From Chloranthus sessilifolius (Eukaryota; Streptophyta; Magnoliopsida; Chloranthales; Chloranthaceae): a DNA stretch of 64,000 nt. A program made the position numbers and the translations under genes. This document shows positions 1 through 64,000 of this stretch, in pieces. Below the pieces are notes generated by a model. The model was not told the origin of the DNA. It did no database searches and saw only the letters and a program-made list of their open reading frames with translations. The stretch lies in the NCBI GenBank assembly GCA_021018995.1, contig CM037587.1, positions 66,855,604 through 66,919,603 on the forward strand, read 5' to 3'. How positions within the stretch are numbered: the stretch's first letter is position 1; each line of letters begins with the position of its first letter.

Positions 1-822
1 ATCAATACTCTCCGAGTTGGAAAAACTCATCTCCAATGAGTTAGGGAATCTACGGATGTCACACTTCGAGAGCTCAATTCTTGGTTTGTCTTTCCACGTT
101 GTGAGATACTTCTGATTCTTATCTTCATTGGCATGGAAGCTTGGAAATTCTATGACTTTCTCATTCGACCCTTTCTCATATTGCACAGGTAAGGTAAGGG
201 ATAGAAATTGGGTAAATGAGTGCGGTTGGGTCGGGTGCTCAATAAGAAATGGATCAAAGGGTAGGGTTGTAGGATCTAGAATAGGCATAAGATCCGTTAC
301 GACAACTGTCGGAAAGTTGCTCTTGTCTAGAGGAAAATTTAGACCTTCATCCTTACCCCTTTTCGAGATTGGAAATGATTCCACATGATAAGAACCATCA
401 GGAAGTAACTTTCCTGATGGTAATTTCAGATTAACTAAATTCTATAAATTTTTAAGGTATAAAATTGTTTACTCTAGATGCTTTATTGATCGTAAATGTT
501 TAATTGTGAATGTTTATCTACCTTCTTTCCCTATGACAAAATGGGGGAGAAATTTATCTATATAACCTGTTACACTTGATCTTTTTTCTGTTGTATTGTT
601 TCAAGTAACATCATTTCAAAGATTTAATTATCTGAAAAGATTGTGTTTAGGTTACTACTTTTTACTTGGCAAATACGTTTAAGGGGGAGCAAATCGTGTT
701 GTAATTTTTTTTATATTACATGATAGATTGTTGTATAGGACTTAGATGAGAGAAAATTTGATGTATTTTTTTATTAGTCCTTGTATATTAGATTTTTTCA
801 TGATTGTGACAAAGGGGGAGAT
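1..822 (+). mobile_element. 3' internal region of a Sirevirus-like Ty1/copia element with three polypurine tracts
   Basis: Non-coding or decayed DNA upstream of an LTR-like sequence. Three polypurine tracts lie in tandem at 541-550, 681-690 and 811-820, each containing GGGGGAG, and the last abuts the LTR start TTGAAAG. Multiple polypurine tracts before the 3' LTR are a known Sirevirus trait; assigning this piece to that genus is inference because no pol domain lies inside the window. A perfect 10-bp stem with a 6-nt loop (395-420) sits in the middle. An open stretch of 86 codons at 128-388 has no recognisable domain and I do not call it a gene. The whole stretch lies in intron 9 of the acylaminoacyl-peptidase gene on the other strand. 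Confidence 0.45.
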
Positions 823-1440
823 TGAAAGATTTATTGTCTTAATCATGATTTAATTTAAAATATTGCTCCATAATTGCCAAGTAAAAGAGGATGATTTACG
901 TTTTACACTATCAGACCTACGGACATCCGTGATGAACCTCACGGACGACCGTGAGTGAATCACGGACGTCCGTGAACTGACAGTATTTAAACGCAAAGTT
1001 AGTTCGGGTGGTTATCTCTTGAGCGAAAATTTTCTCTATTATCCGAAAAAGAGAGTCTGCGTTCCCTTGGTCTTTGAGATAAACTTACCCTATTCTGATT
1101 TGATGATTTTCCTAAGGATTTACTCCGTTACGATTGTAATCTAAAGGTTTAGATCGGTATCACGTGACTCGAGATTTGAAGCGAAAGAAGTTTACTATGA
1201 ATTGGATGATCGTGGGATGCGATTGTTGGTAGTGAAAAGAGCAATAGGGCATATCATTCTGAAAGCACTGTAAGGTTTAATTTTCATAGTGAATTACTTA
1301 TTTTGGATCTAAAATAGATCCCGTGGTTTTTACCTGTGATAGGGTTTTCCACGTAAAAAATCTTGTGTGTTACTTGTGTGGATGTGATTAGTTTTATAAA
1401 TTGTTTATATTCTTTATATATATATAGATCGATAATTATT
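823..1440 (+). repeat. Copia (Sirevirus-like) LTR
   Basis: Begins directly after the polypurine tract at 811-820. It contains three dyads of the form CACGGACGNCCGTG (919-930, 940-954, 961-976) and the phrase GTGGTTTTTACCTGTGATAGG followed by TTTTCCACGTAAAAAATC near 1320-1360, which resembles the R/U5 part of Sirevirus-class LTRs. The 3' boundary is not resolved; 1,440 is approximate and no matching LTR is in the window. Confidence 0.45.
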
Positions 1441-1640
1441 CCCAAATTACAAGGACCATTTTTGGGGACCTGTGACAAATGGAATCCAAAACTGGCCGTC
1501 TGATGGTAATATCATGGTCTCAAGATCCATTGTGTGTCCCAGTGACAAACGATCTCCATCATCTGATTTCATGCCCTCAATGGGTTTCAAGGGGTTACCG
1601 ACGTTGGCGCTTTCAGAAAAACCTTGGCACGAATAGACGT
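1440..1640 (-). repeat. Single arm of the dispersed long-inverted-repeat family
   Basis: On the minus strand this reads ATGGATCTTGAGACCATGA, then CCATCAGACGGCCAGTTTTGG and a CCCCAAAAA end. That matches the arms of the foldback elements at 4,648-5,097 and 24,543-24,985. Only one arm is recognisable. The open frame across it (1,447-1,689 minus) is a by-product of the repeat and not an exon. Confidence 0.5.
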
Positions 1641-1706
1641 ACCCTAGAAATAATATCAGTTTATAGATTAGGAAATTGGAAGATGGCAAAAGATAATGAT
1701 ATAAAC

Positions 1707-1837
1707 CTTGTCAGAGTATCTTGATATTTGACTTTCAACATCTACCCAGTGCCATGTAACACCTGAATTTGTCTGCTGCTCCAGGGCAGTAGGGCGTCCA
1801 TACTTGATTTGAGGAGGGTCTTTGGGACTGCTCGACA
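1707..1837 (-). CDS. AARE: AARE exon 9 (last visible)
   Basis: 131 nt encoding VSSSPKDPPQIKYG through SQISRYSDK. Acceptor TTTGAAG|TGTCGAG and donor GACAAG|GTTTATATC. The following intron contains the Sirevirus-like LTR; no further exon was found down to base 1. Confidence 0.8.
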
Positions 1838-3449
1838 CTTCAAATCGAAGGAACAGAAAAGTCAAAATTCAAAGTTTTTCCTTTAATTTGACGGCCTTAC
1901 TATGGAAATCTGTATTATATATATACCAGCGAGAATGTTGTCCCCATCGACTGCAAGAACATTCCATGAGTAAAAAGAATCGATCGGGGAGATACGTGAA
2001 ATTCTACAACTGTATGGAAAATATATAGTTGTTTAAGTTTCAAATATATAGACGGGATTAACAAGGCTGCTATCTTAGGTGCTATAGTGACACATAGAAC
2101 AGTTGAAGTTACCTCAACACATTAATAGAAAGAATTACTTGAATGCTACCCCAGATGGAGGACACGATCATCGTACACCCATCAGAAAACCATGGTTGAT
2201 TGAGGAAGTTTGAACAATATAGCCCCGGGAAGCAACCATCTTCAGCACACATAACAACAGAGACCTACAAAAAGTTTCCATGACAAGGGTACCTTTATAT
2301 GTAAGATAATTATAAATAACGGTAGCATCTGTGGTGATGAATCTTTAAAAAAAAAAAATCGAGAAATTGAATTTGGGAATTGGGAAATATCAAATATTTT
2401 GTAATAAAGATGTTTTGTATCCTTTTCATTTGAGTATTTCTTGAAGCAATAATAAGTAAAAATCAACATCCCCAAAACAATGGCAGGATATTGCTAGCAG
2501 CCCAAGAACCCCAAGCAGTATTTCTCTTCCAAAAAGGCTCAGAAAATGGCTCCAAATACTAGAACTAAAAATATCAACATATGTAATAATGCTTCGTATT
2601 TTCAGAAAATCCGATGTATGCTCTGCCCATCACCCAAAACTTCTTATCAGAGGGCATATATTCATCCGTATATGTGTTTTACAAGTGAACTTTTCTTATC
2701 CTACCAGTACCAATAACAACCACCATTTCCTCCAGACAACTATATTACTATTGTACTATTTGTAGTTTCTATCATTTTCCTGATCTAAATTTTCTATGTT
2801 TCTATCAACACAATGAATAAATAAGTTTATTTCTATATTTTATAAATACAATACAGATATTAAACTCTTCAAAGTTATTTTATAGAATAACTTTGGAGGT
2901 ACTCCTGGATTCTTTAGAAAGGAGGAAGAAAATATTACATAATGAAATCCTCCTTTCGTAGGATGAGATACACCCTCTTTGGTTAGAGAGTTTCATCATC
3001 CTTTCATACGATGAGATACACCCTCTTTGGTTAGAGAGACAACCAATTCAGTAGTCAATCTCCCAAATCGGTGAAAGGAAAATCTCGCAAATAGGTAAAA
3101 GGAAACAGTGAAGAAATTCTAGATTCTCCCACAAAAGTATACGGAGATGAGGACTTTCTCCTTTTATGTATGTGGCAGCACATAAGTAACACTAAATGTT
3201 TCTATAGCTAAGAGTAAAGAATGACAAAACAATAGAAAATTTACAGCATATTATAATCAACAAACAAATTGTTAACTCCTGTCACTTCAGTCATGTTAGT
3301 GACCAAAAATGGAGAAACCATAACTTGCTTGTGAACAAATGAAAGTGGTCCCTAGATAGAGCTCTCGTAAAGATGTCTGCTACATCATCATTGGACAGTG
3401 TGAACATCGCCCTTTCAGTCAAAATATCACAACCAATGGAAAGGATCAA

Positions 3450-3516
<67 letters not shown>

Positions 3517-3651
3517 AAGAAAGAAATGGGGAAATGCATCCGGATGAACCCTTGGAGGGCTGCACCAAGATGCCAATACACATGCCACATGGCATGATCA
3601 ACCCAAAATAACACCTGTTTTGGGTTGATCAGCCATGTGGCATGTGATTTA

Positions 3652-3694
<43 letters not shown>

Positions 3695-3907
3695 TTTTTT
3701 AACAAATTTGGTGTATTTGATTTTATCGACCTTTGACCACATTTTTAACGGAGGATATGCATCGGATAGAGCCCAAATATTTTGGGTGACACCTTATTGA
3801 TGTTATCCAAGTTGTCGTAGTACTCGATCCTCATGGTTGGTGCAACTTGGTGTGCAGATGATCTGGGTGCAGCCCTCAAGGCTACATCTGACTTCATAGT
3901 CTGGGGC

Positions 3908-3965
<58 letters not shown>

Positions 3966-6900
3966 TTAATCTAGCATACAATGCTTCAATGAGGCATTAG
4001 CACCAGCCACAAATTTAGTGGATAGTGCATGCCCTTTATCATGGATTCTTTTTCATTTTTACGCAAATTCTTTTGTCATAATATGAAAAGAGTAAGGGCA
4101 TTTACGTGCATTCACACAATGACAATCTAGTAAATAAATAAGTATAAGATACTATTGAGGTGGATGTGCACTTGGTGAGAGAAAAAGTATGAGATAAGAC
4201 ATCGGAACTCGTTGATGTTGCTTCTTCTCAACAACTTGCAGATATCCTCACAAGGCTAGTTGGTCTTATGCATCTTCAGGATATTTCTATCAAGCTGGGC
4301 ATGCATGATATTCATGCTCCAGATTGAGGGGAAGTGTTGGTGTGTGAATTTATATGTGCATGTATTGTCATACCATCATAGTCACAAAGTCGGGAGTCGG
4401 CAATAAATCGGCAAGGGTCTTAGTCGGGGAAAAATCGGTCAAAGTCGAAAATAATCGGGAAAAATAAAAAAATTATTTATTAAATATATCATAATATATT
4501 CAAGCTAAAAATAATAATTATAATCCTTACTACTATTATAAAAGCACCAATATTTCTGTCAATTTTGTGTTTCCACACTTTAGGAACAAAATACCCTTCT
4601 TAACCAACCCAATCTGTCCCTATATACTCCTAAGCCGTGACAATAAAATTAAAATGGGTACCATTATTTACCTTCCATAAAACTGTGACCTCATCCCACA
4701 TCCTTCAGTCCGAATGTATTGATCGCTTTGAATCATACGATGGAGATTGTATTTCGCCTAAATCTCCTATATTGTTGATCTTGACATCCTAGTTGAATCA
4801 TCAAACGGTAAAAATTTTATTTCACTTGGCACACAACCCAAAAAGTGACTAAATCATATGGCCTACATCACTCTCAAACATGATTTTAGATCATTTTTTA
4901 GATGTGTGCCATGTAAAATAAAAAATCGACGGTCTAATGATACTCTCATGATCCCAAGATTATTTGGGTTAAAGATGGGGATAAACAATGATCTACATCT
5001 TTTGATTCAAAGCGGTCATTTCATACCTACTAGAGGATATAGGTGAGGTCACAATTTTAAGGGGTGTAAATAATGGTACTCAAATAGAATCCATTTTCCA
5101 ATGAGAATACGTAAATAATGGTACCCAAATAAGATCTCTTTCCTTCCTTATTTTTAGCACCTTCAAAGAAAGCCACAAAGTTGAGAGAATTAACAATTTT
5201 GCCATAAAAGTTCTCTTTCCTTCCTTATATTTAGCACCTTCAAAGGAACCCACAAATTTAAGAGAATTAACAATTTTGCTATATAATATTTGACTTGCTT
5301 TGATATCAAGTTCCCTTATGTGGAAGATTGGGCAGAAAAACGATCTCCATCAACCAATACAAATAGTCGATGGTTTTTTGGCATAGGTGCCCTGATGGGG
5401 ACATCAGATTCAAGCAACCGCCAATAATGTTCTGAAGGCAGAAGAAGAGAATCAGAGGCGAGGGAAAGAAAAACAACTCAAATTCGGAAGACTGAATATT
5501 GCTCAGTCGATCGATCAACTTTCTGCTTCGATCGATTGAGGATGGATAGCAGCTACACATTCTGAAGCAAAATTACGTGTCAATCGATCGATCGACACCC
5601 ACCTTCGATTGATCGATTATAGTTAAGAATAATATGGCTTTCGGATAAAGTATATATTTATATACTCGATGGATCGACCCCCATGCCTTGATGGTCGACC
5701 CCAGGCCTCGATGGATCCACCACAGGCCTTTTAGAGTTTTAGTAGTATTAGGAGTCTTCTAATTTCGTATTAGTGTTTTGGTTAGCCTATTTAAAGGCTT
5801 GTAAACACTTTTATTATTAGTTTTTGGTTAATGAAAATTGTTTATGCAAAATTGAGAGTTTTAAACTTTCGTGATGGTGTGATTCTCTCAAAACGGAGAG
5901 TGATTCTTCGATTCCTGCTTGCGGTTTGGTGCAAGGCCAACTCTTCTTCCATCTCTATCTTATTTAGATCTACGGTTTGCGTAAGTAGCGTAACTCTATT
6001 TATTTTATTTTCATTAAATCCCAGATCTAGCCTATTTATTCCTTAAAATCAAAAATCAAATTACCCGTTCTTCATTAAATCATTATTAGCCTTTTATTTT
6101 TGTACGGTATCAAGGGAACCGGCTTGCAAGTTCGTTCGACGCCCTAAAACTATCAGAGATCTAGTCGTTCATAAGAACCCTAGTCTTTTAGATCCGCGAT
6201 AGGGAACGTACACGATAGTAACGCTATTTTGGGCCAACATTAATCATCTAATTAAATTTCTAGAATTTTCTGTGGTAATTTGTTATGAGAAATTGTTATT
6301 TTTAATTGATTATATTAATTTTAATCCTAATCTTAGCCCTAGCATTGCATTTAGCAAGTTCTTGCATCATGCCCTCTAAGATTTCGCGGATGTTAAGCTA
6401 CCCAAATAATAATTTACTGGAAAGTTGAAACCCTTTGAGTCACGAATAATGTACCCCTATCAAATTTTCTCATCCTACCTAATCGATTTTTGGCTTTTCC
6501 TACCTAAAATCAAAATCAGACTGAACTAGAATTGATTCGGTTTGAATTGATTTTCGGGTCAAATGTGGCTGGTTCAATTAGTTTGGTTTTCAGGTCGGGT
6601 TTGGATTTCGGTTCAAAACTTGCACCCATACGTATGGTTGCTCGTAGGACTTAGGCGAGTGCTTAACTATATTTGACTTGGACAAGCATATGATACTTCT
6701 ACGTAGGGATCTCAATAGATAGGGTAGATTTGATACACAACCTGCTCAAGACGGCTTTTTTATTAGGCTAGGCACTAAACTGTCCTATTGGGCTAAGTTA
6801 GGCATGAAGTGTCAGACACAATCTGGAGGTATAGTTGGGTCGAGTTAAGGAAAAATTTGGTCGACTAAGCTCGAGTTACACGATATCCATAAATTGACTG

Positions 6901-9626
6901 TCTGATGGTACACCATTGATCTCAAGCTCCATTATGTGAAAGATTGAAAAGAAAATCGATCTCCATCATCTGGTTCACATCAGTCAATGATTTTTCGAAT
7001 GTAACTTAGAGATCTAGTTGGTATAATTAGAGCTATCCTTTAAAGGAAAGACTTGGTATTTGGAAGACTTAGGCTAAGTGGAAACTTCATCTTAGTTGGT
7101 ATAATTAGAGCTATCCTTTAAAGGAGAGACTTGGTATTTGGAAGACTTAGGCCAAGTGGAAACTTCATCTTAGCCATCAGAATTGAAGGTCATGATCTAA
7201 AGATGTATAATGCAAAAGATTGGTATAAAATAAAATCTCAATTATATGATTCAAAGCAGTCAAATATGGATGAGATGATGGCCATTTATCGTGTTAAGTC
7301 ATATGATAGAGATCGAAAATCCTTAGAATGAAATTTAAATCAGACGAATTCGATGGTGTCTCCACATTTATATTAACATGTGCAACGCATGTGCACTTTT
7401 ACTAGTGAACAAAAAAGTACAAAATAGGCAAAAAAAAGAAGAGCAGTGAGCTTTGAGACGTGCCGGCAGCAGAGAGGGCGAAAGCCCTAAAGGATTTTTT
7501 CCACTTTAAGTGAAATAAAAAATAAAAAAAAATTGGATAACATGAAAAAATCGCTGATTAATCGTCGAGTCGCCGACTCGGCCGATTAATCTGCGATGTA
7601 ATGGATATCCTCTCATAAGTCATAAAGCTTGTTACCCTAATTCTTCCTCTCCTTCTCTAAACCTTCATAAATCCCAACCCTAAAATCATTTAGTAAACCC
7701 TAATACCATCACCTATAACTGTCATTCATTAACCTGAATCCGTTTTACTTCTCTTGCATCAAAAGCTTGTAAGGCTGTTAAACTCAAATCAATCATAAAG
7801 ATCAAACGCAAGAGTGGTGCGAGTATGGTCAATGCAAAATATCAGACCATCAAATTCATGTAGCAAACCATCAATATTCTTCAGAAACTAGAAACCTCAC
7901 TTTTGGACGATGGATGTTGAAGGAAATGAACAAGAACCCTATTCTTCAGTTATAATTTTCTCAAAATCTCCACATTACAAATTTGCTTGTTTGCTATGAT
8001 CTCAGATACTACTGCATGGTGCACATGCACATGCACATGAATCCAATATATAAATATAAAGAAATGCATGCATTTGTTGAATATTTAATGCAAATATGCA
8101 ATCAACATAAAAAATGCATCACAAACACATGGATCATCATTTTCTAAAGACATCAATAGGTCATCTTATCATACACTTGAATTTTAGAGCAAACATAAAG
8201 AAGAGGTTACCACGTCAACAATTTTCATAGAGGGGCATTGTTTTCCATCACCAGCCCAATCCATTCTATGAAGTGAATTTGTGGCCCAATGTGCTCCACT
8301 ATCCACCGCACTTTTTGCAGACAAAAAAATAAGGAACTTTCCATCTGGACTGTAAACACAATTATTCTAACCAAATTAGCAATATCATTGCAATTTGTTT
8401 CGGTGATTTAAAATATATGGTATTTATTAAATGGATCGAATAAAATATACATTTTCTTAGGTTGGTAATGCCCATTCAACAATAGCAACAACCAAAGTGA
8501 AAAATACGGGTACGGGTTTAATACGGTGAGCGAGAAAGTCGGAAAAAAATTGGCAAAATATGGCAAATAAACGGGAAAAAATCAAAAGGTAAAAAACTGT
8601 AAAATACTGACGACAAAAAACACCGGAATAGTCGGTAAAAACTGGTAAGAAAACGAGATAATATTAAAAAAAAATTTAAAAGTTTTAAAACAGTTTCTAA
8701 CAATATGTTAAAATACAGGAAAAAAATGTTTAATACGAGAAAACCGCATTAATACGTGAAATATGCGTATTATACGAAAATATGCATTTTATTAAAATAT
8801 ATGGGTATTATATGTGCTTAGTACGTTGTGGCAAACAAAGCCAAATTATACACGTATTTTTCAAAAAATTGTCATATTTTGTTACAATGGACACAACAGA
8901 AAAGTGGCATTATAATAGATGGACATTTGCTTTACATTATCAAGAAAAAATCGTTAGAAAATGAAAGATGCATATTCCAAATTAAAACCTTCTAATGAGC
9001 AAGTAGCAAAACATACAATAAATTTTCACTTTAAAAAACATATTTACAGGAAAGCATCAAACTAATGATATAAAAAACAGGACTAAAAGCAAATTAGTTC
9101 TATAAAAAAGGCCAATGTCAACATCACTAGATGTTATTACATTGGGGCACAACAGAGGACAAAAAATCTAAAATCAAGTCATTGCCTCTCTTTTAGCACT
9201 AACCTTAAATCATCTAAATGAAAACTAACCTATGTCAACAACTCTTATCTAGTCACAAAGAGCATTCAAACTATGTTCGTGATGTAATACCAAGAGGAGA
9301 GGATCCAAGGGAAGGAAGAAATCTGAAATTTAATGTAATAACCTGAATTTTTAAAACATGATTAATGGATGAAAATGGGGCTTTCCTTTCCTAATTTAAA
9401 GTTTTAAACCAGTTTAAATTTTTTTTGGGTATTTTCCTGGTTATTTTGGTATAAAATTATTCTTAGGGGCAGTTTGATAATTTTGATAAAGGGAAAGTGT
9501 AAAATGGTAATTTTCCTCAAGGGCAGTTTTGGTATTTCAAATAAATGGAATGTGTGTAACCATTAATGTGCATCTAGTAAATGGTGTGCTTGAGGAAAGT
9601 GGTGTATAGTGTGTGCAGCTAGTCAA

Positions 9627-9670
<44 letters not shown>

Positions 9671-12600
9671 GTATTAATTAGATGGGGTGCATCTGGTATG
9701 GGGTGTGCATGAGAAGAGTGGTGTGTGAAAAGTATTGTGGAACATGTGTGCCATGTGTAAGTGGTGGAAACATGTGTAGCATGCATGTAATGCAAGTGTG
9801 GTATTTGTAAGTGAACAAAGATATGAAAATTAGTGAGTTACAAGTGTAGCATGCATGCAACAAATGGGTGGCATGGGTAAAGTGGTGGAAATGTGGGAGT
9901 AATGGTGCATGCATATAAGGCATGTGTGACATGTGTTTTAAGTGTGAAAAGGTGGGGGGATAGCTATAAATAGGGGAGAGAGAAAGAGAACCCTAGTGAG
10001 AAAAAGGAGAAACTAGGAGAGAGAGAAAGAGAAACCTAGTGAAATAAGGAGAAAATAGGAGAGAGAACTAGAGAGAGAAATTAAGAAATAAAGAGGAAGG
10101 AGGAAGAAGGGTACCTCCTACCATCCTCCAGCCCCAGATCTGAGTACCTTTAGGCAAGTTCTCCTCCATGATTCTTTGTTTATTTAATTAGTTTCAAAAG
10201 ATGATTTCTACCCTAAAAACATGATTCTTATATCATCCTTTTTAACCATAAATATTCTCTAAGCAAGTTCTTGCTTAAATTTTGAAGACCATCATGGCTG
10301 CCATACAAAATTTGAATCTAAACCTGTTTTTGTTACAACACTAGTATCATAGTGACGAATCCAAACTACATCGGGTTAAAGCAAAAAGTAAACTGTGGAA
10401 CAAAGAAGTGTACGGTTTGGTTCAGGTCAAAAAAGAGGCTCTGTTATTGCGGCTGAAGGAATTGGAAATTTTGGAGGAACTAAGAAACCTAACGGTGGAA
10501 AAAAATAGAGTTTAAGAGTGCATGCATGGCTGAAGAGGTAAGCTGGAAGCAAAAAGCCAAGGTTAGATGGCTCAAAGAGGGAGATGCCAACACCAAGTAT
10601 TTTCATGCAGTCGCCAACGCTCGGAACAAAGCAAACTACTTGGGCAACATTGTAGTTGGTGGGGTGACTTACTCGAAGGAGGAGCAGATCTGGGAGAACA
10701 TAGTTGCGTTCTATCAGGATATGTACAAGGATGATGGTTTGCCTCGGCCCCAATTGGATGGGATATCATTTCGTTCTATCGCAGAGGAGGATCGGCTGAG
10801 TTTGGAACAGCAGTTCAGTGAAGAAGAGGTGTGGAGGGTAGTTAGGTTTGGAGCCAAAAATAAAGCACCAGGACCCGACGGTTTCACCATGGAATTCTTC
10901 ATATTTTTTTGGGCAACCATAAAGGCGGACCTGATGGAGGTTATGCACGAGTTTCACGCATCTGGCTTCATTAGGCGAAGCCTAAATTCTACGTTCATCA
11001 CCCTCATTCCCAAGAGAGATGGGGTTGATGATATTTCCGACTTCCGACCGATATGCCTCACAAATTGTCTCTACAAGATTATAGCCAAAGTCTTAGCCAA
11101 TAGACTCAGACCGGTTATGGGTATGATAATTTCAGACAATCAGAGAACTTTCGTGGACAACTAGTGGATCTGGTTGTGGTGGCTCAAAAGACCATCCACT
11201 CGGCGCAGCACAATCGCCAACCTACTGCTCTATGGAAATAGATATGGAGAAGGCGTACGATCAGATCAGTTGGGACTGCTTAGATTATATGATCGACAGG
11301 TTGGGGTTTAGAACAACCTGGAGTAGATGGATGAGGGGGTGTTACTCTTCGGCTTGGTTCTCGGTCTTGATCAATGGCACTCCTGCAGGATACTTTCAGA
11401 GTTCCAGAGGTCCCCACCAGGGGGATCCACTATCCCCTTTCCTATTCAATATGGTGGGGAAGCATTATCAAGGCTTGTATCGCGAGCCAGGCAAATGAAC
11501 CTCATAACTGGTATTAAGGTGGGAGATCAAGGGACACACATTTCGCATCCGGATGACACCATTATATTTGGGAAGGCTGACGTTCCGGAGTTCAGAGCCT
11601 TGGCTGATGTACTTTCAGTATATGAGGTTGTCTGGGGACAAAGCATCAATTTCTCCAAGTCGGCTATCACAGGCATTGGTACAGATGATCGATTGATGGC
11701 AGATCTGGCGCAGACGGTGGACTATACAATTGAAAAGTTCCCAATTAAGTACTTGGGGCTTCCCCTCGGCCTCAAGCAACCTACAACTAGAGATTGGGAA
11801 CCAGTAGTGCAAAGGTTCGAGCAACAATTGTCATCAAGGAAAGGGAAGCTGCTCAGTAGTAGAGGACGGCTTGTTCTTGTCAAAGTAGTTTTATCGTCGT
11901 TGACATCTTCTACATGTCAATGTTCAAGTGCCCGATGGGAGTTATCAACCGCCTAGAGCAAATTCAAAGGAAATTTCTGAGGGAGGGATCGGGTATGGAT
12001 AAACGATATCACCTAGTTAACTGGGACACTTGTCAGCTACCCGTCGGATGTGGTGGACTGGGAATTCGCAACTTGAGGGGGACCAATATCGCTCTACTTG
12101 GAAAGTGGTTCTAGAGAGCAGGGAGGGTGGAGGAAAGGGACAGCTTATGGCGTCTGGTGCTGCTCGAGAAGTACAGGCATTTAATGGGTAATTGGGGTAC
12201 CAGTATTACGGTTCACAGAAGAACCTCCACTTGGTGGAAAAGCATATGCAGCACATGGGATCTCTTCGCCAGAGGGCTGCGGTACCCGCATCCGCTTCTA
12301 GGAGGATACATGGGTGGATGTGGGTCCCCTTAGATACTCTTTCCCGGATATCTATGCCATATTTGTGAATCCTCTTGGAAGGATTATGGAGTTTGATTCT
12401 AAAACTGAGGGTAGACTGTCAAATGTTAGCATAAAGTTTGTAAATTAATTAAATCTCTTTATGGTTTAAAACAAACTCCTAAGCAATGGCATGAAAATTT
12501 TGGAAGTGTTATTGTTTCTAACGGTTTAAAAATTAATGAATCCGATAAATGTGCTTATAGTAAATTTTCTACAAATAAGGGAGTTATCATATGTTTATAT

Positions 12601-15600
12601 GTAGATGATATGCTTATATTTGGTACTGATTTAGATAATATAATGAATGTTAAATATTTTCTCTCTTCCAATTTGATATGAAAGATATGGGTAATGCCGA
12701 TGTTATATTAGGGGAATAAAAATAATAAGAAATGATAATGATCTTACTTTAACCCAGTCTCATTACATAGAGAAAATTCTCAAGAACTATAATCATTTAG
12801 ATGGTAAACCTGCATCTACACAATATGATCCTAGCATCAAACTTGTTTATAATAAAGGTATATCTATAAATCAGTTAGAATATGCTAGAGTAATCGGTAG
12901 TTTGATGTATGCAATGCACTATACTAAACCTAACTTAGCATATGCAGTTGGAAAATTGAGTAGCTATACTAGTAATCCATGTCATGATCATTGGAATGTT
13001 ATATCTGTGTATATAAATATTTAAAAGAAACTGTAAATTATGGATTACATTATTCTGGTTTTCCTAATGTTTTAGAAGGATATAGTGATGCAAGTTGGAA
13101 TTCAGATTCAGAAGAATCCAAGGCAATGAGTGGATGGGTATTCACTCTTGGTGGTGTTGCGATCTCATGGGGATCTAAAAAGCAAACATGTATTACTCAT
13201 TCCACAATGGAATTTGCGTTTATTGCCTTAACTACATGTGGGAAAGAGGCAGAATGGCTTCGAAATTTACTCTTGGAAATCCCTATGTGGCCAAAGCCTA
13301 TGTCACCTATTACAATAAATTGTGATAGTAAGGTTATAAGAGCAAAAGCCTACAATAAAATTTATAATGGAAAGAATAGGCATATTGGTCTACGACACCA
13401 TTATGTTAGAGAATTACTCAAGGATAGAGTAATTGGGATAGACTCAATTCGGACATATAATAATTTGGCTGATCCGTTTACCAAAGGACTTTCTAGAGAA
13501 TTGGTAAAGAAAGCATCTATCAGGATAGGACTAAAACCATAAAATTGATCACCTATGTCAGAAATCCAACAAATCCTTAAGTTCAATGGAAGAGTACGAC
13601 ATGAGAGTGATGATTAAAAGCACTTTATTTTAGTTAAAATGTTCATCCCAAGACAGGTGTCAAGTGTTTGGAATCTGTAATGAAAAGGAGAAGGATGAGA
13701 ACTTACTCTTAATAAGCCTGTAACATTTTATGTTGATATGCTTGATTATAGAAACACATCCGACAGACTTACCTATGTGAAAGTGGAGGTGCGGTCACTT
13801 CCTATGAGCTTATGGTTTTCTCAAAAAGTATTCATGAAACCAGGATATAAGCACAAAGCCATAATAGTGCTAGCTTTATAGAAAACTCAATCTTAAGAAA
13901 ATATGTGTGCTATTTATCCGGTCTTGTCACATAGGGTTCTCAGATCAAGACCATGGCCTCTGTGCACCCTGATAAGACTTTGATAAATTTGCACTAAGTG
14001 AAAGTTCAAACCCAAAAGGTACCTTTTATGATATGCACATATTTTCGGTACCAATATCTTTATTTTATTTGAAAATTGCGAGGGATTTTTATATTTATTT
14101 ATTATATAATAAACATTTTAATTAATTTTAAGAAAAATAAAACTCTCTTTCATTTCTTAGTTTTATGGGTTGGTTTTTTAGGCAATAGATGTTCTCAAAT
14201 TTTGCATGCAAATAAATAGTCCCACATTGGTAAATGTTAAAATGGTTCATGCTATATATAGAACCTCACCTTCTATTATTGTTTGACAATAAGAGAAGAT
14301 TGTGCCTAGCGGCGAGCCGCCACGTTCGCGCAAGCGTGCGTGTGTGTGACGATTGGCGTTTACGTGCATTGGCGCTCTTGGCGCGCACGCACTTTGCACC
14401 TCACACGTGTACATCGTCGCAAGGAGAGGTTTGACTTTTTGACCACGTAGATCCAACAGTGAGATTATTCATGGGTCGGGTCGGACATAATGGGCCACTA
14501 ATCAGTGGGTCAATTCCATTATATTGGGCCAAACGGATTAGTCAAATATTGACCGTTGGACATAACTGTTTCATAACTGTTCATAAAGGTGTGCAACTGT
14601 TCGAATTTGAATTCGAAAAAGTGCAACCTTTCATACAACCGTTGGATGAAGCGGTTGAGATCTTTAAAAGATCTAAGCCGTTCAAAATATGACTGTTGGT
14701 CCAACAGTCATATTGAAAAGTCTATATAAGGAGACCTTAGGACACAGATTTACACACTCTGAAATCCATCGAATTCCTTACATATAGATTTGAGAAATCT
14801 CTTGCTTTCTCCTTTTAGTCGGTACTTCATCGGATTGAGTTTTCTGGGGCGATCATCTACTGTTGCAAAGTAACGAATCGCATCCAAGAGATTGGGCTCG
14901 TTGTATCCTGGAAATGTCTCGCTGAACCCTTTTGCAAACTTGAGGATTTACTCGAGTAGGGAGCGAATAGCGTTCTAAAGATAGCGATAACGTGCCTCGA
15001 GTCCAATTTCTCTTGCCCTATTTATCATTTTCGGATTTATGTTCCTAATTTTTTCTAACAATTTTAAAACGCTATCTGTATTATCATGGCTTCAAATATG
15101 AAAGTGATGACTCACGACTTCGTCAAATTGGAGCGATTCGACGGCAACAACTTCAGAAGATGACAACAAAAGATACATTTCGTGTTGACGACTTTAAAAG
15201 TTGCTTATGTCCTAACCACTCCAAAACCCGCAGAGCCTAAAGACTCTGATGAAGAATCTCTTGCCAATATTCACAATCGTCAGAAATGGGAGCAAGATGA
15301 TTATATCTGTAATGGACACATTCTCAATATGCTAGCAAATTCACTCTTCGATGTGTACCAAAGCAAGCCGTCTGTAATGAAACTTTGGAAGACGCTGGAG
15401 ACAAAATACAAAACAGAAGATGCCAGTACAAAAAGCTTCATTGTAAGTCAGTATTTAGATTACAAAATGATTGATACTAAACCGATTCTCGATCAAGTTC
15501 ATGAGATTCAGTATATTATCGGCCAAATTAATCAAGAGGGCATAAAAATGGATCTCATCTTTCACAATCATGCAATTATCCACAAATTGTCTGCCTCATA

Positions 15601-18600
15601 GAAGGACTGCAGAAATACTCTCAAACATAAAAAAAAAGAACTTTCGTTTGAAGAGTTGTGCCACCATCTTCGAGTCGAAGACGAGCTTCGTGTTTCGCGA
15701 CAAGAAAGACGAGCAATCTCAATTAACTTTAAGGGCTCATATGGTGGAAGTTGGCACGTCCAAATAGCATGGAAAGCGGAAAGGCAACTTCAATTCTGAT
15801 AAGGCTAATAAGAAAAATAAGAGCCAAAGTCATCAGGGCCAGAAGAAAAAAGGACAGTTGCTATCACTGGGGTAAACTCGGTCACTTCAAGAAGGATTGC
15901 AGACTTCTGAAAAGGGAGAAAGAATCTCAAGCGAATGTGACTAAAGAAAAGTTCGTAGCCATGATTTCCGAAAGCAATATGATTGAAAGCGAAAAAGACT
16001 AGTGGATCGATTCTGGTGCCACTAGGCATGTTTCTAACTGCAGATCTTTTTTCGCCAACTATGTGGAGGACACGAACGGACAAGAGCTCTTCATGAGGAA
16101 CGCTTCAACTGCAAAGGTCAAGGGTTCAAGGAAAATCAATCTCAAATTGACCTCTGATAAGACTCTTACTTTGACCGATATACTGTATGTTCCTAAGATT
16201 CGTAAGAATTTGATTTCGACCAGTTTACTCAATAAACATGGTTTCAAGTTAGTGTTTGAATCAGATAAAGTTGTAATCACTAAGGGTGGTGTATCTGTGG
16301 GGAAAGGATATGTCTATAATGGGATGTTCAAATTGAATGTAATCAATGAAATGCCTTCTTCCATTTATATTGTTGATTCTCTTTCATTATGGCATGATAG
16401 ATTAGGGCATGTGAATGTTAGTCGATTTAATTCTATGATAGAATTAGGATTAATTCCTAGATGCAAGAAAAATATTCATGAAAAATGTAGAATTTGTGTT
16501 CAAACTAAAATCACTAGAAAACCTTTCAATAAGGTAGAAAGAAAATCTCAGATTTTAGAACTCATTCATACTGATATTTGTTATTTAAATAGTATTTTAA
16601 CTAGAGGAGGAAAAAGATATTTTATAACATTTATTGATGACTATTCTAAATATACTTATGTTTATTTGCTAAAACATAAAGATGAAGCTTTAGGAAAATT
16701 TAAAGCTTATAAAGAAGTTGAAAACCAGTTAAATTTTAAAATTAAAACTTTCAAATCTGATAGAGGAGAATACACTTTAAATGATTTTAGTGAATTTTGT
16801 GAAAATGTGGGCGTCATACATCTTACGACTACACCTTGCTCTCCTATACAAAATGGTACAGTAGAAAGAAAAAATTAAACTTTAATAGAAATGGTAAATG
16901 CTATGCTTTTAAATTCTGGTTTAAATTTAAATTTATGAGGTGAAGCACTTCTCACTGCTTGTCATCTTTTAAATAGAGTGCCACAAGAGAGTTCTAGTAT
17001 AACTCCCTATGAGTTATGGAAGAAAAGTAAACCAAATCTTAAATACCTCAAAGTGTGGGGGTGTCGAGCACTGGTTAGATCTTAAAAGACCCAAGTTAGG
17101 TAATAGAATCATTGAATGCGTCTTTATTGGATACTCATTAACCAGTAAAGCCTACAAATTTTTGGTAACTAAATCTAAGGGTGCAATTGATCAAAACAAT
17201 ATAATTGAATCTAGAGATGCTGAATTTTATGAACATTATTTTTCTTCTATTCCTAGAATTAATGAAAATTTTGATAAAGAAAAATTAATTATAAATTCTG
17301 ACAATATAGAAGATACGGATCTTAGAAGAAGTAAAAGAGTGCGAAAAAAAAAATCTTTTGGTTCAGATTTTTACATGTTTGCAGTAGAGTGAACAAGATC
17401 AGAACAAGTAAAGCAAACCATGTTTTCTTTTCATATCGAAAATTATCCTTTAACATTTAATGAGGCTATGAAATCACAAGATGCTGCTTTTTGGAATGAA
17501 GCAATAAAGGATGAAATAAAATCTATAATGAGTAATAAAACATGGAAACTAGTTGATCTCCCTGAAGGATCTAAACCTATAGGTTGTAAATGGATTTTCA
17601 AACGAAAACTAAAAGCTGATGGAACTATAGATAAGTTTAAGGCCCGACTGATGGCAAAAGGATTTAGACAAAAAGAAGGTAATGACTTTTTTTATACCTA
17701 TGCGCCGGTCGCTAGAATTTTGACTATTAGGATCTTAATAGCACTTGCTTCTATTTATCATCTACAAATTCATCAAATGGATGTAAAAATCGCATTCTTA
17801 AATGGTGAATTAGAAGAAGTTTATATGGAACAACCTGAAGGTTTTGTAATGACAGGACAGGAGCACAAAGTTTGTAAATTAACCAAATCTCTTTATGGTT
17901 TAAACAAGCTCCTAAACAATGGCATAAAAAATTTGAAAGTGCTATTGTTTCTAACGGTTTCAAAATTAATGAATCTGATAAATATGTTTATAGTAAATTT
18001 TCTGCAAATAAGAGAGTTATCATATGTTTATATGTAGATGATATGCTTATATTTGGTACTGATTTAGACAGTATAATGGATGTTAAATTTTTTCTCTCTT
18101 CCAATTTTGATTTGAAAGATATGGGTAATGTCGATGTTATATTAGGAATCAAGTCTCTCTTCCAATTTTTTCTCTCTTCCGCATGAGTTGATATTACGTT
18201 GGTACAACTACCGCTATCCACGATGACCGTACAAGTCTTCTCACCAAATCTGGCATAGGTGTGGAAGATGTTCTCCCTATGCCAGTCATCCTTTTCATCC
18301 CGTTGAGGCTGTGCAAGGGCACACCTCACAACTAAAGCATGACCAATAGCATCACCTTCCTCATCGCTGGGTGTGCTAACCAGTTCAAATACTTCTTCAA
18401 CCACTACCTCACCATCATCCTCCTCTCCCTCGATGAAGAGAGTCCTTTGGGGTTCTTTTGTTGGGCATTGGGCGGCAAAGTGTCCCATCCAGAACATTTA
18501 TAGCACTTTACTTGAGAATTAACCCTTGAGGATTCTCCGACTATACCTTTTCCTTTTTCAAACCTAGAATTGGTAGGGGCAGGTTGTGTAGGTTTGGGAG

Positions 18601-21600
18601 GAGGATTAAATTATCCCTCACCGGATCATTGACCGCTATATTGTGGCTCGGTCCTCTTCACCACTGTAGTTTTCGAGTACCGTTTAAGATCTTGCACAAC
18701 AGCATAGCATCTTTCAAGAGTTTCTACTGGGTGAGAAATCAACTCTTTTTGCAAATCCAGTCGCAATCCCGTGCGGAATCTAGAAAGAGTGATTTCAGGG
18801 TCTTCTGATACTTTTACCCTCATCATGAGCTCTTCAAATTTGGCAATGTAATCGGTCACGAGCATACCACCTTGGCGTAAATTTTGCCACTGGTCGAGGA
18901 GGCGTTGGTGGTATGATAAAGGAACATACTTCTCAGTAAGTCGTTCCTTCATGTCGTCCCAACGAATAATGGGAGGACAACCAGCGTTCACCCTAATGCG
19001 TTCAACATTGAGCCAGAAAAGTCGAGCTTGACTAACCAACTTCATTTTAGCGAGTCTAACGCAACGATCGTCATTCATGGAATACCAATCAAAGTGTTGA
19101 TCCATTGCAGAAAGCCAATCGAGGAAGACGGTAGGGTCCATTCTTCCATCGAAAGTCGGAATCTCAACTTGGACGTTCTTAAGGAGTTGAACTTCGGGGT
19201 CATAGTCATCTCTACGATAATCCCTACGGTTCCGGTTGTCTTGGCGACCATTACGTTCAAAGTGTGGACACTCACGCTCTTGGTGTTGATTTTCCAGCCC
19301 ACCCATCGCTTCCAGTTGGTTGATTCGATCACGTAATCTATCATTACCAGCTCCTAGTGATGTTTGGGCTTGCTCAATGGTACTCAGACCTGCACTAATC
19401 GCACCCAACTCTTCTCGCATACCGTTAAGGGCATTGAGAATCGCACTCGAGTCCATGGTGATCACAAGTTCTATTAGGGTTCTAATATGGAATGTAATAT
19501 GGACTCACAAAAACAATGCAATAAAATAAATATGAGAAGCAGAGATGCCCTAACCTAGAAAACCTAGGGCTCTGATACCAAAACTGACGCGGGACAACGA
19601 CCCTAAAATGCGGAATATGATTTAATGAAGATTTTGCCAAAATTAAGTAAATTAATTCAAGTTTAATCGCAAAATTATCTTTGATACCTTAGGGTTTGCA
19701 GAATTCTGATGGGTAGATCACACGAGATTCAGATAGGGTCCAGTCCGATGTGCAAGTACTTTAGAGTCAAGGCGAGATTGGCCTAGAGATAGTACTCTAG
19801 CTTTTCTAGGATTAGGCGCTCGTCTTCGGTCCGATGTAGATTCGTGGATTCCAAATTAGGTTGTGAAAGGGATTTACGGTTTGTAAAGGCCTATGGCTTT
19901 AGATCGGTTTATGATTTTGGAAAAGGTATTGGCTTTGTGTGGTTTAGGGTTTCAAAAGGGTTTAGGGTTTTGGGGATCACAAGGAAGAAATTAGGTTATG
20001 GTTTAGAGAAGCACACAGAGATTAAGATAGCAAATATAAGCAAACCACGTAAATCAACAACAACAATAAGGAAAATATAGGAGAATCACTCCCTTAGTCT
20101 CACACCAAACTCATCTCAGGCAAAGATTACTCAAGCATAAAAGCATTCAATAATCAATCAACTAACTACATTGTTTAGGTTAATGACCTTATATAAGAGG
20201 TCTTACAATAAAAGAAAACCCTAAAACGAATATTAAATAAAAGACAATTAAACCCTTTAAACAAAAGTTCGAAATTAGACTTCTAAAACGACTAAACAAA
20301 ATTCGGCGCGAATTCGATCGATCAAATTTGAAATTCGATCGATCGAAATTCATAGGTCTATGAAAATCGCCGTCGACATTCGTTCGATTGAATTTGAATT
20401 TCGATCGATCGAAATTTCGCCGTCAACATTCATTCGATCGAATTTGAATTTCGATCGATCAAAATGTCAATTCGATCGATCGAAATTTCAAATCTCGGAA
20501 ATTTCGCAGTTCTTTCGGTTCTTCCTCATCCTCTTTCTCCAGAATTTTCATCTTTTCCTAGCTTTGACTTCCATAACGCTGCTTCTTTTTACGCCGGTAG
20601 AAACGATGCTGTCTGAATCCAATGTCCATGTAAGTGGCGTCCCCGTCACCATCACTGTTGTATTCTTCTTCATAAGATGAGGCTTGCGAGGTGTGCCGAA
20701 CTTCGGTTAGCCCAACTACTGGTGAAGAAGATTCATCCTTATCATCACTTTGTACCCAAATCATAGGCGGGGCAACTTGAATCTTACACCATAGTTCATT
20801 GTCATTGACTCCACAGATTTAAATCATCGAATGCTCTTAAGCGAAGTGACCTTTGAAGAAGCTTAAACGAATTTACAGTAAAATACGTCTTTAGCATGCC
20901 GTATACCAATTAAAAATTGCAAAATATTGGTTTAAACTTAATGGAAAAAAGTGTGAAATGCTGGCCAAAAATAATACAGGGAACCGGTCTGAGACATGAG
21001 AAATGTCGTTGTCTTTAAACCAATATTTGCCCCCACCACTTAGCGCAAGTTGTCACCAACAGGTTACCGGCAAATTGGTTCCAGGATACAACGAACCGAC
21101 TATGCATTCTTGTGAAGGAATTGGTGAATCCATTCACGCTATTCGAACACCGAAATATTACATGAGCGCTCTGAGCAAGACCTTTAAAGACACAACTAGA
21201 GAGAACAAGGGAGATTTTGTATATTGAAAACAATGAATTCAGGTTCCTTAAATAGAAATTCAAGCGGTGTTAATGCACCCTTTTCCAAAGAAAAGGTTCT
21301 ATAGGCGTCCCTTAATAAAAGACACACCACTTCGGAAAACACACCTTTTTGGAAAAACACAACTTCAAAAAGACACACCATCTTTGAAAAGACAAGTTTC
21401 AAAAACTTTAAAATATCCAACATTATAGACAATAGAGTTTCTCTCCCTCCATATTTCCCATCATACGAACAAGGGAACCTGGCATCTTGTGGCGTCGAAT
21501 TAATTGGTTGATGCATTTTAAACCATTCACCTAACACAGCTGAAATGTTGCTTTCCCTGCAGCTTATACCGAATAGAAGACCATAGTTCTTGCACAGATT

Positions 21601-24427
21601 TTGTGCAAACTCACAAGTGATAAAAAGGTGATGAAGAGTTTCCATTTCTTTTTTACAAATTGAACATCATGAAGGTAGAGGGATGTACTAGGCCTTCACC
21701 AAACCGTCCACTAGGATAGCATTGTTGAACATCCCCCATACTGTGCACGTTATTTTAGACATTTTTATCAAGGTTTAGTTTCCTTTTAAATGGATTTTGA
21801 GATGAAAATAGATGAATCAAATGTCTATCTCTGAGTTTCATCTGATGGTGAACTAATATCTTCTTGATATTTTTTTACTGATCAATGTTATAAAAAAAAT
21901 ATGGTTCGGGTTTTCATAAAAGAAAATTGCCATCTATAAGGTACGAAATTCCAAAACCTTCCATGTGGATTTCAGGTTTTACATTCTCGCTTATCATCTA
22001 AGACTCGTGATCTATAAGGTAGAAATATCTCCACAGGCCAAGTAATCAGTTTGGGCACTTCCAGATTGGCCATCTTTTCTTTCATATTTTGGAGTCAACT
22101 GACAAAAAGTACATGTTATGATCGCAATTCAATACAAAAAATACTTAAAGACCAATATGCTTCCACAAAATTCCAACACACTAATTGTTTCGTTCTTTTT
22201 TGAATAAGCAGTTCATGGGCCATTTCTTTGAACGAGAAAAAACAAAACTGAAAAGATAGGGATTGTTTAGTACGGTCATAGAACATATTTTCATAAAAGA
22301 GCATATTTTCATAGGCAAACATAATAATATAGGGATTGTTAGGATTTTCATAGACAAACATAAACAGCATTTTAAAATTATTACCATAAAACTAAGGTAT
22401 AGTACAAGAAAACAGCCTGATTTCATCTGGACTAGGTCAGCTGTTGCAGAAACACTATATGCATAATTAATTTTAAAATAAACATAATTCTTGTAAGAGT
22501 CAAAACTACGGAGAATCTATTTTTCAATATGAATATAGTTTTAGTACATGAACATATATGAGGAATAAGCATGGGAGATATATCAATACCTGAACCGTGG
22601 AAAAAAAGCACTACTTATGCCCTGAGTTAGATGGACCACTGTTGCTGAATCATTGGGTGCACTACTACAAAAAAAAATATCAACAAACCCATAAACAAGA
22701 AAAGCTGGAAAATTTATCTCTCAACGTAATAGAACATTGGCTAACTCTTACAAAAGCCGCCACTTCTCTAAAGCACGAAGCCCACTTGAGTTGAAGTTCA
22801 TCAACTTACGATTCCTGAAAAGGAGCCCTGACTGAATACAGGGCACACGGCCTGTTGTAACAGTATTTTATACCAAGCTTTCTTGGAACTTCCTGTGGGC
22901 CATTATTTGACGACCACGCAACAAATACCAAATAGTTATGCAACCCCTTAGCAGATGATGGCGCCCATACAACTTGTCCAACACTCAAGGACTTCTCGAC
23001 CCCCTCCACAGGTTGAACATCTCCACTGCAAGCATTCAAAATTAAAACCCACGGCTGATATAATTTGGTGCAAAAGTCTTACTTTCTAATAATCACTCAG
23101 AAACATAGGGTTAGGTAAAAGGTGTAGACCTATTAATACTGAGAACAAATAGAGCCGGCTTCCTTTTTCCAGAGTAGGTTTCACCCCATTCCTCCTCCCA
23201 TTCTCCTTCACCTTTCCAGATATCACAGTCCTTATCACCAGCACCACCTTTCCTGTAGCCCAAACCATCAAACACTGGCTTCAAAGGAGATGACTCTTCA
23301 GCAACATAAGCAATCAGTGTTTCATCATGGTTCCATGAGATCCCCTCAAACCTACAAGATCATCTGCTGTTATAATTTAGCAAACTTAGTACTGCTAATT
23401 TGCATTGCATAAATATGAAACAACAATTATCTAATAATGAAAACAGTCGAAACCATACTGACAAATTTCGGTAAAAAGTTTAAAAGTTTTGCCGAATTTC
23501 ACCGAAACAGATGTCAGACTAAATTTTCAGGGAAATTTCGGTGGTTCAGTGAAAGTTTTGAATTTCCATCAATTTCATCGAAATTTGGTTAATTTTGCCG
23601 AAATTAATGTAAATTGTTTAAATTTTGACTACTTTTTAAGTAATATTCTTACAAATATTAAATATATTTTTATTTTTATTTTTTTTACTCCCCGAAATTT
23701 ACCCAAAAGTTTTCGAATTATTTCCAAAATCTATCTGAAATGATAGGAAACAACCCCCAATGAAATATTGGTGAAAATGAAATTAACACTATGGTCTCAA
23801 CACCATATTTATGGTTACTTCACAATTTACATTAGCAATAAACACATTTAGCCATACAAGACCCCAAAATTAGACAAGAGTTTACCATCCATCGGTATAT
23901 ATTGAGCCATGAACAGATGAAGGGACATGTATTTCCCTTTGTAACTGTGCAGGACCCCATATTTGAAGTTGTGTTGGGGATCCATTTTCGTTATTCCGGA
24001 CCACGAGGAGCTTCAAACCTGATGGTGACGGAACAATTGTCGATACGCCCACCAGCTCAACAGGAAACGGAGACCATTCAAAATTTACAGAATTACTGCT
24101 CCTTGAAATATTAGAGGATAGAATCTGTGTCCTCCGTTTGTTTGCTAAGAGATTCATCTGGCTTATCAAAAACATAGCTCGAGAACTATTTCCTGCACAA
24201 ACAAGAATAGGAATCAAGAAATAAATGGTGAGAATGGAGGACCATTTCTTCGTAAAAATCGAAATTTAGATGGTGAAAAGGTCATTACCGCTGACAGACT
24301 TGAAAACCCATGCCTTGTCAATGGTAGAAATATCAGTGAATTCTTGGAGTAATCTAGATTGTGAAGCGTATTCTTCGTCAGTTGTAACATCCAGGCCCTT
24401 CATAGAAACAGCTCCAGGCACTTCCAT
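1707..24427 (-). CDS. AARE: Acylamino-acid-releasing enzyme (acylaminoacyl-peptidase), 5' nine exons, 3' end outside window
   Basis: Serine peptidase of the prolyl oligopeptidase family (S9C) that removes N-acylated residues from peptides. Exons (minus): 24427-24289, 24192-23886, 23351-23130, 23025-22810, 22664-22590, 8349-8211, 2264-2113, 2003-1927, 1837-1707. All junctions are GT-AG, phases fit, and the sum is 1,458 nt or exactly 486 codons without a stop. Family landmarks in order: TTDEEYASQSRLLQEF, LVGVSTIVPSPSGLKLLV, WKGEGEWEEEWGE, SVGQVVWAPSS, GIKYCYNRPCA, DSGAHWATNSLHRMDW, EDGCFPGLY, SRYSDKV. This is the N-terminal beta-propeller part; plant homologues are about 760 residues, so the alpha/beta-hydrolase domain with the catalytic Ser-Asp-His lies left of base 1. 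The start ATG has an in-frame TGA 9 nt upstream. Introns 5, 6 and 9 are swollen by transposons while the others are 89-534 nt. The gene looks functional as far as visible. Confidence 0.9.
1927..2003 (-). CDS. AARE: AARE exon 8
   Basis: 77 nt encoding ISRISPIDSFYSWNVLAVDG followed by DNILA. Acceptor CAGTTGTAG|AATTTC and donor GCTG|GTATAT. It completes the Arg codon from exon 7 (AG|A) and passes one base to exon 9 (G|TG, Val). Confidence 0.83.
2113..2264 (-). CDS. AARE: AARE exon 7
   Basis: 152 nt encoding VSVVMCAEDGCFPGLY, then QPWFSDGCTMIVSS and VILSINVLR. Acceptor TTTTTGTAG|GTCTCTG and donor TTGAG|GTAACT. Phase 0 to phase 2. Confidence 0.85.
2265..2900. other. 5' end of the reverse-strand intron 6: AT-rich, no feature recognised
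   Basis: Low-complexity AT-rich intronic DNA. Short open frames here have no family resemblance. I see no repeat or gene signature. Confidence 0.5.
2900..3430 (-). mobile_element. Copia tail: RNase H C-terminus plus LTR-like sequence (minus strand)
   Basis: On the minus strand 3,430-3,291 encodes FTLSNDDVADIFTRALSRD followed by SKLWFL and a stop, the end of a Ty1/copia RNase H (family pattern DxVADIFTKAL). Downstream on that strand (about 3,290 to 2,900) is LTR-like DNA starting near TTAACAATTTG. It contains two near-identical copies of GATGAGATACACCCTCTTTG with TTAGAGAG (2,962-2,999 and 3,010-3,041). Everything 5' of the RNase H tail is lost. Confidence 0.55.
3450..3963. repeat. Microsatellite-bordered foldback element
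   Basis: Starts with a self-complementary (CT)n(TA)n(GA)n tract (3,450-3,512). Next comes a stem of 27 bp with one bulged base, arms 3,581-3,608 and 3,618-3,644, loop 9 nt. Then (AT)n (3,653-3,690), a unique stretch, and (AT)n (3,910-3,963). The segment CTTGGAGGGCTGCACCAAGAT (3,551-3,571) recurs inverted with few changes at about 3,861-3,881, so the unit as a whole is an inverted repeat set between TA microsatellites. The class is unknown. Confidence 0.5.
4130..4326 (+). pseudogene. Copia RNase H C-terminal remnant
   Basis: With frameshifts this reads IEVDVHLVREKV, then VASSQQLADILTR and ISIKLGMHDIHAP ending at a stop. That is the C-terminal hallmark of plant Ty1/copia polyproteins (EVDCHFVREK, SEQLADxFTK, KLGM). 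A GAGGGGAAG polypurine tract follows immediately. The rest of the element is absent. Confidence 0.7.
4335..4380 (+). repeat. Start of a Copia 3' LTR, interrupted
   Basis: TGTTGGTGTGTGAATTTATA follows the polypurine tract of the RNase H remnant, as an LTR should. The LTR cannot be followed past about 4,380, where a CGG-rich repeat begins. The sequence from about 7,606 (a pyrimidine-rich, CCCTAA-containing leader) could be its continuation after a 3.2 kb nested insertion. Confidence 0.4.
4648..5097. mobile_element. Long-inverted-repeat (foldback, MULE-like) element
   Basis: Arms of about 200 bp face each other. Left: ATGGGTACCATTATTTAC, ACTGTGACCTCATCCCACAT, CGCTTTGAATCAT, CACTTGGCACACA. Right, inverted: the same order with roughly three-quarters identity, ending GTAAATAATGGTACTCAAAT. 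The spacer is short and non-coding. A third copy of the end (GTAAATAATGGTACCCAAAT) lies just outside at 5,111-5,130. Long TIRs without coding capacity suggest a non-autonomous Mutator-like element, but no target duplication could be fixed. Confidence 0.6.
5170..5400. repeat. Further partial copy of the long-inverted-repeat family
   Basis: CCCTTATGTGGAAGATTGGG and AAAAACGATCTCCATCAACC match the conserved arm core. The preceding direct repeat TCTCTTTCCTTCCTTAT with TTAGCACCTTCAAAG occurs twice (about 5,139 and 5,211). Boundaries are uncertain. Confidence 0.4.
5480..6110 (+). repeat. Gypsy-like LTR remnant with TCGATCGA palindromes
   Basis: Contains repeated TCGATCGATCGA-type dyads (5,507-5,625), a TATA-like CCTATTTAAAGGC (about 5,789-5,801), a pyrimidine-rich transcribed-looking stretch, and a PBS-like GGTATCAAGGGAACC at about 6,105-6,119. 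No coding part remains. The layout resembles the LTRs at 19,585 and 40,240, but boundaries are inferred. Confidence 0.4.
6111..6890. other. Intronic spacer with a GGTTCGGGTC-type low-complexity stretch
   Basis: 6,530-6,620 has repeated GGTTTGAATTG, TCGGGTCAAA and GGTTTTCAGGTCGGG phrases of the kind seen at ends of non-autonomous hAT elements. No terminal repeats could be paired and no coding sequence is recognisable. Confidence 0.3.
6890..7375. repeat. Long-inverted-repeat family copy with a 78-bp tandem duplication
   Basis: 6,899-6,990 carries the arm core GATCTCAAGCTCCATTATGT ... AATCGATCTCCATCATCTGG. A 78-bp unit starting TTGGTATAATTAGAGCTATC is duplicated head to tail (7,018-7,095 and 7,096-7,173) with about two mismatches. 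A second, more decayed arm follows (7,174-7,290, GATTCAAAGCAGTCAAATATG). Confidence 0.5.
7376..8210. other. Rest of intron 6 on the plus side: possible LTR continuation and AT-rich DNA
   Basis: 7,550-7,600 is a CGG/TCGCC-rich stretch (GTCGAGTCGCCGACTCGGCC) that may be the far end of the insertion beginning at 4,380. 7,606-7,760 has CCCTAA-rich leader-like sequence. 7,760-8,210 shows no recognised feature. Confidence 0.3.
8211..8349 (-). CDS. AARE: AARE exon 6
   Basis: 139 nt encoding SPDGKFLIFLSAKSAVDSG, then AHWATNSLHRMDW and KIVDV. Acceptor TGTTTACAG|TCCAGATG and donor GACGTG|GTAACC. Isolated between two huge introns, but the sequence is fully conserved with the family, which argues the gene is still under selection. 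Confidence 0.88.
8505..8765. repeat. CGGGAAAA/CGGTAAAA-iterated repeat island
   Basis: Degenerate short iterations such as ACGGGTACGGGTTTAATACGG, GTCGGAAAAA, CACCGGAATAGTCGGTAAAAA and ACGAGAAAACCGC, without coding potential. Similar islands lie at 4,385-4,460, 23,460-23,760 and 27,880-28,150. They look like subterminal iterations of a DNA transposon family. Confidence 0.4.
8766..9333. other. AT-rich intron 5 sequence, no feature recognised
   Basis: No domain, repeat structure or terminal motif was seen; short open frames are not convincing. Confidence 0.45.
9334..10353 (+). repeat. Gypsy-type LTR with decayed primer-binding site
   Basis: Starts TGTAATAACCTGAA, like the chromovirus LTRs further right (TGTAATAGCC). 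Ends ...GTTACAACA at 10,340, followed by CTAGTATCATAG, a decayed form of the initiator-tRNA-Met PBS TGGTATCAGAGC. Inside are (TA)n(TG)n (about 9,628-9,668), a degenerate array of GTGTGCATG/GTGGTGGAAA phrases (9,560-9,930) and a GAGAGAGAAA leader (9,975-10,110). The internal region is gone; LINE sequence follows at once. Confidence 0.5.
10365..12345 (+). pseudogene. L1-like LINE ORF2 remnant (reverse transcriptase)
   Basis: Pieces in order: LKELEILEELRN linker; WLKEGDANTKYFHAVANARN; APGPDGFTMEFF; ITLIPKRDGVDDISDFRPIC (RT fingers); DMEKAYDQISWDCLDYMIDR; GPHQGDPLSPFLFNM; HPDDTIIF where L1 elements have FADDT (11,541-11,564); SKSAITGIG; IKYLGLPLG; LPVGCGGLGIRNL; WW..I. Stops and frameshifts lie at about 11,162, 11,495, 11,910 and 12,112. 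ORF1 and the endonuclease are missing. The 3' end is cut at about 12,345-12,430, where Copia sequence begins. It lies in AARE intron 5, antisense to the gene. Confidence 0.85.
12432..13542 (+). pseudogene. Copia element A: reverse transcriptase C-terminus and RNase H
   Basis: Starts inside RT with KSLYGLKQTPKQWHENFGS, then ICLYVDDMLIFGTD with the catalytic YVDD (12,593-12,612). After a frameshift the RNase H runs 12,991-13,542: EGYSDASWNSDSEESKAMSG, WGSKKQTCITHSTMEF, HIGLRHHYVRELL, NLADPFTKGLS. Everything 5' of RT is missing. The first 290 bp are about 90% identical by eye to the end of Copia element B (17,870-18,152), so A and B belong to one family. Confidence 0.85.
13543..15084 (+). repeat. 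Copia 3' untranslated region and shared LTR region
   Basis: Lies between the RNase H stop of Copia A and the gag start of Copia B, so it must hold at least one LTR of the family. TATA boxes occur at 14,252 (CTATATATAG) and 14,722 (CTATATAAGG), each about 300-800 nt before gag, with CCCACATTGG upstream of the first. The GC-rich patch 14,308-14,420 (GGCGAGCCGCCACG, TTGGCGCGCACGC) is unusual for its surroundings. LTR ends could not be defined: only a weak candidate end ...TTTCTAACA is seen at 15,060 and no clear PBS follows. Confidence 0.5.
14722..14729 (+). promoter_or_regulatory. TATA box of Copia LTR
   Basis: TCTATATAAGGAGACC, a close match to the plant TATA consensus, about 360 nt before the Copia B gag ATG at 15,085. 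The following leader is pyrimidine-rich, as expected of R/U5. Confidence 0.5.
15085..18152 (+). pseudogene. Copia element B: gag, protease, integrase and RT N-terminal part
   Basis: Order: gag from ATG 15,085 (MASNMKVMTHDFVKLERFDG, soon broken by a TGA), gag domain 15,182-15,600, zinc knuckle CYHWGKLGHFKKDC (about 15,859-15,900), aspartic protease WIDSGATRHVSNC (16,002-16,040, DSG intact but a TAG precedes it), GAG-pre-integrase LWHDRLGHVNVSRF with CRICVQTK, integrase D-D-E (HTDICY, KSDRGEY, NGTVERKN), then RT WNEAIKDEIKSIMSNKTWKL to YVDD (18,027-18,045). Nonsense codons and frameshifts (15,161, 15,600, 16,876, 17,390) make it non-autonomous. It stops in RT at the same region where Copia A begins. 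Confidence 0.85.
18153..18186. other. Junction filler between Copia B and minus-strand Gypsy
   Basis: The 34 bp TCTCTCTTCCAATTTTTT plus CTCTCTTCC reuse the phrase TTTTTTCTCTCTTCCAATTTT that sits in Copia RT at about 18,088-18,110. This looks like templated filler DNA at an end-joining breakpoint. Confidence 0.4.
18186..19456 (-). pseudogene. Gypsy gag and start of protease (minus strand)
   Basis: ATG at 19,456. N-terminal coiled-coil-like part (LNGMREELGAISAGLSTIEQ), then the retrotransposon gag domain (PTFDGRMDPTVFLDWLSAMD, ARLFWLNVERI, WDDMKERLTEKYVP, LLDQWQNLRQGG, YIAKFEELMMR). A CCHC knuckle CYKCSG...GHFAAQCP follows with a one-base frameshift near 18,495. An acidic linker leads to the protease motif VDSGSCTNVIS (about 18,220-18,188), where the element is cut. 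The PBS and LTR lie upstream on this strand at 19,568 and 19,585. RT, RNase H and integrase are absent. Confidence 0.85.
19568..19580 (-). other. Primer-binding site (initiator tRNA-Met)
   Basis: On the minus strand TTTGGTATCAGAGCCC, an exact match to the standard plant PBS TGGTATCAGAGCC, 4 nt inside the LTR end GCGTCA (19,585). This fixes element orientation and the LTR inner boundary. Confidence 0.85.
19585..20580 (-). repeat. 5' LTR of minus-strand Gypsy element
   Basis: Inner end ...CGCGTCA abuts the PBS. It contains a TATA box on the minus strand (CTTATATAAGG, about 20,188-20,198) and an array of TCGATCGATCGAA palindromes (20,312-20,490). The outer end is not certain; 20,580 is estimated from where the palindrome-rich sequence stops. 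The small open frame 19,844-20,080 in the other direction is LTR sequence, not a gene. Confidence 0.6.
20558..20764 (-). CDS. Small unrecognised open frame
   Basis: 68 codons, acidic in the middle (SSYEEEYNSDGDGDA) and basic at the end (FYRRKKKQRYG). Composition looks more protein-like than the flanks, but I recognise no family. It could be the end of a mobile-element protein or a stray exon. It lies at the uncertain outer edge of the Gypsy LTR. Confidence 0.2.
   Translation of the reverse strand: MIWVQSDDKDESSSPVVGLTEVRHTSQASSYEEEYNSDGDGDATYMDIGFRQHRFYRRKKKQRYGSQS
20990..21390. other. Spacer, unassigned
   Basis: Open in both directions over short stretches but without a recognisable domain. 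Probably the untranslated tail of the adjoining minus-strand LINE fragment. Confidence 0.3.
21395..21760 (-). pseudogene. LINE ORF2 C-terminal zinc-binding fragment (zf-RVT)
   Basis: Minus strand reads CSICKKEMETLHHLFITCEF, then LLFGISCRES, and in a shifted frame WEIWRERNSIVYNV. This is the C-terminal zf-RVT pattern of plant L1 ORF2 (CxxC, ET..HLF..C, W.IWRERN). Stops occur upstream (about 21,690). It is a different fragment and orientation from the LINE at 10.4-12.3 kb. Confidence 0.7.
21761..22589. other. 5' part of AARE intron 5, AT-rich, no feature recognised
   Basis: Ordinary AT-rich intron sequence after the exon 5 donor. A direct repetition of CATATTTTCATA phrases lies at 22,287-22,313. 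No coding or repeat family assignment. Confidence 0.45.
22590..22664 (-). CDS. AARE: AARE exon 5 (short, before the 14.2 kb intron)
   Basis: 75 nt encoding a stretch ending VVHLTQGISSAFFPRFS. Acceptor TTTTTTTGTAG|TAG (a second AG three bases on would keep frame and drop one Ser codon). Donor TTCAG|GTATTG. It is split from exon 6 by a 14,240-nt intron, yet the Ser codon joins cleanly (AG|T). Confidence 0.85.
22810..23025 (-). CDS. AARE: AARE exon 4
   Basis: Encodes GDVQPVEGVEKSLSVGQVVW through RKLGIKYCYNRPCALYSV, a signature segment of plant acylaminoacyl-peptidases. Acceptor GCTTGCAG|TGGAGATG and a consensus donor GAATC|GTAAGT. 216 nt. Confidence 0.9.
23130..23351 (-). CDS. AARE: AARE exon 3
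   Basis: Encodes FEGISWNHDETLIAYVAEE through the highly conserved WKGEGEWEEEWGETYSGKR to LFVLSIN. Acceptor CTTGTAG|GTTTGAGG and donor AATAG|GTCTAC. 222 nt with both phases matching the neighbours. Confidence 0.9.
23456..23760. repeat. TTTCGGTGAAATTT-iterated island in AARE intron 2
   Basis: Repeated phrases AAATTTCGGTAAAA, TTTGCCGAATTTCACCGAAA, GGGAAATTTCGGTGG and TTTTGCCGAAATTAATG, ending in CCCCGAAATTTACCC. Related in style to the islands at 8,505 and 27,880. Probably a non-autonomous DNA transposon; it accounts for most of the 534-nt intron. Confidence 0.4.
23886..24192 (-). CDS. AARE: AARE exon 2
   Basis: Encodes residues 47-149 of the propeller, including MFLISQMNLLANKRR and VHGSIYTDGW. 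Acceptor TTTGTGCAG|GAAATAG and donor GATG|GTAAAC. 307 nt, phases 1 and 2. Intron 2 (534 nt) contains a TTTCGG-rich repeat. Confidence 0.88.
24289..24427 (-). CDS. AARE: AARE exon 1
   Basis: Encodes residues 1-46, starting MEVPGAVSMKGLDVTTDEEY. The donor is AGCG|GTAATG and leaves one base of a Gly codon. An in-frame TGA lies three codons before the ATG, which supports this start unless a further 5' exon exists. Intron 1 is 96 nt. Confidence 0.88.
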
Positions 24428-24542
24428 GGCCAATCAAGTTGACAATTTCTCTGAATACCCACTCAAGGTATGAAGGAGATTAGACGAGTCCCAACTACAT
24501 GACTTGATAAAAGAAAACTGGAGCCCTACACATGTTGCTTGA
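24428..24542 (-). promoter_or_regulatory. AARE 5' leader and proximal upstream region
   Basis: Only about 115 bp separate the start codon from a foldback transposon (24,543-24,985). No clear TATA box is seen in this stretch. The core promoter therefore lies here without TATA, inside the transposon, or beyond an unrecognised 5' UTR intron. Confidence 0.3.
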
Positions 24543-24985
24543 TTGGGTACCTTTATTACTGATGGAGATCGTTTTTCCCCCACAAAGGATCTATCTTTCT
24601 CGTACCATACACTGTCAATTTTTTTTATTCGACGTTAAAAAATCGGTCGAGATTATTTTCGTCCCAATCTTCAAAGCAAATCTTGAGATCATGGTTCTCC
24701 TTTCCGACGGTCAGATTTTGATTCCATGTGGCACACATCCCAAAAAGTGATATGAGAAATACGTTTGATGCATGCTCATGATCATATTCATACTTTGGGA
24801 TGAGTGCTAGGTATAATCAAATTTGATCATCTGCTGGTAGGCATCTGATTTCAAGATCTATTGTATGGAAGATTGAAACGAAAAATGATGTCCATCATCA
24901 TATTCAAAGAAATCAACGATTTATGATGGCTAAGTTCAAGTTGAGAATGAAGAACCATGGTGCGCAAATAAGTGTACCTTTTTGG
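24543..24985. mobile_element. Long-inverted-repeat element upstream of AARE
   Basis: Left arm from GGGTACCTTTATTACTGATGG through AAATCTTGAGATCATGGTTC and GGCACACATCCCAAAAAGTG. Right arm inverted from CATCTGATTTCAAGATCTATT through GATGTCCATCATCATATTC to AAATAAGTGTACCTTT. Same family as 4,648-5,097. The two arms have diverged and there is no coding sequence. Confidence 0.55.
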
Positions 24986-25114
24986 GAAAGATTACAAGAT
25001 TTTGTCCAATTCGTCTCAATTCTCGCCTTCTCGCTTTATATTAGTCAAGACAAGACTATTACATAAAATCATGTAACCTTTTAAGAAACGGAAGTTAGGA
25101 TGAAATTATTGGGG

Positions 25115-25523
25115 GAGTCATTATTTGCACACATTTTTTAAGTGATTGCACCGAATTTAAAGAAAGACTTGATATTTTAAAAACATATGATATATAAAAA
25201 TGCAATATGGGCGTCTGATTTGAAATTTATGATCAATAGATCTATGGTACATAAAATTAGAGAAAAACACAATACTTGTCACATAATCTATTGTAGTCAA
25301 TTGTTGAATTATATAATAGTCTTTGACTCCATTTAATCAAATGATGAAAATTATATTTTATTCTAATCTTTTGAAATTGATATCTTAAAATCATGGCCTT
25401 CAAATCAAACGGCATAGATAGTGTTTTCACTTAGTAGAGGTCGCCCAAACTTGCAAGTCTTTCTTTTAAATTCGGTGCAATATGGTGCAATCACTTGAAA
25501 AGCGTGTGCAAGTAATGGCTCTC
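25115..25523. mobile_element. Second long-inverted-repeat element
   Basis: Left end GTCATTATTTGCACAC...AAGTGATTGCACCGAATTTAAA; right end, inverted, GAGCCATTACTTGCACAC...AAGTGATTGCACC. Arms of about 180-200 bp also share the GATTTGAA..CATGAT core with the family. The middle is AT-rich. The outermost bases (AGTCATTATTTGCACAC) differ from the 4,648 copy, so this may be a subfamily. Confidence 0.6.
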
Positions 25524-25735
25524 AATTATTGGTGTTGCAAGTGAATTTAGGAGGTCTTGACTAATGTTACCCCTTTTTTTATCTATCTAGCCTATTGTTA
25601 CTTAATTCGTTGGTTCACTTGGTTCGAATTCGGGTTCGTAATTCGTAATTCACTAAATCCTAGCAAATCTGAATCCCTAGGGTAAGATGAGTTTTAAATT
25701 AAAGGTAATTTTTTCATAAATAGAAAAGTAATAAT

Positions 25736-26012
25736 AATTTAGGCATTAATAATGTATAATTATTTGAGATATACTATATATATGTTATTTAATATATATA
25801 TATAAGAAAATGATCATATGACCGAGAGGATATATAAATATATATAAATATATATAATTTAGGCATTACTTATTTTGAGATATACCTATATATGTTATTT
25901 AATATATATATATATATAGGAAAATGATCATATGACTCAAGTCATGAAATATGCTTCCATGGTTGCTAGAGTCATGGAAGTATATTTCATGACTCGAGTG
26001 AGAGGATCATTA

Positions 26013-26040
<28 letters not shown>
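25736..26040. repeat. Duplicated AT-rich block with a TA-flanked hairpin element
   Basis: A block starting AATTTAGGCATTA and containing GAGATATACTATATATATGTT is present twice (25,736 and 25,856). Each copy ends in AAAATGATCATATGAC. The second copy carries a hairpin of about 90 bp (25,921-26,013) with arms GACTCAAGTCATGAAATATG and, inverted, ATATTTCATGACTCGAG around GGTTGCTAG. The first copy has only the outer ends, as if the centre had been deleted. TA microsatellite flanks on the right. Confidence 0.5.
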
Positions 26041-26047
<7 letters not shown>

Positions 26048-26050
26048 CAA

Positions 26051-26115
26051 GTAGAGATGGAGCGCTAGTAGCACATGTAGCATCTCACCCAAGCGACTCG
26101 GGTTCGAGTCATGAG
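26051..26115 (+). repeat. Possible tRNA-derived SINE fragment
   Basis: GGTTCGAGTC (26,101-26,110) matches a polymerase III B box, preceded at tRNA-like distance by a weak A-box-like stretch. No 3' body or poly-A end is seen, so this is tentative. Confidence 0.25.
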
Positions 26116-26129
26116 ACTCATTTTTTGCA

Positions 26130-26647
26130 ACTAATCTTATCTAGGCCAGCCGATTCGCTCATTTCCAATGAACCAGAGTGAAACGAACCAGGAACCGGTT
26201 TGATGCGAATAGGTTCGCGAATTGTGGGCTGGGTAACCCAGCAAGTTAGGTAACCCTGGTCACGACTACCAAAACTGGTTGTCAATGGGTCGGGCTTTGG
26301 CCCAAAGCCAACGCAACTTGGGTTCAGTTTGGGCTTAAATAATAAACCTGAGCCTGAAAGCACTTGGGCCAAACCCCCTGATTTTGTATCGGGTCCGGGC
26401 CTAGTTTTTAGCATAAAAAATAATTGGGCCTACAAAGCCTGGCCTAAGCTGGCCAAGCCCAACTAGAGAGGGAATAGGTGGGACTGGCCCAAAACCGGAC
26501 CGATCCAAACCCGGTTCATGGCGGGTTTTGGCTTAATCAAAAGCCCAAGCATGAAAGCTCTTGGGCCAGATTTGGGCCTAGTTTTTAGGGTAAAAAATAA
26601 TAGGGCCTATGAGCCTATCAAAAGCTCGGCCCTTTGACAGCCCTACC
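26130..26647. mobile_element. Non-autonomous hAT-like element (GGGCC-rich)
   Basis: Repeated GGGCC/GGCCCAA phrases (TTGGGCCTACAAAGCC, CTTGGGCCAGATTTGGGCC, AATAATAGGGCC) in two similar halves containing GAAAGCACTTGGGCCA and GAAAGCTCTTGGGCCA. It ends TTTGACAGCCCTAC, the inverse of a typical hAT terminus (TAGGGCTGTCAAA). The left terminus is not clear. Non-coding. Confidence 0.5.
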
Positions 26648-27339
26648 TCAAATTAGTAGCTATCTCATACAAGATAATTGGGCGAAATCGACGTCAACGA
26701 GAATCGGATAGAAGAGCACTATCCGAAGAAAATCTCGTAATTAATTCAAGACATCTAAATTATATATAAGTGAACCATAACAGAGATAGAAGAATCATTT
26801 CTTGATTCCCAACATTCATAGCAGGAACTTAAAATTCAACAAAAAATAATCCCATCATCTTATTCAAATTAGTCAATGATTTCTGTCCACGAAAAAACTG
26901 TGGTACTTACTATTGAACGGGTGAGATAGTCGTACCCAAAAAAAATGCCCCTTTTATTTTGTGCTTTTTCATTAAAAAAAATTCACCCGTTTTTTCACCA
27001 TCTACTTATTTTAATTACAAGGAAATTTTTAGGATCGACCACCATAGTTTCACCTTTTTCAGCAATGGACCTCTAATCTCACTTTTCCCACAACAGAGCA
27101 GCTTGAAGGCAAGTCAAGTTAAAAAGTCGTAATACCCCCAAGGTTTGTAAAAGGTGATAAAACCATGTTTTTCGTCTTGTGCAGTTCAGAACACTTTTAC
27201 ATCATTAATTGCTTTTTTAACCCTATGATGAAGATGGTTTTGCGTCCTGATATTTCACAGGATTGATCTTGAGATCATGGGTGTACCATCAGATGATCCG
27301 TTTTATTTAGAAAGTCGACATAAATGAACGTGTAGCTAA

Positions 27340-27645
27340 CACTATTATAGAGGAGCGATGTCGCTTCCACAAGGGGAGCGATATCGTTGCCTCAGAGGAA
27401 TGATATCGCTTCCATAGAGGGGTGTCAGTGCTCATATAGCAGGGTGTCAGAGCTCCTGTAGAGGGGTGCCAACGCTCCTATAGAGGTGTGTCAGAGTGTC
27501 AACGCTCCTATAGAGGTGTGTCGGTGTGTCAGCACTCCTATAGAGGTGTGTCGAAGTGTTGGTGCCCGTGCTCCCATATAGGGTGTTGGTGCTCCTATAG
27601 AGGGGTATCAATGCTCATATAGAGGGGTCTCTGCACTTATAGGAG
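27340..27645. repeat. Minisatellite, about 30-bp units
   Basis: Tandem imperfect units of the form GTGTCAACGCTCCTATAGAGG with length variation of roughly 20-35 bp. The first units carry a variant (GAGCGATATCGTTGCCTC). About a dozen units by eye. Confidence 0.65.
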
Positions 27646-27879
27646 CTCCACATTTTTTAGTAAAATGGACTATTTGATGGTATGCTCGTGATATCAAGAT
27701 TAATCATGTAGAAGATCAAGATGAAAAAATGATCTCCATCATGAGATTCAAAGTAGTCAATGATGTTAAAGCGTTTAGAATTGTTGGAGACAATAAGCTT
27801 GGTTTTATCACCTTTTATAGAACTTGGGGGCATTTTTGACATTTTATGATTGGGGGCATGGTTCAAACTTTCAGCCAAT

Positions 27880-28150
27880 AATTCAAATTATTGGCCGAAT
27901 TCTATCGGTTTCGCTCGGCACCGAAATAATAATTTAAATTATCGTTTCAATCAGGCAAAATTATTGGAAGTTCAAATTATTGGCCAATAATTTGCTAAAC
28001 ACCAAATTATCGGCCGATAATTTCAAGACCATTTTTAGAGTCTTTTGAAAGAAAAAGTAAAAATAAAAATAAAAAATTGGCATTGAAATTTCGGCCAGCC
28101 CTAAAAATTTTGGTCAAATTTTCGGTTTGGGTCATGCCCGAAACCGATAC
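27880..28150. repeat. GGCCGAAAT/TTGGCCAATAATT-iterated repeat
   Basis: Dyad-rich phrases ATTATTGGCCAATAATT, ATTATCGGCCGATAATT, AATTTCGGCC and AATTTTCGG. It is placed inside the right arm of the surrounding foldback element, so it inserted later. Similar in style to the TTTCGG island in AARE intron 2. Confidence 0.45.
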
Positions 28151-28479
28151 TAAAATTGATATTTTGATCTTTGATTTGGGGTACTGGCTTAGCTTCAAGC
28201 TGGTCGGTTATGGAAAAGGTGAAACTAAAGTTTCACTACTAGAAAAGGTGAAACTATCATGGTTGATGCTGAAAATTTTCCTTAAATAAAGGTGTACAAA
28301 CAAAAGTTAAAGAGAATAGTGGAGAAAATATAAATACAAAAAAATATTAAGATATCAATAATCACATATAAATTATAAATAATTAAAATAAATTATAAAT
28401 AAATTAAAAAATACATGTAATGAATAAAAAAATTATACATATTATAAAAAAAAAGTTAACAATTCATTAAAAAATACAT

Positions 28480-29600
28480 GTAGGAAATAGGTTCCATTAT
28501 TTATTATATTTTACTCTCATTTCTATAAGGGCAGGGTGTGTTTTATTTAAATCTAAATTACCATTAATATCCATATTTTAAAATAATCAAAGGTAAGATA
28601 TAACATATTAAGTACCGAAAAATAAAGTTGTAATATTTTTCTATGTTTCAAAAAAAATTCTTCTAATTTTTAACTATTTCCAATCGTCAATTTTTGTTTA
28701 CCCTAGTTCTCTAATTGTGTCATTTACAGATACACATAAGGGTAAATTGATGTCCAACATGTTAAATATTAAACTCCATCGAGTTGAACAATTTAATATT
28801 AATTTTTATTTGAATTTATCTATCTTTATAAATTTTTTGAATTATTATAATTTAGACGGGTGACGATTTTATTAAATTTTATAAATACTCTAATATTATT
28901 AATCATGTCTTTAAAACATTTTAGCCTATCATTTATGATTAATGCTAATACATGCGTTCGATAAGGCACATAAAATATTTTCTTTAAAATAGGTACTGAA
29001 CCTATATCCCTTAAATAGTTGTTTAATAGTAAATCAATGGCGGCTTTATTACTCGAAGCAACATTAAAACTTATTAATATATTTTTAATATATTATTAAC
29101 AGCATTAACTATATTAACACCTGAATGTAGGGCTCGAAGCGTGGAAAAGAAATAACATGCTTATTTAAAGACCAATTACTCTCAAGAAAATATGTGTTAC
29201 ACACATGTAGAGTTTCCCGGTGACGGCCATATGTTCGAAGTCAAACATACGCCACCAAGAATTGTCTTAAAATTTTGAAGTAAAAGAGATTGTTGCTCTT
29301 TAACTCTCGGTTTATTGTTGTCCTACTAAGCGGTTTAAAAAGTGGAGTAAAACCTTTTCTAATTCATTTAGTAAAAAAATTATTTTCTACCCAAACAAAG
29401 GGCGCTTCTTTATGAATAAAAAATTTAACAGTTTCAACCCGGGCTCTAACGAGGTCATAAGGCCATTAAGTAACTTAGAGTCCCATTGAATAAATTATTG
29501 CATCCCTTACATTTTGCTTTTTTGAAGCACTTCGTCAAAATAATTTCATGCCTCATTTCTCCATTTTTTGGAAGTTTCAAAATTGATTGAGGTTTGAGAG
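28480..29600 (-). pseudogene. Decayed hAT-like transposase
   Basis: On the minus strand, 29,590-29,480 reads SKKW...YFDEVLQK...AKCKGCNNLFNGTLSYL, compatible with a BED-type zinc finger. About 28,790-28,745 reads STRWSLIFNMLDI, which resembles the hAT phrase TRWNSTYxML. Stops and frameshifts are everywhere in between. No dimerisation domain could be confirmed. Tentative. Confidence 0.4.
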
Positions 29601-30379
29601 GCCATGGGTTGATCATTCACCACATTTGTAGGAGGTGATGAATGTATGGTTAATAATCCTTGACAACAACAGTCCTAATATGGCATAAATATTTTCAAAT
29701 TACAATTCACATGCATCAGCAACTACAGTTTGAAAACTACGACAAAATAAAGCAATGATGATTTAAAAACTATATACAAAACAGTGGTTTTGAGGGTGCA
29801 CTAAACAGTGGTCCAGAATAAGATGCATAAAGATGAAACATGAACCACACAATAAGCGCAAACACTCCCAAACCTTAATGGTGCATTGCCCTCATTGCAC
29901 AAAACAATAAGCAATGAAAACAGCAAGAGGGCAAACTGAAAAGTTATAAAATACAATACATGCACAATCTAAGCACACACAAACTAAACTAATCAAAACT
30001 AAAAGAAATTTCACGAAGTTACCCTGAAAGCGTGAAAAGCGTCGATTGTGGCCACAAGATGCGAAGAGTCGAGCCCTCGTGTTGAATTTATAGGCGTAAG
30101 AAGGCAGAATGCGAATCAGCAATCGACATGGCACGACGGAAAGTGAAGCAATGGCGTAAATGTACGCATAATCACTACGTCAAAATGATAAGAAAACCAC
30201 TTTTGCAATATAAAAAAGAACCACTGCCCAAGCAGTGGTGTAATAATTCACTCCCAAAATCCATTGTTTATTAAGTTAAAATAGTGGTTTAATTTCTAAC
30301 TATCATATCACGTGCACTCCTTCCTATTGTCACGTGCAAAATTATCGGGCAACTCTTTTCTATTTATTTGGCAACTCTT

Positions 30380-31458
30380 TTCTCTCACCCCATCTAACAA
30401 AACTACTGGCTCCTCCTCTCTCTTGCCCCATCGCCCTCTCACTCCATCTTCCTCTTCGAAACCCTAGCCTCCGGGATCTGTGGTGAAGGTTGGAGACGAT
30501 GTTGAAGCGATTTCTAAATTTCCGTTCAGATCACCTTCCTAGCTGATCAAATTCAAATTGGCTCAAAAGATGATAGCCTAACTCTCTAGATTCAGGTCAT
30601 CTCCGTCCTCGTCAAACCCTAACTCTCCAGATTCAGGTCATCTCCCTCCTCCTCAAACCCTAAATATCCAGATTAAGAGTCTTCTAAAATAAATTTTGCA
30701 CCTCCTTCTTAGATAGCCTGAAAGTTCTCCGACAACTGTGCACCTTCTTCGATAGCCTGAAAGGGAGCTGGTTTATCTGCAAGATTCTGCAGAGGCTCCG
30801 TCATCTTGGCTTCTCAGCCGTCGGATCTATCAAGATCAAGCATTTTCTATCTTGTTGCATCGCGTTCATGCTCTTCTTCATTGCTGGTCGTACAACTTCA
30901 TTCATGGGATGGAGTTCGAATGTGTCCACCACCCTCAGAGAATTTTCAATTCCGAGGTACGTAATGTTGTTTTCTTTCTTGTTTTGATGAAATGGTTTTT
31001 CTGCGAAATCATTTACGATCTTATGGAATTTAGATATTTCAGATAGAGATTGTTTTTTATTTGTGAAAGGAATTTCGATTTATAAACCATAGATTAGATC
31101 TGGTGTTTTTTTTTTTGGTTTGTAATTTTAGTTATCCATTGAGTAGATTAAATTTGTATTAATAGTTCTATTTGATTTCCTTAATTTACTATCCCTAATT
31201 AAGTTCCCTCGATTAATTCTAAGTTTTGTAGATTCGGTCTGTTAGAGTTTATATCAATTGTGGAATTTTTTTCTTTCTTCCTTTTTCTCTTTTTGCTAAT
31301 TTTGGTGAAAAGGAAAACGAAATGAAATAAAAGGAATGAGTCAGAATCCTAGTAACTCGTTATGAGTCGGAATCCTAGTAACTTGTTATGTGTGGCCTTT
31401 TTTATTGTTCTCGTCCAACTTTTCGCTATTTTTATAATAAACTTATGAGCACTCACCG

Positions 31459-31517
<59 letters not shown>

Positions 31518-32510
31518 CTCCTCAATCTTAATCTCGCTTTGCAGTAAGTCTTTATTGGTCTTCCCCTTCATGTTCCTTTCCTTTCCCTATCTATACTATA
31601 TATAATGGATAGGCAGGTGTGGTTTTGCCAAAGCCTAGTTAACTATTTTAGGTTGTAACTTTTTCTCTAGGAACAGAAGTTACAATATTGACACAATTAC
31701 ATTTAATGTGAAATTACTCTAAAGCCCTTCCCTAGCATTGATAAAGAGGCTCTATGGGAATCCTTGAAAAATTAAAAATTACCTTTCATATTAAGAAAGT
31801 ATAGAGAGCTTAGGCCTATTACTAAAATGTAACTCAACCACCTCTATATGCACAAGCCTCAAGTCCTCATTATTAGGACTTGAACATGACAAGCCACCAC
31901 GTCAATGGGCCTTGAGACAAAAACATTTGTTGATTTGATAATCATACCCATCCAACCAATGATCTTTTACATGTCAAATATCTGTCATCTTTGAACTGTC
32001 TACTGGTAGCTGCTCTATGATAGTCAACATTACCTGCTTGGGGTGATTTATAGGATTTTTCTATCTACTTATTGCCTGCCATGTGTGGTGATGTGGATCG
32101 ATGCCTTGGTTCTTGGCCCCATACTCACAATTTTTAGTATATATTGGATGTTCAACTATTTTCTAAATGGGAAAATATTTTCATTTCATATGTTGTGTTG
32201 GCTGTTAATTGTGTTGCATGTGTTGTGTTTGAATGCATCATGCACACCATTCACGTGTTCAAATGCATCATGCACCACTTAGTTTCTTTTTTCCATAGGG
32301 CATGTTGGCATTGCACCATCAAATAGGACTTGCATCCATTGCATACATTTCATAGTCGTGTTTTGTGTAGTATAGCACGCTATAGTCTCATGTCTTTCCT
32401 GTCTGTGAACTATGTTTGACCATCACACATGCCTTTTACTGGCATCTATAATGTGAAAAGTTGATAATATGATCATGGGTCTTAACTTTTTATGGTTTGT
32501 TTTTGTGCAA
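30380..32510. other. Left body of the composite element: UTR-like leader, short tandem repeat, AT-rich DNA
   Basis: 30,410-30,500 looks like a plant 5' UTR (pyrimidine-rich with CGAAACCCTAGCC). A unit of about 43 bp containing AGATTCAGGTCATCTCC and CAAACCCTAA is repeated at 30,587-30,670. A (TA)n tract lies at 31,461-31,515. The short open frames at 30,852-31,046 and 32,043-32,282 are not recognised. Confidence 0.35.
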
Positions 32511-33955
32511 TGGTAACCATGAGCGTGATTGGCCTAGAACAGGATCCTTCTATAACACTATGGATTCAGGTGGGGAATGTGGCGTACTAACTGAGACCAT
32601 GTTCTATGTTCCAACTGAAAACAGAGCTAAGTTTTGGTAACCTCTTCTAGCTAGTCCAAAGCCAATATCATTTTAATTTCTATTTGTTTCTTTTAAAATT
32701 TTGATGTAGAAGTGTCTGCCTGCATAAATATAAAGCAAAATACAAAATATAATAGGATGAACTATAATTTGTTGCTTTCTATGCTCATCGATCTTGACAG
32801 TTCAATCAATAGGTCACCTCTTGTATGGAGCATAAACTGAAAGCTGGACTGTTAATGAAGTTATAGGCACTGGTCCAAAAAAATGTCCACTGATCGGGTA
32901 GCGTCCGATTATTGTGATTTTTGGGCCATACTCCCTCCTAGAGGTGTTCACTGATTGGATGATAGCAATTGATGAGCACCTTTGCTGCTCAGTGGACAGA
33001 GAAGGCATGCACTGCCAACTTTCGCAGTGTGAACTTCCAATTACCAAAGTATAGTCTCTGAGAAGTTGAAACACATATCAAATGGACTAGCCAATGAGCC
33101 AGTGGATCTCACCACGAGGAATACTAGTTGCCTTCTGCATTGCAATATGATGTAATTTTAATTGTATAGTCTTATATGCCTCATACTTTATCGGTGAACG
33201 GTTTGCCACCAATTTAGGTCTAGTTCAGCAAATTAAGTGAATTGCAGTTTATATCCATGCATATATAGAATGTAAGTGGTTTACACAATAAAAAAACCTT
33301 ATGTGTAAACATTCCTATGTATAATACTTTAGCCAACAATTGACTCCCTACCCTACATCTCCTTCACTCTCCCCCAATGTAGGGCAACATATTTCTTCTA
33401 TTATTTAATTCTTAAGAATTACTTGCATAGCAACTACAATTTTTTTTTTTAATTCCGTGGTCTATTTATGAGGAGAATTGAACTAGCAAACTGATTTGGT
33501 GAACTAAAGTGAATTGTATTATCCTACCCTAAATGAAATGGGTTTGCTTGACAATGGCCAACTGTGATTCACAAACTCGAATTTTCCAACCATCAGAACC
33601 AGAAAACCAAGTAACATAGCTTGTAATCATGTCAACACCTTTATAGGTATTCTATAGATTATGGCATGTTTCGTTTTTGCATAGCAGACAATGAACACGC
33701 TGGAGAGAGGGTTCTGAACAATACAGATTCATTGAGCAATGCCTTGCATCAGCAGATAGGCAAAAACAACCATGACTTATATTTTCTGCCCATCATGTTT
33801 TAGGCTATACCTCTAACAACTGGTCTGCTTTAGATGGCACTTTTGGAGAACCTATGGGAAGAGAGAGCTTGCATAGGCTTTGGCAAAAGTATAAGGTGGA
33901 CATTGCATTCTACGGTCATGTCCACAACTATGAAAGGATGTGCCCTAACTACCAG
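32511..33955 (+). pseudogene. Purple acid phosphatase gene fragment (two exons)
   Basis: Exon 32,511-32,636: GNHERDWPRTGSFYNTMDSG through YVPTENRAKFW. Exon 33,647-33,955: YSIDYGMFRFCIADNEH, EQYRFIEQCLASADRQKQP, LDGTFGEPMGRESLHRLWQK, DIAFYGHVHNYERMCPNYQ. GNHE and GHVHNYER are metal-ligand motifs of plant purple acid phosphatases. Defects: the first acceptor is GCAA instead of GCAG; one base is missing after EHA (33,697-33,705), needed to reach WREGSEQY; the Trp codon of QPWLIF is TGA (about 33,770). N- and C-terminal exons are absent. It retains the intron, so it is a DNA-level copy and not a processed pseudogene. Confidence 0.8.
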
Positions 33956-34508
33956 GTATAACTGCATTCGAGCAATTATCTAAATTTTTAGTTGTCATCT
34001 TGCATACAGAGAAACTAGTTTACGTGCTCCATGCATGCACCAAGAAGATATCTTCATATATAACATACCCAATTAGACACATTGAGTACATATGAATTCA
34101 TGTGATGTTTTAATACTGATAACATCTGAGATTTATATTGCAAATGTCTATATCATGCACTGACGAAATAGATTCTCTTTTAAGGTTTCTAAAAAAAACT
34201 ACAGTTATAAATAGTTACAAATTATTAATTATCTAATTTCTCATGGAATCTGAGCTTAGGATGGTTTAATAAATACCTTTTCTTGAATATTTCTCTAGCT
34301 TTCTTTTTGTTCAAAGGATCAGGAAAACACTATCCACATGATTTACCCATGCCCATGCACAATTTGTCTCTCAACCAATTTACACCAGTAAATAGAGATC
34401 CGATTCTAATCTCTTTATTAAATGCGTAGAATAATTTTCTCGTTTTAGCAAATTTGTCACTAGTTTGTAATAATTAAAATTCTCATAATAAGGAAGAGCT
34501 CTGTTTCT

Positions 34509-37093
34509 CAATGTGTAATATCCTAAAAAATTTAACGTTTAACTTTGACCTCGTGAACCGTGCCCGATTAGTCATAGGGTTGACCAAGTGATGGTCAAAC
34601 AATGCACTTATAAAGTGATGAACCAATGTGAGGTCAATACGACTTAAGAGTAGTGTATAGTGTGAGTTAGTGGTCACATACACCTATCTCTGGTGTATGT
34701 GTTTAACACACAAGCAAGAGAGTGAATATAAGGGTTTAATAACCCTATTTCCCTTTTGTTTTGGGCTATTGAAGAGAGAGTTAAGAAGAGAGAGAGAGAA
34801 GTAAAGAGGAGTTATGAAGGCTAGAGGTTAATGCAAATCAAGAAGAGGAGTTAGCATTGATTGCTGGATTCAACACGTTAGGATCGTTGAAACGAAAAGC
34901 TGGAGCCCTAGCCATTCCAACCTAGATCTTGATCAATTTGAGGATTGATTGAAGGTGAGCTTTAAATTAATGTTAATGCACAGGTTGTAGATGATTAAAT
35001 TTGGTCGAATGTACTTAAAAGAGTAGATTAAAGGCATAGAAAAGAAAGGGGAAAAGATTTGGAAGAACAGCCAGAAAGGGGGCTGAATCAGACCAAATCG
35101 ATCAATCAAAATTAGGATTCGATTAATCGATTTTGGTCTGGAAGTTGAAAAGTCAGGTAAGCCCGATTTCGATTAATCGAATTTGATTTCGATTAATTGA
35201 TTTAGATGTTCGATTAATTGATTTGGAAATCGACTAATCGACTGGGTACCTCCAGTGGCTGGAGAAACATGACCTGAGGAAATCGACTAATCGAGTTGAG
35301 AAATAGATTAATCGACTTTGGATTTCGATTAATCGATTTGGAATCGACTAATCGATTTCGGATTTTCGACCACTCGATTTGAGAATCGACCTTATTAGGT
35401 TAGAGACTTCGATTAATCGATTTGGGATCAATTAATTGAATTTGAATCTCGATTAATCGATTTTGGGAATCGATTAATCGATTTGGGTTTCGATTAATTG
35501 ATTAATCGAATTGTGTTTTGATTAATCAATTTTGGGAATCGATTAATCAACTTTGGCAATTTTACCTAACTTTATAGTTTTACTTTGAGATTTATGGAGG
35601 GTCTAGGACCTTCTTCATTATATGTTTAGTGATGTATTGCATGTGTTATGATGTACCATAGGTGGTACGTGTGAAAGCGAGCACAAGGAGCCGCGTGGGA
35701 ACTTGATGCTTGGACCTTCAGAGAATTGAGGTAGGGAACACCTTGAACATGTATTTTAATTTCAAGAGTATGTATGTAGTGATATAATTATCAGATTTGA
35801 AGTTGTTTTAATCATGAAAAGTTTTGTGAAAATGGGTGTGTGTATAACACCAAGAATATGAAAAAGGCATTTGTGTGATGCAAGTGATTAAGATCAAGTA
35901 ATCTAATAAGAATAAGACATCCCCAGGGGATGAGAAGGTAAATAAGGCATCAAGTGTGATGCGAGTATGATATACATCCCAGGGATGTATATGTGATTGA
36001 ATAATTACTGTTGAGGCATAACTGATATAAGATAGCACTTTACACGGTGAATAACTATATGTAAAGCACATGCTATTTTTGTTATTTAAGGTTTGTTTAA
36101 AATATCCCACCGACGTGGCGGGATACCCACGACTAACACGGCAGGATATTCGTGACCGGTACGGCGGCCAATCCATACACCAGTACGGAGGTTTATCCGT
36201 AACAGTAAGCACATCCCAGGGATGTTGAGTGATATTTAACCCCGCCGCCTAGTGAGAAAGGGGCTTGGGTAGTATTCCGAGGGAATACATTAATTACAAC
36301 TGTCTATTTAGGCGACGATGGTGGGTATTGCATCGGGGCTCGATGCTATATTACTCGGAAATTACTTAAGTTAAGGATTTAAGTTTTACTTTAGGCATGT
36401 TTAGTGTCATTCATGATAAATCAACAGTAAAGTAAGACATGCTAATTACCAGTAAACTTGAATGCAAATTATCAGCTTTTAAAACCGTTTTCTAGCAAAT
36501 GCATAGACACATCATGCTTAGAATATCATGGAATATATGTGAGTTTTAACTTATATGTTCATTGTGTTTGTTCCCTATTGAGCTAGGATGTAGCTCACTC
36601 CTTTTGACTATACGTCGCAGGTCCATTGATTGCGGCAGCTGAGGCTTCGGGAGACGTAGATCCGGGTGATTCGGATTACGTGCCTGGAGACGAGTTGGAG
36701 CCTCCTCCCGAGGACTTCTTCTAGGAGACCCTGCTGTGTACTTTGACAGAGAGTAGTTTTGAGAGCTAATTGTACGGCTTGGTATGTCAAGCCCTTATTT
36801 TTGATAAACATGTAACTAGATTGGATTATTCTTTTGGCGAACCATCTGGGGTGATCAGTTTATCACCGATGGTTCGGGTCGGTTCTCTGTTCATGCAGTG
36901 GCATGAAGGTAGAACTGTCTTTTGCATATGCTAGTTGGGCATATTAACTTTTCTGCTTTACGAAAGTATTTACTTTATTTAATTATCATTGCTTATTATA
37001 CCAATGTTCCGTGCATAGTTTTGGGGCACGGTTTAGAGGATCGTGCTGATGGCACGGATTTCGGGGTGCCAAAATTCGGGCTGTCACACAATG
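34509..37093 (+). mobile_element. Solo Gypsy LTR with CAATG target duplication
   Basis: LTR 34,514-37,088, starting TGTAATATCC and ending GGGCTGTCACA. It is bounded by perfect 5-bp direct repeats CAATG (34,509-34,513 and 37,089-37,093). It shares end sequence and internal blocks with the full element at 40,240-53,564: the TCGATTAATCGA array (35,095-35,560), GC-rich tandem units GACGTGGCGGGATACCC and variants (36,112-36,200), and GAGCTAGGATGTAGCTC (36,580). It is clearly diverged from that element. A solo LTR indicates LTR-LTR recombination removed the body. Confidence 0.9.
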
Positions 37094-38690
37094 TGCTCAG
37101 ATGCAAACTAGGACCTTTGTTTCAGAAAACTGTACTGAGTTAATCAAAGAACCAATTTCTCCATCGAAACTCATAAGTGAAAGTTCAAATTATCGATTTC
37201 ACAACAATTCTCAAAAGGAAAACAACAAAGAAATGGAAATTTCAAGCTACTATAAATTTGCCAAATAATTCATAGGCTATAGGAACAGCCAAGTTTCTAA
37301 GTTTTATATTTTTTCTTCTTAGTGTTCTTTTTATCAGAAATGTTTGTTTCTTGTTGGATAGGAGAAATTCATATGATGTCTTTTTATTATACTTAAAGAC
37401 AACTTTGCCCCATGAACTAAGTCAAATGAAGAGCAAGTCTTAACTCGCTATTACTTTCCATTATCCAGTGGGGTACTCTATGATAATTCCTCAATATGGA
37501 GTTAGCGGCATAATAACATAACCCAATTTGCCATATAACATTGATTAAGGTTAGTTAGTAGGCGCTAGCCATCTAATCATGATCAGCTTGTTTAGCTATT
37601 CAAAAAAATAAGAGTAACACTTAAGTGGCTTCACGAATTATGATAATGCAAATTGGAAGTTACAAAATGTGCCTCAAAAGCTTTTGCACATGCATCCAGT
37701 TTGCACGTTGTACAAGGCACCTTGTCGGATATGACTACATGGCTAGGGGCACAAGAAAAATGAATATATTTGGATGCCTATGTATGTGGATAAACTGGAT
37801 ATAATTTGTCACACCATACAACATCTGATTGAACTTTAGATGTAAAAGATAGAAGCTTAAGTTGAAAAGAGAGGAAACTTCTGTATTGTAGAATATGGGA
37901 TTGAACTTTACACATAAACGATAGAAGTTTTAATTTGAAAAGAGAGGAAACATAGGTATTGTAGATTGTTCCAGGTTTTTCATGGTGATTAGTAAGCAAA
38001 CTCTTGAATTACCCTATGTAAACCCTATCAGTTGCATGCCCTACTTGTTAAGAGATAACTTACCTAATTAGCTGACATGTTATATGGTCCTGTATACCAA
38101 TTTCATTAATAACCGAGAGATTAGCTAATCTACACGCATCTATACGCATCTTAATGATCCATTTGGAGGCTTTTGGTTAGACGGCAAAATCATGCGATAG
38201 GATAATTTTTGGGCTCAATCCCATTTATGCAATACCTGCCATTTCACCATCTCAAATTAACGACCCATTTGGAAGCTTTTGATTGGACAACAAAGCTTAT
38301 GCAATAGGGTAATTTTTTTGCTTAATCCTATTATGCGATGCCTACCACTTTTCCATCTCAAACTGATAGAGTTATGAGCTGAGTCATCAAAACTTCAGAA
38401 AATATTGATTTGTTCATCTCTATATCGTTATTTTATTGGTTGTTGTGGTCATAATTGCATTTGAGATGGGGATGTGCTATTTCCCACATTGCTCGCAAGT
38501 ATTGGATAAGTTCATGGAGGACGATTTGCCCGATTTCCTATCAAAAGCTGAGTTTTTCGATGTCAAAGCTCCTAAAAATCCATGAAAGTCAATTTTGATA
38601 GAATGAAATGGCTAAAAGACTATTAGTAATAAATTTGATAGTGCCTTATGCCAGTGGTGAATTGTAGGGACTAGGAAATACTAATTTTCT
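37094..38690. other. Composite-element spacer, no gene recognised
   Basis: AT-rich. A direct repeat with TTGGACAACAAAGC-like and ATGCGAT(A)GG phrases occurs around 38,160-38,350 (two similar ~95-bp blocks starting CCATTTGGA). 38,450-38,590 has slightly exon-like codon use but no family match. Confidence 0.35.
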
Positions 38691-38711
38691 TGGGAATGTC
38701 AAATGTGCACA

Positions 38712-39201
38712 CTAACCTCTCTTAATTAATCAAGAGGATTGCTGAGGCAATTAAGAAGAAGGTTTGCAATGGCTTGCTATTAAAGGCAAGTCTCTTCATT
38801 TCTCTATTGCCACGTATCCGATATTTCAGCTGATGGGTTAGTTGTAATTTCTGGTTTTTTCATATTAGTGCTTTGAATTTAAGCTCTTTCGAACTCGTAC
38901 ATGGCTATTCTTTTGCAGTTTAACCAGATTGGGACCGTTACTGAATCCATTCAAGCAGCCCTTGACTCAAAAGCTGCTGGTTGGGGTGTGATGGCCGGCC
39001 ACCGTAGTGATGAGACAAAGGATAATTTTATCGTAGATCTCTCTGTTGGTCTAGCAAGCAGACAGGTTCGATAATTTTATATTTTCTTTCAAACTATTAT
39101 TTTTGTTGATACTATGGAGTTTTAACCTTTGTTTGCTGTCTCTACTTCAGATAAAGACAGGAGCTCCCTGCCGTAGTGAATGGCTTGCCAAATATAATTA
39201 G
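38712..39201 (+). pseudogene. Enolase gene fragment (three exons)
   Basis: Exon end 38,712-38,785: KRIAEAIKKKVCNGLLLK. Exon 38,919-39,065: [47 protein letters not shown]. Exon 39,151-39,201: IKTGAPCRSEWLAKYN then TAG. This is the C-terminal barrel segment of plant enolase. Defects: an in-frame TAA in the first piece (about 38,720), donor GC instead of GT at 38,786, conserved SHRSGETED changed to GHRSDETKD, and the final Gln codon CAG changed to TAG. Introns are retained. Same strand as the phosphatase fragment. Confidence 0.8.
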
Positions 39202-40234
39202 GTATTGGTGTCCCCTTTCTTATTTAAGTGGTTACCAACAAATATAGACAAATATAAGGAAGGTATTGCCAAATATAATCAGGTATTGGGTAAACTAGGT
39301 TCAAATAAAAGGAAGGGAGTCGACTCAAGGCAAGTCGGGTTGGGTTAGGAACTTCAAACCGAACCCAACAAATTTAATAAACAGGTTCAGATTTTCAATC
39401 TAACTTGTTAAAAATCTGAACCTAGTTCTTTTGTCACTAATATGTTAATAGCTACTGATCCATCAAACATTGATAAGCTTCCTCTTGGATGTCCATATGT
39501 TAATAGTTACTGATCCATATGACAATCTTAATGACCAGATCAAATTTTCAATCTGATGGATTATAATTTTATAAAAAGAAAATGAAAATAAAAATAAAAA
39601 TTGTTAGTATATAATCTGACAAGCCTATTTTTTTTATGCCTTATCTATGTTCCATCTGTCAAAAAATCAGTTTGCTTTGGTGTTCTTGATTTGCTTTCGA
39701 ATATTTTGAAGAGACTTGAACCTTTGTTTTTAAATTATATAATGAGGCACTCCAGATTTTCATAAAATTAGTTCACTCTTTTCATTTGATCTTAAAACTT
39801 CCCTGAATCGGTAAAATTCGCCATGTGGACCACTAGCCTTAAATTGTCCTACCCGATTCAACAAATTTCTGTATTAATGAGTGATTAGCCTTTTATTTTG
39901 GAGATTGCTGATTTAGTTGGTTGAATTTTAAAAGGTGCTTCCGAATTATTATTTTTTCCGTTCTTAAAGGTAAGGCGCGTCTTGTTTTTTGTTATCATGA
40001 TCATAGTCACAAAAATTCATTTATACGTAAAAAAAATTGCTTTTAGGACATGTTTTTGACCAAAATGTATGAGAATTGAGGTGTTTGTATGTAAAAATAT
40101 CTAAAGCACTATTTTCGTTTAAAAGTGCTTTGTACATTGTTTTTGGTATAAAAAATGTTTTTAAACAGAAAAAAGTATATTAATTTTTTATGTTATTTTC
40201 TTGTGTATTCCATTGTTTCAATTTTTTAAAAATT
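39202..40234. other. Composite-element spacer, AT-rich
   Basis: 39,340-39,425 has AGTCGGGTTGGGTTAGG and a small inverted pair (AACAGGTTCAGATTTTCAATC / GTTAAAAATCTGAACCTAG). Nothing else is recognised. Ends at the Gypsy target site CCTAA (40,235-40,239). Confidence 0.35.
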
Positions 40235-40239
40235 CCTAA

Positions 40240-42893
40240 TGTAATAGCCCGAAAAATCACGCTAAACTATGACCTCGGGATTCGTGCCCGATTGGTCACA
40301 AGTTTGACCAATCAGGAGATCAAGAGTTAGCATAGAATGTGATGAACGGACGAGATGTGATGGGTTGAATGCCTATGTGGTGTGTGTTGTGAATGTGAAG
40401 TCGCATACACCTACCGCGGTGTATGTGCTCAACACACACACGTGAGGAAAGGGATAAAAGGGTTTAATAACCCTAAATGTGTGTTTTTGGTGGTTGAGAG
40501 AGAAGTAAAGAAGAGAGAGAGAGAGGAGTTATTGCAACTGATTTGGAGGGGGGATTCAAGCGATAAAAGTCGGATTCAACACGGTTTGGATCTGTTAGAG
40601 CCAAAGCTGGAAACCCTAGCCTTCCAACCATTTGATTTGAAATCAATTCGAGATTGATTCAAGGTAAATTTTTGTAATCAAATGCATAGATTATAGTTGT
40701 GGTTGAAAGTGGGTTAAATCATAGGATAATGGGTTAGAAAAATAGAGGAAAAGTATGGAAGAAGATTCGAGAAGAACAAATTTGAATCTGACAATTTTGA
40801 TTAATCGAAATTGGGTTTCGATTAATCAAAATTTGCCAGGAAGTTGAAAGGTCAGAGGACCCCGATTTCGATTAATCGACCTGGGATTTCGATTGATCGA
40901 TTTGGGTATCGATTAATCGACTGGGAACCTCCAGTGGACCCCAGGGGTTGGAGGAAAGGACTTGAGGGAAATCGACTAATCGAAATGGGATTTCGATTAA
41001 TCGATTTCAGTTTTCGATTAATCGATTTGGGATCGATTAATCAATTTTAGGAACTCGACTACTCGAATCGAGAATTGACTTTGCGAAACTGAGAATTTCG
41101 ATTAATCGAATTAGGATTCGATTAATCGAATGAAAACTCGACTACTCGAATTGAGAATAGACTTTGCGAAACTGAGAATTTCGATTAATCGAATTAGGAT
41201 TCGATTAATCGAATGAAAATCGAACTACTCGAATTGAGAATCGACTTTGCAAAACTGAGAATTTCGATTAATCGAATTAGGATTCGATTAATCGAATGAA
41301 AATCGAACTACTCGAATTGAGAATCGACTTTGCGAAACAGAGAATTTCGATTAATCGAATGAGATTCGATTAATCGATATTGACTTTCGATTAATCGATT
41401 TTGGAAATTGATTAATCGACTGAGATAAAATATGTTGACTTTTGGGTTTGACTTTAAGATTCTTGGAGAGTCTTAGACCTTCTTTATTGCATCCTTTGTG
41501 ATGTGTTTCACCTGTTATGTGGTACCATAGGTGGTACGTGTGGACTAGTGCACAAGGAGCCACGTGGGACCTTGATGCAATGATCAAATGAAGACTTGAG
41601 GTAGGGAACACCTTGAACATGTACTTTATTTTACAAGAGCATGTATGTAGTGATATAGAATTCAATTCAAATGTTTATTTCTTAAGAATTTGTGAAAAGT
41701 GTGTGTGTGACATCCATAAGGGTAATCATGAGGAGCGATCCCTGTGGGATGAAGAAGTAAAGAGATAAGAGCATCAGGTGTGATGCAAGTAAATGGATAC
41801 ATCCCAAGGATGTATCCAAGGATTGAATCATGTTTGATAGGGCCTAACTGATATAAGATAGCACACTTACACGGTGAATAACTATATGTAAGGCACCGAT
41901 ATTTTTGTTATTTGAGGTTTGATAGGTTACCCCACCGACGTGGCGGGATATCCACGACTGACACGGCAGGATATCCGTGACCGATACGGCGGCGAAACCG
42001 TAGGCCAGTGCGGAGGCTTATCCGTACATAATAAGCACACCCTAGGGGTGTTGATTGAGACAAGTGAGACCCCGCCACCAATCCCCAGGGGAAAGGGGCT
42101 TGGGTACTATATTTGTATTCCCAGGGAATACGTTAAAACTGTCTATATAGATGACGATGAAGGGTATCTCATCGGGGCTCAATACCATATTGCTCGGGGA
42201 TTACTTAAGTTGAAAGTTTAAGTTTTGCTTTAGGCCTTTTCAGCATCATTCATGAGTAAATGAAAACATAAGTAATCAACAGTAAAACGAAATGCTTTTT
42301 AACTGTTTTCATCAATAACTGCATAGACACATCATGCATGGCATATCATGGAATATATGTGAGTTATAATTTATATGTTCAACTGTGTTTGTTCCCTATT
42401 GAGCTAGGATGTAGCTCACCCTATAGACTATACGTCGCAGGTCCACTACTAGCAGCTGCCGAGGCTTCAGGAGACGCTGACTTTGAGTCGGACTCTGCGG
42501 TGACGAGTTGGAGCCACCTCCTGAGGACTTCTTCTAGAGGACTCCGTTGTGCCACTTTGAGGGCTTTTTAGAGAGATTTTGTACGGCTTGGTATGTCAAG
42601 CCTTGGTTTTGTTTAAAACCATGTACATAAGGAGTTGGGATTATTCTTTTGGGACGAACCATCCGTGATGATTTCTATCATCGATGGTTCGGATCGGTTC
42701 TCCATTCATGCAGAGGCATGAGGGTAGAACTGTCTTTTGGGAAGTTAATTAATATAGATTTAAATTTCGCAAATTCGTTTATTATACTTTTCGATGCTTG
42801 ATATATCAGTGTTCCGTGCTTAGCTAAAGGGCACGGTCAAGATGATCGTGCTGATGGCACGGGTTTCGGGGTGCCGAAATCCGGGCTGTCACA
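40240..42893 (+). repeat. 5' LTR of the chromovirus
   Basis: 2,654 bp. Blocks: a leader with ACACACGTGAGG; an array of TCGATTAATCGA palindromes (40,796-41,425) whose centre is four tandem units of about 83 bp (from 41,056); GC-rich units (41,931-42,020, CCGACGTGGCGGGATATCC, CACGGCAGGATATCC, TACGGCGG); the conserved hairpin GAGCTAGGATGTAGCTC (42,401) followed by ACTATACGTCGCAGGTCC; and the end GGGGTGCCGAAATCCGGGC. Confidence 0.9.
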
Positions 42894-42895
42894 GT

Positions 42896-42907
42896 TGGTA
42901 TCAGAGC
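42896..42907 (+). other. Primer-binding site (initiator tRNA-Met)
   Basis: TGGTATCAGAGC two bases after the LTR end CACA; the standard PBS of this retrotransposon class. Confidence 0.9.
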
Positions 42908-42984
42908 TAATTCTTTTAGCAATTTTGACAATTATTCTTTGGGTCAGAACATAGGGGCTTCTGCTAACGAAACGTTAGTTTCAA

Positions 42985-43999
42985 ATGCAGCCGCAAATGT
43001 CATCTAGAGGAAGAGGCCGACCAAGGGGAGGCCAACAGAGGAGTCTACGTAGTGGAGATGGTTACATCTCTCCTACTAATAGAGTGCCTTTAGGAGGTAC
43101 TGAGGCCCCAGGGGGCAGTAGTAGTAGACAACGGGATGAAGAAGATCGAGAGCATCAAGATCAAGATCTAAGAGAACAAGAAAGATTGAGAGAAAGACAA
43201 GAGGACAGAGAAGAGCGACAAAGGATGATGCACACTATGGAGACTATGGCAGCTGCCATGGCACAACAAGCCGCATCCTTTGCAGCTCATGCATCAAGAG
43301 AACAGCAGCCACCTACACCACCTGTAGGACCTGCGTTGCCTGTGCCCTCATCTTTTACAGAGTTTAGGAGGATGAGACCTCCTTCATTTTCTTGTGCACA
43401 CAATGGCCGCTGAGAACTGGCTGATGGAGATGGAGAAAGTCTTTAGCGTGCTGACATGCACGGAAGATGAGAGTGTGAGATGGGCAGCTTACATGTTGGA
43501 TGGGGAGGCTGGGCCTTGGTGGAAGTCCGTGATACGGACTCGGGCTCAAGAGACCCCAGAGTTGCCTTGGACTTGGGAGGAGTTTGTTGAGGAGTTCAAC
43601 AAACAATATTTTCCGGAAGTAGTGAGGAACCAACTTGAGATACAATTTTTACAATTAGTGCAAGGGACAATGACAGTGAGAGAATATGGGGTAGAGTTTC
43701 TACGACTTGCCCGTTTTGCTCCGGATTACGTCGTTACTGAAGTGATGAAGTCCAAGAGGTTTCAGCAAGGTTTGAAGCCTGAAGTTAGAGGAGGCGTAGC
43801 TCCATTTCAGCTGAGGACCTATGAAGAGGTCATGAGTAAAGCGCTAGTGGTTGAAGAGGAGAATACAAATCGATATAGACAGAGGGAGCAGCAGAGGGGA
43901 GGAAATGAACAAGGAAGAACGGGGGCCTACGAACCGGTGAACAAAAAGCCGAGGTTCAGAGGCCCAAAATCGAGACCACAGTTCCCAAGGGGGTTTTAA
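42985..43999 (+). pseudogene. Chromovirus gag (capsid)
   Basis: Start MQPQMSSRGRGRPRGG, an Arg/Gln/Glu-rich N-terminus (REQERLRERQEDREERQ), then PSSFTEFRRMRPPSFS. A frameshift and small deletion lie near 43,393, where relatives have GQxEPMDAENW. The gag domain continues in the other frame: ENWLMEMEKVFSVLTC, AAYMLDGEAGPWWKSV, WEEFVEEFNKQYFP, EFLRLARFAPDYV, RFQQGLKPEVRGG. It ends early at a TAA before the zinc knuckles. A homologous gag lies at 63,238-64,000. Confidence 0.85.
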
Positions 44000-44103
44000 G
44001 ACAAAGAACAACAACAACACCAACAGAGGTTTCCATTACTTGCGTCGGGGAGACCTTTACGCTATGAGAACCCTGCCATGTCTCATCGGGCGCCACTAAC
44101 ACA

Positions 44104-44346
44104 GTGGTTCTCGTCTTGCTTTTTCAGACCTCGAGACTTGCAAAGTGTGGCAAGCCTCATAGGACGGTGGATTGTAGAATGGGAGCTAGGGGTTGTTTCC
44201 GATGTGGCAAGGTGGGCCACTTGATCAAGGATTGCCCCGAGACGGATAAGAGAAAGAGTTTGCTTCAAAGACGACCACCAATTCAAGCAAGGAAGCCGAT
44301 CGTGTGGGAGAGTTTATGCCACCGTCAGAAGGTGGAATGTGCATGA
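44104..44346 (+). pseudogene. Gag nucleocapsid zinc knuckles
   Basis: CGKPHRTVDC (44,146) is a partial first knuckle; GCFRCGKVGHLIKDCPETDK (44,191-44,250) is a complete CX2CX4HX4C knuckle for RNA binding. It is out of frame with the upstream capsid ORF. The natural continuation (RVYATV..VHDVIQ) is in yet another frame leading to the intron-like segment at 44,358. Confidence 0.8.
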
Positions 44347-44357
44347 CGTCATACAAG

Positions 44358-44530
44358 GTGAGACTTTTTTTAAAATTAAAGAAAGTTTTCATTTCATCAA
44401 AATTTTAGATAGAGAAGGAGCATGCATCAGAAATTGAATAGATATATATTTTTATATATACAAAAGCTGTATGTGAATTAATAGTGTAAATTGATGTGTA
44501 AAATATTGTATGCATGTATGTATACTATAG
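44358..44530 (+). other. Intron-like 173-nt insert at the gag/protease junction
   Basis: Donor ATACAAG|GTGAGA and acceptor ATACTATAG|GTACTC. Removing it joins ...VHDVIQ to GTLNIYEKGC in frame (G|GT codon), matching the uninterrupted family phrase VxxGTL before the protease. The insert is very AT-rich with several stops. It could be a real intron, or an insertion that happens to have splice-like ends. Confidence 0.5.
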
Positions 44531-44847
44531 GTACTCTAAATATATATGAAAAAGGATGCTTCGGTGGATATGATGCTCGAGTGTTGATAGACCCAGGGTC
44601 TACCCACTCATTCGTCACTCCACGTTTCGCCAAGAAGATGGAGATTGTTCCAGAGACGTTGGATTTCGTCCTATCTGTGTCTATTCCGACTGGAGAGTTA
44701 GTAGACACGGAGTTAGCATGCAAATCCATCATTGTAGCAGTTCGAGACTTAGAGGTGCACGAACTAGAAGCAAAGTTGATACTGTTAGACATGCAAGGGT
44801 TTGATGTGATCCGCATTGTGCAACCGTCGATTGCAAGAATAAGGTAG
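44531..44847 (+). pseudogene. Chromovirus aspartic protease
   Basis: Retropepsin-like: ARVLIDPGSTHSFVTPRFA, then LACKSIIVAVRDLEV and [12 protein letters not shown] (family: L.MxxFDVILGMDWL). The active site triplet is DPG (44,590-44,598) instead of DSG/DTG, which should inactivate it. A frameshift follows at about 44,820. Confidence 0.8.
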
Positions 44848-44859
44848 TCATTTTCAGAC

Positions 44860-45782
44860 CCAACACAAGAAGATCATTTCGGTTTCAAGGAGTGAGGTCG
44901 TCATCTGTGCCACTGATCTCAGCAGTAAGGGCCGAGAAAATGATCAGAAAGGGTTGTAGTGGATACTTGGCTTTCTTAAAGGAGGACAAGGAAGAAAAGA
45001 ACGTCATTTCTGAGATAGCAGTTGTGCGAGACTTCGCTGACGTGTTTTCAGAGGAATTGCCTGGATTACCTCCAGAAAGAGAAGTAGAATTCGCCATTGA
45101 CTTAGCACCAGGAACGGAGCCTATTTCGAAAGCACCTTATAGAATGGCTCCTGCTGAATTAAAGGAGTTGAAGGAACAACTACAAGAGCTTATGGACAAG
45201 GGGTTTGTTAGACCAAGTGTATCTCCATGGGGAGCACCAGTCTTGTTTGTCAAGAAAAAGGACGGGTCAATGCGGCTATGCATTGACTATCGACAATTGA
45301 ACAAACTCACTGTGAAGAGCCACTACCCTTTGCCTAGAATTGACGATCTATTCGACCAACTGTAAGGAGCAAGGTATTTTTCCAAGATCGACCTGAGATC
45401 TGGGTATCATCGATTCTTGAGTCAAAGTGAGGACATTCGAGAAGGCGACTTTAGGACACGATATGGACACTATGAATTCCTTGTGATGCCGTTTGGATTG
45501 ACGAATGCTCCGACATCGTTTATGGATCTGATGAACCGAGTGTTTAAACCACACTTGGACTCCTGCATCGTAGTGTTTGTTGATGATATACTAATATACT
45601 CCAAATCCAAGACGGAACACGAAGAACACTTGAGGATTGCTCTACAGACGCTACGTGAACACCAATTGTACGCCAAACTCAGCAAGTGTGAGTTTTGGTT
45701 GGAAGAGGTTAGCTTTTTGGGACATGTTGTCTCAAAGCATGGTGTCATTGTGGATCCAAAGAAAGATAGAAGCGATAGTTAA
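44860..45782 (+). pseudogene. Chromovirus reverse transcriptase
   Basis: Linker [20 protein letters not shown], then [110 protein letters not shown] (catalytic FVDD, 45,574-45,600), [19 protein letters not shown]. One nonsense codon TAA at 45,363 replaces the usual Gln after DQL; otherwise the domain reads well. A frameshift follows near 45,760. Confidence 0.9.
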
Positions 45783-46390
45783 ATGGGAGCAACCAAAGAC
45801 GGACCGATGTCCAAGTTTTCGGGCTTAGCGAGCTATTATCGACGCTTTCGTTGAGGGGTTTTCAAAGATATCGGGACCTCTCACAAAGTCGACACGAAAA
45901 GATTCAAGGTTTGAGTGGAGTGAGGGCGAGAAGAGTTTTCAAGAACTCAAACGAGACTCACTTCGCCCGTGTTAGCGATCCCTTGCAAAGTGGAGGATAC
46001 GCCGTGTACAAATGATGCGTCATACAATGGCCTTGGTTGTGTGCTCAACCAACACAAGAAGGTGATAGCTTACGAATCAAGACAGCTGAAGGAACACGAG
46101 AAAAATTACCCGACTCATGACTTGGAACTAGCAGCAGTCATTTTTGCGCTGAAGATTTGGAGACATTACTTGTATGGTGAGACTTTTGAAATTTTCACCG
46201 ATCATAAGAGCCTCCGATATCTCTTTACACAGAAGGAGCTCAACATGAGACAGCGCAGGTGGATGGAATTCCTCAAGGATTATGATTGCTCCATACAATA
46301 CCATCCTGGCAAGGCGAATGTAGTAGCCGATGCATTGAGTCGGAAAGGTTCAGCTCAGTTAGCTTCTTTGATTTTGGGAATGCACCGATG
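45783..46390 (+). pseudogene. Chromovirus RNase H
   Basis: After a degraded connection (FSGLASYYRRFVEGFSKI-like in shifted frames) the RNase H reads [96 protein letters not shown]. The first catalytic Asp segment (YTDAS) is NDAS here. Frameshifts precede 45,969. Confidence 0.85.
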
Positions 46391-47870
46391 GAAATTTTTG
46401 GAAGACCTGGCATTCTATGATGCGAATATTGAGTCAAAGGACACCGGATCCTTTTTGGCTAACATATCAGTAAAGCCAGTGATATTTGAGCATATCCACG
46501 ATCTACAGATGAAAGATCCGACATTAACAAAGATTCATCAAGACGTGAGTGAAGGCATTAGGTCGGACTTCTCAGTAAAAGAAGATGGTTCGTTGTTGTT
46601 TAAAGGCCGTCTATGCATTCCGGACAATGCCGATCTAAGACGAACGATTCTTGATGAGGCCCATAAGTCAAATTATGCTATCCACCCTGGTAGCACCAAA
46701 ATGTACCAAGATTTGAAAAAGAACTACGGTGGAGAGGATCAAAACAAGACGGGCGAAAGCACGTGTCACGGTGTTTGACTTGTCGAAGTGAAGGTTGATC
46801 ATAGACATCCTGCTGGACTATTGCAACCTTTACCAATCCCAGAATGGAAGTGGGAATCGATCTCAATGGACTTCATTGTTGGATTACCTCGTACTGCCAA
46901 GAGACACAATGCCATTTGGGTCGTCGTAGACCGATTAACCAAATCAACAGACTTTTGCGTACAATACTACATATACGAAGTGGCGAGATCTATACATGAA
47001 GGAGATTGTAAGATTACATGGGATTCCAAAGATAGTTTGGATCGTGATCCACTATATACGTCCAAGTTTTGGAAGAAATTTCAAGAAGGAATGGGAACAC
47101 GACTAGACTTTAGTTCAGCTTTCCATCCTCAAACTGATGGGCAAACAGAGCGAGTGAACCAAGTAATAGAAGACATGCTCAGGGCTTGCATGCTTGATAT
47201 GCAAGGATACTGGGATGAGTATCTACCGATGCTCGAGTTCGCATATAACAACAGTTTCCAAACGAGCATTGGCATGGCAATCCGATGAAGCTCTGTATGG
47301 ACGACGATGCAAGTCACCTCTAAATTGGGAGGAAACAGGTGAGAAGTTTGTGTTAGGACCAAAACTACTTGAAGATAAAGCTACCGTCGTTCAAATTATC
47401 AGAGAAAGGTTGAAGATAGCACAGAGTAGACAGAAAAGTTACGCCGACATGAAGCGGACTAGTGTCGACTATAAGGTGGGCGAGCACGTGTTTGTGAAAG
47501 TATCACCTATGAAAGGTGTAATGAGATTTGGCAAGAGAGGGAAGTTAAGTCCACGTTATGTTGGACCATTTGAAATTTTGGGACGAGTAGGTGAAGTTGC
47601 ATATCGCATTGGTTTACCACCGCTGTTTGATCGAGTACATAATGTTTTCCACATATTGATGCTCAGGAAGTACGTGAATGATCCGTCTCATGTATTAGGA
47701 AAGCAACCTATAGAGATGTGTGAGGACATGAGCATGATAGAGGAACCAGTGGAAATCTTGGATCGAAAAGAACAAGCATCAAGACTAAAGTGATTCCCTT
47801 AGTGCTTGTTCAGTGGAACAACCATCCTAAAGAAGAGGCTACTTGGGAACGAGAGGCCGATGTGAAAGAA
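46391..47870 (+). pseudogene. Chromovirus integrase with GPY/F module and chromodomain
   Basis: HHCC zinc region [20 protein letters not shown] (second half broken at about 46,730). Core: WKWESISMDFIVGLPRT (Asp 1), DRDPLYTSKFWKKFQ (Asp 2), FHPQTDGQTERVNQVIEDML (Glu). A frameshift at 47,285 is followed by KLSPRYVGPFEILGRVGEVA (GPY/F) and VFHILMLRKYV. The chromodomain is in a shifted frame at 47,790-47,870: IPLVLVQWNNHPKEEATWER. A chromodomain at this place marks a chromovirus. Confidence 0.87.
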
Positions 47871-48114
47871 TAATATCCAGCCTTGTTTCCAACGACATGA
47901 GAATTCAATGTAAACCACGAACGTGTTCGTAGAATCTCCACGATCCTTGTAATTCGATGGAAATTTTGCTCGATTGTATGATTAAAGGAATATTTTTCCT
48001 TCTTGTGTATATATGACCAAGTGTATGTATTTTTATGGAACCATGAACCACTTGATGTCATAAACTACCAAAAGAAATCAAAGAAACAAAGAGATTGAAA
48101 TTCTGCAGAAATTG

Positions 48115-48815
48115 GGCAAAACCGATTAATCGAATTTCGAATCGATTAATCGATTTGGAATTTCGATTAATCGATTTTGTTCAATTAGTCGACTGGCATG
48201 TACCAGTGACTGGAAATTGAAAGGAGAGTTAGAATATACATAGAAGGCAAATTTCGATTGATCGAGTTGGAATCTCGATTAATCGATTTGGGATCGACTA
48301 ATCGATTTTGAGAATCGATTAATCGATATTGGATTTCGATTAATCGAACTGGAATCTCGATTAATCGATTTACTTATGGGACTTGGAAGAAATTGAAGTC
48401 AGATAGACGATTTCGATTAATCGAAGTGAATTTTGATTAATCGAAGTGAATTTCGATTAATCGATTTTGAAATTTCGATTAATCGAAATGGATTTCGACT
48501 AATCGAATACTTAATGAATTCTGGAAATATAGAAGTTACTACACGATTTCGATTAATCGAAGTAAATTTCGATTAATCGATTTTGAATTTTCGATTAATC
48601 GAAATGGATTTCGATTAATCGACTGGCTCGCGCCAGTGAGCTCAAAAAACTTAAATTTTTAAACGGATGCGATTTCGATTAATCGAAATGTTTTCGATTA
48701 ATCAAATTTAACTTTCGATTGATCGATTTGAGAAATCGATTAATCGATTTTACGCGGCTTAACCTAGTTTTGAATTTTGATTAATCGAAATAGAATTTCG
48801 ATTAATCGAAAAAGC
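48115..48815 (+). repeat. Internal array of TCGATTAATCGA palindromes
   Basis: More than twenty copies of (A/T)TTCGATTAATCGA(A/T) or one-base variants spaced 15-40 bp. They lie between the integrase end and the TATA-like sequence of the extra ORF. It is not part of the LTR but has the same motif as the LTR arrays of this element. Confidence 0.85.
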
Positions 48816-48816
48816 C

Positions 48817-48827
48817 TATATATATAA
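48817..48827 (+). promoter_or_regulatory. TATA-like box upstream of the extra ORF
   Basis: CCTATATATATAAAAATTGG, 220 bp before the ATG at 49,047. It is followed by a pyrimidine-rich, CCAACCAACCGAG-containing leader and a possible leader intron donor AAG|GTAAAC at 48,972. Suggests a separate transcript; this is inference. Confidence 0.5.
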
Positions 48828-49046
48828 AAATTGGGGATTTCATTTCCCATTCAAAATTTTTCTTGCTTGGGATTTTGGGCGTTTCATCTTCTCCTTCTTC
48901 TCCAACCAACCGAGTGGTCTAGGGTTTGGATCTTCCGTTGATTCGCTTCCGAATCCGCCTTCGAAACTTAAGGTAAACCCTAGATTTCCGCTTTTCTTTC
49001 AATTTGAGTTAGTTAAAAACCCTAGATTCGTCCTATTTCACCCAAA

Positions 49047-50619
49047 ATGCCGCCCAAAACCCGATTATCTTCGAAGAAGGCGACTTCTAAGTTGCCGGTT
49101 AGGCGTAAGAACGCCGCACCACCACCACCTACCCCATCGCCGGTGAGGACTCCATCACCGTCGGCATCGGAGACCACCTCCGGTTCGACGAGCGCGTCTA
49201 CGCGCGAGTCTTCTCCACACCCATGCCCCCACCACCCACTAATGTAATACAACCAAACCAAGACCTTTGAGGTCGATCGTCATCGACCCTACCCTATTCA
49301 CCGATCCCGATGTGCCGGGCGAGACCCAATGGGCTCGAAACTACCTCAATAACGCCGGCCTCGGCAACCTTCTCAAACCAATCCGGGGTTCATACTACCC
49401 TAGATTGGTTAGACTGTTCTACCAAGGGCTAACCGATGGCCCTACCGATGATTGTATTTTGACCAAGATCGAGGGTCGTCTATACACGATCACTCGTCGT
49501 CACATCCACGAGGTACTCGAGTGTTACCTCGATTTCACTCCAGAGACCACCTTATTCCCACCCTTCGAGGAGGACCCTCGATTCGAGGAGGTCATGACCC
49601 GCATGACCAATGGTAAAAAGGGGTCGGGCTCCTCCATCAAGAGGGTTGACCTTCCACACTATATGTGGATGCTCGACTCGGTGATAAAGTGCAACCTTTA
49701 CCCGATGTGCCACGACACCGAGCGCGTGGACAAAGTGCAACATGCACTTTATGCGGCCTTCTGTGGCCGGTGGTTCGACGCCACAATGGTCATCCTAGAA
49801 GGGATGAAATACATCAAGGGCAAGCTAATGAAGGGCAACATGCGGCCCAAGGAGAAGATGCCGTATGCTCGGCTCATCTCGAGCATGTTGGAGTGCTACT
49901 CCGACGAGCCCTCCTACAGCATCTCGCCTCACGAGGTGAGGGCTACGTATCGCGTGAAGACGTTTACGAAGTCTTCATGGACCCGTAGCTACAATCTGCT
50001 CAAGCGGACCCTACCAGCTCCGGGTCTCGCTCCAGCCCCAGCCGTAGCAGCAGCAGCAGCGGTAGCACCGCCACCACCCCCACCACCTCAGCAGGACCCA
50101 CCCGTGGGTGGGGCACACCCTATTCCCGCCGAGCCATCCGTGGAGAGGGTTCCCTCCCACACCACAGCCTCACCGACCCCACCTGCCCACTCCGCGCCCG
50201 CGTCACCCACCTCATCCTACCGCCGGCGCGCCGCTCCATCCGGTCCTACCATCGAGGACGTGTTGGCTCGCATGGAGGCCAACAACGAGCGGATGAACCG
50301 GAGGATGGACTTCTTGATGTTCCACACCCTCCGCTACATCTACTCGACGGACTACCACCGCTACCTCGCCCAGGAGGAGGAGTGGACCGCTGGACGCACC
50401 GCCTTCCATCGAGGACCCGTCTTCCATCCTACCCCAGCCACTACAGACGCGGTTCCTTCCACATCTGCCTCCGCTCTGCCGACTGAGACGCTTCCACCAC
50501 CGTCGCCACCACCGCAGCTGCAACCACCTCCAGCAGACCCGCCAGCCACTGAAGTACCGTCACCTCAGATGGAGCAGCCTGCTCCAGCACCAGACCTGCC
50601 TGGCGGGGGGATTGCATGA
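49047..50619 (+). CDS. Extra ORF of the chromovirus (plant transposon protein-like, function unknown)
   Basis: ATG at 49,047 (MPPKTRLSSKKATSKLPVRR, basic then Pro/Ser-rich) runs to a stop at 49,247. The main part is open in another frame from 49,267 to 50,619 (450 codons), so there is a frameshift or splice at about 49,215-49,267. The folded-looking part TQWARNYLNNAG, GSYYPRLVRLFYQGL, KIEGRLYTITRRHIHEVLEC, LPHYMWMLDSVIKCNLYPMC resembles the putative plant transposon/retrotransposon protein domain (Transposase_32 type) of unknown role. The C-terminus is low complexity (Ala and Pro runs) with a possible helical stretch ANNERMNRRMDFL. The region is clearly GC-richer than everything around it. 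Not needed for the basic chromovirus cycle. Confidence 0.65.
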
Positions 50620-50907
50620 GTTTTATTTTTTTATGAGTCATGATTGTATAGATGTATGTTTTGTACGCCAACTCATGTGGCGCCTTGTAAAAAAAAAATT
50701 TGCTGATATTAATAGAAATCCAAACTTTTTGTGTACATTGTTCACATTCGTCAAATTTAAATTCTATGCTAGTATATGTAACTAATTTAATGTGTTTGAG
50801 TCAACTGGATCGCCTCACCTGAGAGTGTCGGGGGGGGGGGCGAGAGAGACCCAGCCAGACAAACCTTGGATTATTTTTGAGGACAAAAATTCCCAAGGTG
50901 GGGAGGA
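50620..50907 (+). other. 3' UTR and polypurine tract of the chromovirus
   Basis: After the extra ORF stop: a TTTGTACGCC stretch, A9 (50,691), G10 (50,831-50,840), and then CAAGGTGGGGAGGA, the polypurine tract, directly before the 3' LTR start at 50,908. Confidence 0.75.
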
Positions 50908-53564
50908 TGTAATAGCCCAAAAAATCACGCTAAACTATGACCTCGGGATCCGTGCCCGATTGGTCACAAGTTTGACCAATCAGGAGATCAAGAGTTAGCA
51001 TAGAATGTGATGAACGGACGAGATGTGATGGGTTGAATGCCTATGTGGTGTGTGTTGTGAATGTGAAGTCGCATACACCTACCGCGGTGTATGTGCTCAA
51101 CACACACGTGAGGAAAGGGATAAAAGGGTTTAATAACCCTAAATGTGTGTTTTTGGTGGTTGAGAGAGAAGTAAAGAAGAGAGAGAGAGAGAGGAAGTAA
51201 AGAGAGGAGTTATTGCAACTGATTTGGAGGGGGGATTCAAGCGATAAAAGTCGGATTCAACACGGTTTGGATCTGTTAGAGCCAAAGCTGGAAACCCTAG
51301 CCTTCCAACCATTTGATTTGAAATCAATTCGAGATTGATTCAAGGTAAATTTTTGTAATCAAATGCATAGATTATAGGGGTTAAGTTGTGGTTGAAAGTG
51401 GGTTAAATCATAGGATAATGGGTTAGAAAAATAGAGGAAAAAGTATGGAAGAAGATTGAGAAGAACAGCTCGAAAGGGGCTGAATCTGACAATTTCGATT
51501 AATCGAAATTGGGTTTCGATTAATCGAAATTTGCCAGGAAGTTGAAAGGTCAGAGGACCCCGATTTCGATTAATCGACCTGGGATTTCGATTGATCGATT
51601 TGGGTATCGATTAATCGACTGGGAACCTCCAGTGGACCCCAGGGGTTGGAGGAAAGGACTTGAGGGAAATCGACTAATCGAAATGGGATTTCGATTAATC
51701 GATTCGATTTTTGATTAATCGATTTGGGATCGATTAATCGATTTTAAGAACTTCGACTACTCGAATCGAGAATCGACTTTCTGGCCGAAATTTCGATTAA
51801 TCAATTAGGATTCGAATCGAATGAAAACTCGACTACTCGAATTGAGAATAGACTTTGGCGAGAATTTCGATTAATCAATTAGGATTGATTAATCGAATGA
51901 AAATCGAACTACCGAATTGAGAATCGACTTTGGCGAGAATTTGATTAATCGAATTAGGATTCGATTAATCGAATGAAAATCGAACTACTCAATTGAGAAT
52001 CGACTTTGCGAAGCAGAATTTGATTAATCGAATGAGATTCGATTAATCGATATTGACTTTCGATTAATCGATTTTGGATTTCGATTAATCGACTGAGATA
52101 AAATTTCTTGACTTTTGGATTTGACTTTAAGATTCTTGGAGAGTCTTAGACCTTCTTTATTGCATCCTTTGTGATGTGTTTCACCTGTTATGTGGTACCA
52201 TAGGTGGTACGTGTGGACTAGTGCATAAGGAGCCACGTGGGACCTTGATGCAATGATCAAATGAAGACTTGAGGTAGGGAACACCTTGAACATGTACTTT
52301 ATTTTACAAGAGCATGTATGTAGTGATATAGAATTCAATTCAAATGTTTATTTCTTAAGAATTTGTGAAAAGTGTGTGTGTGTGACATCCATAAGGGTAA
52401 TCATGATGAGCCATCCCCAGGGGATGAAGAAGTAAAGAGATAAGAGCATAAGGTGTGATGCAAGTAAATGGATACATCCCAGGGATGTATCCAAGGATTG
52501 AATCATGTTTGATAGGGCCTAACTGATATAAGATAGCACACTTACACGGTGAATAACTATATATAAGGCACCGATATTTTTGTTATTTGAGGTTTGATAG
52601 GTTACCCCACCGACGTGGCGGGATATCCACGACTGACACGGCAGGATATCCGTGACCGATACGGCGGCGAAACCGTAGGCCAGTGCGGAGGCTTATCCGT
52701 ACATAATAAGCACACCCCAGGGGTGTTGATTGAGACAAGTGAGACCCCGCCACCAATCCCCAGGGGAAAGGGGCTTGGGTACTATATTTGTATTCCCAGG
52801 GAATACGTTAAAACTGTCTATATAGATGACGATGAAGGGTATCTCATCGGGGCTCGATGCCATATTGCTCGGGGATTACTTAAGTTGAAAGTTTAAGTTT
52901 TGCTTTAGGCCTTTTCAGCATCATTCATGAGTAAATGAAAACATAAGTAATCAACAGTAAAACGAAATGCTTTTTAACTGTTTTCATCAATAACTGCATA
53001 GACACATCATGCATGGCATATCATGGAATATATGTGAGTTATAATTTATATGTTCAACCGTGTTTGTTCCCTATTGATCTAGGATGTAGCTCACCCTATA
53101 GACTATACGCCGAGTCCACTAGCATTGGCCGAGGCTTGAGACCGACCTCGGTGAGTGGACCTACTACGGTGACGACAGTTGGAGCCACCTCCTGAGGACT
53201 TCTTCTAGAGGACTCCGTTGTGCCACTTTGAGGGCTTTTTAGAGAGATTTTGTACGGCTTGGTATGTCAAGCCTTGATTTTGTTTAAAACCATGTACAGA
53301 AGGAGTTGGGATTATTCTTTTGGGACGAACCATCCGTGATGATTTCTATCATCGATGGTTCGGATCGGTTCTCCATTCATGCAGAGGCATGAGGGTAGAA
53401 TTGTCTTTTGGGAAGTTAATTAATATAGATTTAAATTCCGCAAATTCGTTTATTATACTTTGCGATGCTTGATATACCAGCGTTCCGTGCTTAGCTAAAG
53501 GGCATGGTCAAGATGATCGTGCTGATGGCACGGGTTTCGGGGTGCCGAAATCCGGGCTGTCACA
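50908..53564 (+). repeat. 3' LTR of the chromovirus
   Basis: 2,657 bp. Nearly identical to the 5' LTR over long stretches (50,935-51,500, 52,110-53,090, 53,190-53,560). Differences are clustered: many short deletions in the palindrome array (51,700-52,030), and a scrambled block at 53,108-53,175 where the 5' copy reads CGTCGCAGGTCCACTACTAG. Ends CTGTCACA followed by TSD CCTAA. Confidence 0.9.
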
Positions 53565-53605
53565 CCTAATGTACATAGTTTTTTCCTACTTTAGGCTATG
53601 TTATC

Positions 53606-53793
53606 CTAGGCCAAGATCTTATCTCTAGCTTTGGTGAAGATAGCGATGAATTTAGCATGCTCTGATGGCCCAAGTAAATGTGGAAGTCTTCCTTGGAATC
53701 GAATGTGAACAAGAAGGCGTGGATGAAACCTTGTCCCAGCGTCTCCTTTGTCACCAAATATTGTCCCCCTTTAATACATTGCACACTTTTCAT
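53606..53793 (-). pseudogene. Stress-response A/B barrel (Dabb) protein fragment
   Basis: Minus strand: TLGQGFIHAFLFTFDSKEDF with HIYLGH, then after a one-base shift PSEHAKFIAIFTKARDKILA and a stop at 53,608. This matches the C-terminal half of plant Dabb/stress-responsive proteins (QGFTHxFxxTFxSxEDLxxYxxHPxHxEF). The N-terminal part is missing. It lies right beside the chromovirus target site and opposite to the other captured fragments. Confidence 0.55.
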
Positions 53794-53959
53794 CAGTTTA
53801 TATCATAGTGACCAAATACACAGTTTTTGTGAAAAATGTGAAAAAAAAATAATTCTCATTTTTCTGAAGAAAAAAAATGCGTTTCATTCCCAATTTAAAA
53901 CCCTTGTTTGGTTAATTATTTTTTATAGTTATTAATATTTTCAGATATTTTTTAATGTT

Positions 53960-54122
53960 TGAATTGATTCCAACATGTCTTTGACAACGACAATGTTTTG
54001 TTGGAAGAAATAGAGAACTCTGTCCGTAAAGCGTTTCTTACGGTAGACCTTGCTTTAGTAGATGATTGTTCCGTCAGCAGTTCTTCTGGGACTACTGCAC
54101 TCACTGCTTTGATATTTGGAAG
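53960..54122 (+). pseudogene. Protein phosphatase 2C exon fragment
   Basis: DNDNVLLEEIENSVRKAFLT, then VDLALVDDCSVSSSSGTTAL and TALIFGR with donor GGAAG|GTTAGT at 54,123. SSGTTALTALIFGR is a hallmark of plant PP2C phosphatases. An in-frame TGA lies at the 5' edge (about 53,960). The following catalytic exons (VANAGDCRAVL) are not found; only this exon was captured. Confidence 0.75.
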
Positions 54123-55480
54123 GTTAGTGAAGCTTCAAAGACTTTGTTTGATTCATGTTAAGAGTGTTAATTTCTTGATTCTATGTATGTGATCCATAAA
54201 TCTCTCCTCTTTATGGTTGCTCTCTCATTTTTACCACTATTATATAATAATGGCTTGAGAATACTACGATATTGTTATTATCCCTATTCTCTTGACATTG
54301 AAATCCTATTGATTTTTACATGGTTATAACCAATGCTACTGTTATTTGTCCCTAAGTTTCTCTTTGATTCTAAGACTTCTAATTTTCTCATTGCACCCGT
54401 AATTGAGCATGGCCATAGATCTCATAGTACTTTGCAAATGAATATAGCCATACATAAACGATTTTTTGTCAGAAGATCTGCAAAAAATGCTCGACTCCAC
54501 AATAAATCCGTTCGTGTCAATCATTTGGTGGCTTCCTGTATGTAAGGGAATCTAATACTATCTGATATTGGGGTTCCTGAGAAGCGAATTTGTCACGCTC
54601 CACTGAATGGAAATAGCCTACCTCGTGTTTTACATCCGAAAGATGATTGAATATTTGAATATTACATGGCCTCGCTGCCAAAGGTGTTTCTAGCCCTGTT
54701 GGGTTACTCGGTTTCTTCTCTTCTCTGAGTGTAGTCACAACAGGGGTGGTCTATACCCATCTGTTTAACTTTGGTATCTTGGAAAACAACAACAGTTCAT
54801 TGCATATTTTCCCCCCTATAATTTGATTTGTGGTTAGGGTCATCAATGCTAGGTGGCATCCTATACTGCCATATCAGATATATTTAGTGATCATTTTTGG
54901 GGGCAGTTTTTCGCATCATAATGTGCAGTCTTCTTTAAGTATACCAAAATTCCATTTTTGCAAAAGATAATTGTATCCTTCATTTACAAAAGGATCATGG
55001 TCATTATCATGTTTTTGCTTCTAAAACTGCATGTAATCTGTGTTGCATTAGATGGTTTATGGGAAGTTTTATTCACATCCTGATGAGATATTAGAAAACG
55101 GAGCATGATAATTTTTGGGTTTCCTAGTTGACTATAAAAACTTTTCTTGTAAGAAGTTTTATCAAATACCTAACCTATTAGTATAGGCAAAAGGTTTAGT
55201 ATATATCTATGTGTTATCCATTTAGGAGAAAAGTTTATGATTCAAAGCAGTCAATGATTTTCAGCTGTACTTAATGGGGGATATTTAGTTTTTGGTGTAT
55301 TGGCCCCTTAAATAATCAATGCTCGAATTAGATTTCCGTAGAGATAACTTTTACTACTAAGCTATTTAAGTTTAAATTGCTATGTGGATTTCACTCGAAA
55401 AAATTGATAAATTTGGCCTGAGCACCATCTCTAGATTTATCTTGTGCAATCTTTGAAGTAAATAGCATTGGATTTCAAAA
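54123..55480. other. Composite-element spacer
   Basis: Weak open frames at 54,333-54,545 (plus) and 54,517-54,738 (minus) have no recognised domain. The phrase TTCAAAGCAGTCAATGATTTT at about 55,236 is a short relic of the long-inverted-repeat family. Confidence 0.3.
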
Positions 55481-56080
55481 TGCAACCTCAAGTTCGCAGG
55501 TTATAGCCAAGCTTATCTATTACAAAAAGGTGTACCAAATTTGTGGACGAGATTGGGATGCAGTGGGTATTTAGTGCTAAACAAGAGTTACCATGGGATG
55601 GATTTTTAAGGATGATGTGGTCCATCTTTAAACTGCAGGAAATGAGTGGAGCAGGTGGTGGTTGGGAGGTCATAGGGACTCGGGTGAATGGTCGAAGGTC
55701 CGTTTGACTTGGAGCAAGGGTTGAGATACTAGAAAATGGAGTAACATGGGTAGGTTGATACATATCTAGGGAAGGTGATGGCAGGGTGGGCTGTAGGGGT
55801 GTAGGAGACTGAAAATCGATAGAGATGCAGGGCTGATGGGAAGTTGGGAATAAATATGGGAGTAGTGTTGCGGGTCAGTGGAGGAGTAGTAGGTACTGGA
55901 CATGGGCTTAGGATGTAAGTAGAATATGTTTAAAGTGGCTGGGTATTAGTAGGGGATCCAAGGATGGCAGGAAGTGAAGTATAAACTTGACTTTTAGTGA
56001 TGAGATTAGGGTTAGATTGCAGAATAAAAAGAAAGAGAAGAGGAAGAAGAGAATGGTTGTGTGCTAAGCATGCACGCCCA
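55480..56080 (-). other. Pro/Ser/Thr-rich reading, possibly a Copia polyprotein linker
   Basis: The plus strand is strongly purine-rich with TGG/GTGGG runs. The minus strand reads Pro/Ser/Thr-rich peptides (e.g. RVPMTSQPPPAPLISCSLK) like the linker between integrase and RT in some Copia elements. No catalytic domain adjoins it, so this is a weak call. Confidence 0.22.
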
Positions 56081-56547
56081 AGCCCTATATATATATTTAT
56101 ATAATTTTATAAATATAAGGGAGGAATCTATTACCATCAAGAACGTAGTCAATGGTTTGACCGAGGTCAAATAGGTCAAACCGGTCACCAAGTCAGCAAA
56201 TCAACTTTCTGCTGGGTCACTATAGGCTGCCTGCAGTATTTCATGCTTTTGTCGTTGGCGAGTGCCAAATTCACGAATGAGATGGAAAGAGTATCACAAA
56301 AAGACAATTGTCCATCAAATCCTATCTAAAGCTGACTTCTAAAAGCTTAACCTTATGAGGCTGGTGACACCTTATTAATCCCACATAAATCTATCTTATT
56401 TGCGAATGGGCAGTACTTCAATACATGGTCTGGTGGCCTGCCATACATTAGTTTAATAACCTTTTTGTTTTGATGGACCAATAGTTTGAACTCTTACATT
56501 GGTTTAATATGCTCATTGGGGCACGTCACCGTTTTCTCTTCTCACAG

Positions 56548-56812
56548 CCCAGAGATTGGGACGACAGAGAGTATATTGAAGACCCTAATGCTGTCAAACC
56601 AGCAGTAATCGGTTTGTATATGAATATTTCATTCCAACCCTTTGCCTTGGATTCTACATTGCCTATAATTTCTTCTTCGCACTGCAGGGATATGATTCAA
56701 TTCCAGCTGAAATTCCTGATCCAAAGGCTATGGAGGTGTGTTAATTGTCATCGAGCAAGGTGGCTCGATGCCAAAGATATCAAACAGCATATATTACCAT
56801 TGAAGTCATATG

Positions 56813-56893
<81 letters not shown>

Positions 56894-57181
56894 CTCAATT
56901 AACCTATTGTCAATGGAACAATCACAGCCTGATAACTGGGATGAAGATGAAGATGGTATTTGGAGACGACCAAAGATACCAAACCCAGCATACAAGGGGC
57001 CATGGAAGCCCAAGGTTCGCCTGCACGAACTTTTAACGAATTCCTCTTAACCATAATTTTTTAGGCTTGGTCTGATTTGGTTTTTTGTTTCACATTTCCG
57101 GTATAATCTATATGACCTTACCAAAGATCAAGAATCCAAACTATAAAGGGGAATGGAAGATCCCATGGATCGACCACCCAG
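56548..57181 (+). pseudogene. Calnexin gene fragment (four exons)
   Basis: Exons 56,548-56,604 (PRDWDDREYIEDPNAVKPA), 56,688-56,735 (GYDSIPAEIPDPKAME), 56,928-57,014 ([20 protein letters not shown] then AYKGPWKPK) and 57,124-57,181 (KIKNPNYKGEWKIPWIDHP). These are the P-domain repeats of plant calnexin, an ER lectin chaperone. The first three exons are intact with good splice sites; the fourth lacks an AG acceptor (ACCAAAG). Flanking exons, signal peptide and membrane segment are absent. A 72-bp (TA)n lies in the intron before exon 3 (56,818-56,890). Confidence 0.85.
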
Positions 57182-57530
57182 GTAAATTTCAAACCTTCAG
57201 AAGTTTGTGGCTAAATGATATGGTCACCTCTTGTAATGTTGAGAACTATATGAACATTGCTTGAGTTTTATGAAGAACTGAGATCATATTAAACGGTCTT
57301 TCTAAATTCATTTCTGTCCACATGCGTATATTTCTTCATCCCTAATTGCAATGCGGGGTACTTCTATTTGCGCTTACCAGATTACTGGTGGGCACCTACA
57401 CTAAACTCTGTTGACTGTGTGGAATCAGACGATCATGATCATTTTTCATGACAATCTTCCACACAATGTATGTTACAAATGCATTTTGTCTACTATTCCT
57501 TCATTTGACGAATCTCTGATTATTATGTAG

Positions 57531-57675
57531 GAGGTTCCAGAGGGGCGGAAAGATAGTCCGGGAGGCCCGTGGCATTTCATTGGTCTCATGCCCCTCTTTG
57601 ATCCTCCCCGACATGATAGTGCAGAAACCATCAAGAGGGCGCTCAACCTTGGTGTAAATGTTAAAATGATCACAG
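57531..57675 (+). pseudogene. Plasma-membrane H+-ATPase exon fragment
   Basis: [48 protein letters not shown], preceded by a good acceptor (TTATTATGTAG). This is the nucleotide-binding region before the TGDQLAIGKET motif of P-type proton pumps. The expected GTGA after MITG is missing (ACAG|TTTAG) and the phosphorylation and membrane segments are absent. It lies 350 bp after the calnexin piece on the same strand. Confidence 0.85.
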
Positions 57676-58260
57676 TTTAGCTTCTCAGTGCGACACCATG
57701 AACTCTACTTTGATTAGACGCTAGGGGACGGGACCACTTGGCAGGAGAGGCGAAACAAATTTTTTTATTTTTTTTCTTTTATTTTGAAAATGGGCCATGG
57801 GGTCAGATTGTTAACTCTTTTTCTTTTGTTCTTCTTTTTATTTGAATAAAAGGATTGGGCATGTAGAGTATAAAATGTTTGGTTGATTTGAAAAAATAGG
57901 TTGAAATGCAACCTTTTGCTTGAATAAAAGAATTGGGCATCTATTTTTTTTATTAATAGAATGATTTGCATTTGAGTTGAATGGATGTGTTTAAATATGT
58001 GATTAATAGCTTTTTTTTCTTTATATAATTTTTTTTAAAGCATTGAAAAAAAAGCATTAAAAAAAAACATTTAAAAAGCATTAAAAAATTATATTAAAAA
58101 AATTACATTAAAAAAAAAGCATTAAAAAATTTCATTAAAGAAAGCATAAAAAAAATATTATTTAAAAAAAAATTGCATAAAAAATCGTCGACGTAATTTT
58201 TTTTTTTTAAAGTATTTTTTAAAAAAAAAGTTTGCATAAAAAAGATTTTTTCTATGACTA
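57676..58260. other. A/T homopolymer-rich right body of the composite element
   Basis: 58,010-58,250 consists of runs of A6-A9 with repeated GCATTAAAAAAA phrases. No coding signal. Grades into the CAGTGG-containing terminal region. Confidence 0.4.
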
Positions 58261-58419
58261 TTAAGAGCAGTCGTTGTTAAAATTCATAAACCACTGTCGT
58301 ATATAGTGGTAAAAAAAAAACCACTGCTTTTTTTACAACTAATTAGGGCAGTGGTTTTTTTGGAAAAATCCACTGTCAAAGACAATGGTTTTTTTGGCTT
58401 TTTCACGTGAAGTGGAATA

Positions 58420-58930
58420 TGAAATGGCACGCAAAAGAACAAGGATTTTAAAAGGTAAAATCGTGAGAAGGAGTTGAGGGATTTAGGGTTTGGGCTGATC
58501 GAAAATGGAATTTCGACCAGTCTCATGGCTTTATATAGCCCTGGTTCCCTAAAATTCGACTGGTCAAAACCATTTCGACCGGTTGGAATTATAAGAGAAT
58601 TAAAAATTCTCTTCATAGCTTCTATGCTGAAGCTGATTCCTCAATCTTGACAAGTCGAAAACCATTTCGACCTGTCGAATCACAACATAAACTCTGGTTT
58701 CTATTTTGAATATAATTTCGACCGATCGAAATGGCTCGACCAGTCGAAATTTTGCTTCTTCATTCACTTCTTGAGCAGGTCGACCGGTCGAAATCTATTT
58801 CAACCGATCGAGATCTGGGTAGAGAACATAATTCTCTTCCCCGACCTAGATATTATTTTATTTTGTTCTCTACTACCTGCTCACAAACCAACTCATTAAA
58901 TCTAATAAAAATAAGACAAAAAAAATCATA
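58420..58930 (-). repeat. Gypsy LTR (minus strand) with TCGACCGGTCGA palindromes
   Basis: Repeated dyads TTCGACCGGTCGAAAT, TTCGACCAGTCGAA, TTTCGACCTGTCGAA. The TATA box is on the minus strand (GGCTATATAAAGCC, about 58,528-58,541). It is followed on its 5' side by the minus-strand Gypsy remnant. Boundaries are approximate; the left side touches the composite transposon end. Confidence 0.5.
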
Positions 58931-59410
58931 AACTAATACTATACAAGGGGCTTGGGTTGCCTCCAAAGAAACGCTAAGTTTATTCGGTCATCAGTCGGAC
59001 CCCCTCAAGCCACGATAGGCATGAGAGGCTATTTATCTAGCATGTTGGGGCTACCCTTTCTATTAGTTAAGGCCTTGAGGCATCTTGGTGGTCTTTGTAC
59101 AAACTCATCCACCCTATAAACCATGACAAATTTGGCTTCAACGTGTGTTGGCAATTTAAGAGCATCGAATAAGTCATTATTTAAAACCAATCGACTTGAG
59201 GTTTGTCGAAGCATTATAAAAATGGATCACTAGACACATAAGGTGTCTCAAATGTAATGCTCGGCTGCTCAGTCGATGTAAAACAAGAAATTATGTTCTC
59301 CTCATGCAATTGTTCTTGAGGTATTAGATGAATAACACAAATTGGTTGACTATTATCGGTAGCGTTAGGCGGGTCTTTCCTTGGAGGGAGAAGTTCCTCT
59401 GACAGCACAT
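58930..59410 (-). pseudogene. Gypsy internal remnant (Tat/Athila-like tail, minus strand)
   Basis: Contains GGGCTTGGGTTGCCTCC with GCTAAGTTTATT (58,950-58,985), a phrase that on the minus strand (GGAGGCAACCCAAGCCC) is typical of the end of Athila/Tat-like pol. Open stretches at 59,214-59,029 and 59,412-59,214 read like parts of a polyprotein (VEAKFVMVYRVDEFVQRPPR) but no domain can be named. Confidence 0.4.
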
Positions 59411-61839
59411 GCTGTGTAACAGCCTGAAAATTTTGACTTTGAATAGTGTATCTCGGGATGTATGCCCGACTTTGAACAGTATACCTCGGTGTGCGTGCCC
59501 GACTGGTCACATGCTCGATTTTATGAAATTACTTACGTAAGTTAAATTGGGTTTGGTCTTGAGTGGAAAAAGACGGATTTAGATTGTGTGTTGAGCATTA
59601 GGTGGTTTCTTATGCACCAAGCTTTGGTGTATGGGCTCAACACCGGGTCCGATTAGTGGATGGTTTGGGTGTGTAGGCCCACACCTAATCAAAGAAAACT
59701 ATTTTGTTATGAGATAACACCTAAAGAGGTACCTTCGTTTCGCACGGGAGCTAGATCCTTAGATGAGAACTAATACGCCCAAAGACAAGTATATGTGTTT
59801 TGTATGGGAACCGATCCCATTTAGTTAAAGAAGGCAATTTCTTCTTTTGGGAGCTAACACCCGGTTTGCACAAGGTTTTGTTTTAGGTTTTGGGTTTTTG
59901 AGGAGAGAAGGAAGAGAGAAAGAGGAGGAGATGAAATGAACGTCTTGAATCCATGAGTGCCGAGCCTTAGATTTGCGCGAAAAACATTTGTGAGATCGTC
60001 TAAGGGGAAGATCACGATTTCGACGTTTGGTTGTGGTTTTATGAGTTTTGGAGCCGTTTGGGGGTTTTGAAACCCTCTTCTTGCAAAGAGATCGTGAGTT
60101 TTGATCCGCAAATCGTAGCGTGAGTTTGCGTGAAGTGTGTGTGGAAGGATTGCCGTTAATTTCGTGGGTTTGGTTGTGATCTCGGAGCACGGAGATGATC
60201 GAGGTGGGTTTAGAAACCCTTGTTATTTAACGAAGAAGACGATCCGATCTACGAGTAAATCACCGATTTAAAGAGGTAAATAATGCAATTCTTACATGTA
60301 TTTAATTAAATATATGTTGGTTAGATGTGTGCAAAAGATTAGGATCAAAAGGATTGAATTTTGATGAAAAAATGGGTTTCAAGGTTCAAACCGAGAAGTG
60401 CTGTAAACCGCCAAAATCGATTAATCGAGTTTTTGACAAGAGAGAAATTGAGAGGAACTGAAATCGATTAATCAAGAGAATTTCGATTAATCGATTTTGA
60501 ATTCGATTAATCGATTTTGAAAATCGATTAATCGAGTTTGCCCGGCTTCATCGACACTACTGTAGTATTTCAGCCATAACTTTTTGTGCCGAATTCGGAT
60601 TGATGTGATTCTTGTTGCGTTGGAAAGAAGACAGAAAGCCCTACAACTTTGATGAATTGACCAACTTGTGAATCAATTGTTTTAAAGGGCAACATTTAGT
60701 AATAAGTTAGGTAAATTTCTAATTTTGTCGAGAAACGAAACCGATTAATCGAGTAAAATCGATTAATCGATTTTTGAATTTCGATTAATCGAAATTGGGT
60801 CGATTAATCGACTGGTCTCAAATAGTGAAAAAGATTTTTGGCTCTTTGAAAATCGATCAATCGAGAGAAAATCGATCAATCGACTTTGGAAAATCGATTA
60901 ATCGATTTTGAAAATCGATTAGTCGATTTTGTCTGAGTTGCCAGTACTGCTTTAGTATTTTGATCATAACCTTCTACTCCGACCTCCGATTGATGCGATT
61001 CTTGAGGCGTTGGAAAGACAACAAAGAGATCTACAATGTTTGTGTTTTGACCAACTTATGAATCTAAATTTTTAAAGGTAAAAATTTAGGATAAAGGTTA
61101 CATCAATTTCTGTGTTGGCGCGAACTTGCCCATTCCGACTCGATTTTTTTAGAAAACACTTAAATAGTCTAAGTTATTAGTGGTTGGGGTTAATCCTTGA
61201 TGCATCATTGTGTCCTTGTGATGTAGCTTAAGGGTGGACGGTCATCGATAGGACCTTGCTTGCTTCGAGGTTAAGGTAGGGGAAATTTAATATTTGATTA
61301 TATTTTTGAAATTGATTCATAGATGCCTTGATTTAATCAAATGAAAATGATAAGTGAGATTTGAAGTTTTGTTATTTAAAATCGATGCTTGAATCTAATT
61401 GGACGTGTAGGGGAACTTCAACACAAACCTGCATGTTTAACTTTGATTCATTGTTTCTTTGAGGTATTCATATGAAAAAAATGATAAGTTTTCTTGATGT
61501 ATTTTGATGTTAGTTTGATAGATATTTGAATTATAACTTGAACTCCTTGCAAAATAGAAATTTAAAATTCGTGAGTCGAAAATGGTGAATTTTGAACTGT
61601 GAACTTAACCTAGAATTTGTACTATGGTATTCGATTTTTAAACTTGATTTTTAAATGGTGAGTTTTAAAACCTTTTAAGCAAGAATGTGAGCTTTGGATC
61701 GTGATTTAGAAATCTGAACTAGAATGTGAACTTGAAATCTTTGAGTCTTGTAGATTTATGAGAAGGTACACCTTTGGGATTTATGTACACCTTGGACCGT
61801 GTGGATTTGTGTATACCCTTGGACCGGGCGTATGGATTT

Positions 61840-62110
61840 TGTACGCTCTGGACCGTTTTTACGGGATTTTACGTACACCCTTGGACTTGTTGTGCTTATG
61901 TACGCCCTTGGACCGTTTTTACGGGATTTTACGTACAACCTTGGACTTGTTGTGCTTATGTACGCCCTTGGACCGTTTTTACGGGATTTTACGTACACCT
62001 TTGGACTTGTTGTGCTCATGTACACCCTTGGACCGTTTTTACGGGATTTACGTACACCCTTGGATTTCGATGTAGTCATGTACGCCCTTGGACCGCTTTT
62101 GCGGCATTTT
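61840..62110 (+). repeat. 60-bp tandem repeat in LTR
   Basis: Units begin GTACGCCCTTGGACCGTTTTT at 61,840, 61,900, 61,960, 62,020 and 62,080 with exact 60-bp spacing in the middle units and few substitutions. Because 60 is a multiple of three, several frames stay open in both strands; these are not genes. Confidence 0.9.
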
Positions 62111-62162
62111 ATGTACTCTTTGGATTATACTTCGTAAATCAAACCATAAGTCGTGAGATTAA

Positions 62163-62530
62163 AGTGGACCGCTATGGGCGGATATTGTGCATGTGGACCG
62201 CTATGGGCGGATTATATGTATGTGGACCGCTGTGGGCGGATTATGCTTATCGTGGACCGCTATGGGCGGAGTGCAAGTACCATGTGGGCCGCCGGGGCGG
62301 ATTTGAAATCAATTTTGAAGGATAAATAAATGTTTTGAAATCACTTTTGTGTGTAAAAAGGAAATCAGTTTTGAAATCAGTTTTGTATGATAAGGAAATC
62401 AGCTTTTGAATCAGTTTTATGTGAAAAAGGAAGTCAGTTTTGAAATCAGTCGTGTGATAAGAAAACAGTATTTGAAATCAGTCTTTGTTGATAAGAAAAA
62501 GTACCTTTGAAACGAGTTTCAGTTTTAAAT
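62163..62530 (+). repeat. Two further tandem arrays in LTR
   Basis: First array: five units of GTGGACCGCTATGGGCGGATTATATGTAT-type sequence, 28-33 bp (62,163-62,300). Second array: about seven units of GAAATCAGTTTTG(T)GTGATAAGG-type sequence, roughly 25-30 bp (62,305-62,530). Confidence 0.8.
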
Positions 62531-63031
62531 AAGAAAAGGTTTGATTGTGACATTGAATCTATGTTTCCTTATGATAAGATGTGAATGAGTATTGAAATTT
62601 CCTCTACTGAGCTAGGATGTAGCTCACCCCTTCGACTATACGTCACAGGTATAGCTTCTAGGTGGACACCAGACTTGCAGATTGAGGAATTGAGGAGGGC
62701 TATGATATTCGGGGTCGTAGATTGAGTACTTTGTGGAGATTGGTGAGTTCAGACTTGGTACCCTTTGAACTCGTATATAATTTTATACACCACTGTTTGG
62801 TGACGTTGGTACATCACTGGTGGCCATTGTTAGTTATTGTAATATTAAATGTTAGAATTAGAGATTTATTCATGTCATATGTATTATCTGCTTTGATTTC
62901 TGCATGCTAGGTTTTGTACCAAGCATTCTGTGTTCGGAACGTGTTCTACGACCCGACGGTCCGAGTTTTCCCATTCGTGTTTGAAAAAAAAAAAAATATG
63001 TCTCAAAATTCAGGTTGGGAAAATTCGGGTT

Positions 63032-63150
63032 GTCACAGTTGGTATCAAAGCTTAAGTATTAGGTCTTATTGGGACCCGAAGTTTGGCGATAAGTTATGTT
63101 AGGATATAAGAAACCCAACTGTGACTTTGTCACAGTTGGTATCAAAGTCA
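63032..63150 (+). other. Duplicated LTR end plus primer-binding site
   Basis: GTCACAGTTGGTATCAAAG occurs at 63,032-63,050 and again at 63,129-63,147. Each contains the LTR terminus CACA and a PBS TGGTATCAAAG (canonical TGGTATCAGAG). The duplication spans about 97 bp. Confidence 0.75.
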
Positions 63151-63237
63151 TTTCTTTTAGAAATTCTGACAATCATTCCTTTTGTCAGAGCATCGGGACT
63201 TCTGCTAACGAAACTTTGGTTCTAAATGCATTGCCAA

Positions 63238-64000
63238 TGTCTTCTAGAGGAAGAGGTCACCAGTGGTCATAATAGAAATTTGCGTAGTCGAGATGATTTC
63301 ATCTCAGATACCAATCGAGTGCCAATGGGAGATAGAGGGCTTCAGCAAAGGTGGCCAAGGAGCCAAGATCAGCGAGACTCAGATCTAGATCGAGGGAACA
63401 AGAAAGAGTAAGAGAAAGGAACGAAGAGAGAGAAGAGCGTCAGAGGATGAGGCATACCATGGAAACCATGGCGACTGCCATGGCGTAGATTTTGGCGGCT
63501 CATACCGCTCATGAGCAGCATCAGCCACCTACGCCTCCAGTGGGTTTTGCACAGTCAGTGCCCTCTGCATTTACTGACTTTAAGAGGATGCGTCCTCCTA
63601 GCTTTTCAGGGCAAGCAGAGCCAATGGACGCAGAGAATTGGCTAAGCGAAATGGAGAAGGTGTTCGGTACTTACGCCTCGAGGATGAGAGTGTACGCTTA
63701 GGCGGCCTATATGTTAGATGGGGAGGCTAGGCCTTGGTGGAAGTCCGTTACGGACTAGGGCCTGAGAGACCCCAGTTTGCCTTAGACATGGGATGAATTC
63801 GTTGAAGAGTTTATGCAAGGTACTTCAAGTAGTGCGCAATCAAATGGAGGTTCAATTCCTTCAACTTGTGCAAGGGAAGATGACAGTGAGAGAATATGGG
63901 GTAGAGTTCATGCGACTTTCACGTTTTGCTCCCGAGTTTGTGACCTCGGACCTAATGAAGGCCAAGAAATTTCAACGCGGCTTAAGGCTGGATATCAGGG
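63238..64000 (+). pseudogene. Degenerate chromovirus gag, runs off the window
   Basis: ATGTCTTCTAGAGGAAGAGG, homologous to the gag at 42,985. It then continues in changing frames: RSRDDFISDTNRVPMG, HTAHEQHQPPTPPVGFAQS, SAFTDFKRMRPPSFSGQAEP, MDAENWLSEMEKVFG, YMLDGEA, TVREYGVEFMRLSRFAPEFV. Stops and frameshifts are frequent (TAA at 63,269, TAG at 63,487, 63,700 and 63,756). The phrase FSGQAEPMDAENW shows what is missing at the frameshift in the first gag. Confidence 0.85.

Follow-up and report, generated by a model that had tools for sequence, protein, structure and literature searches.

The window, a 64,000-nucleotide stretch of the Chloranthus sessilifolius genome (contig CM037587.1, positions 66,855,604 to 66,919,603), holds a CACTA (EnSpm)-type 5' end at 30173 and a matching 3' end most likely at 58408. 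Between these ends lie host coding pieces, an arrangement that defines Pack-CACTA (Pack-TYPE) elements (Table 1). Seven cargo pieces were supported by searches, six on the plus and one on the minus strand: a probable GT64 glycosyltransferase, purple acid phosphatase (PAP), NPR1, enolase, Dabb, calnexin, and H+-ATPase. The first-pass annotation had proposed fragments of at least six host genes and named six; profile or PDB matches bore out PAP, enolase, Dabb, calnexin, and H+-ATPase, and the sixth, whose motif suggests that it may be a PP2C phosphatase, gave no Pfam match and no phosphatase among its PDB matches and is kept as a possible eighth piece. The probable GT64 first exon and the NPR1 C terminus, both missed in that annotation, bring the supported pieces to seven. 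For PAP, Dabb, and every calnexin exon but one, the Pfam score fell below Pfam's own cut-off, as expected for such short pieces. The gene pieces retained exons (by Pfam matches) and introns (read by eye), and a second enolase exon piece was read by eye at ∼39148 to 39195. We found no transposase among the cargo ORFs scanned with Pfam (part of all ORFs), and Pfam returned nothing convincing for 18 more ORFs from unexplained stretches and one other-frame ORF overlapping the GT64 exon.

Table 1. Features of the CACTA element and its flanks, in window coordinates.
Feature	Position	Strand	Evidence
Left target-site bases AAT	30170..30172		Empty-site alignment; no intact right partner recognised
CACTA 5' terminus (CACTACGTCAAAATGATAAG...) and subterminal region	30173..30619	+	Match starts at 30173; alignment of ends
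Probable GT64 glycosyltransferase gene fragment: first coding exon and part of intron 1	30758..31393	+	94% to putative donor, C2:147.80 Mb
PAP-NPR1 block, left part, before solo LTR	31390..34513	+	94-95% copies at C10:41.60, C2:36.42, C3:17.79 Mb
PAP exon (diphosphonucleotide phosphatase type)	33776..33958	+	PDB 3zk4 1.4e-23; PF00149 0.0018, below cut-off
Solo LTR, duplication CAATG	34514..37088		Junctions; uninterrupted copies elsewhere
PAP-NPR1 block, right part	37089..38533	+	95% at C2:36.42 and C3:17.79 Mb
NPR1-like C-terminal exon fragment, cut at junction	38460..38533	+	PF12313 3.1e-9
Junction between two blocks	38534..38535		Missing from 6/6 copies compared
Start of enolase-to-ATPase block	38536..40239	+	Copies at other loci
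Enolase exon	38901..39071	+	PF00113 7.1e-20; PDB 1.1e-19
Full-length LTR retrotransposon (Gypsy in the first-pass annotation), duplication CCTAA	40240..53564		Empty sites in L039 and L040; LTR comparison
Dabb (stress-responsive A/B barrel) fragment	53656..53790	-	PF07876 4.4e-4, below cut-off; PDB 8s4e 8.7e-4
Possible PP2C phosphatase exon	53992..54123	+	Motif; no Pfam match; no phosphatase in PDB
Calnexin (calnexin/calreticulin) exons and introns	56542..57180	+	PF00262 on three exon ORFs: 7.3e-6, 0.0011, 0.0016; trimmed exon 7.3e-4
Plasma-membrane H+-ATPase exon	57531..57677	+	PDB 5ksd 4.3e-22; no Pfam match
CACTA 3' subterminal region and truncated 3' terminus ...GGCTTTTTCACGT	57721..58408	+	Family ends; empty-site alignment
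Host flank, continuous with 29923-30172 in empty sites	58409..58668		Joined-flank matches and alignment

The GT64 fragment aligned to its putative donor as far as 31367, and 31368 to 31393, a tandem-repeated continuation, was read by eye. At that locus, an exon encoding a GT64 domain (PF09258, 1.3e-37) lies 7.7 kb downstream on the same strand, and we infer that both exons belong to one gene. The NPR1-like exon continues in a copy elsewhere (Pfam 1.2e-14).

The ends belong to a large family in this genome, which shares the 5' end and has a 3' region likewise common to many loci. The CACTA-like 5' end had already been placed at 30173, and this position is exact, with 38 of the 42 listed matches to the first 448 bp (the window itself counted) starting at query base 1. 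The 3' region starts at ∼57721, where 38 of 43 listed matches begin (query base 304-308). The terminal inverted repeat of CACTA (EnSpm) elements, which begins CACTA/CACTR, was found, with CACTACGTCAAAATG at the 5' end and ...CACGTAGTG at the family 3' end, as were their subterminal repeat motifs, in the form of ACCACTG enrichment: 13 occurrences in the window versus 5.0 expected, a number reached in 0 of 100 shuffles. The motif had been proposed as subterminal; the 5' end contains two of the copies and the 3' end three, but another two, at 29782 and 29806, lie a short way beyond the element. Both end types were paired in each of four intact relatives (6.1-10.3 kb), all with matching 3-bp target duplications (GGT, CCC, TGA, and GTG), which argues against the two ends belonging to separate short elements. 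No ORF >142 aa was present in these four, and 7 of 12 family 5' ends had no recognisable 3' end within the 9 to 19 kb read downstream. Relatives hold other cargo, namely DHX37, actin-capping, methyltransferase, or GT64 pieces; those checked were mostly the best matches to the window's first kilobase, and because the GT64 piece lies in that kilobase, this sample is biased toward GT64. In some relatives, minus-strand ORFs looked like second, inverted copies of the GT64 and actin-capping regions; this reading was dropped, as their coordinates are numbered from the opposite end and correspond to the 5' region itself.

When the window's flanks were joined, they proved contiguous elsewhere, the join being spanned by 27 of 42 matches (two of the 42 being the window's own flanks), and the interval 30173-58408 thus represents one insertion site. 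The repeat is uninterrupted at C5:88.91 Mb, for example. We aligned five empty sites base by base. The first-pass annotation had put the 3' end at 58415. A reading of that end with AAT duplicated on both sides was rejected once the empty sites were aligned: the best of them has GAAGTGG unchanged, three others (C8:40.6, C12:8.7, and C4:144) have it in a related form, and the stretch is missing at the fifth, C10:34. The alignment places the end most likely at 58408, and the AAT found at 58416 seems to belong to the host. The AGTG that closes the family 3' end is missing from the window copy; on the best reading, it was deleted there together with the right target duplication. The 3-bp duplication found in the four relatives has no intact counterpart in the window, where AAT stands on the left and the right partner is unreadable because the right junction was deleted. 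Both LTR insertions break sequence that is contiguous at other loci, in agreement with the earlier proposal that one element was later split by two insertions, which that proposal called Gypsy; without them, the element measures ∼12.3 kb.

These observations bear on whether the fragments could simply be decayed local genes in ancestral order. Such genes would account for the retained exons and introns, and we nevertheless rejected this origin as having almost no chance of being correct: the cargo blocks recur at many dispersed loci (longer matches mostly 92-97%), the putative GT64 donor is on another chromosome, and the flanks meet at an empty site elsewhere. The pairing of ends in relatives and the contiguous flanks instead uphold the claim that the fragments lie within one element. 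We conclude that 30173-58408 is very probably a single nonautonomous CACTA element of the Pack-CACTA type, which was inserted as a unit and later modified.

We looked among the listed matches for copies sharing both ends and any fragment, taking 44 5' ends, 39 3' ends, and 65 cargo loci for a proximity count and leaving out additional pieces of a locus already counted, matches to microsatellites or short repeats, and 70-79% matches to PAP genes. Two of the 39 3' ends followed a same-strand cargo copy at a distance of no more than 2 kb. One locus, L045, carries part of the window cargo with its order kept and the same 3' end: 39261-40247, 53565-53906, 57159-57284, a further H+-ATPase exon (by eye), 57721-58393, and a complete CACGTAGTG end. 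None of the 44 5' ends was within 40 kb of a listed cargo copy, and the matches listed included no second full copy in which this cargo is joined to the 5' end. This lack of a second full copy, like the lack of an intact duplication in the window, is what would be seen if two adjacent CACTA insertions, one without its 3' end and the other without its 5' end, had left remnants that never moved together. We consider this improbable, because the flanks are contiguous at other loci with only ∼ten bases missing at the join, and two remnants would need to have landed within a few bases of each other.

We were also concerned that the PAP-NPR1 block (31390-38533 without the LTR) might be a different gene-carrying transposon, either inserted into a single real CACTA element or carried whole, with its right side later trimmed. 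Of the 51 listed matches, 9 start exactly at 31390, so this position may be the terminus of another repeat and the block a nested insertion, and among the matches listed no other locus links the block to a CACTA end. Against this, three copies run on alike for at least ∼300 bp past the right border at 38533, so that this border is no common terminus, and no duplication was seen around the block. On balance, we regard such nesting as possible but doubtful. The enolase block may also spread by another route, given that L039 and L040 have it in common from enolase as far as 56125 and that the 8 kb read there showed no complete family end; the 5'-like string CACTACGTCAAAAC occurs in L039 only, inside a 67-bp stretch missing from L040.

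Returning to the single Pack-CACTA element, we propose that it would be a hybrid of a left partner (the 5' end and GT64), the PAP-NPR1 stretch, and a right partner (enolase, Dabb, calnexin, ATPase, and the 3' end). The parts may have been joined with little or no homology, as GTGT is shared at 31390-31393 and at most a few filler bases lie at 38534. In a published model, neighbouring CACTA insertions lose their facing ends and then move as one, and the proposed hybrid build fits this model. The ∼12.3 kb unit, with transposase presumably supplied by another element, would have landed in one copy of a dispersed repeat; the 3' junction would later have undergone a small deletion that removed the last four bases, the right target duplication, and ∼ten host bases, and the two LTR elements would have been received after insertion. 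More tentatively, the CACTA family might act as a shared pool of gene pieces, whose members fuse repeatedly with each other and with genome stretches and so reshuffle exon blocks into different multigene elements, the element here being a fusion of two cargo lineages and the PAP-NPR1 stretch. If so, pieces lying mostly in one direction behind a captured first exon would be predicted to allow chimeric transcripts. As an instance of serial gene capture by a DNA transposon, the locus has clean boundaries, and a single genome supplies its empty site, a putative donor gene, sharp junctions, and relatives whose cargo overlaps, so that the order of captures and the way of joining could be read from sequence. 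Annotation could mistake such transposon-borne pieces for genes.

Pack-MULEs and gene-carrying Helitrons hold multigene fragment cargo, as the window element does, but they have other ends and target sites, whereas its ends are those of CACTA with 3-bp duplications in relatives. Both are named alongside Tgm-Express1, a soybean CACTA element of the wp allele whose 5.7 kb contain five unrelated host gene fragments; these serve as exons and introns, and their splicing was demonstrated (PMC1947982). The window element resembles Tgm-Express1 in its CACTA ends around unrelated host gene fragments and differs in its ∼12.3 kb and its seven supported pieces plus a possible eighth. Chenopodium CACTA elements also contain host gene fragments, which in the accessible text lie upstream of the element's own coding region, whereas the window element had no transposase among the ORFs scanned (PMC8978399). 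The Pack-CACTA elements of Arabidopsis, rice, and maize also have nonautonomous CACTA ends around coding pieces from several loci; the number of distinct loci is highest in the maize elements and is larger in wider elements (PMC8903248). Ours comes from another plant and family, and its cargo blocks turn up at many loci in varying combinations. Such elements are already known, and the one in the window is a rich, well-bounded example whose empty landing site is identified.

We tested four aspects of the CACTA insertion at 30173-58408: its two ends, whether the interval they enclose is intact, which genes its cargo derives from, and the joint occurrence of cargo and ends elsewhere. A genome search with the first 1001 bp of the element gave 47 matches (40 scored of 1315 candidates), and when the query was cut to its first 448 bp, a start exactly at 30173 was shared by 38 of the 42 matches listed, indicating that the 5' end proposed by the first-pass annotation is real and sharp. 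The query 57416-58415 gave 43 matches (40 scored of 2474 candidates); as 38 of these started at query base 304-308, the family's 3' region begins at ~57721. Other copies with both ends, which had been suggested as a check, were found as four intact relatives with matching 3-bp flanks. A fifth relative (C5:120.00) has both end regions, the 3' end being interrupted, and no recognisable 3' end was found for seven of 12 family 5' ends in the 9-19 kb read downstream of each. At L037 (C3:174.27 Mb) and L038 (174.30 Mb), one CACTA element with identical immediate flanks is present in two copies ~32 kb apart, probably through segmental duplication.

Features of the element (window positions) and its intact relatives (chromosome:Mb)
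Feature	Position	Length (bp)	Flanks or duplication	Remarks
Intact relative	C11:109.68	9010	GGT, matching	ends CACTA.../...TAGTG
Intact relative	C14:25.17	9301	CCC, matching	ends CACTA.../...TAGTG
Intact relative	C2:115.22	10255	TGA, matching	ends CACTA.../...TAGTG
Intact relative	C3:174.27	6116	GTG, matching	ends CACTA.../...TAGTG; two copies with identical flanks
First exon and intron	30758-31393			newly found; probably GT64 glycosyltransferase gene
Solo LTR	34514-37088		CAATG	splits cargo
NPR1-like C-terminal piece	38460-38533			newly found; profile match 3.1e-9
Full-length LTR element	40240-53564		CCTAA	splits cargo

To look for an empty site, we joined the 250 bp ending at 30172 to the 250 bp starting at 58419 and used this as a genome query. 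The join was crossed by 27 of the 42 matches listed (two of the 42 being the window's own flanks), the best at C5:88910944-88911475 with 81% over query 2-500. A single copy of a dispersed repeat thus surrounds the interval, which bears out the claim of one element. We then aligned five empty sites, among the best, base by base. The best reads ...GTAATAAAAGGCATGTGAAGTGGATT... at the junction; the window has ...AAT directly before CACTA on the left and ...GGCTTTTTCACGT|GAAGTGGAAT... on the right. This alignment places the last element base most likely at 58408, leaving the terminal AGTG, the right-hand duplication and ~10 host bases missing, so that the 3' end stands as a family end with its boundary moved from 58415. 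GAAGTGG is exact in the best empty site and similar in three more, and the stretch is missing from the fifth; GT may have served as microhomology in the 3'-junction deletion. An AAT at 58416 resembles a right target duplication but was rejected as such, since on this alignment it appears to be host sequence. Of the 3-bp duplication initially proposed as a test, the window copy has AAT on the left, and the intact relatives have both sides.

The proposal that two later insertions divide the element held up, as uninterrupted copies exist at both points. Two other loci, L039 and L040, read straight through the equivalent point of the full-length LTR element, and the solo LTR is missing at C10:41.60, C2:36.42 and C3:17.79 Mb, where the coordinates are gap-free. 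The LTRs of the full-length element differ by 61 mismatches in 2696 aligned columns (81 gapped), or ~2.3%. At grass substitution rates such divergence corresponds to the order of one million years, which would be the approximate age of this element, or longer if the plant is slow-evolving. By arithmetic, the element without both insertions and their duplications measures ~12.3 kb. L039 and L040 are 98% alike, and both hold the enolase-Dabb-putative PP2C block and an extra 1.9 kb missing from the window; complete family ends were not seen in the 8 kb read, and a 67-bp stretch with the string CACTACGTCAAAAC is present in L039 and missing from L040. Beyond the right flank, 59420-64000 is LTR-retrotransposon-like (by eye, repeats rich in cgattaatcg followed by a gag-like start), and 63827-63988 is 75% like 43617-43778 within the full-length LTR element.

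Five of the six genes originally named were supported: purple acid phosphatase (PAP; diphosphonucleotide phosphatase closest), enolase and Dabb (minus strand) by profile/PDB matches, calnexin (several exons) by profile matches, and plasma-membrane H+-ATPase by a PDB match. For the sixth, PP2C, Pfam and PDB searches gave neither profile support nor a phosphatase match. Six of the seven supported pieces lie on the plus strand, and GT/AG exon borders are visible by eye. In other copies the NPR1-like exon runs on beyond the block border, with a match of 1.2e-14 in one of them. A putative donor of the GT64 piece, 94% identical and without a CACTA end, lies at C2 147.80 Mb; a GT64-domain exon lies 7.7 kb downstream of it in the same orientation, and we infer that the two exons belong to one gene.

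Gene pieces were also found at other family 5' ends, of which we read 12 (C3:125, C11:109, C14:25, C14:95, C5:120, C2:115, C3:135, C4:80, C5:116, C1:36, C2:109 and C3:174). The GT64 piece is present in six, a share biased upward because the 12 were mostly picked by likeness to the 5' kilobase of the window's element. In four GT64 carriers (C3:125, C14:25, C5:120 and C2:115) it is accompanied by a DHX37 helicase piece; that of C14:25 matches DHX37 in PDB (8.4e-11), and the other three were identified from the residues they share with it. No helicase match came from Pfam for those DHX37-like pieces that were scanned. An F-actin-capping protein beta subunit exon occurs in two of the 12 (the duplicated element of L037 and L038 carries the first exon), and a methyltransferase piece in two, L021 (C3:135.0 Mb) and L024 (C5:116.7 Mb), one below the Pfam cut-off. 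No such piece was recognised among the stretches read at C4:80 and C1:36. L021 and L024 also share a second, different CACTA-type start (CACTAAGTGAAAATGACAC), preceded by the same twelve bases in both; an F-box/LRR-like fragment lies ~1 kb beyond it in L021.

Sharp borders separate the window's cargo into blocks. Long copies (94-95%) of the PAP-NPR1 block (31390-38533) are present at three loci; the enolase-to-ATPase block (from 38536) recurs at many more, with identities mostly of 92-97% among its longer copies. At the junction 38533/38536, the joined sequences continue otherwise in six compared copies, three per side, and the GT64 intron has GTGT at 31390-31393 in common with the block that follows. 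The PAP-NPR1 block may be a transposon nested in the element, as nine of the 51 matches listed start exactly at 31390, probably the terminus of a different repeat family; seven of these nine (window 31390-31480) are <100 bp. The right block is linked to the family 3' end independently of the window, via the partial cargo copy L045, which holds, in order, 39261-40247, 53565-53906, 57159-57284, a further H+-ATPase exon (by eye), 57721-58393 and the complete 3' terminus. Among the matches listed, two of 39 3' ends lie downstream of a same-strand cargo copy within 2 kb and four of 39 within 40 kb; none of 44 5' ends has a cargo copy within 40 kb, which is the main gap in the case. Most simply, the element is read as a hybrid in which two CACTA elements flank the PAP-NPR1 stretch. 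The two elements would have inserted in tandem, undergone facing terminal deletions and been mobilised jointly, a published model described in PMC8903248 and PMC13317346, through which the original Arabidopsis paper is cited.

The element fits most of the Pack-CACTA definition; in the window copy the right target duplication is deleted, and no transposase was seen among the cargo ORFs scanned, nor any ORF above 142 aa in the four intact relatives. According to PMC8903248, maize Pack-CACTAs stand out among Pack-TYPE elements as holding pieces of the largest number of distinct loci. Soybean Tgm-Express1, as described in PMC1947982, carries five gene fragments in 5.7 kb, compared with seven or eight pieces in ~12.3 kb here, making the window element a rich example of a kind already known.
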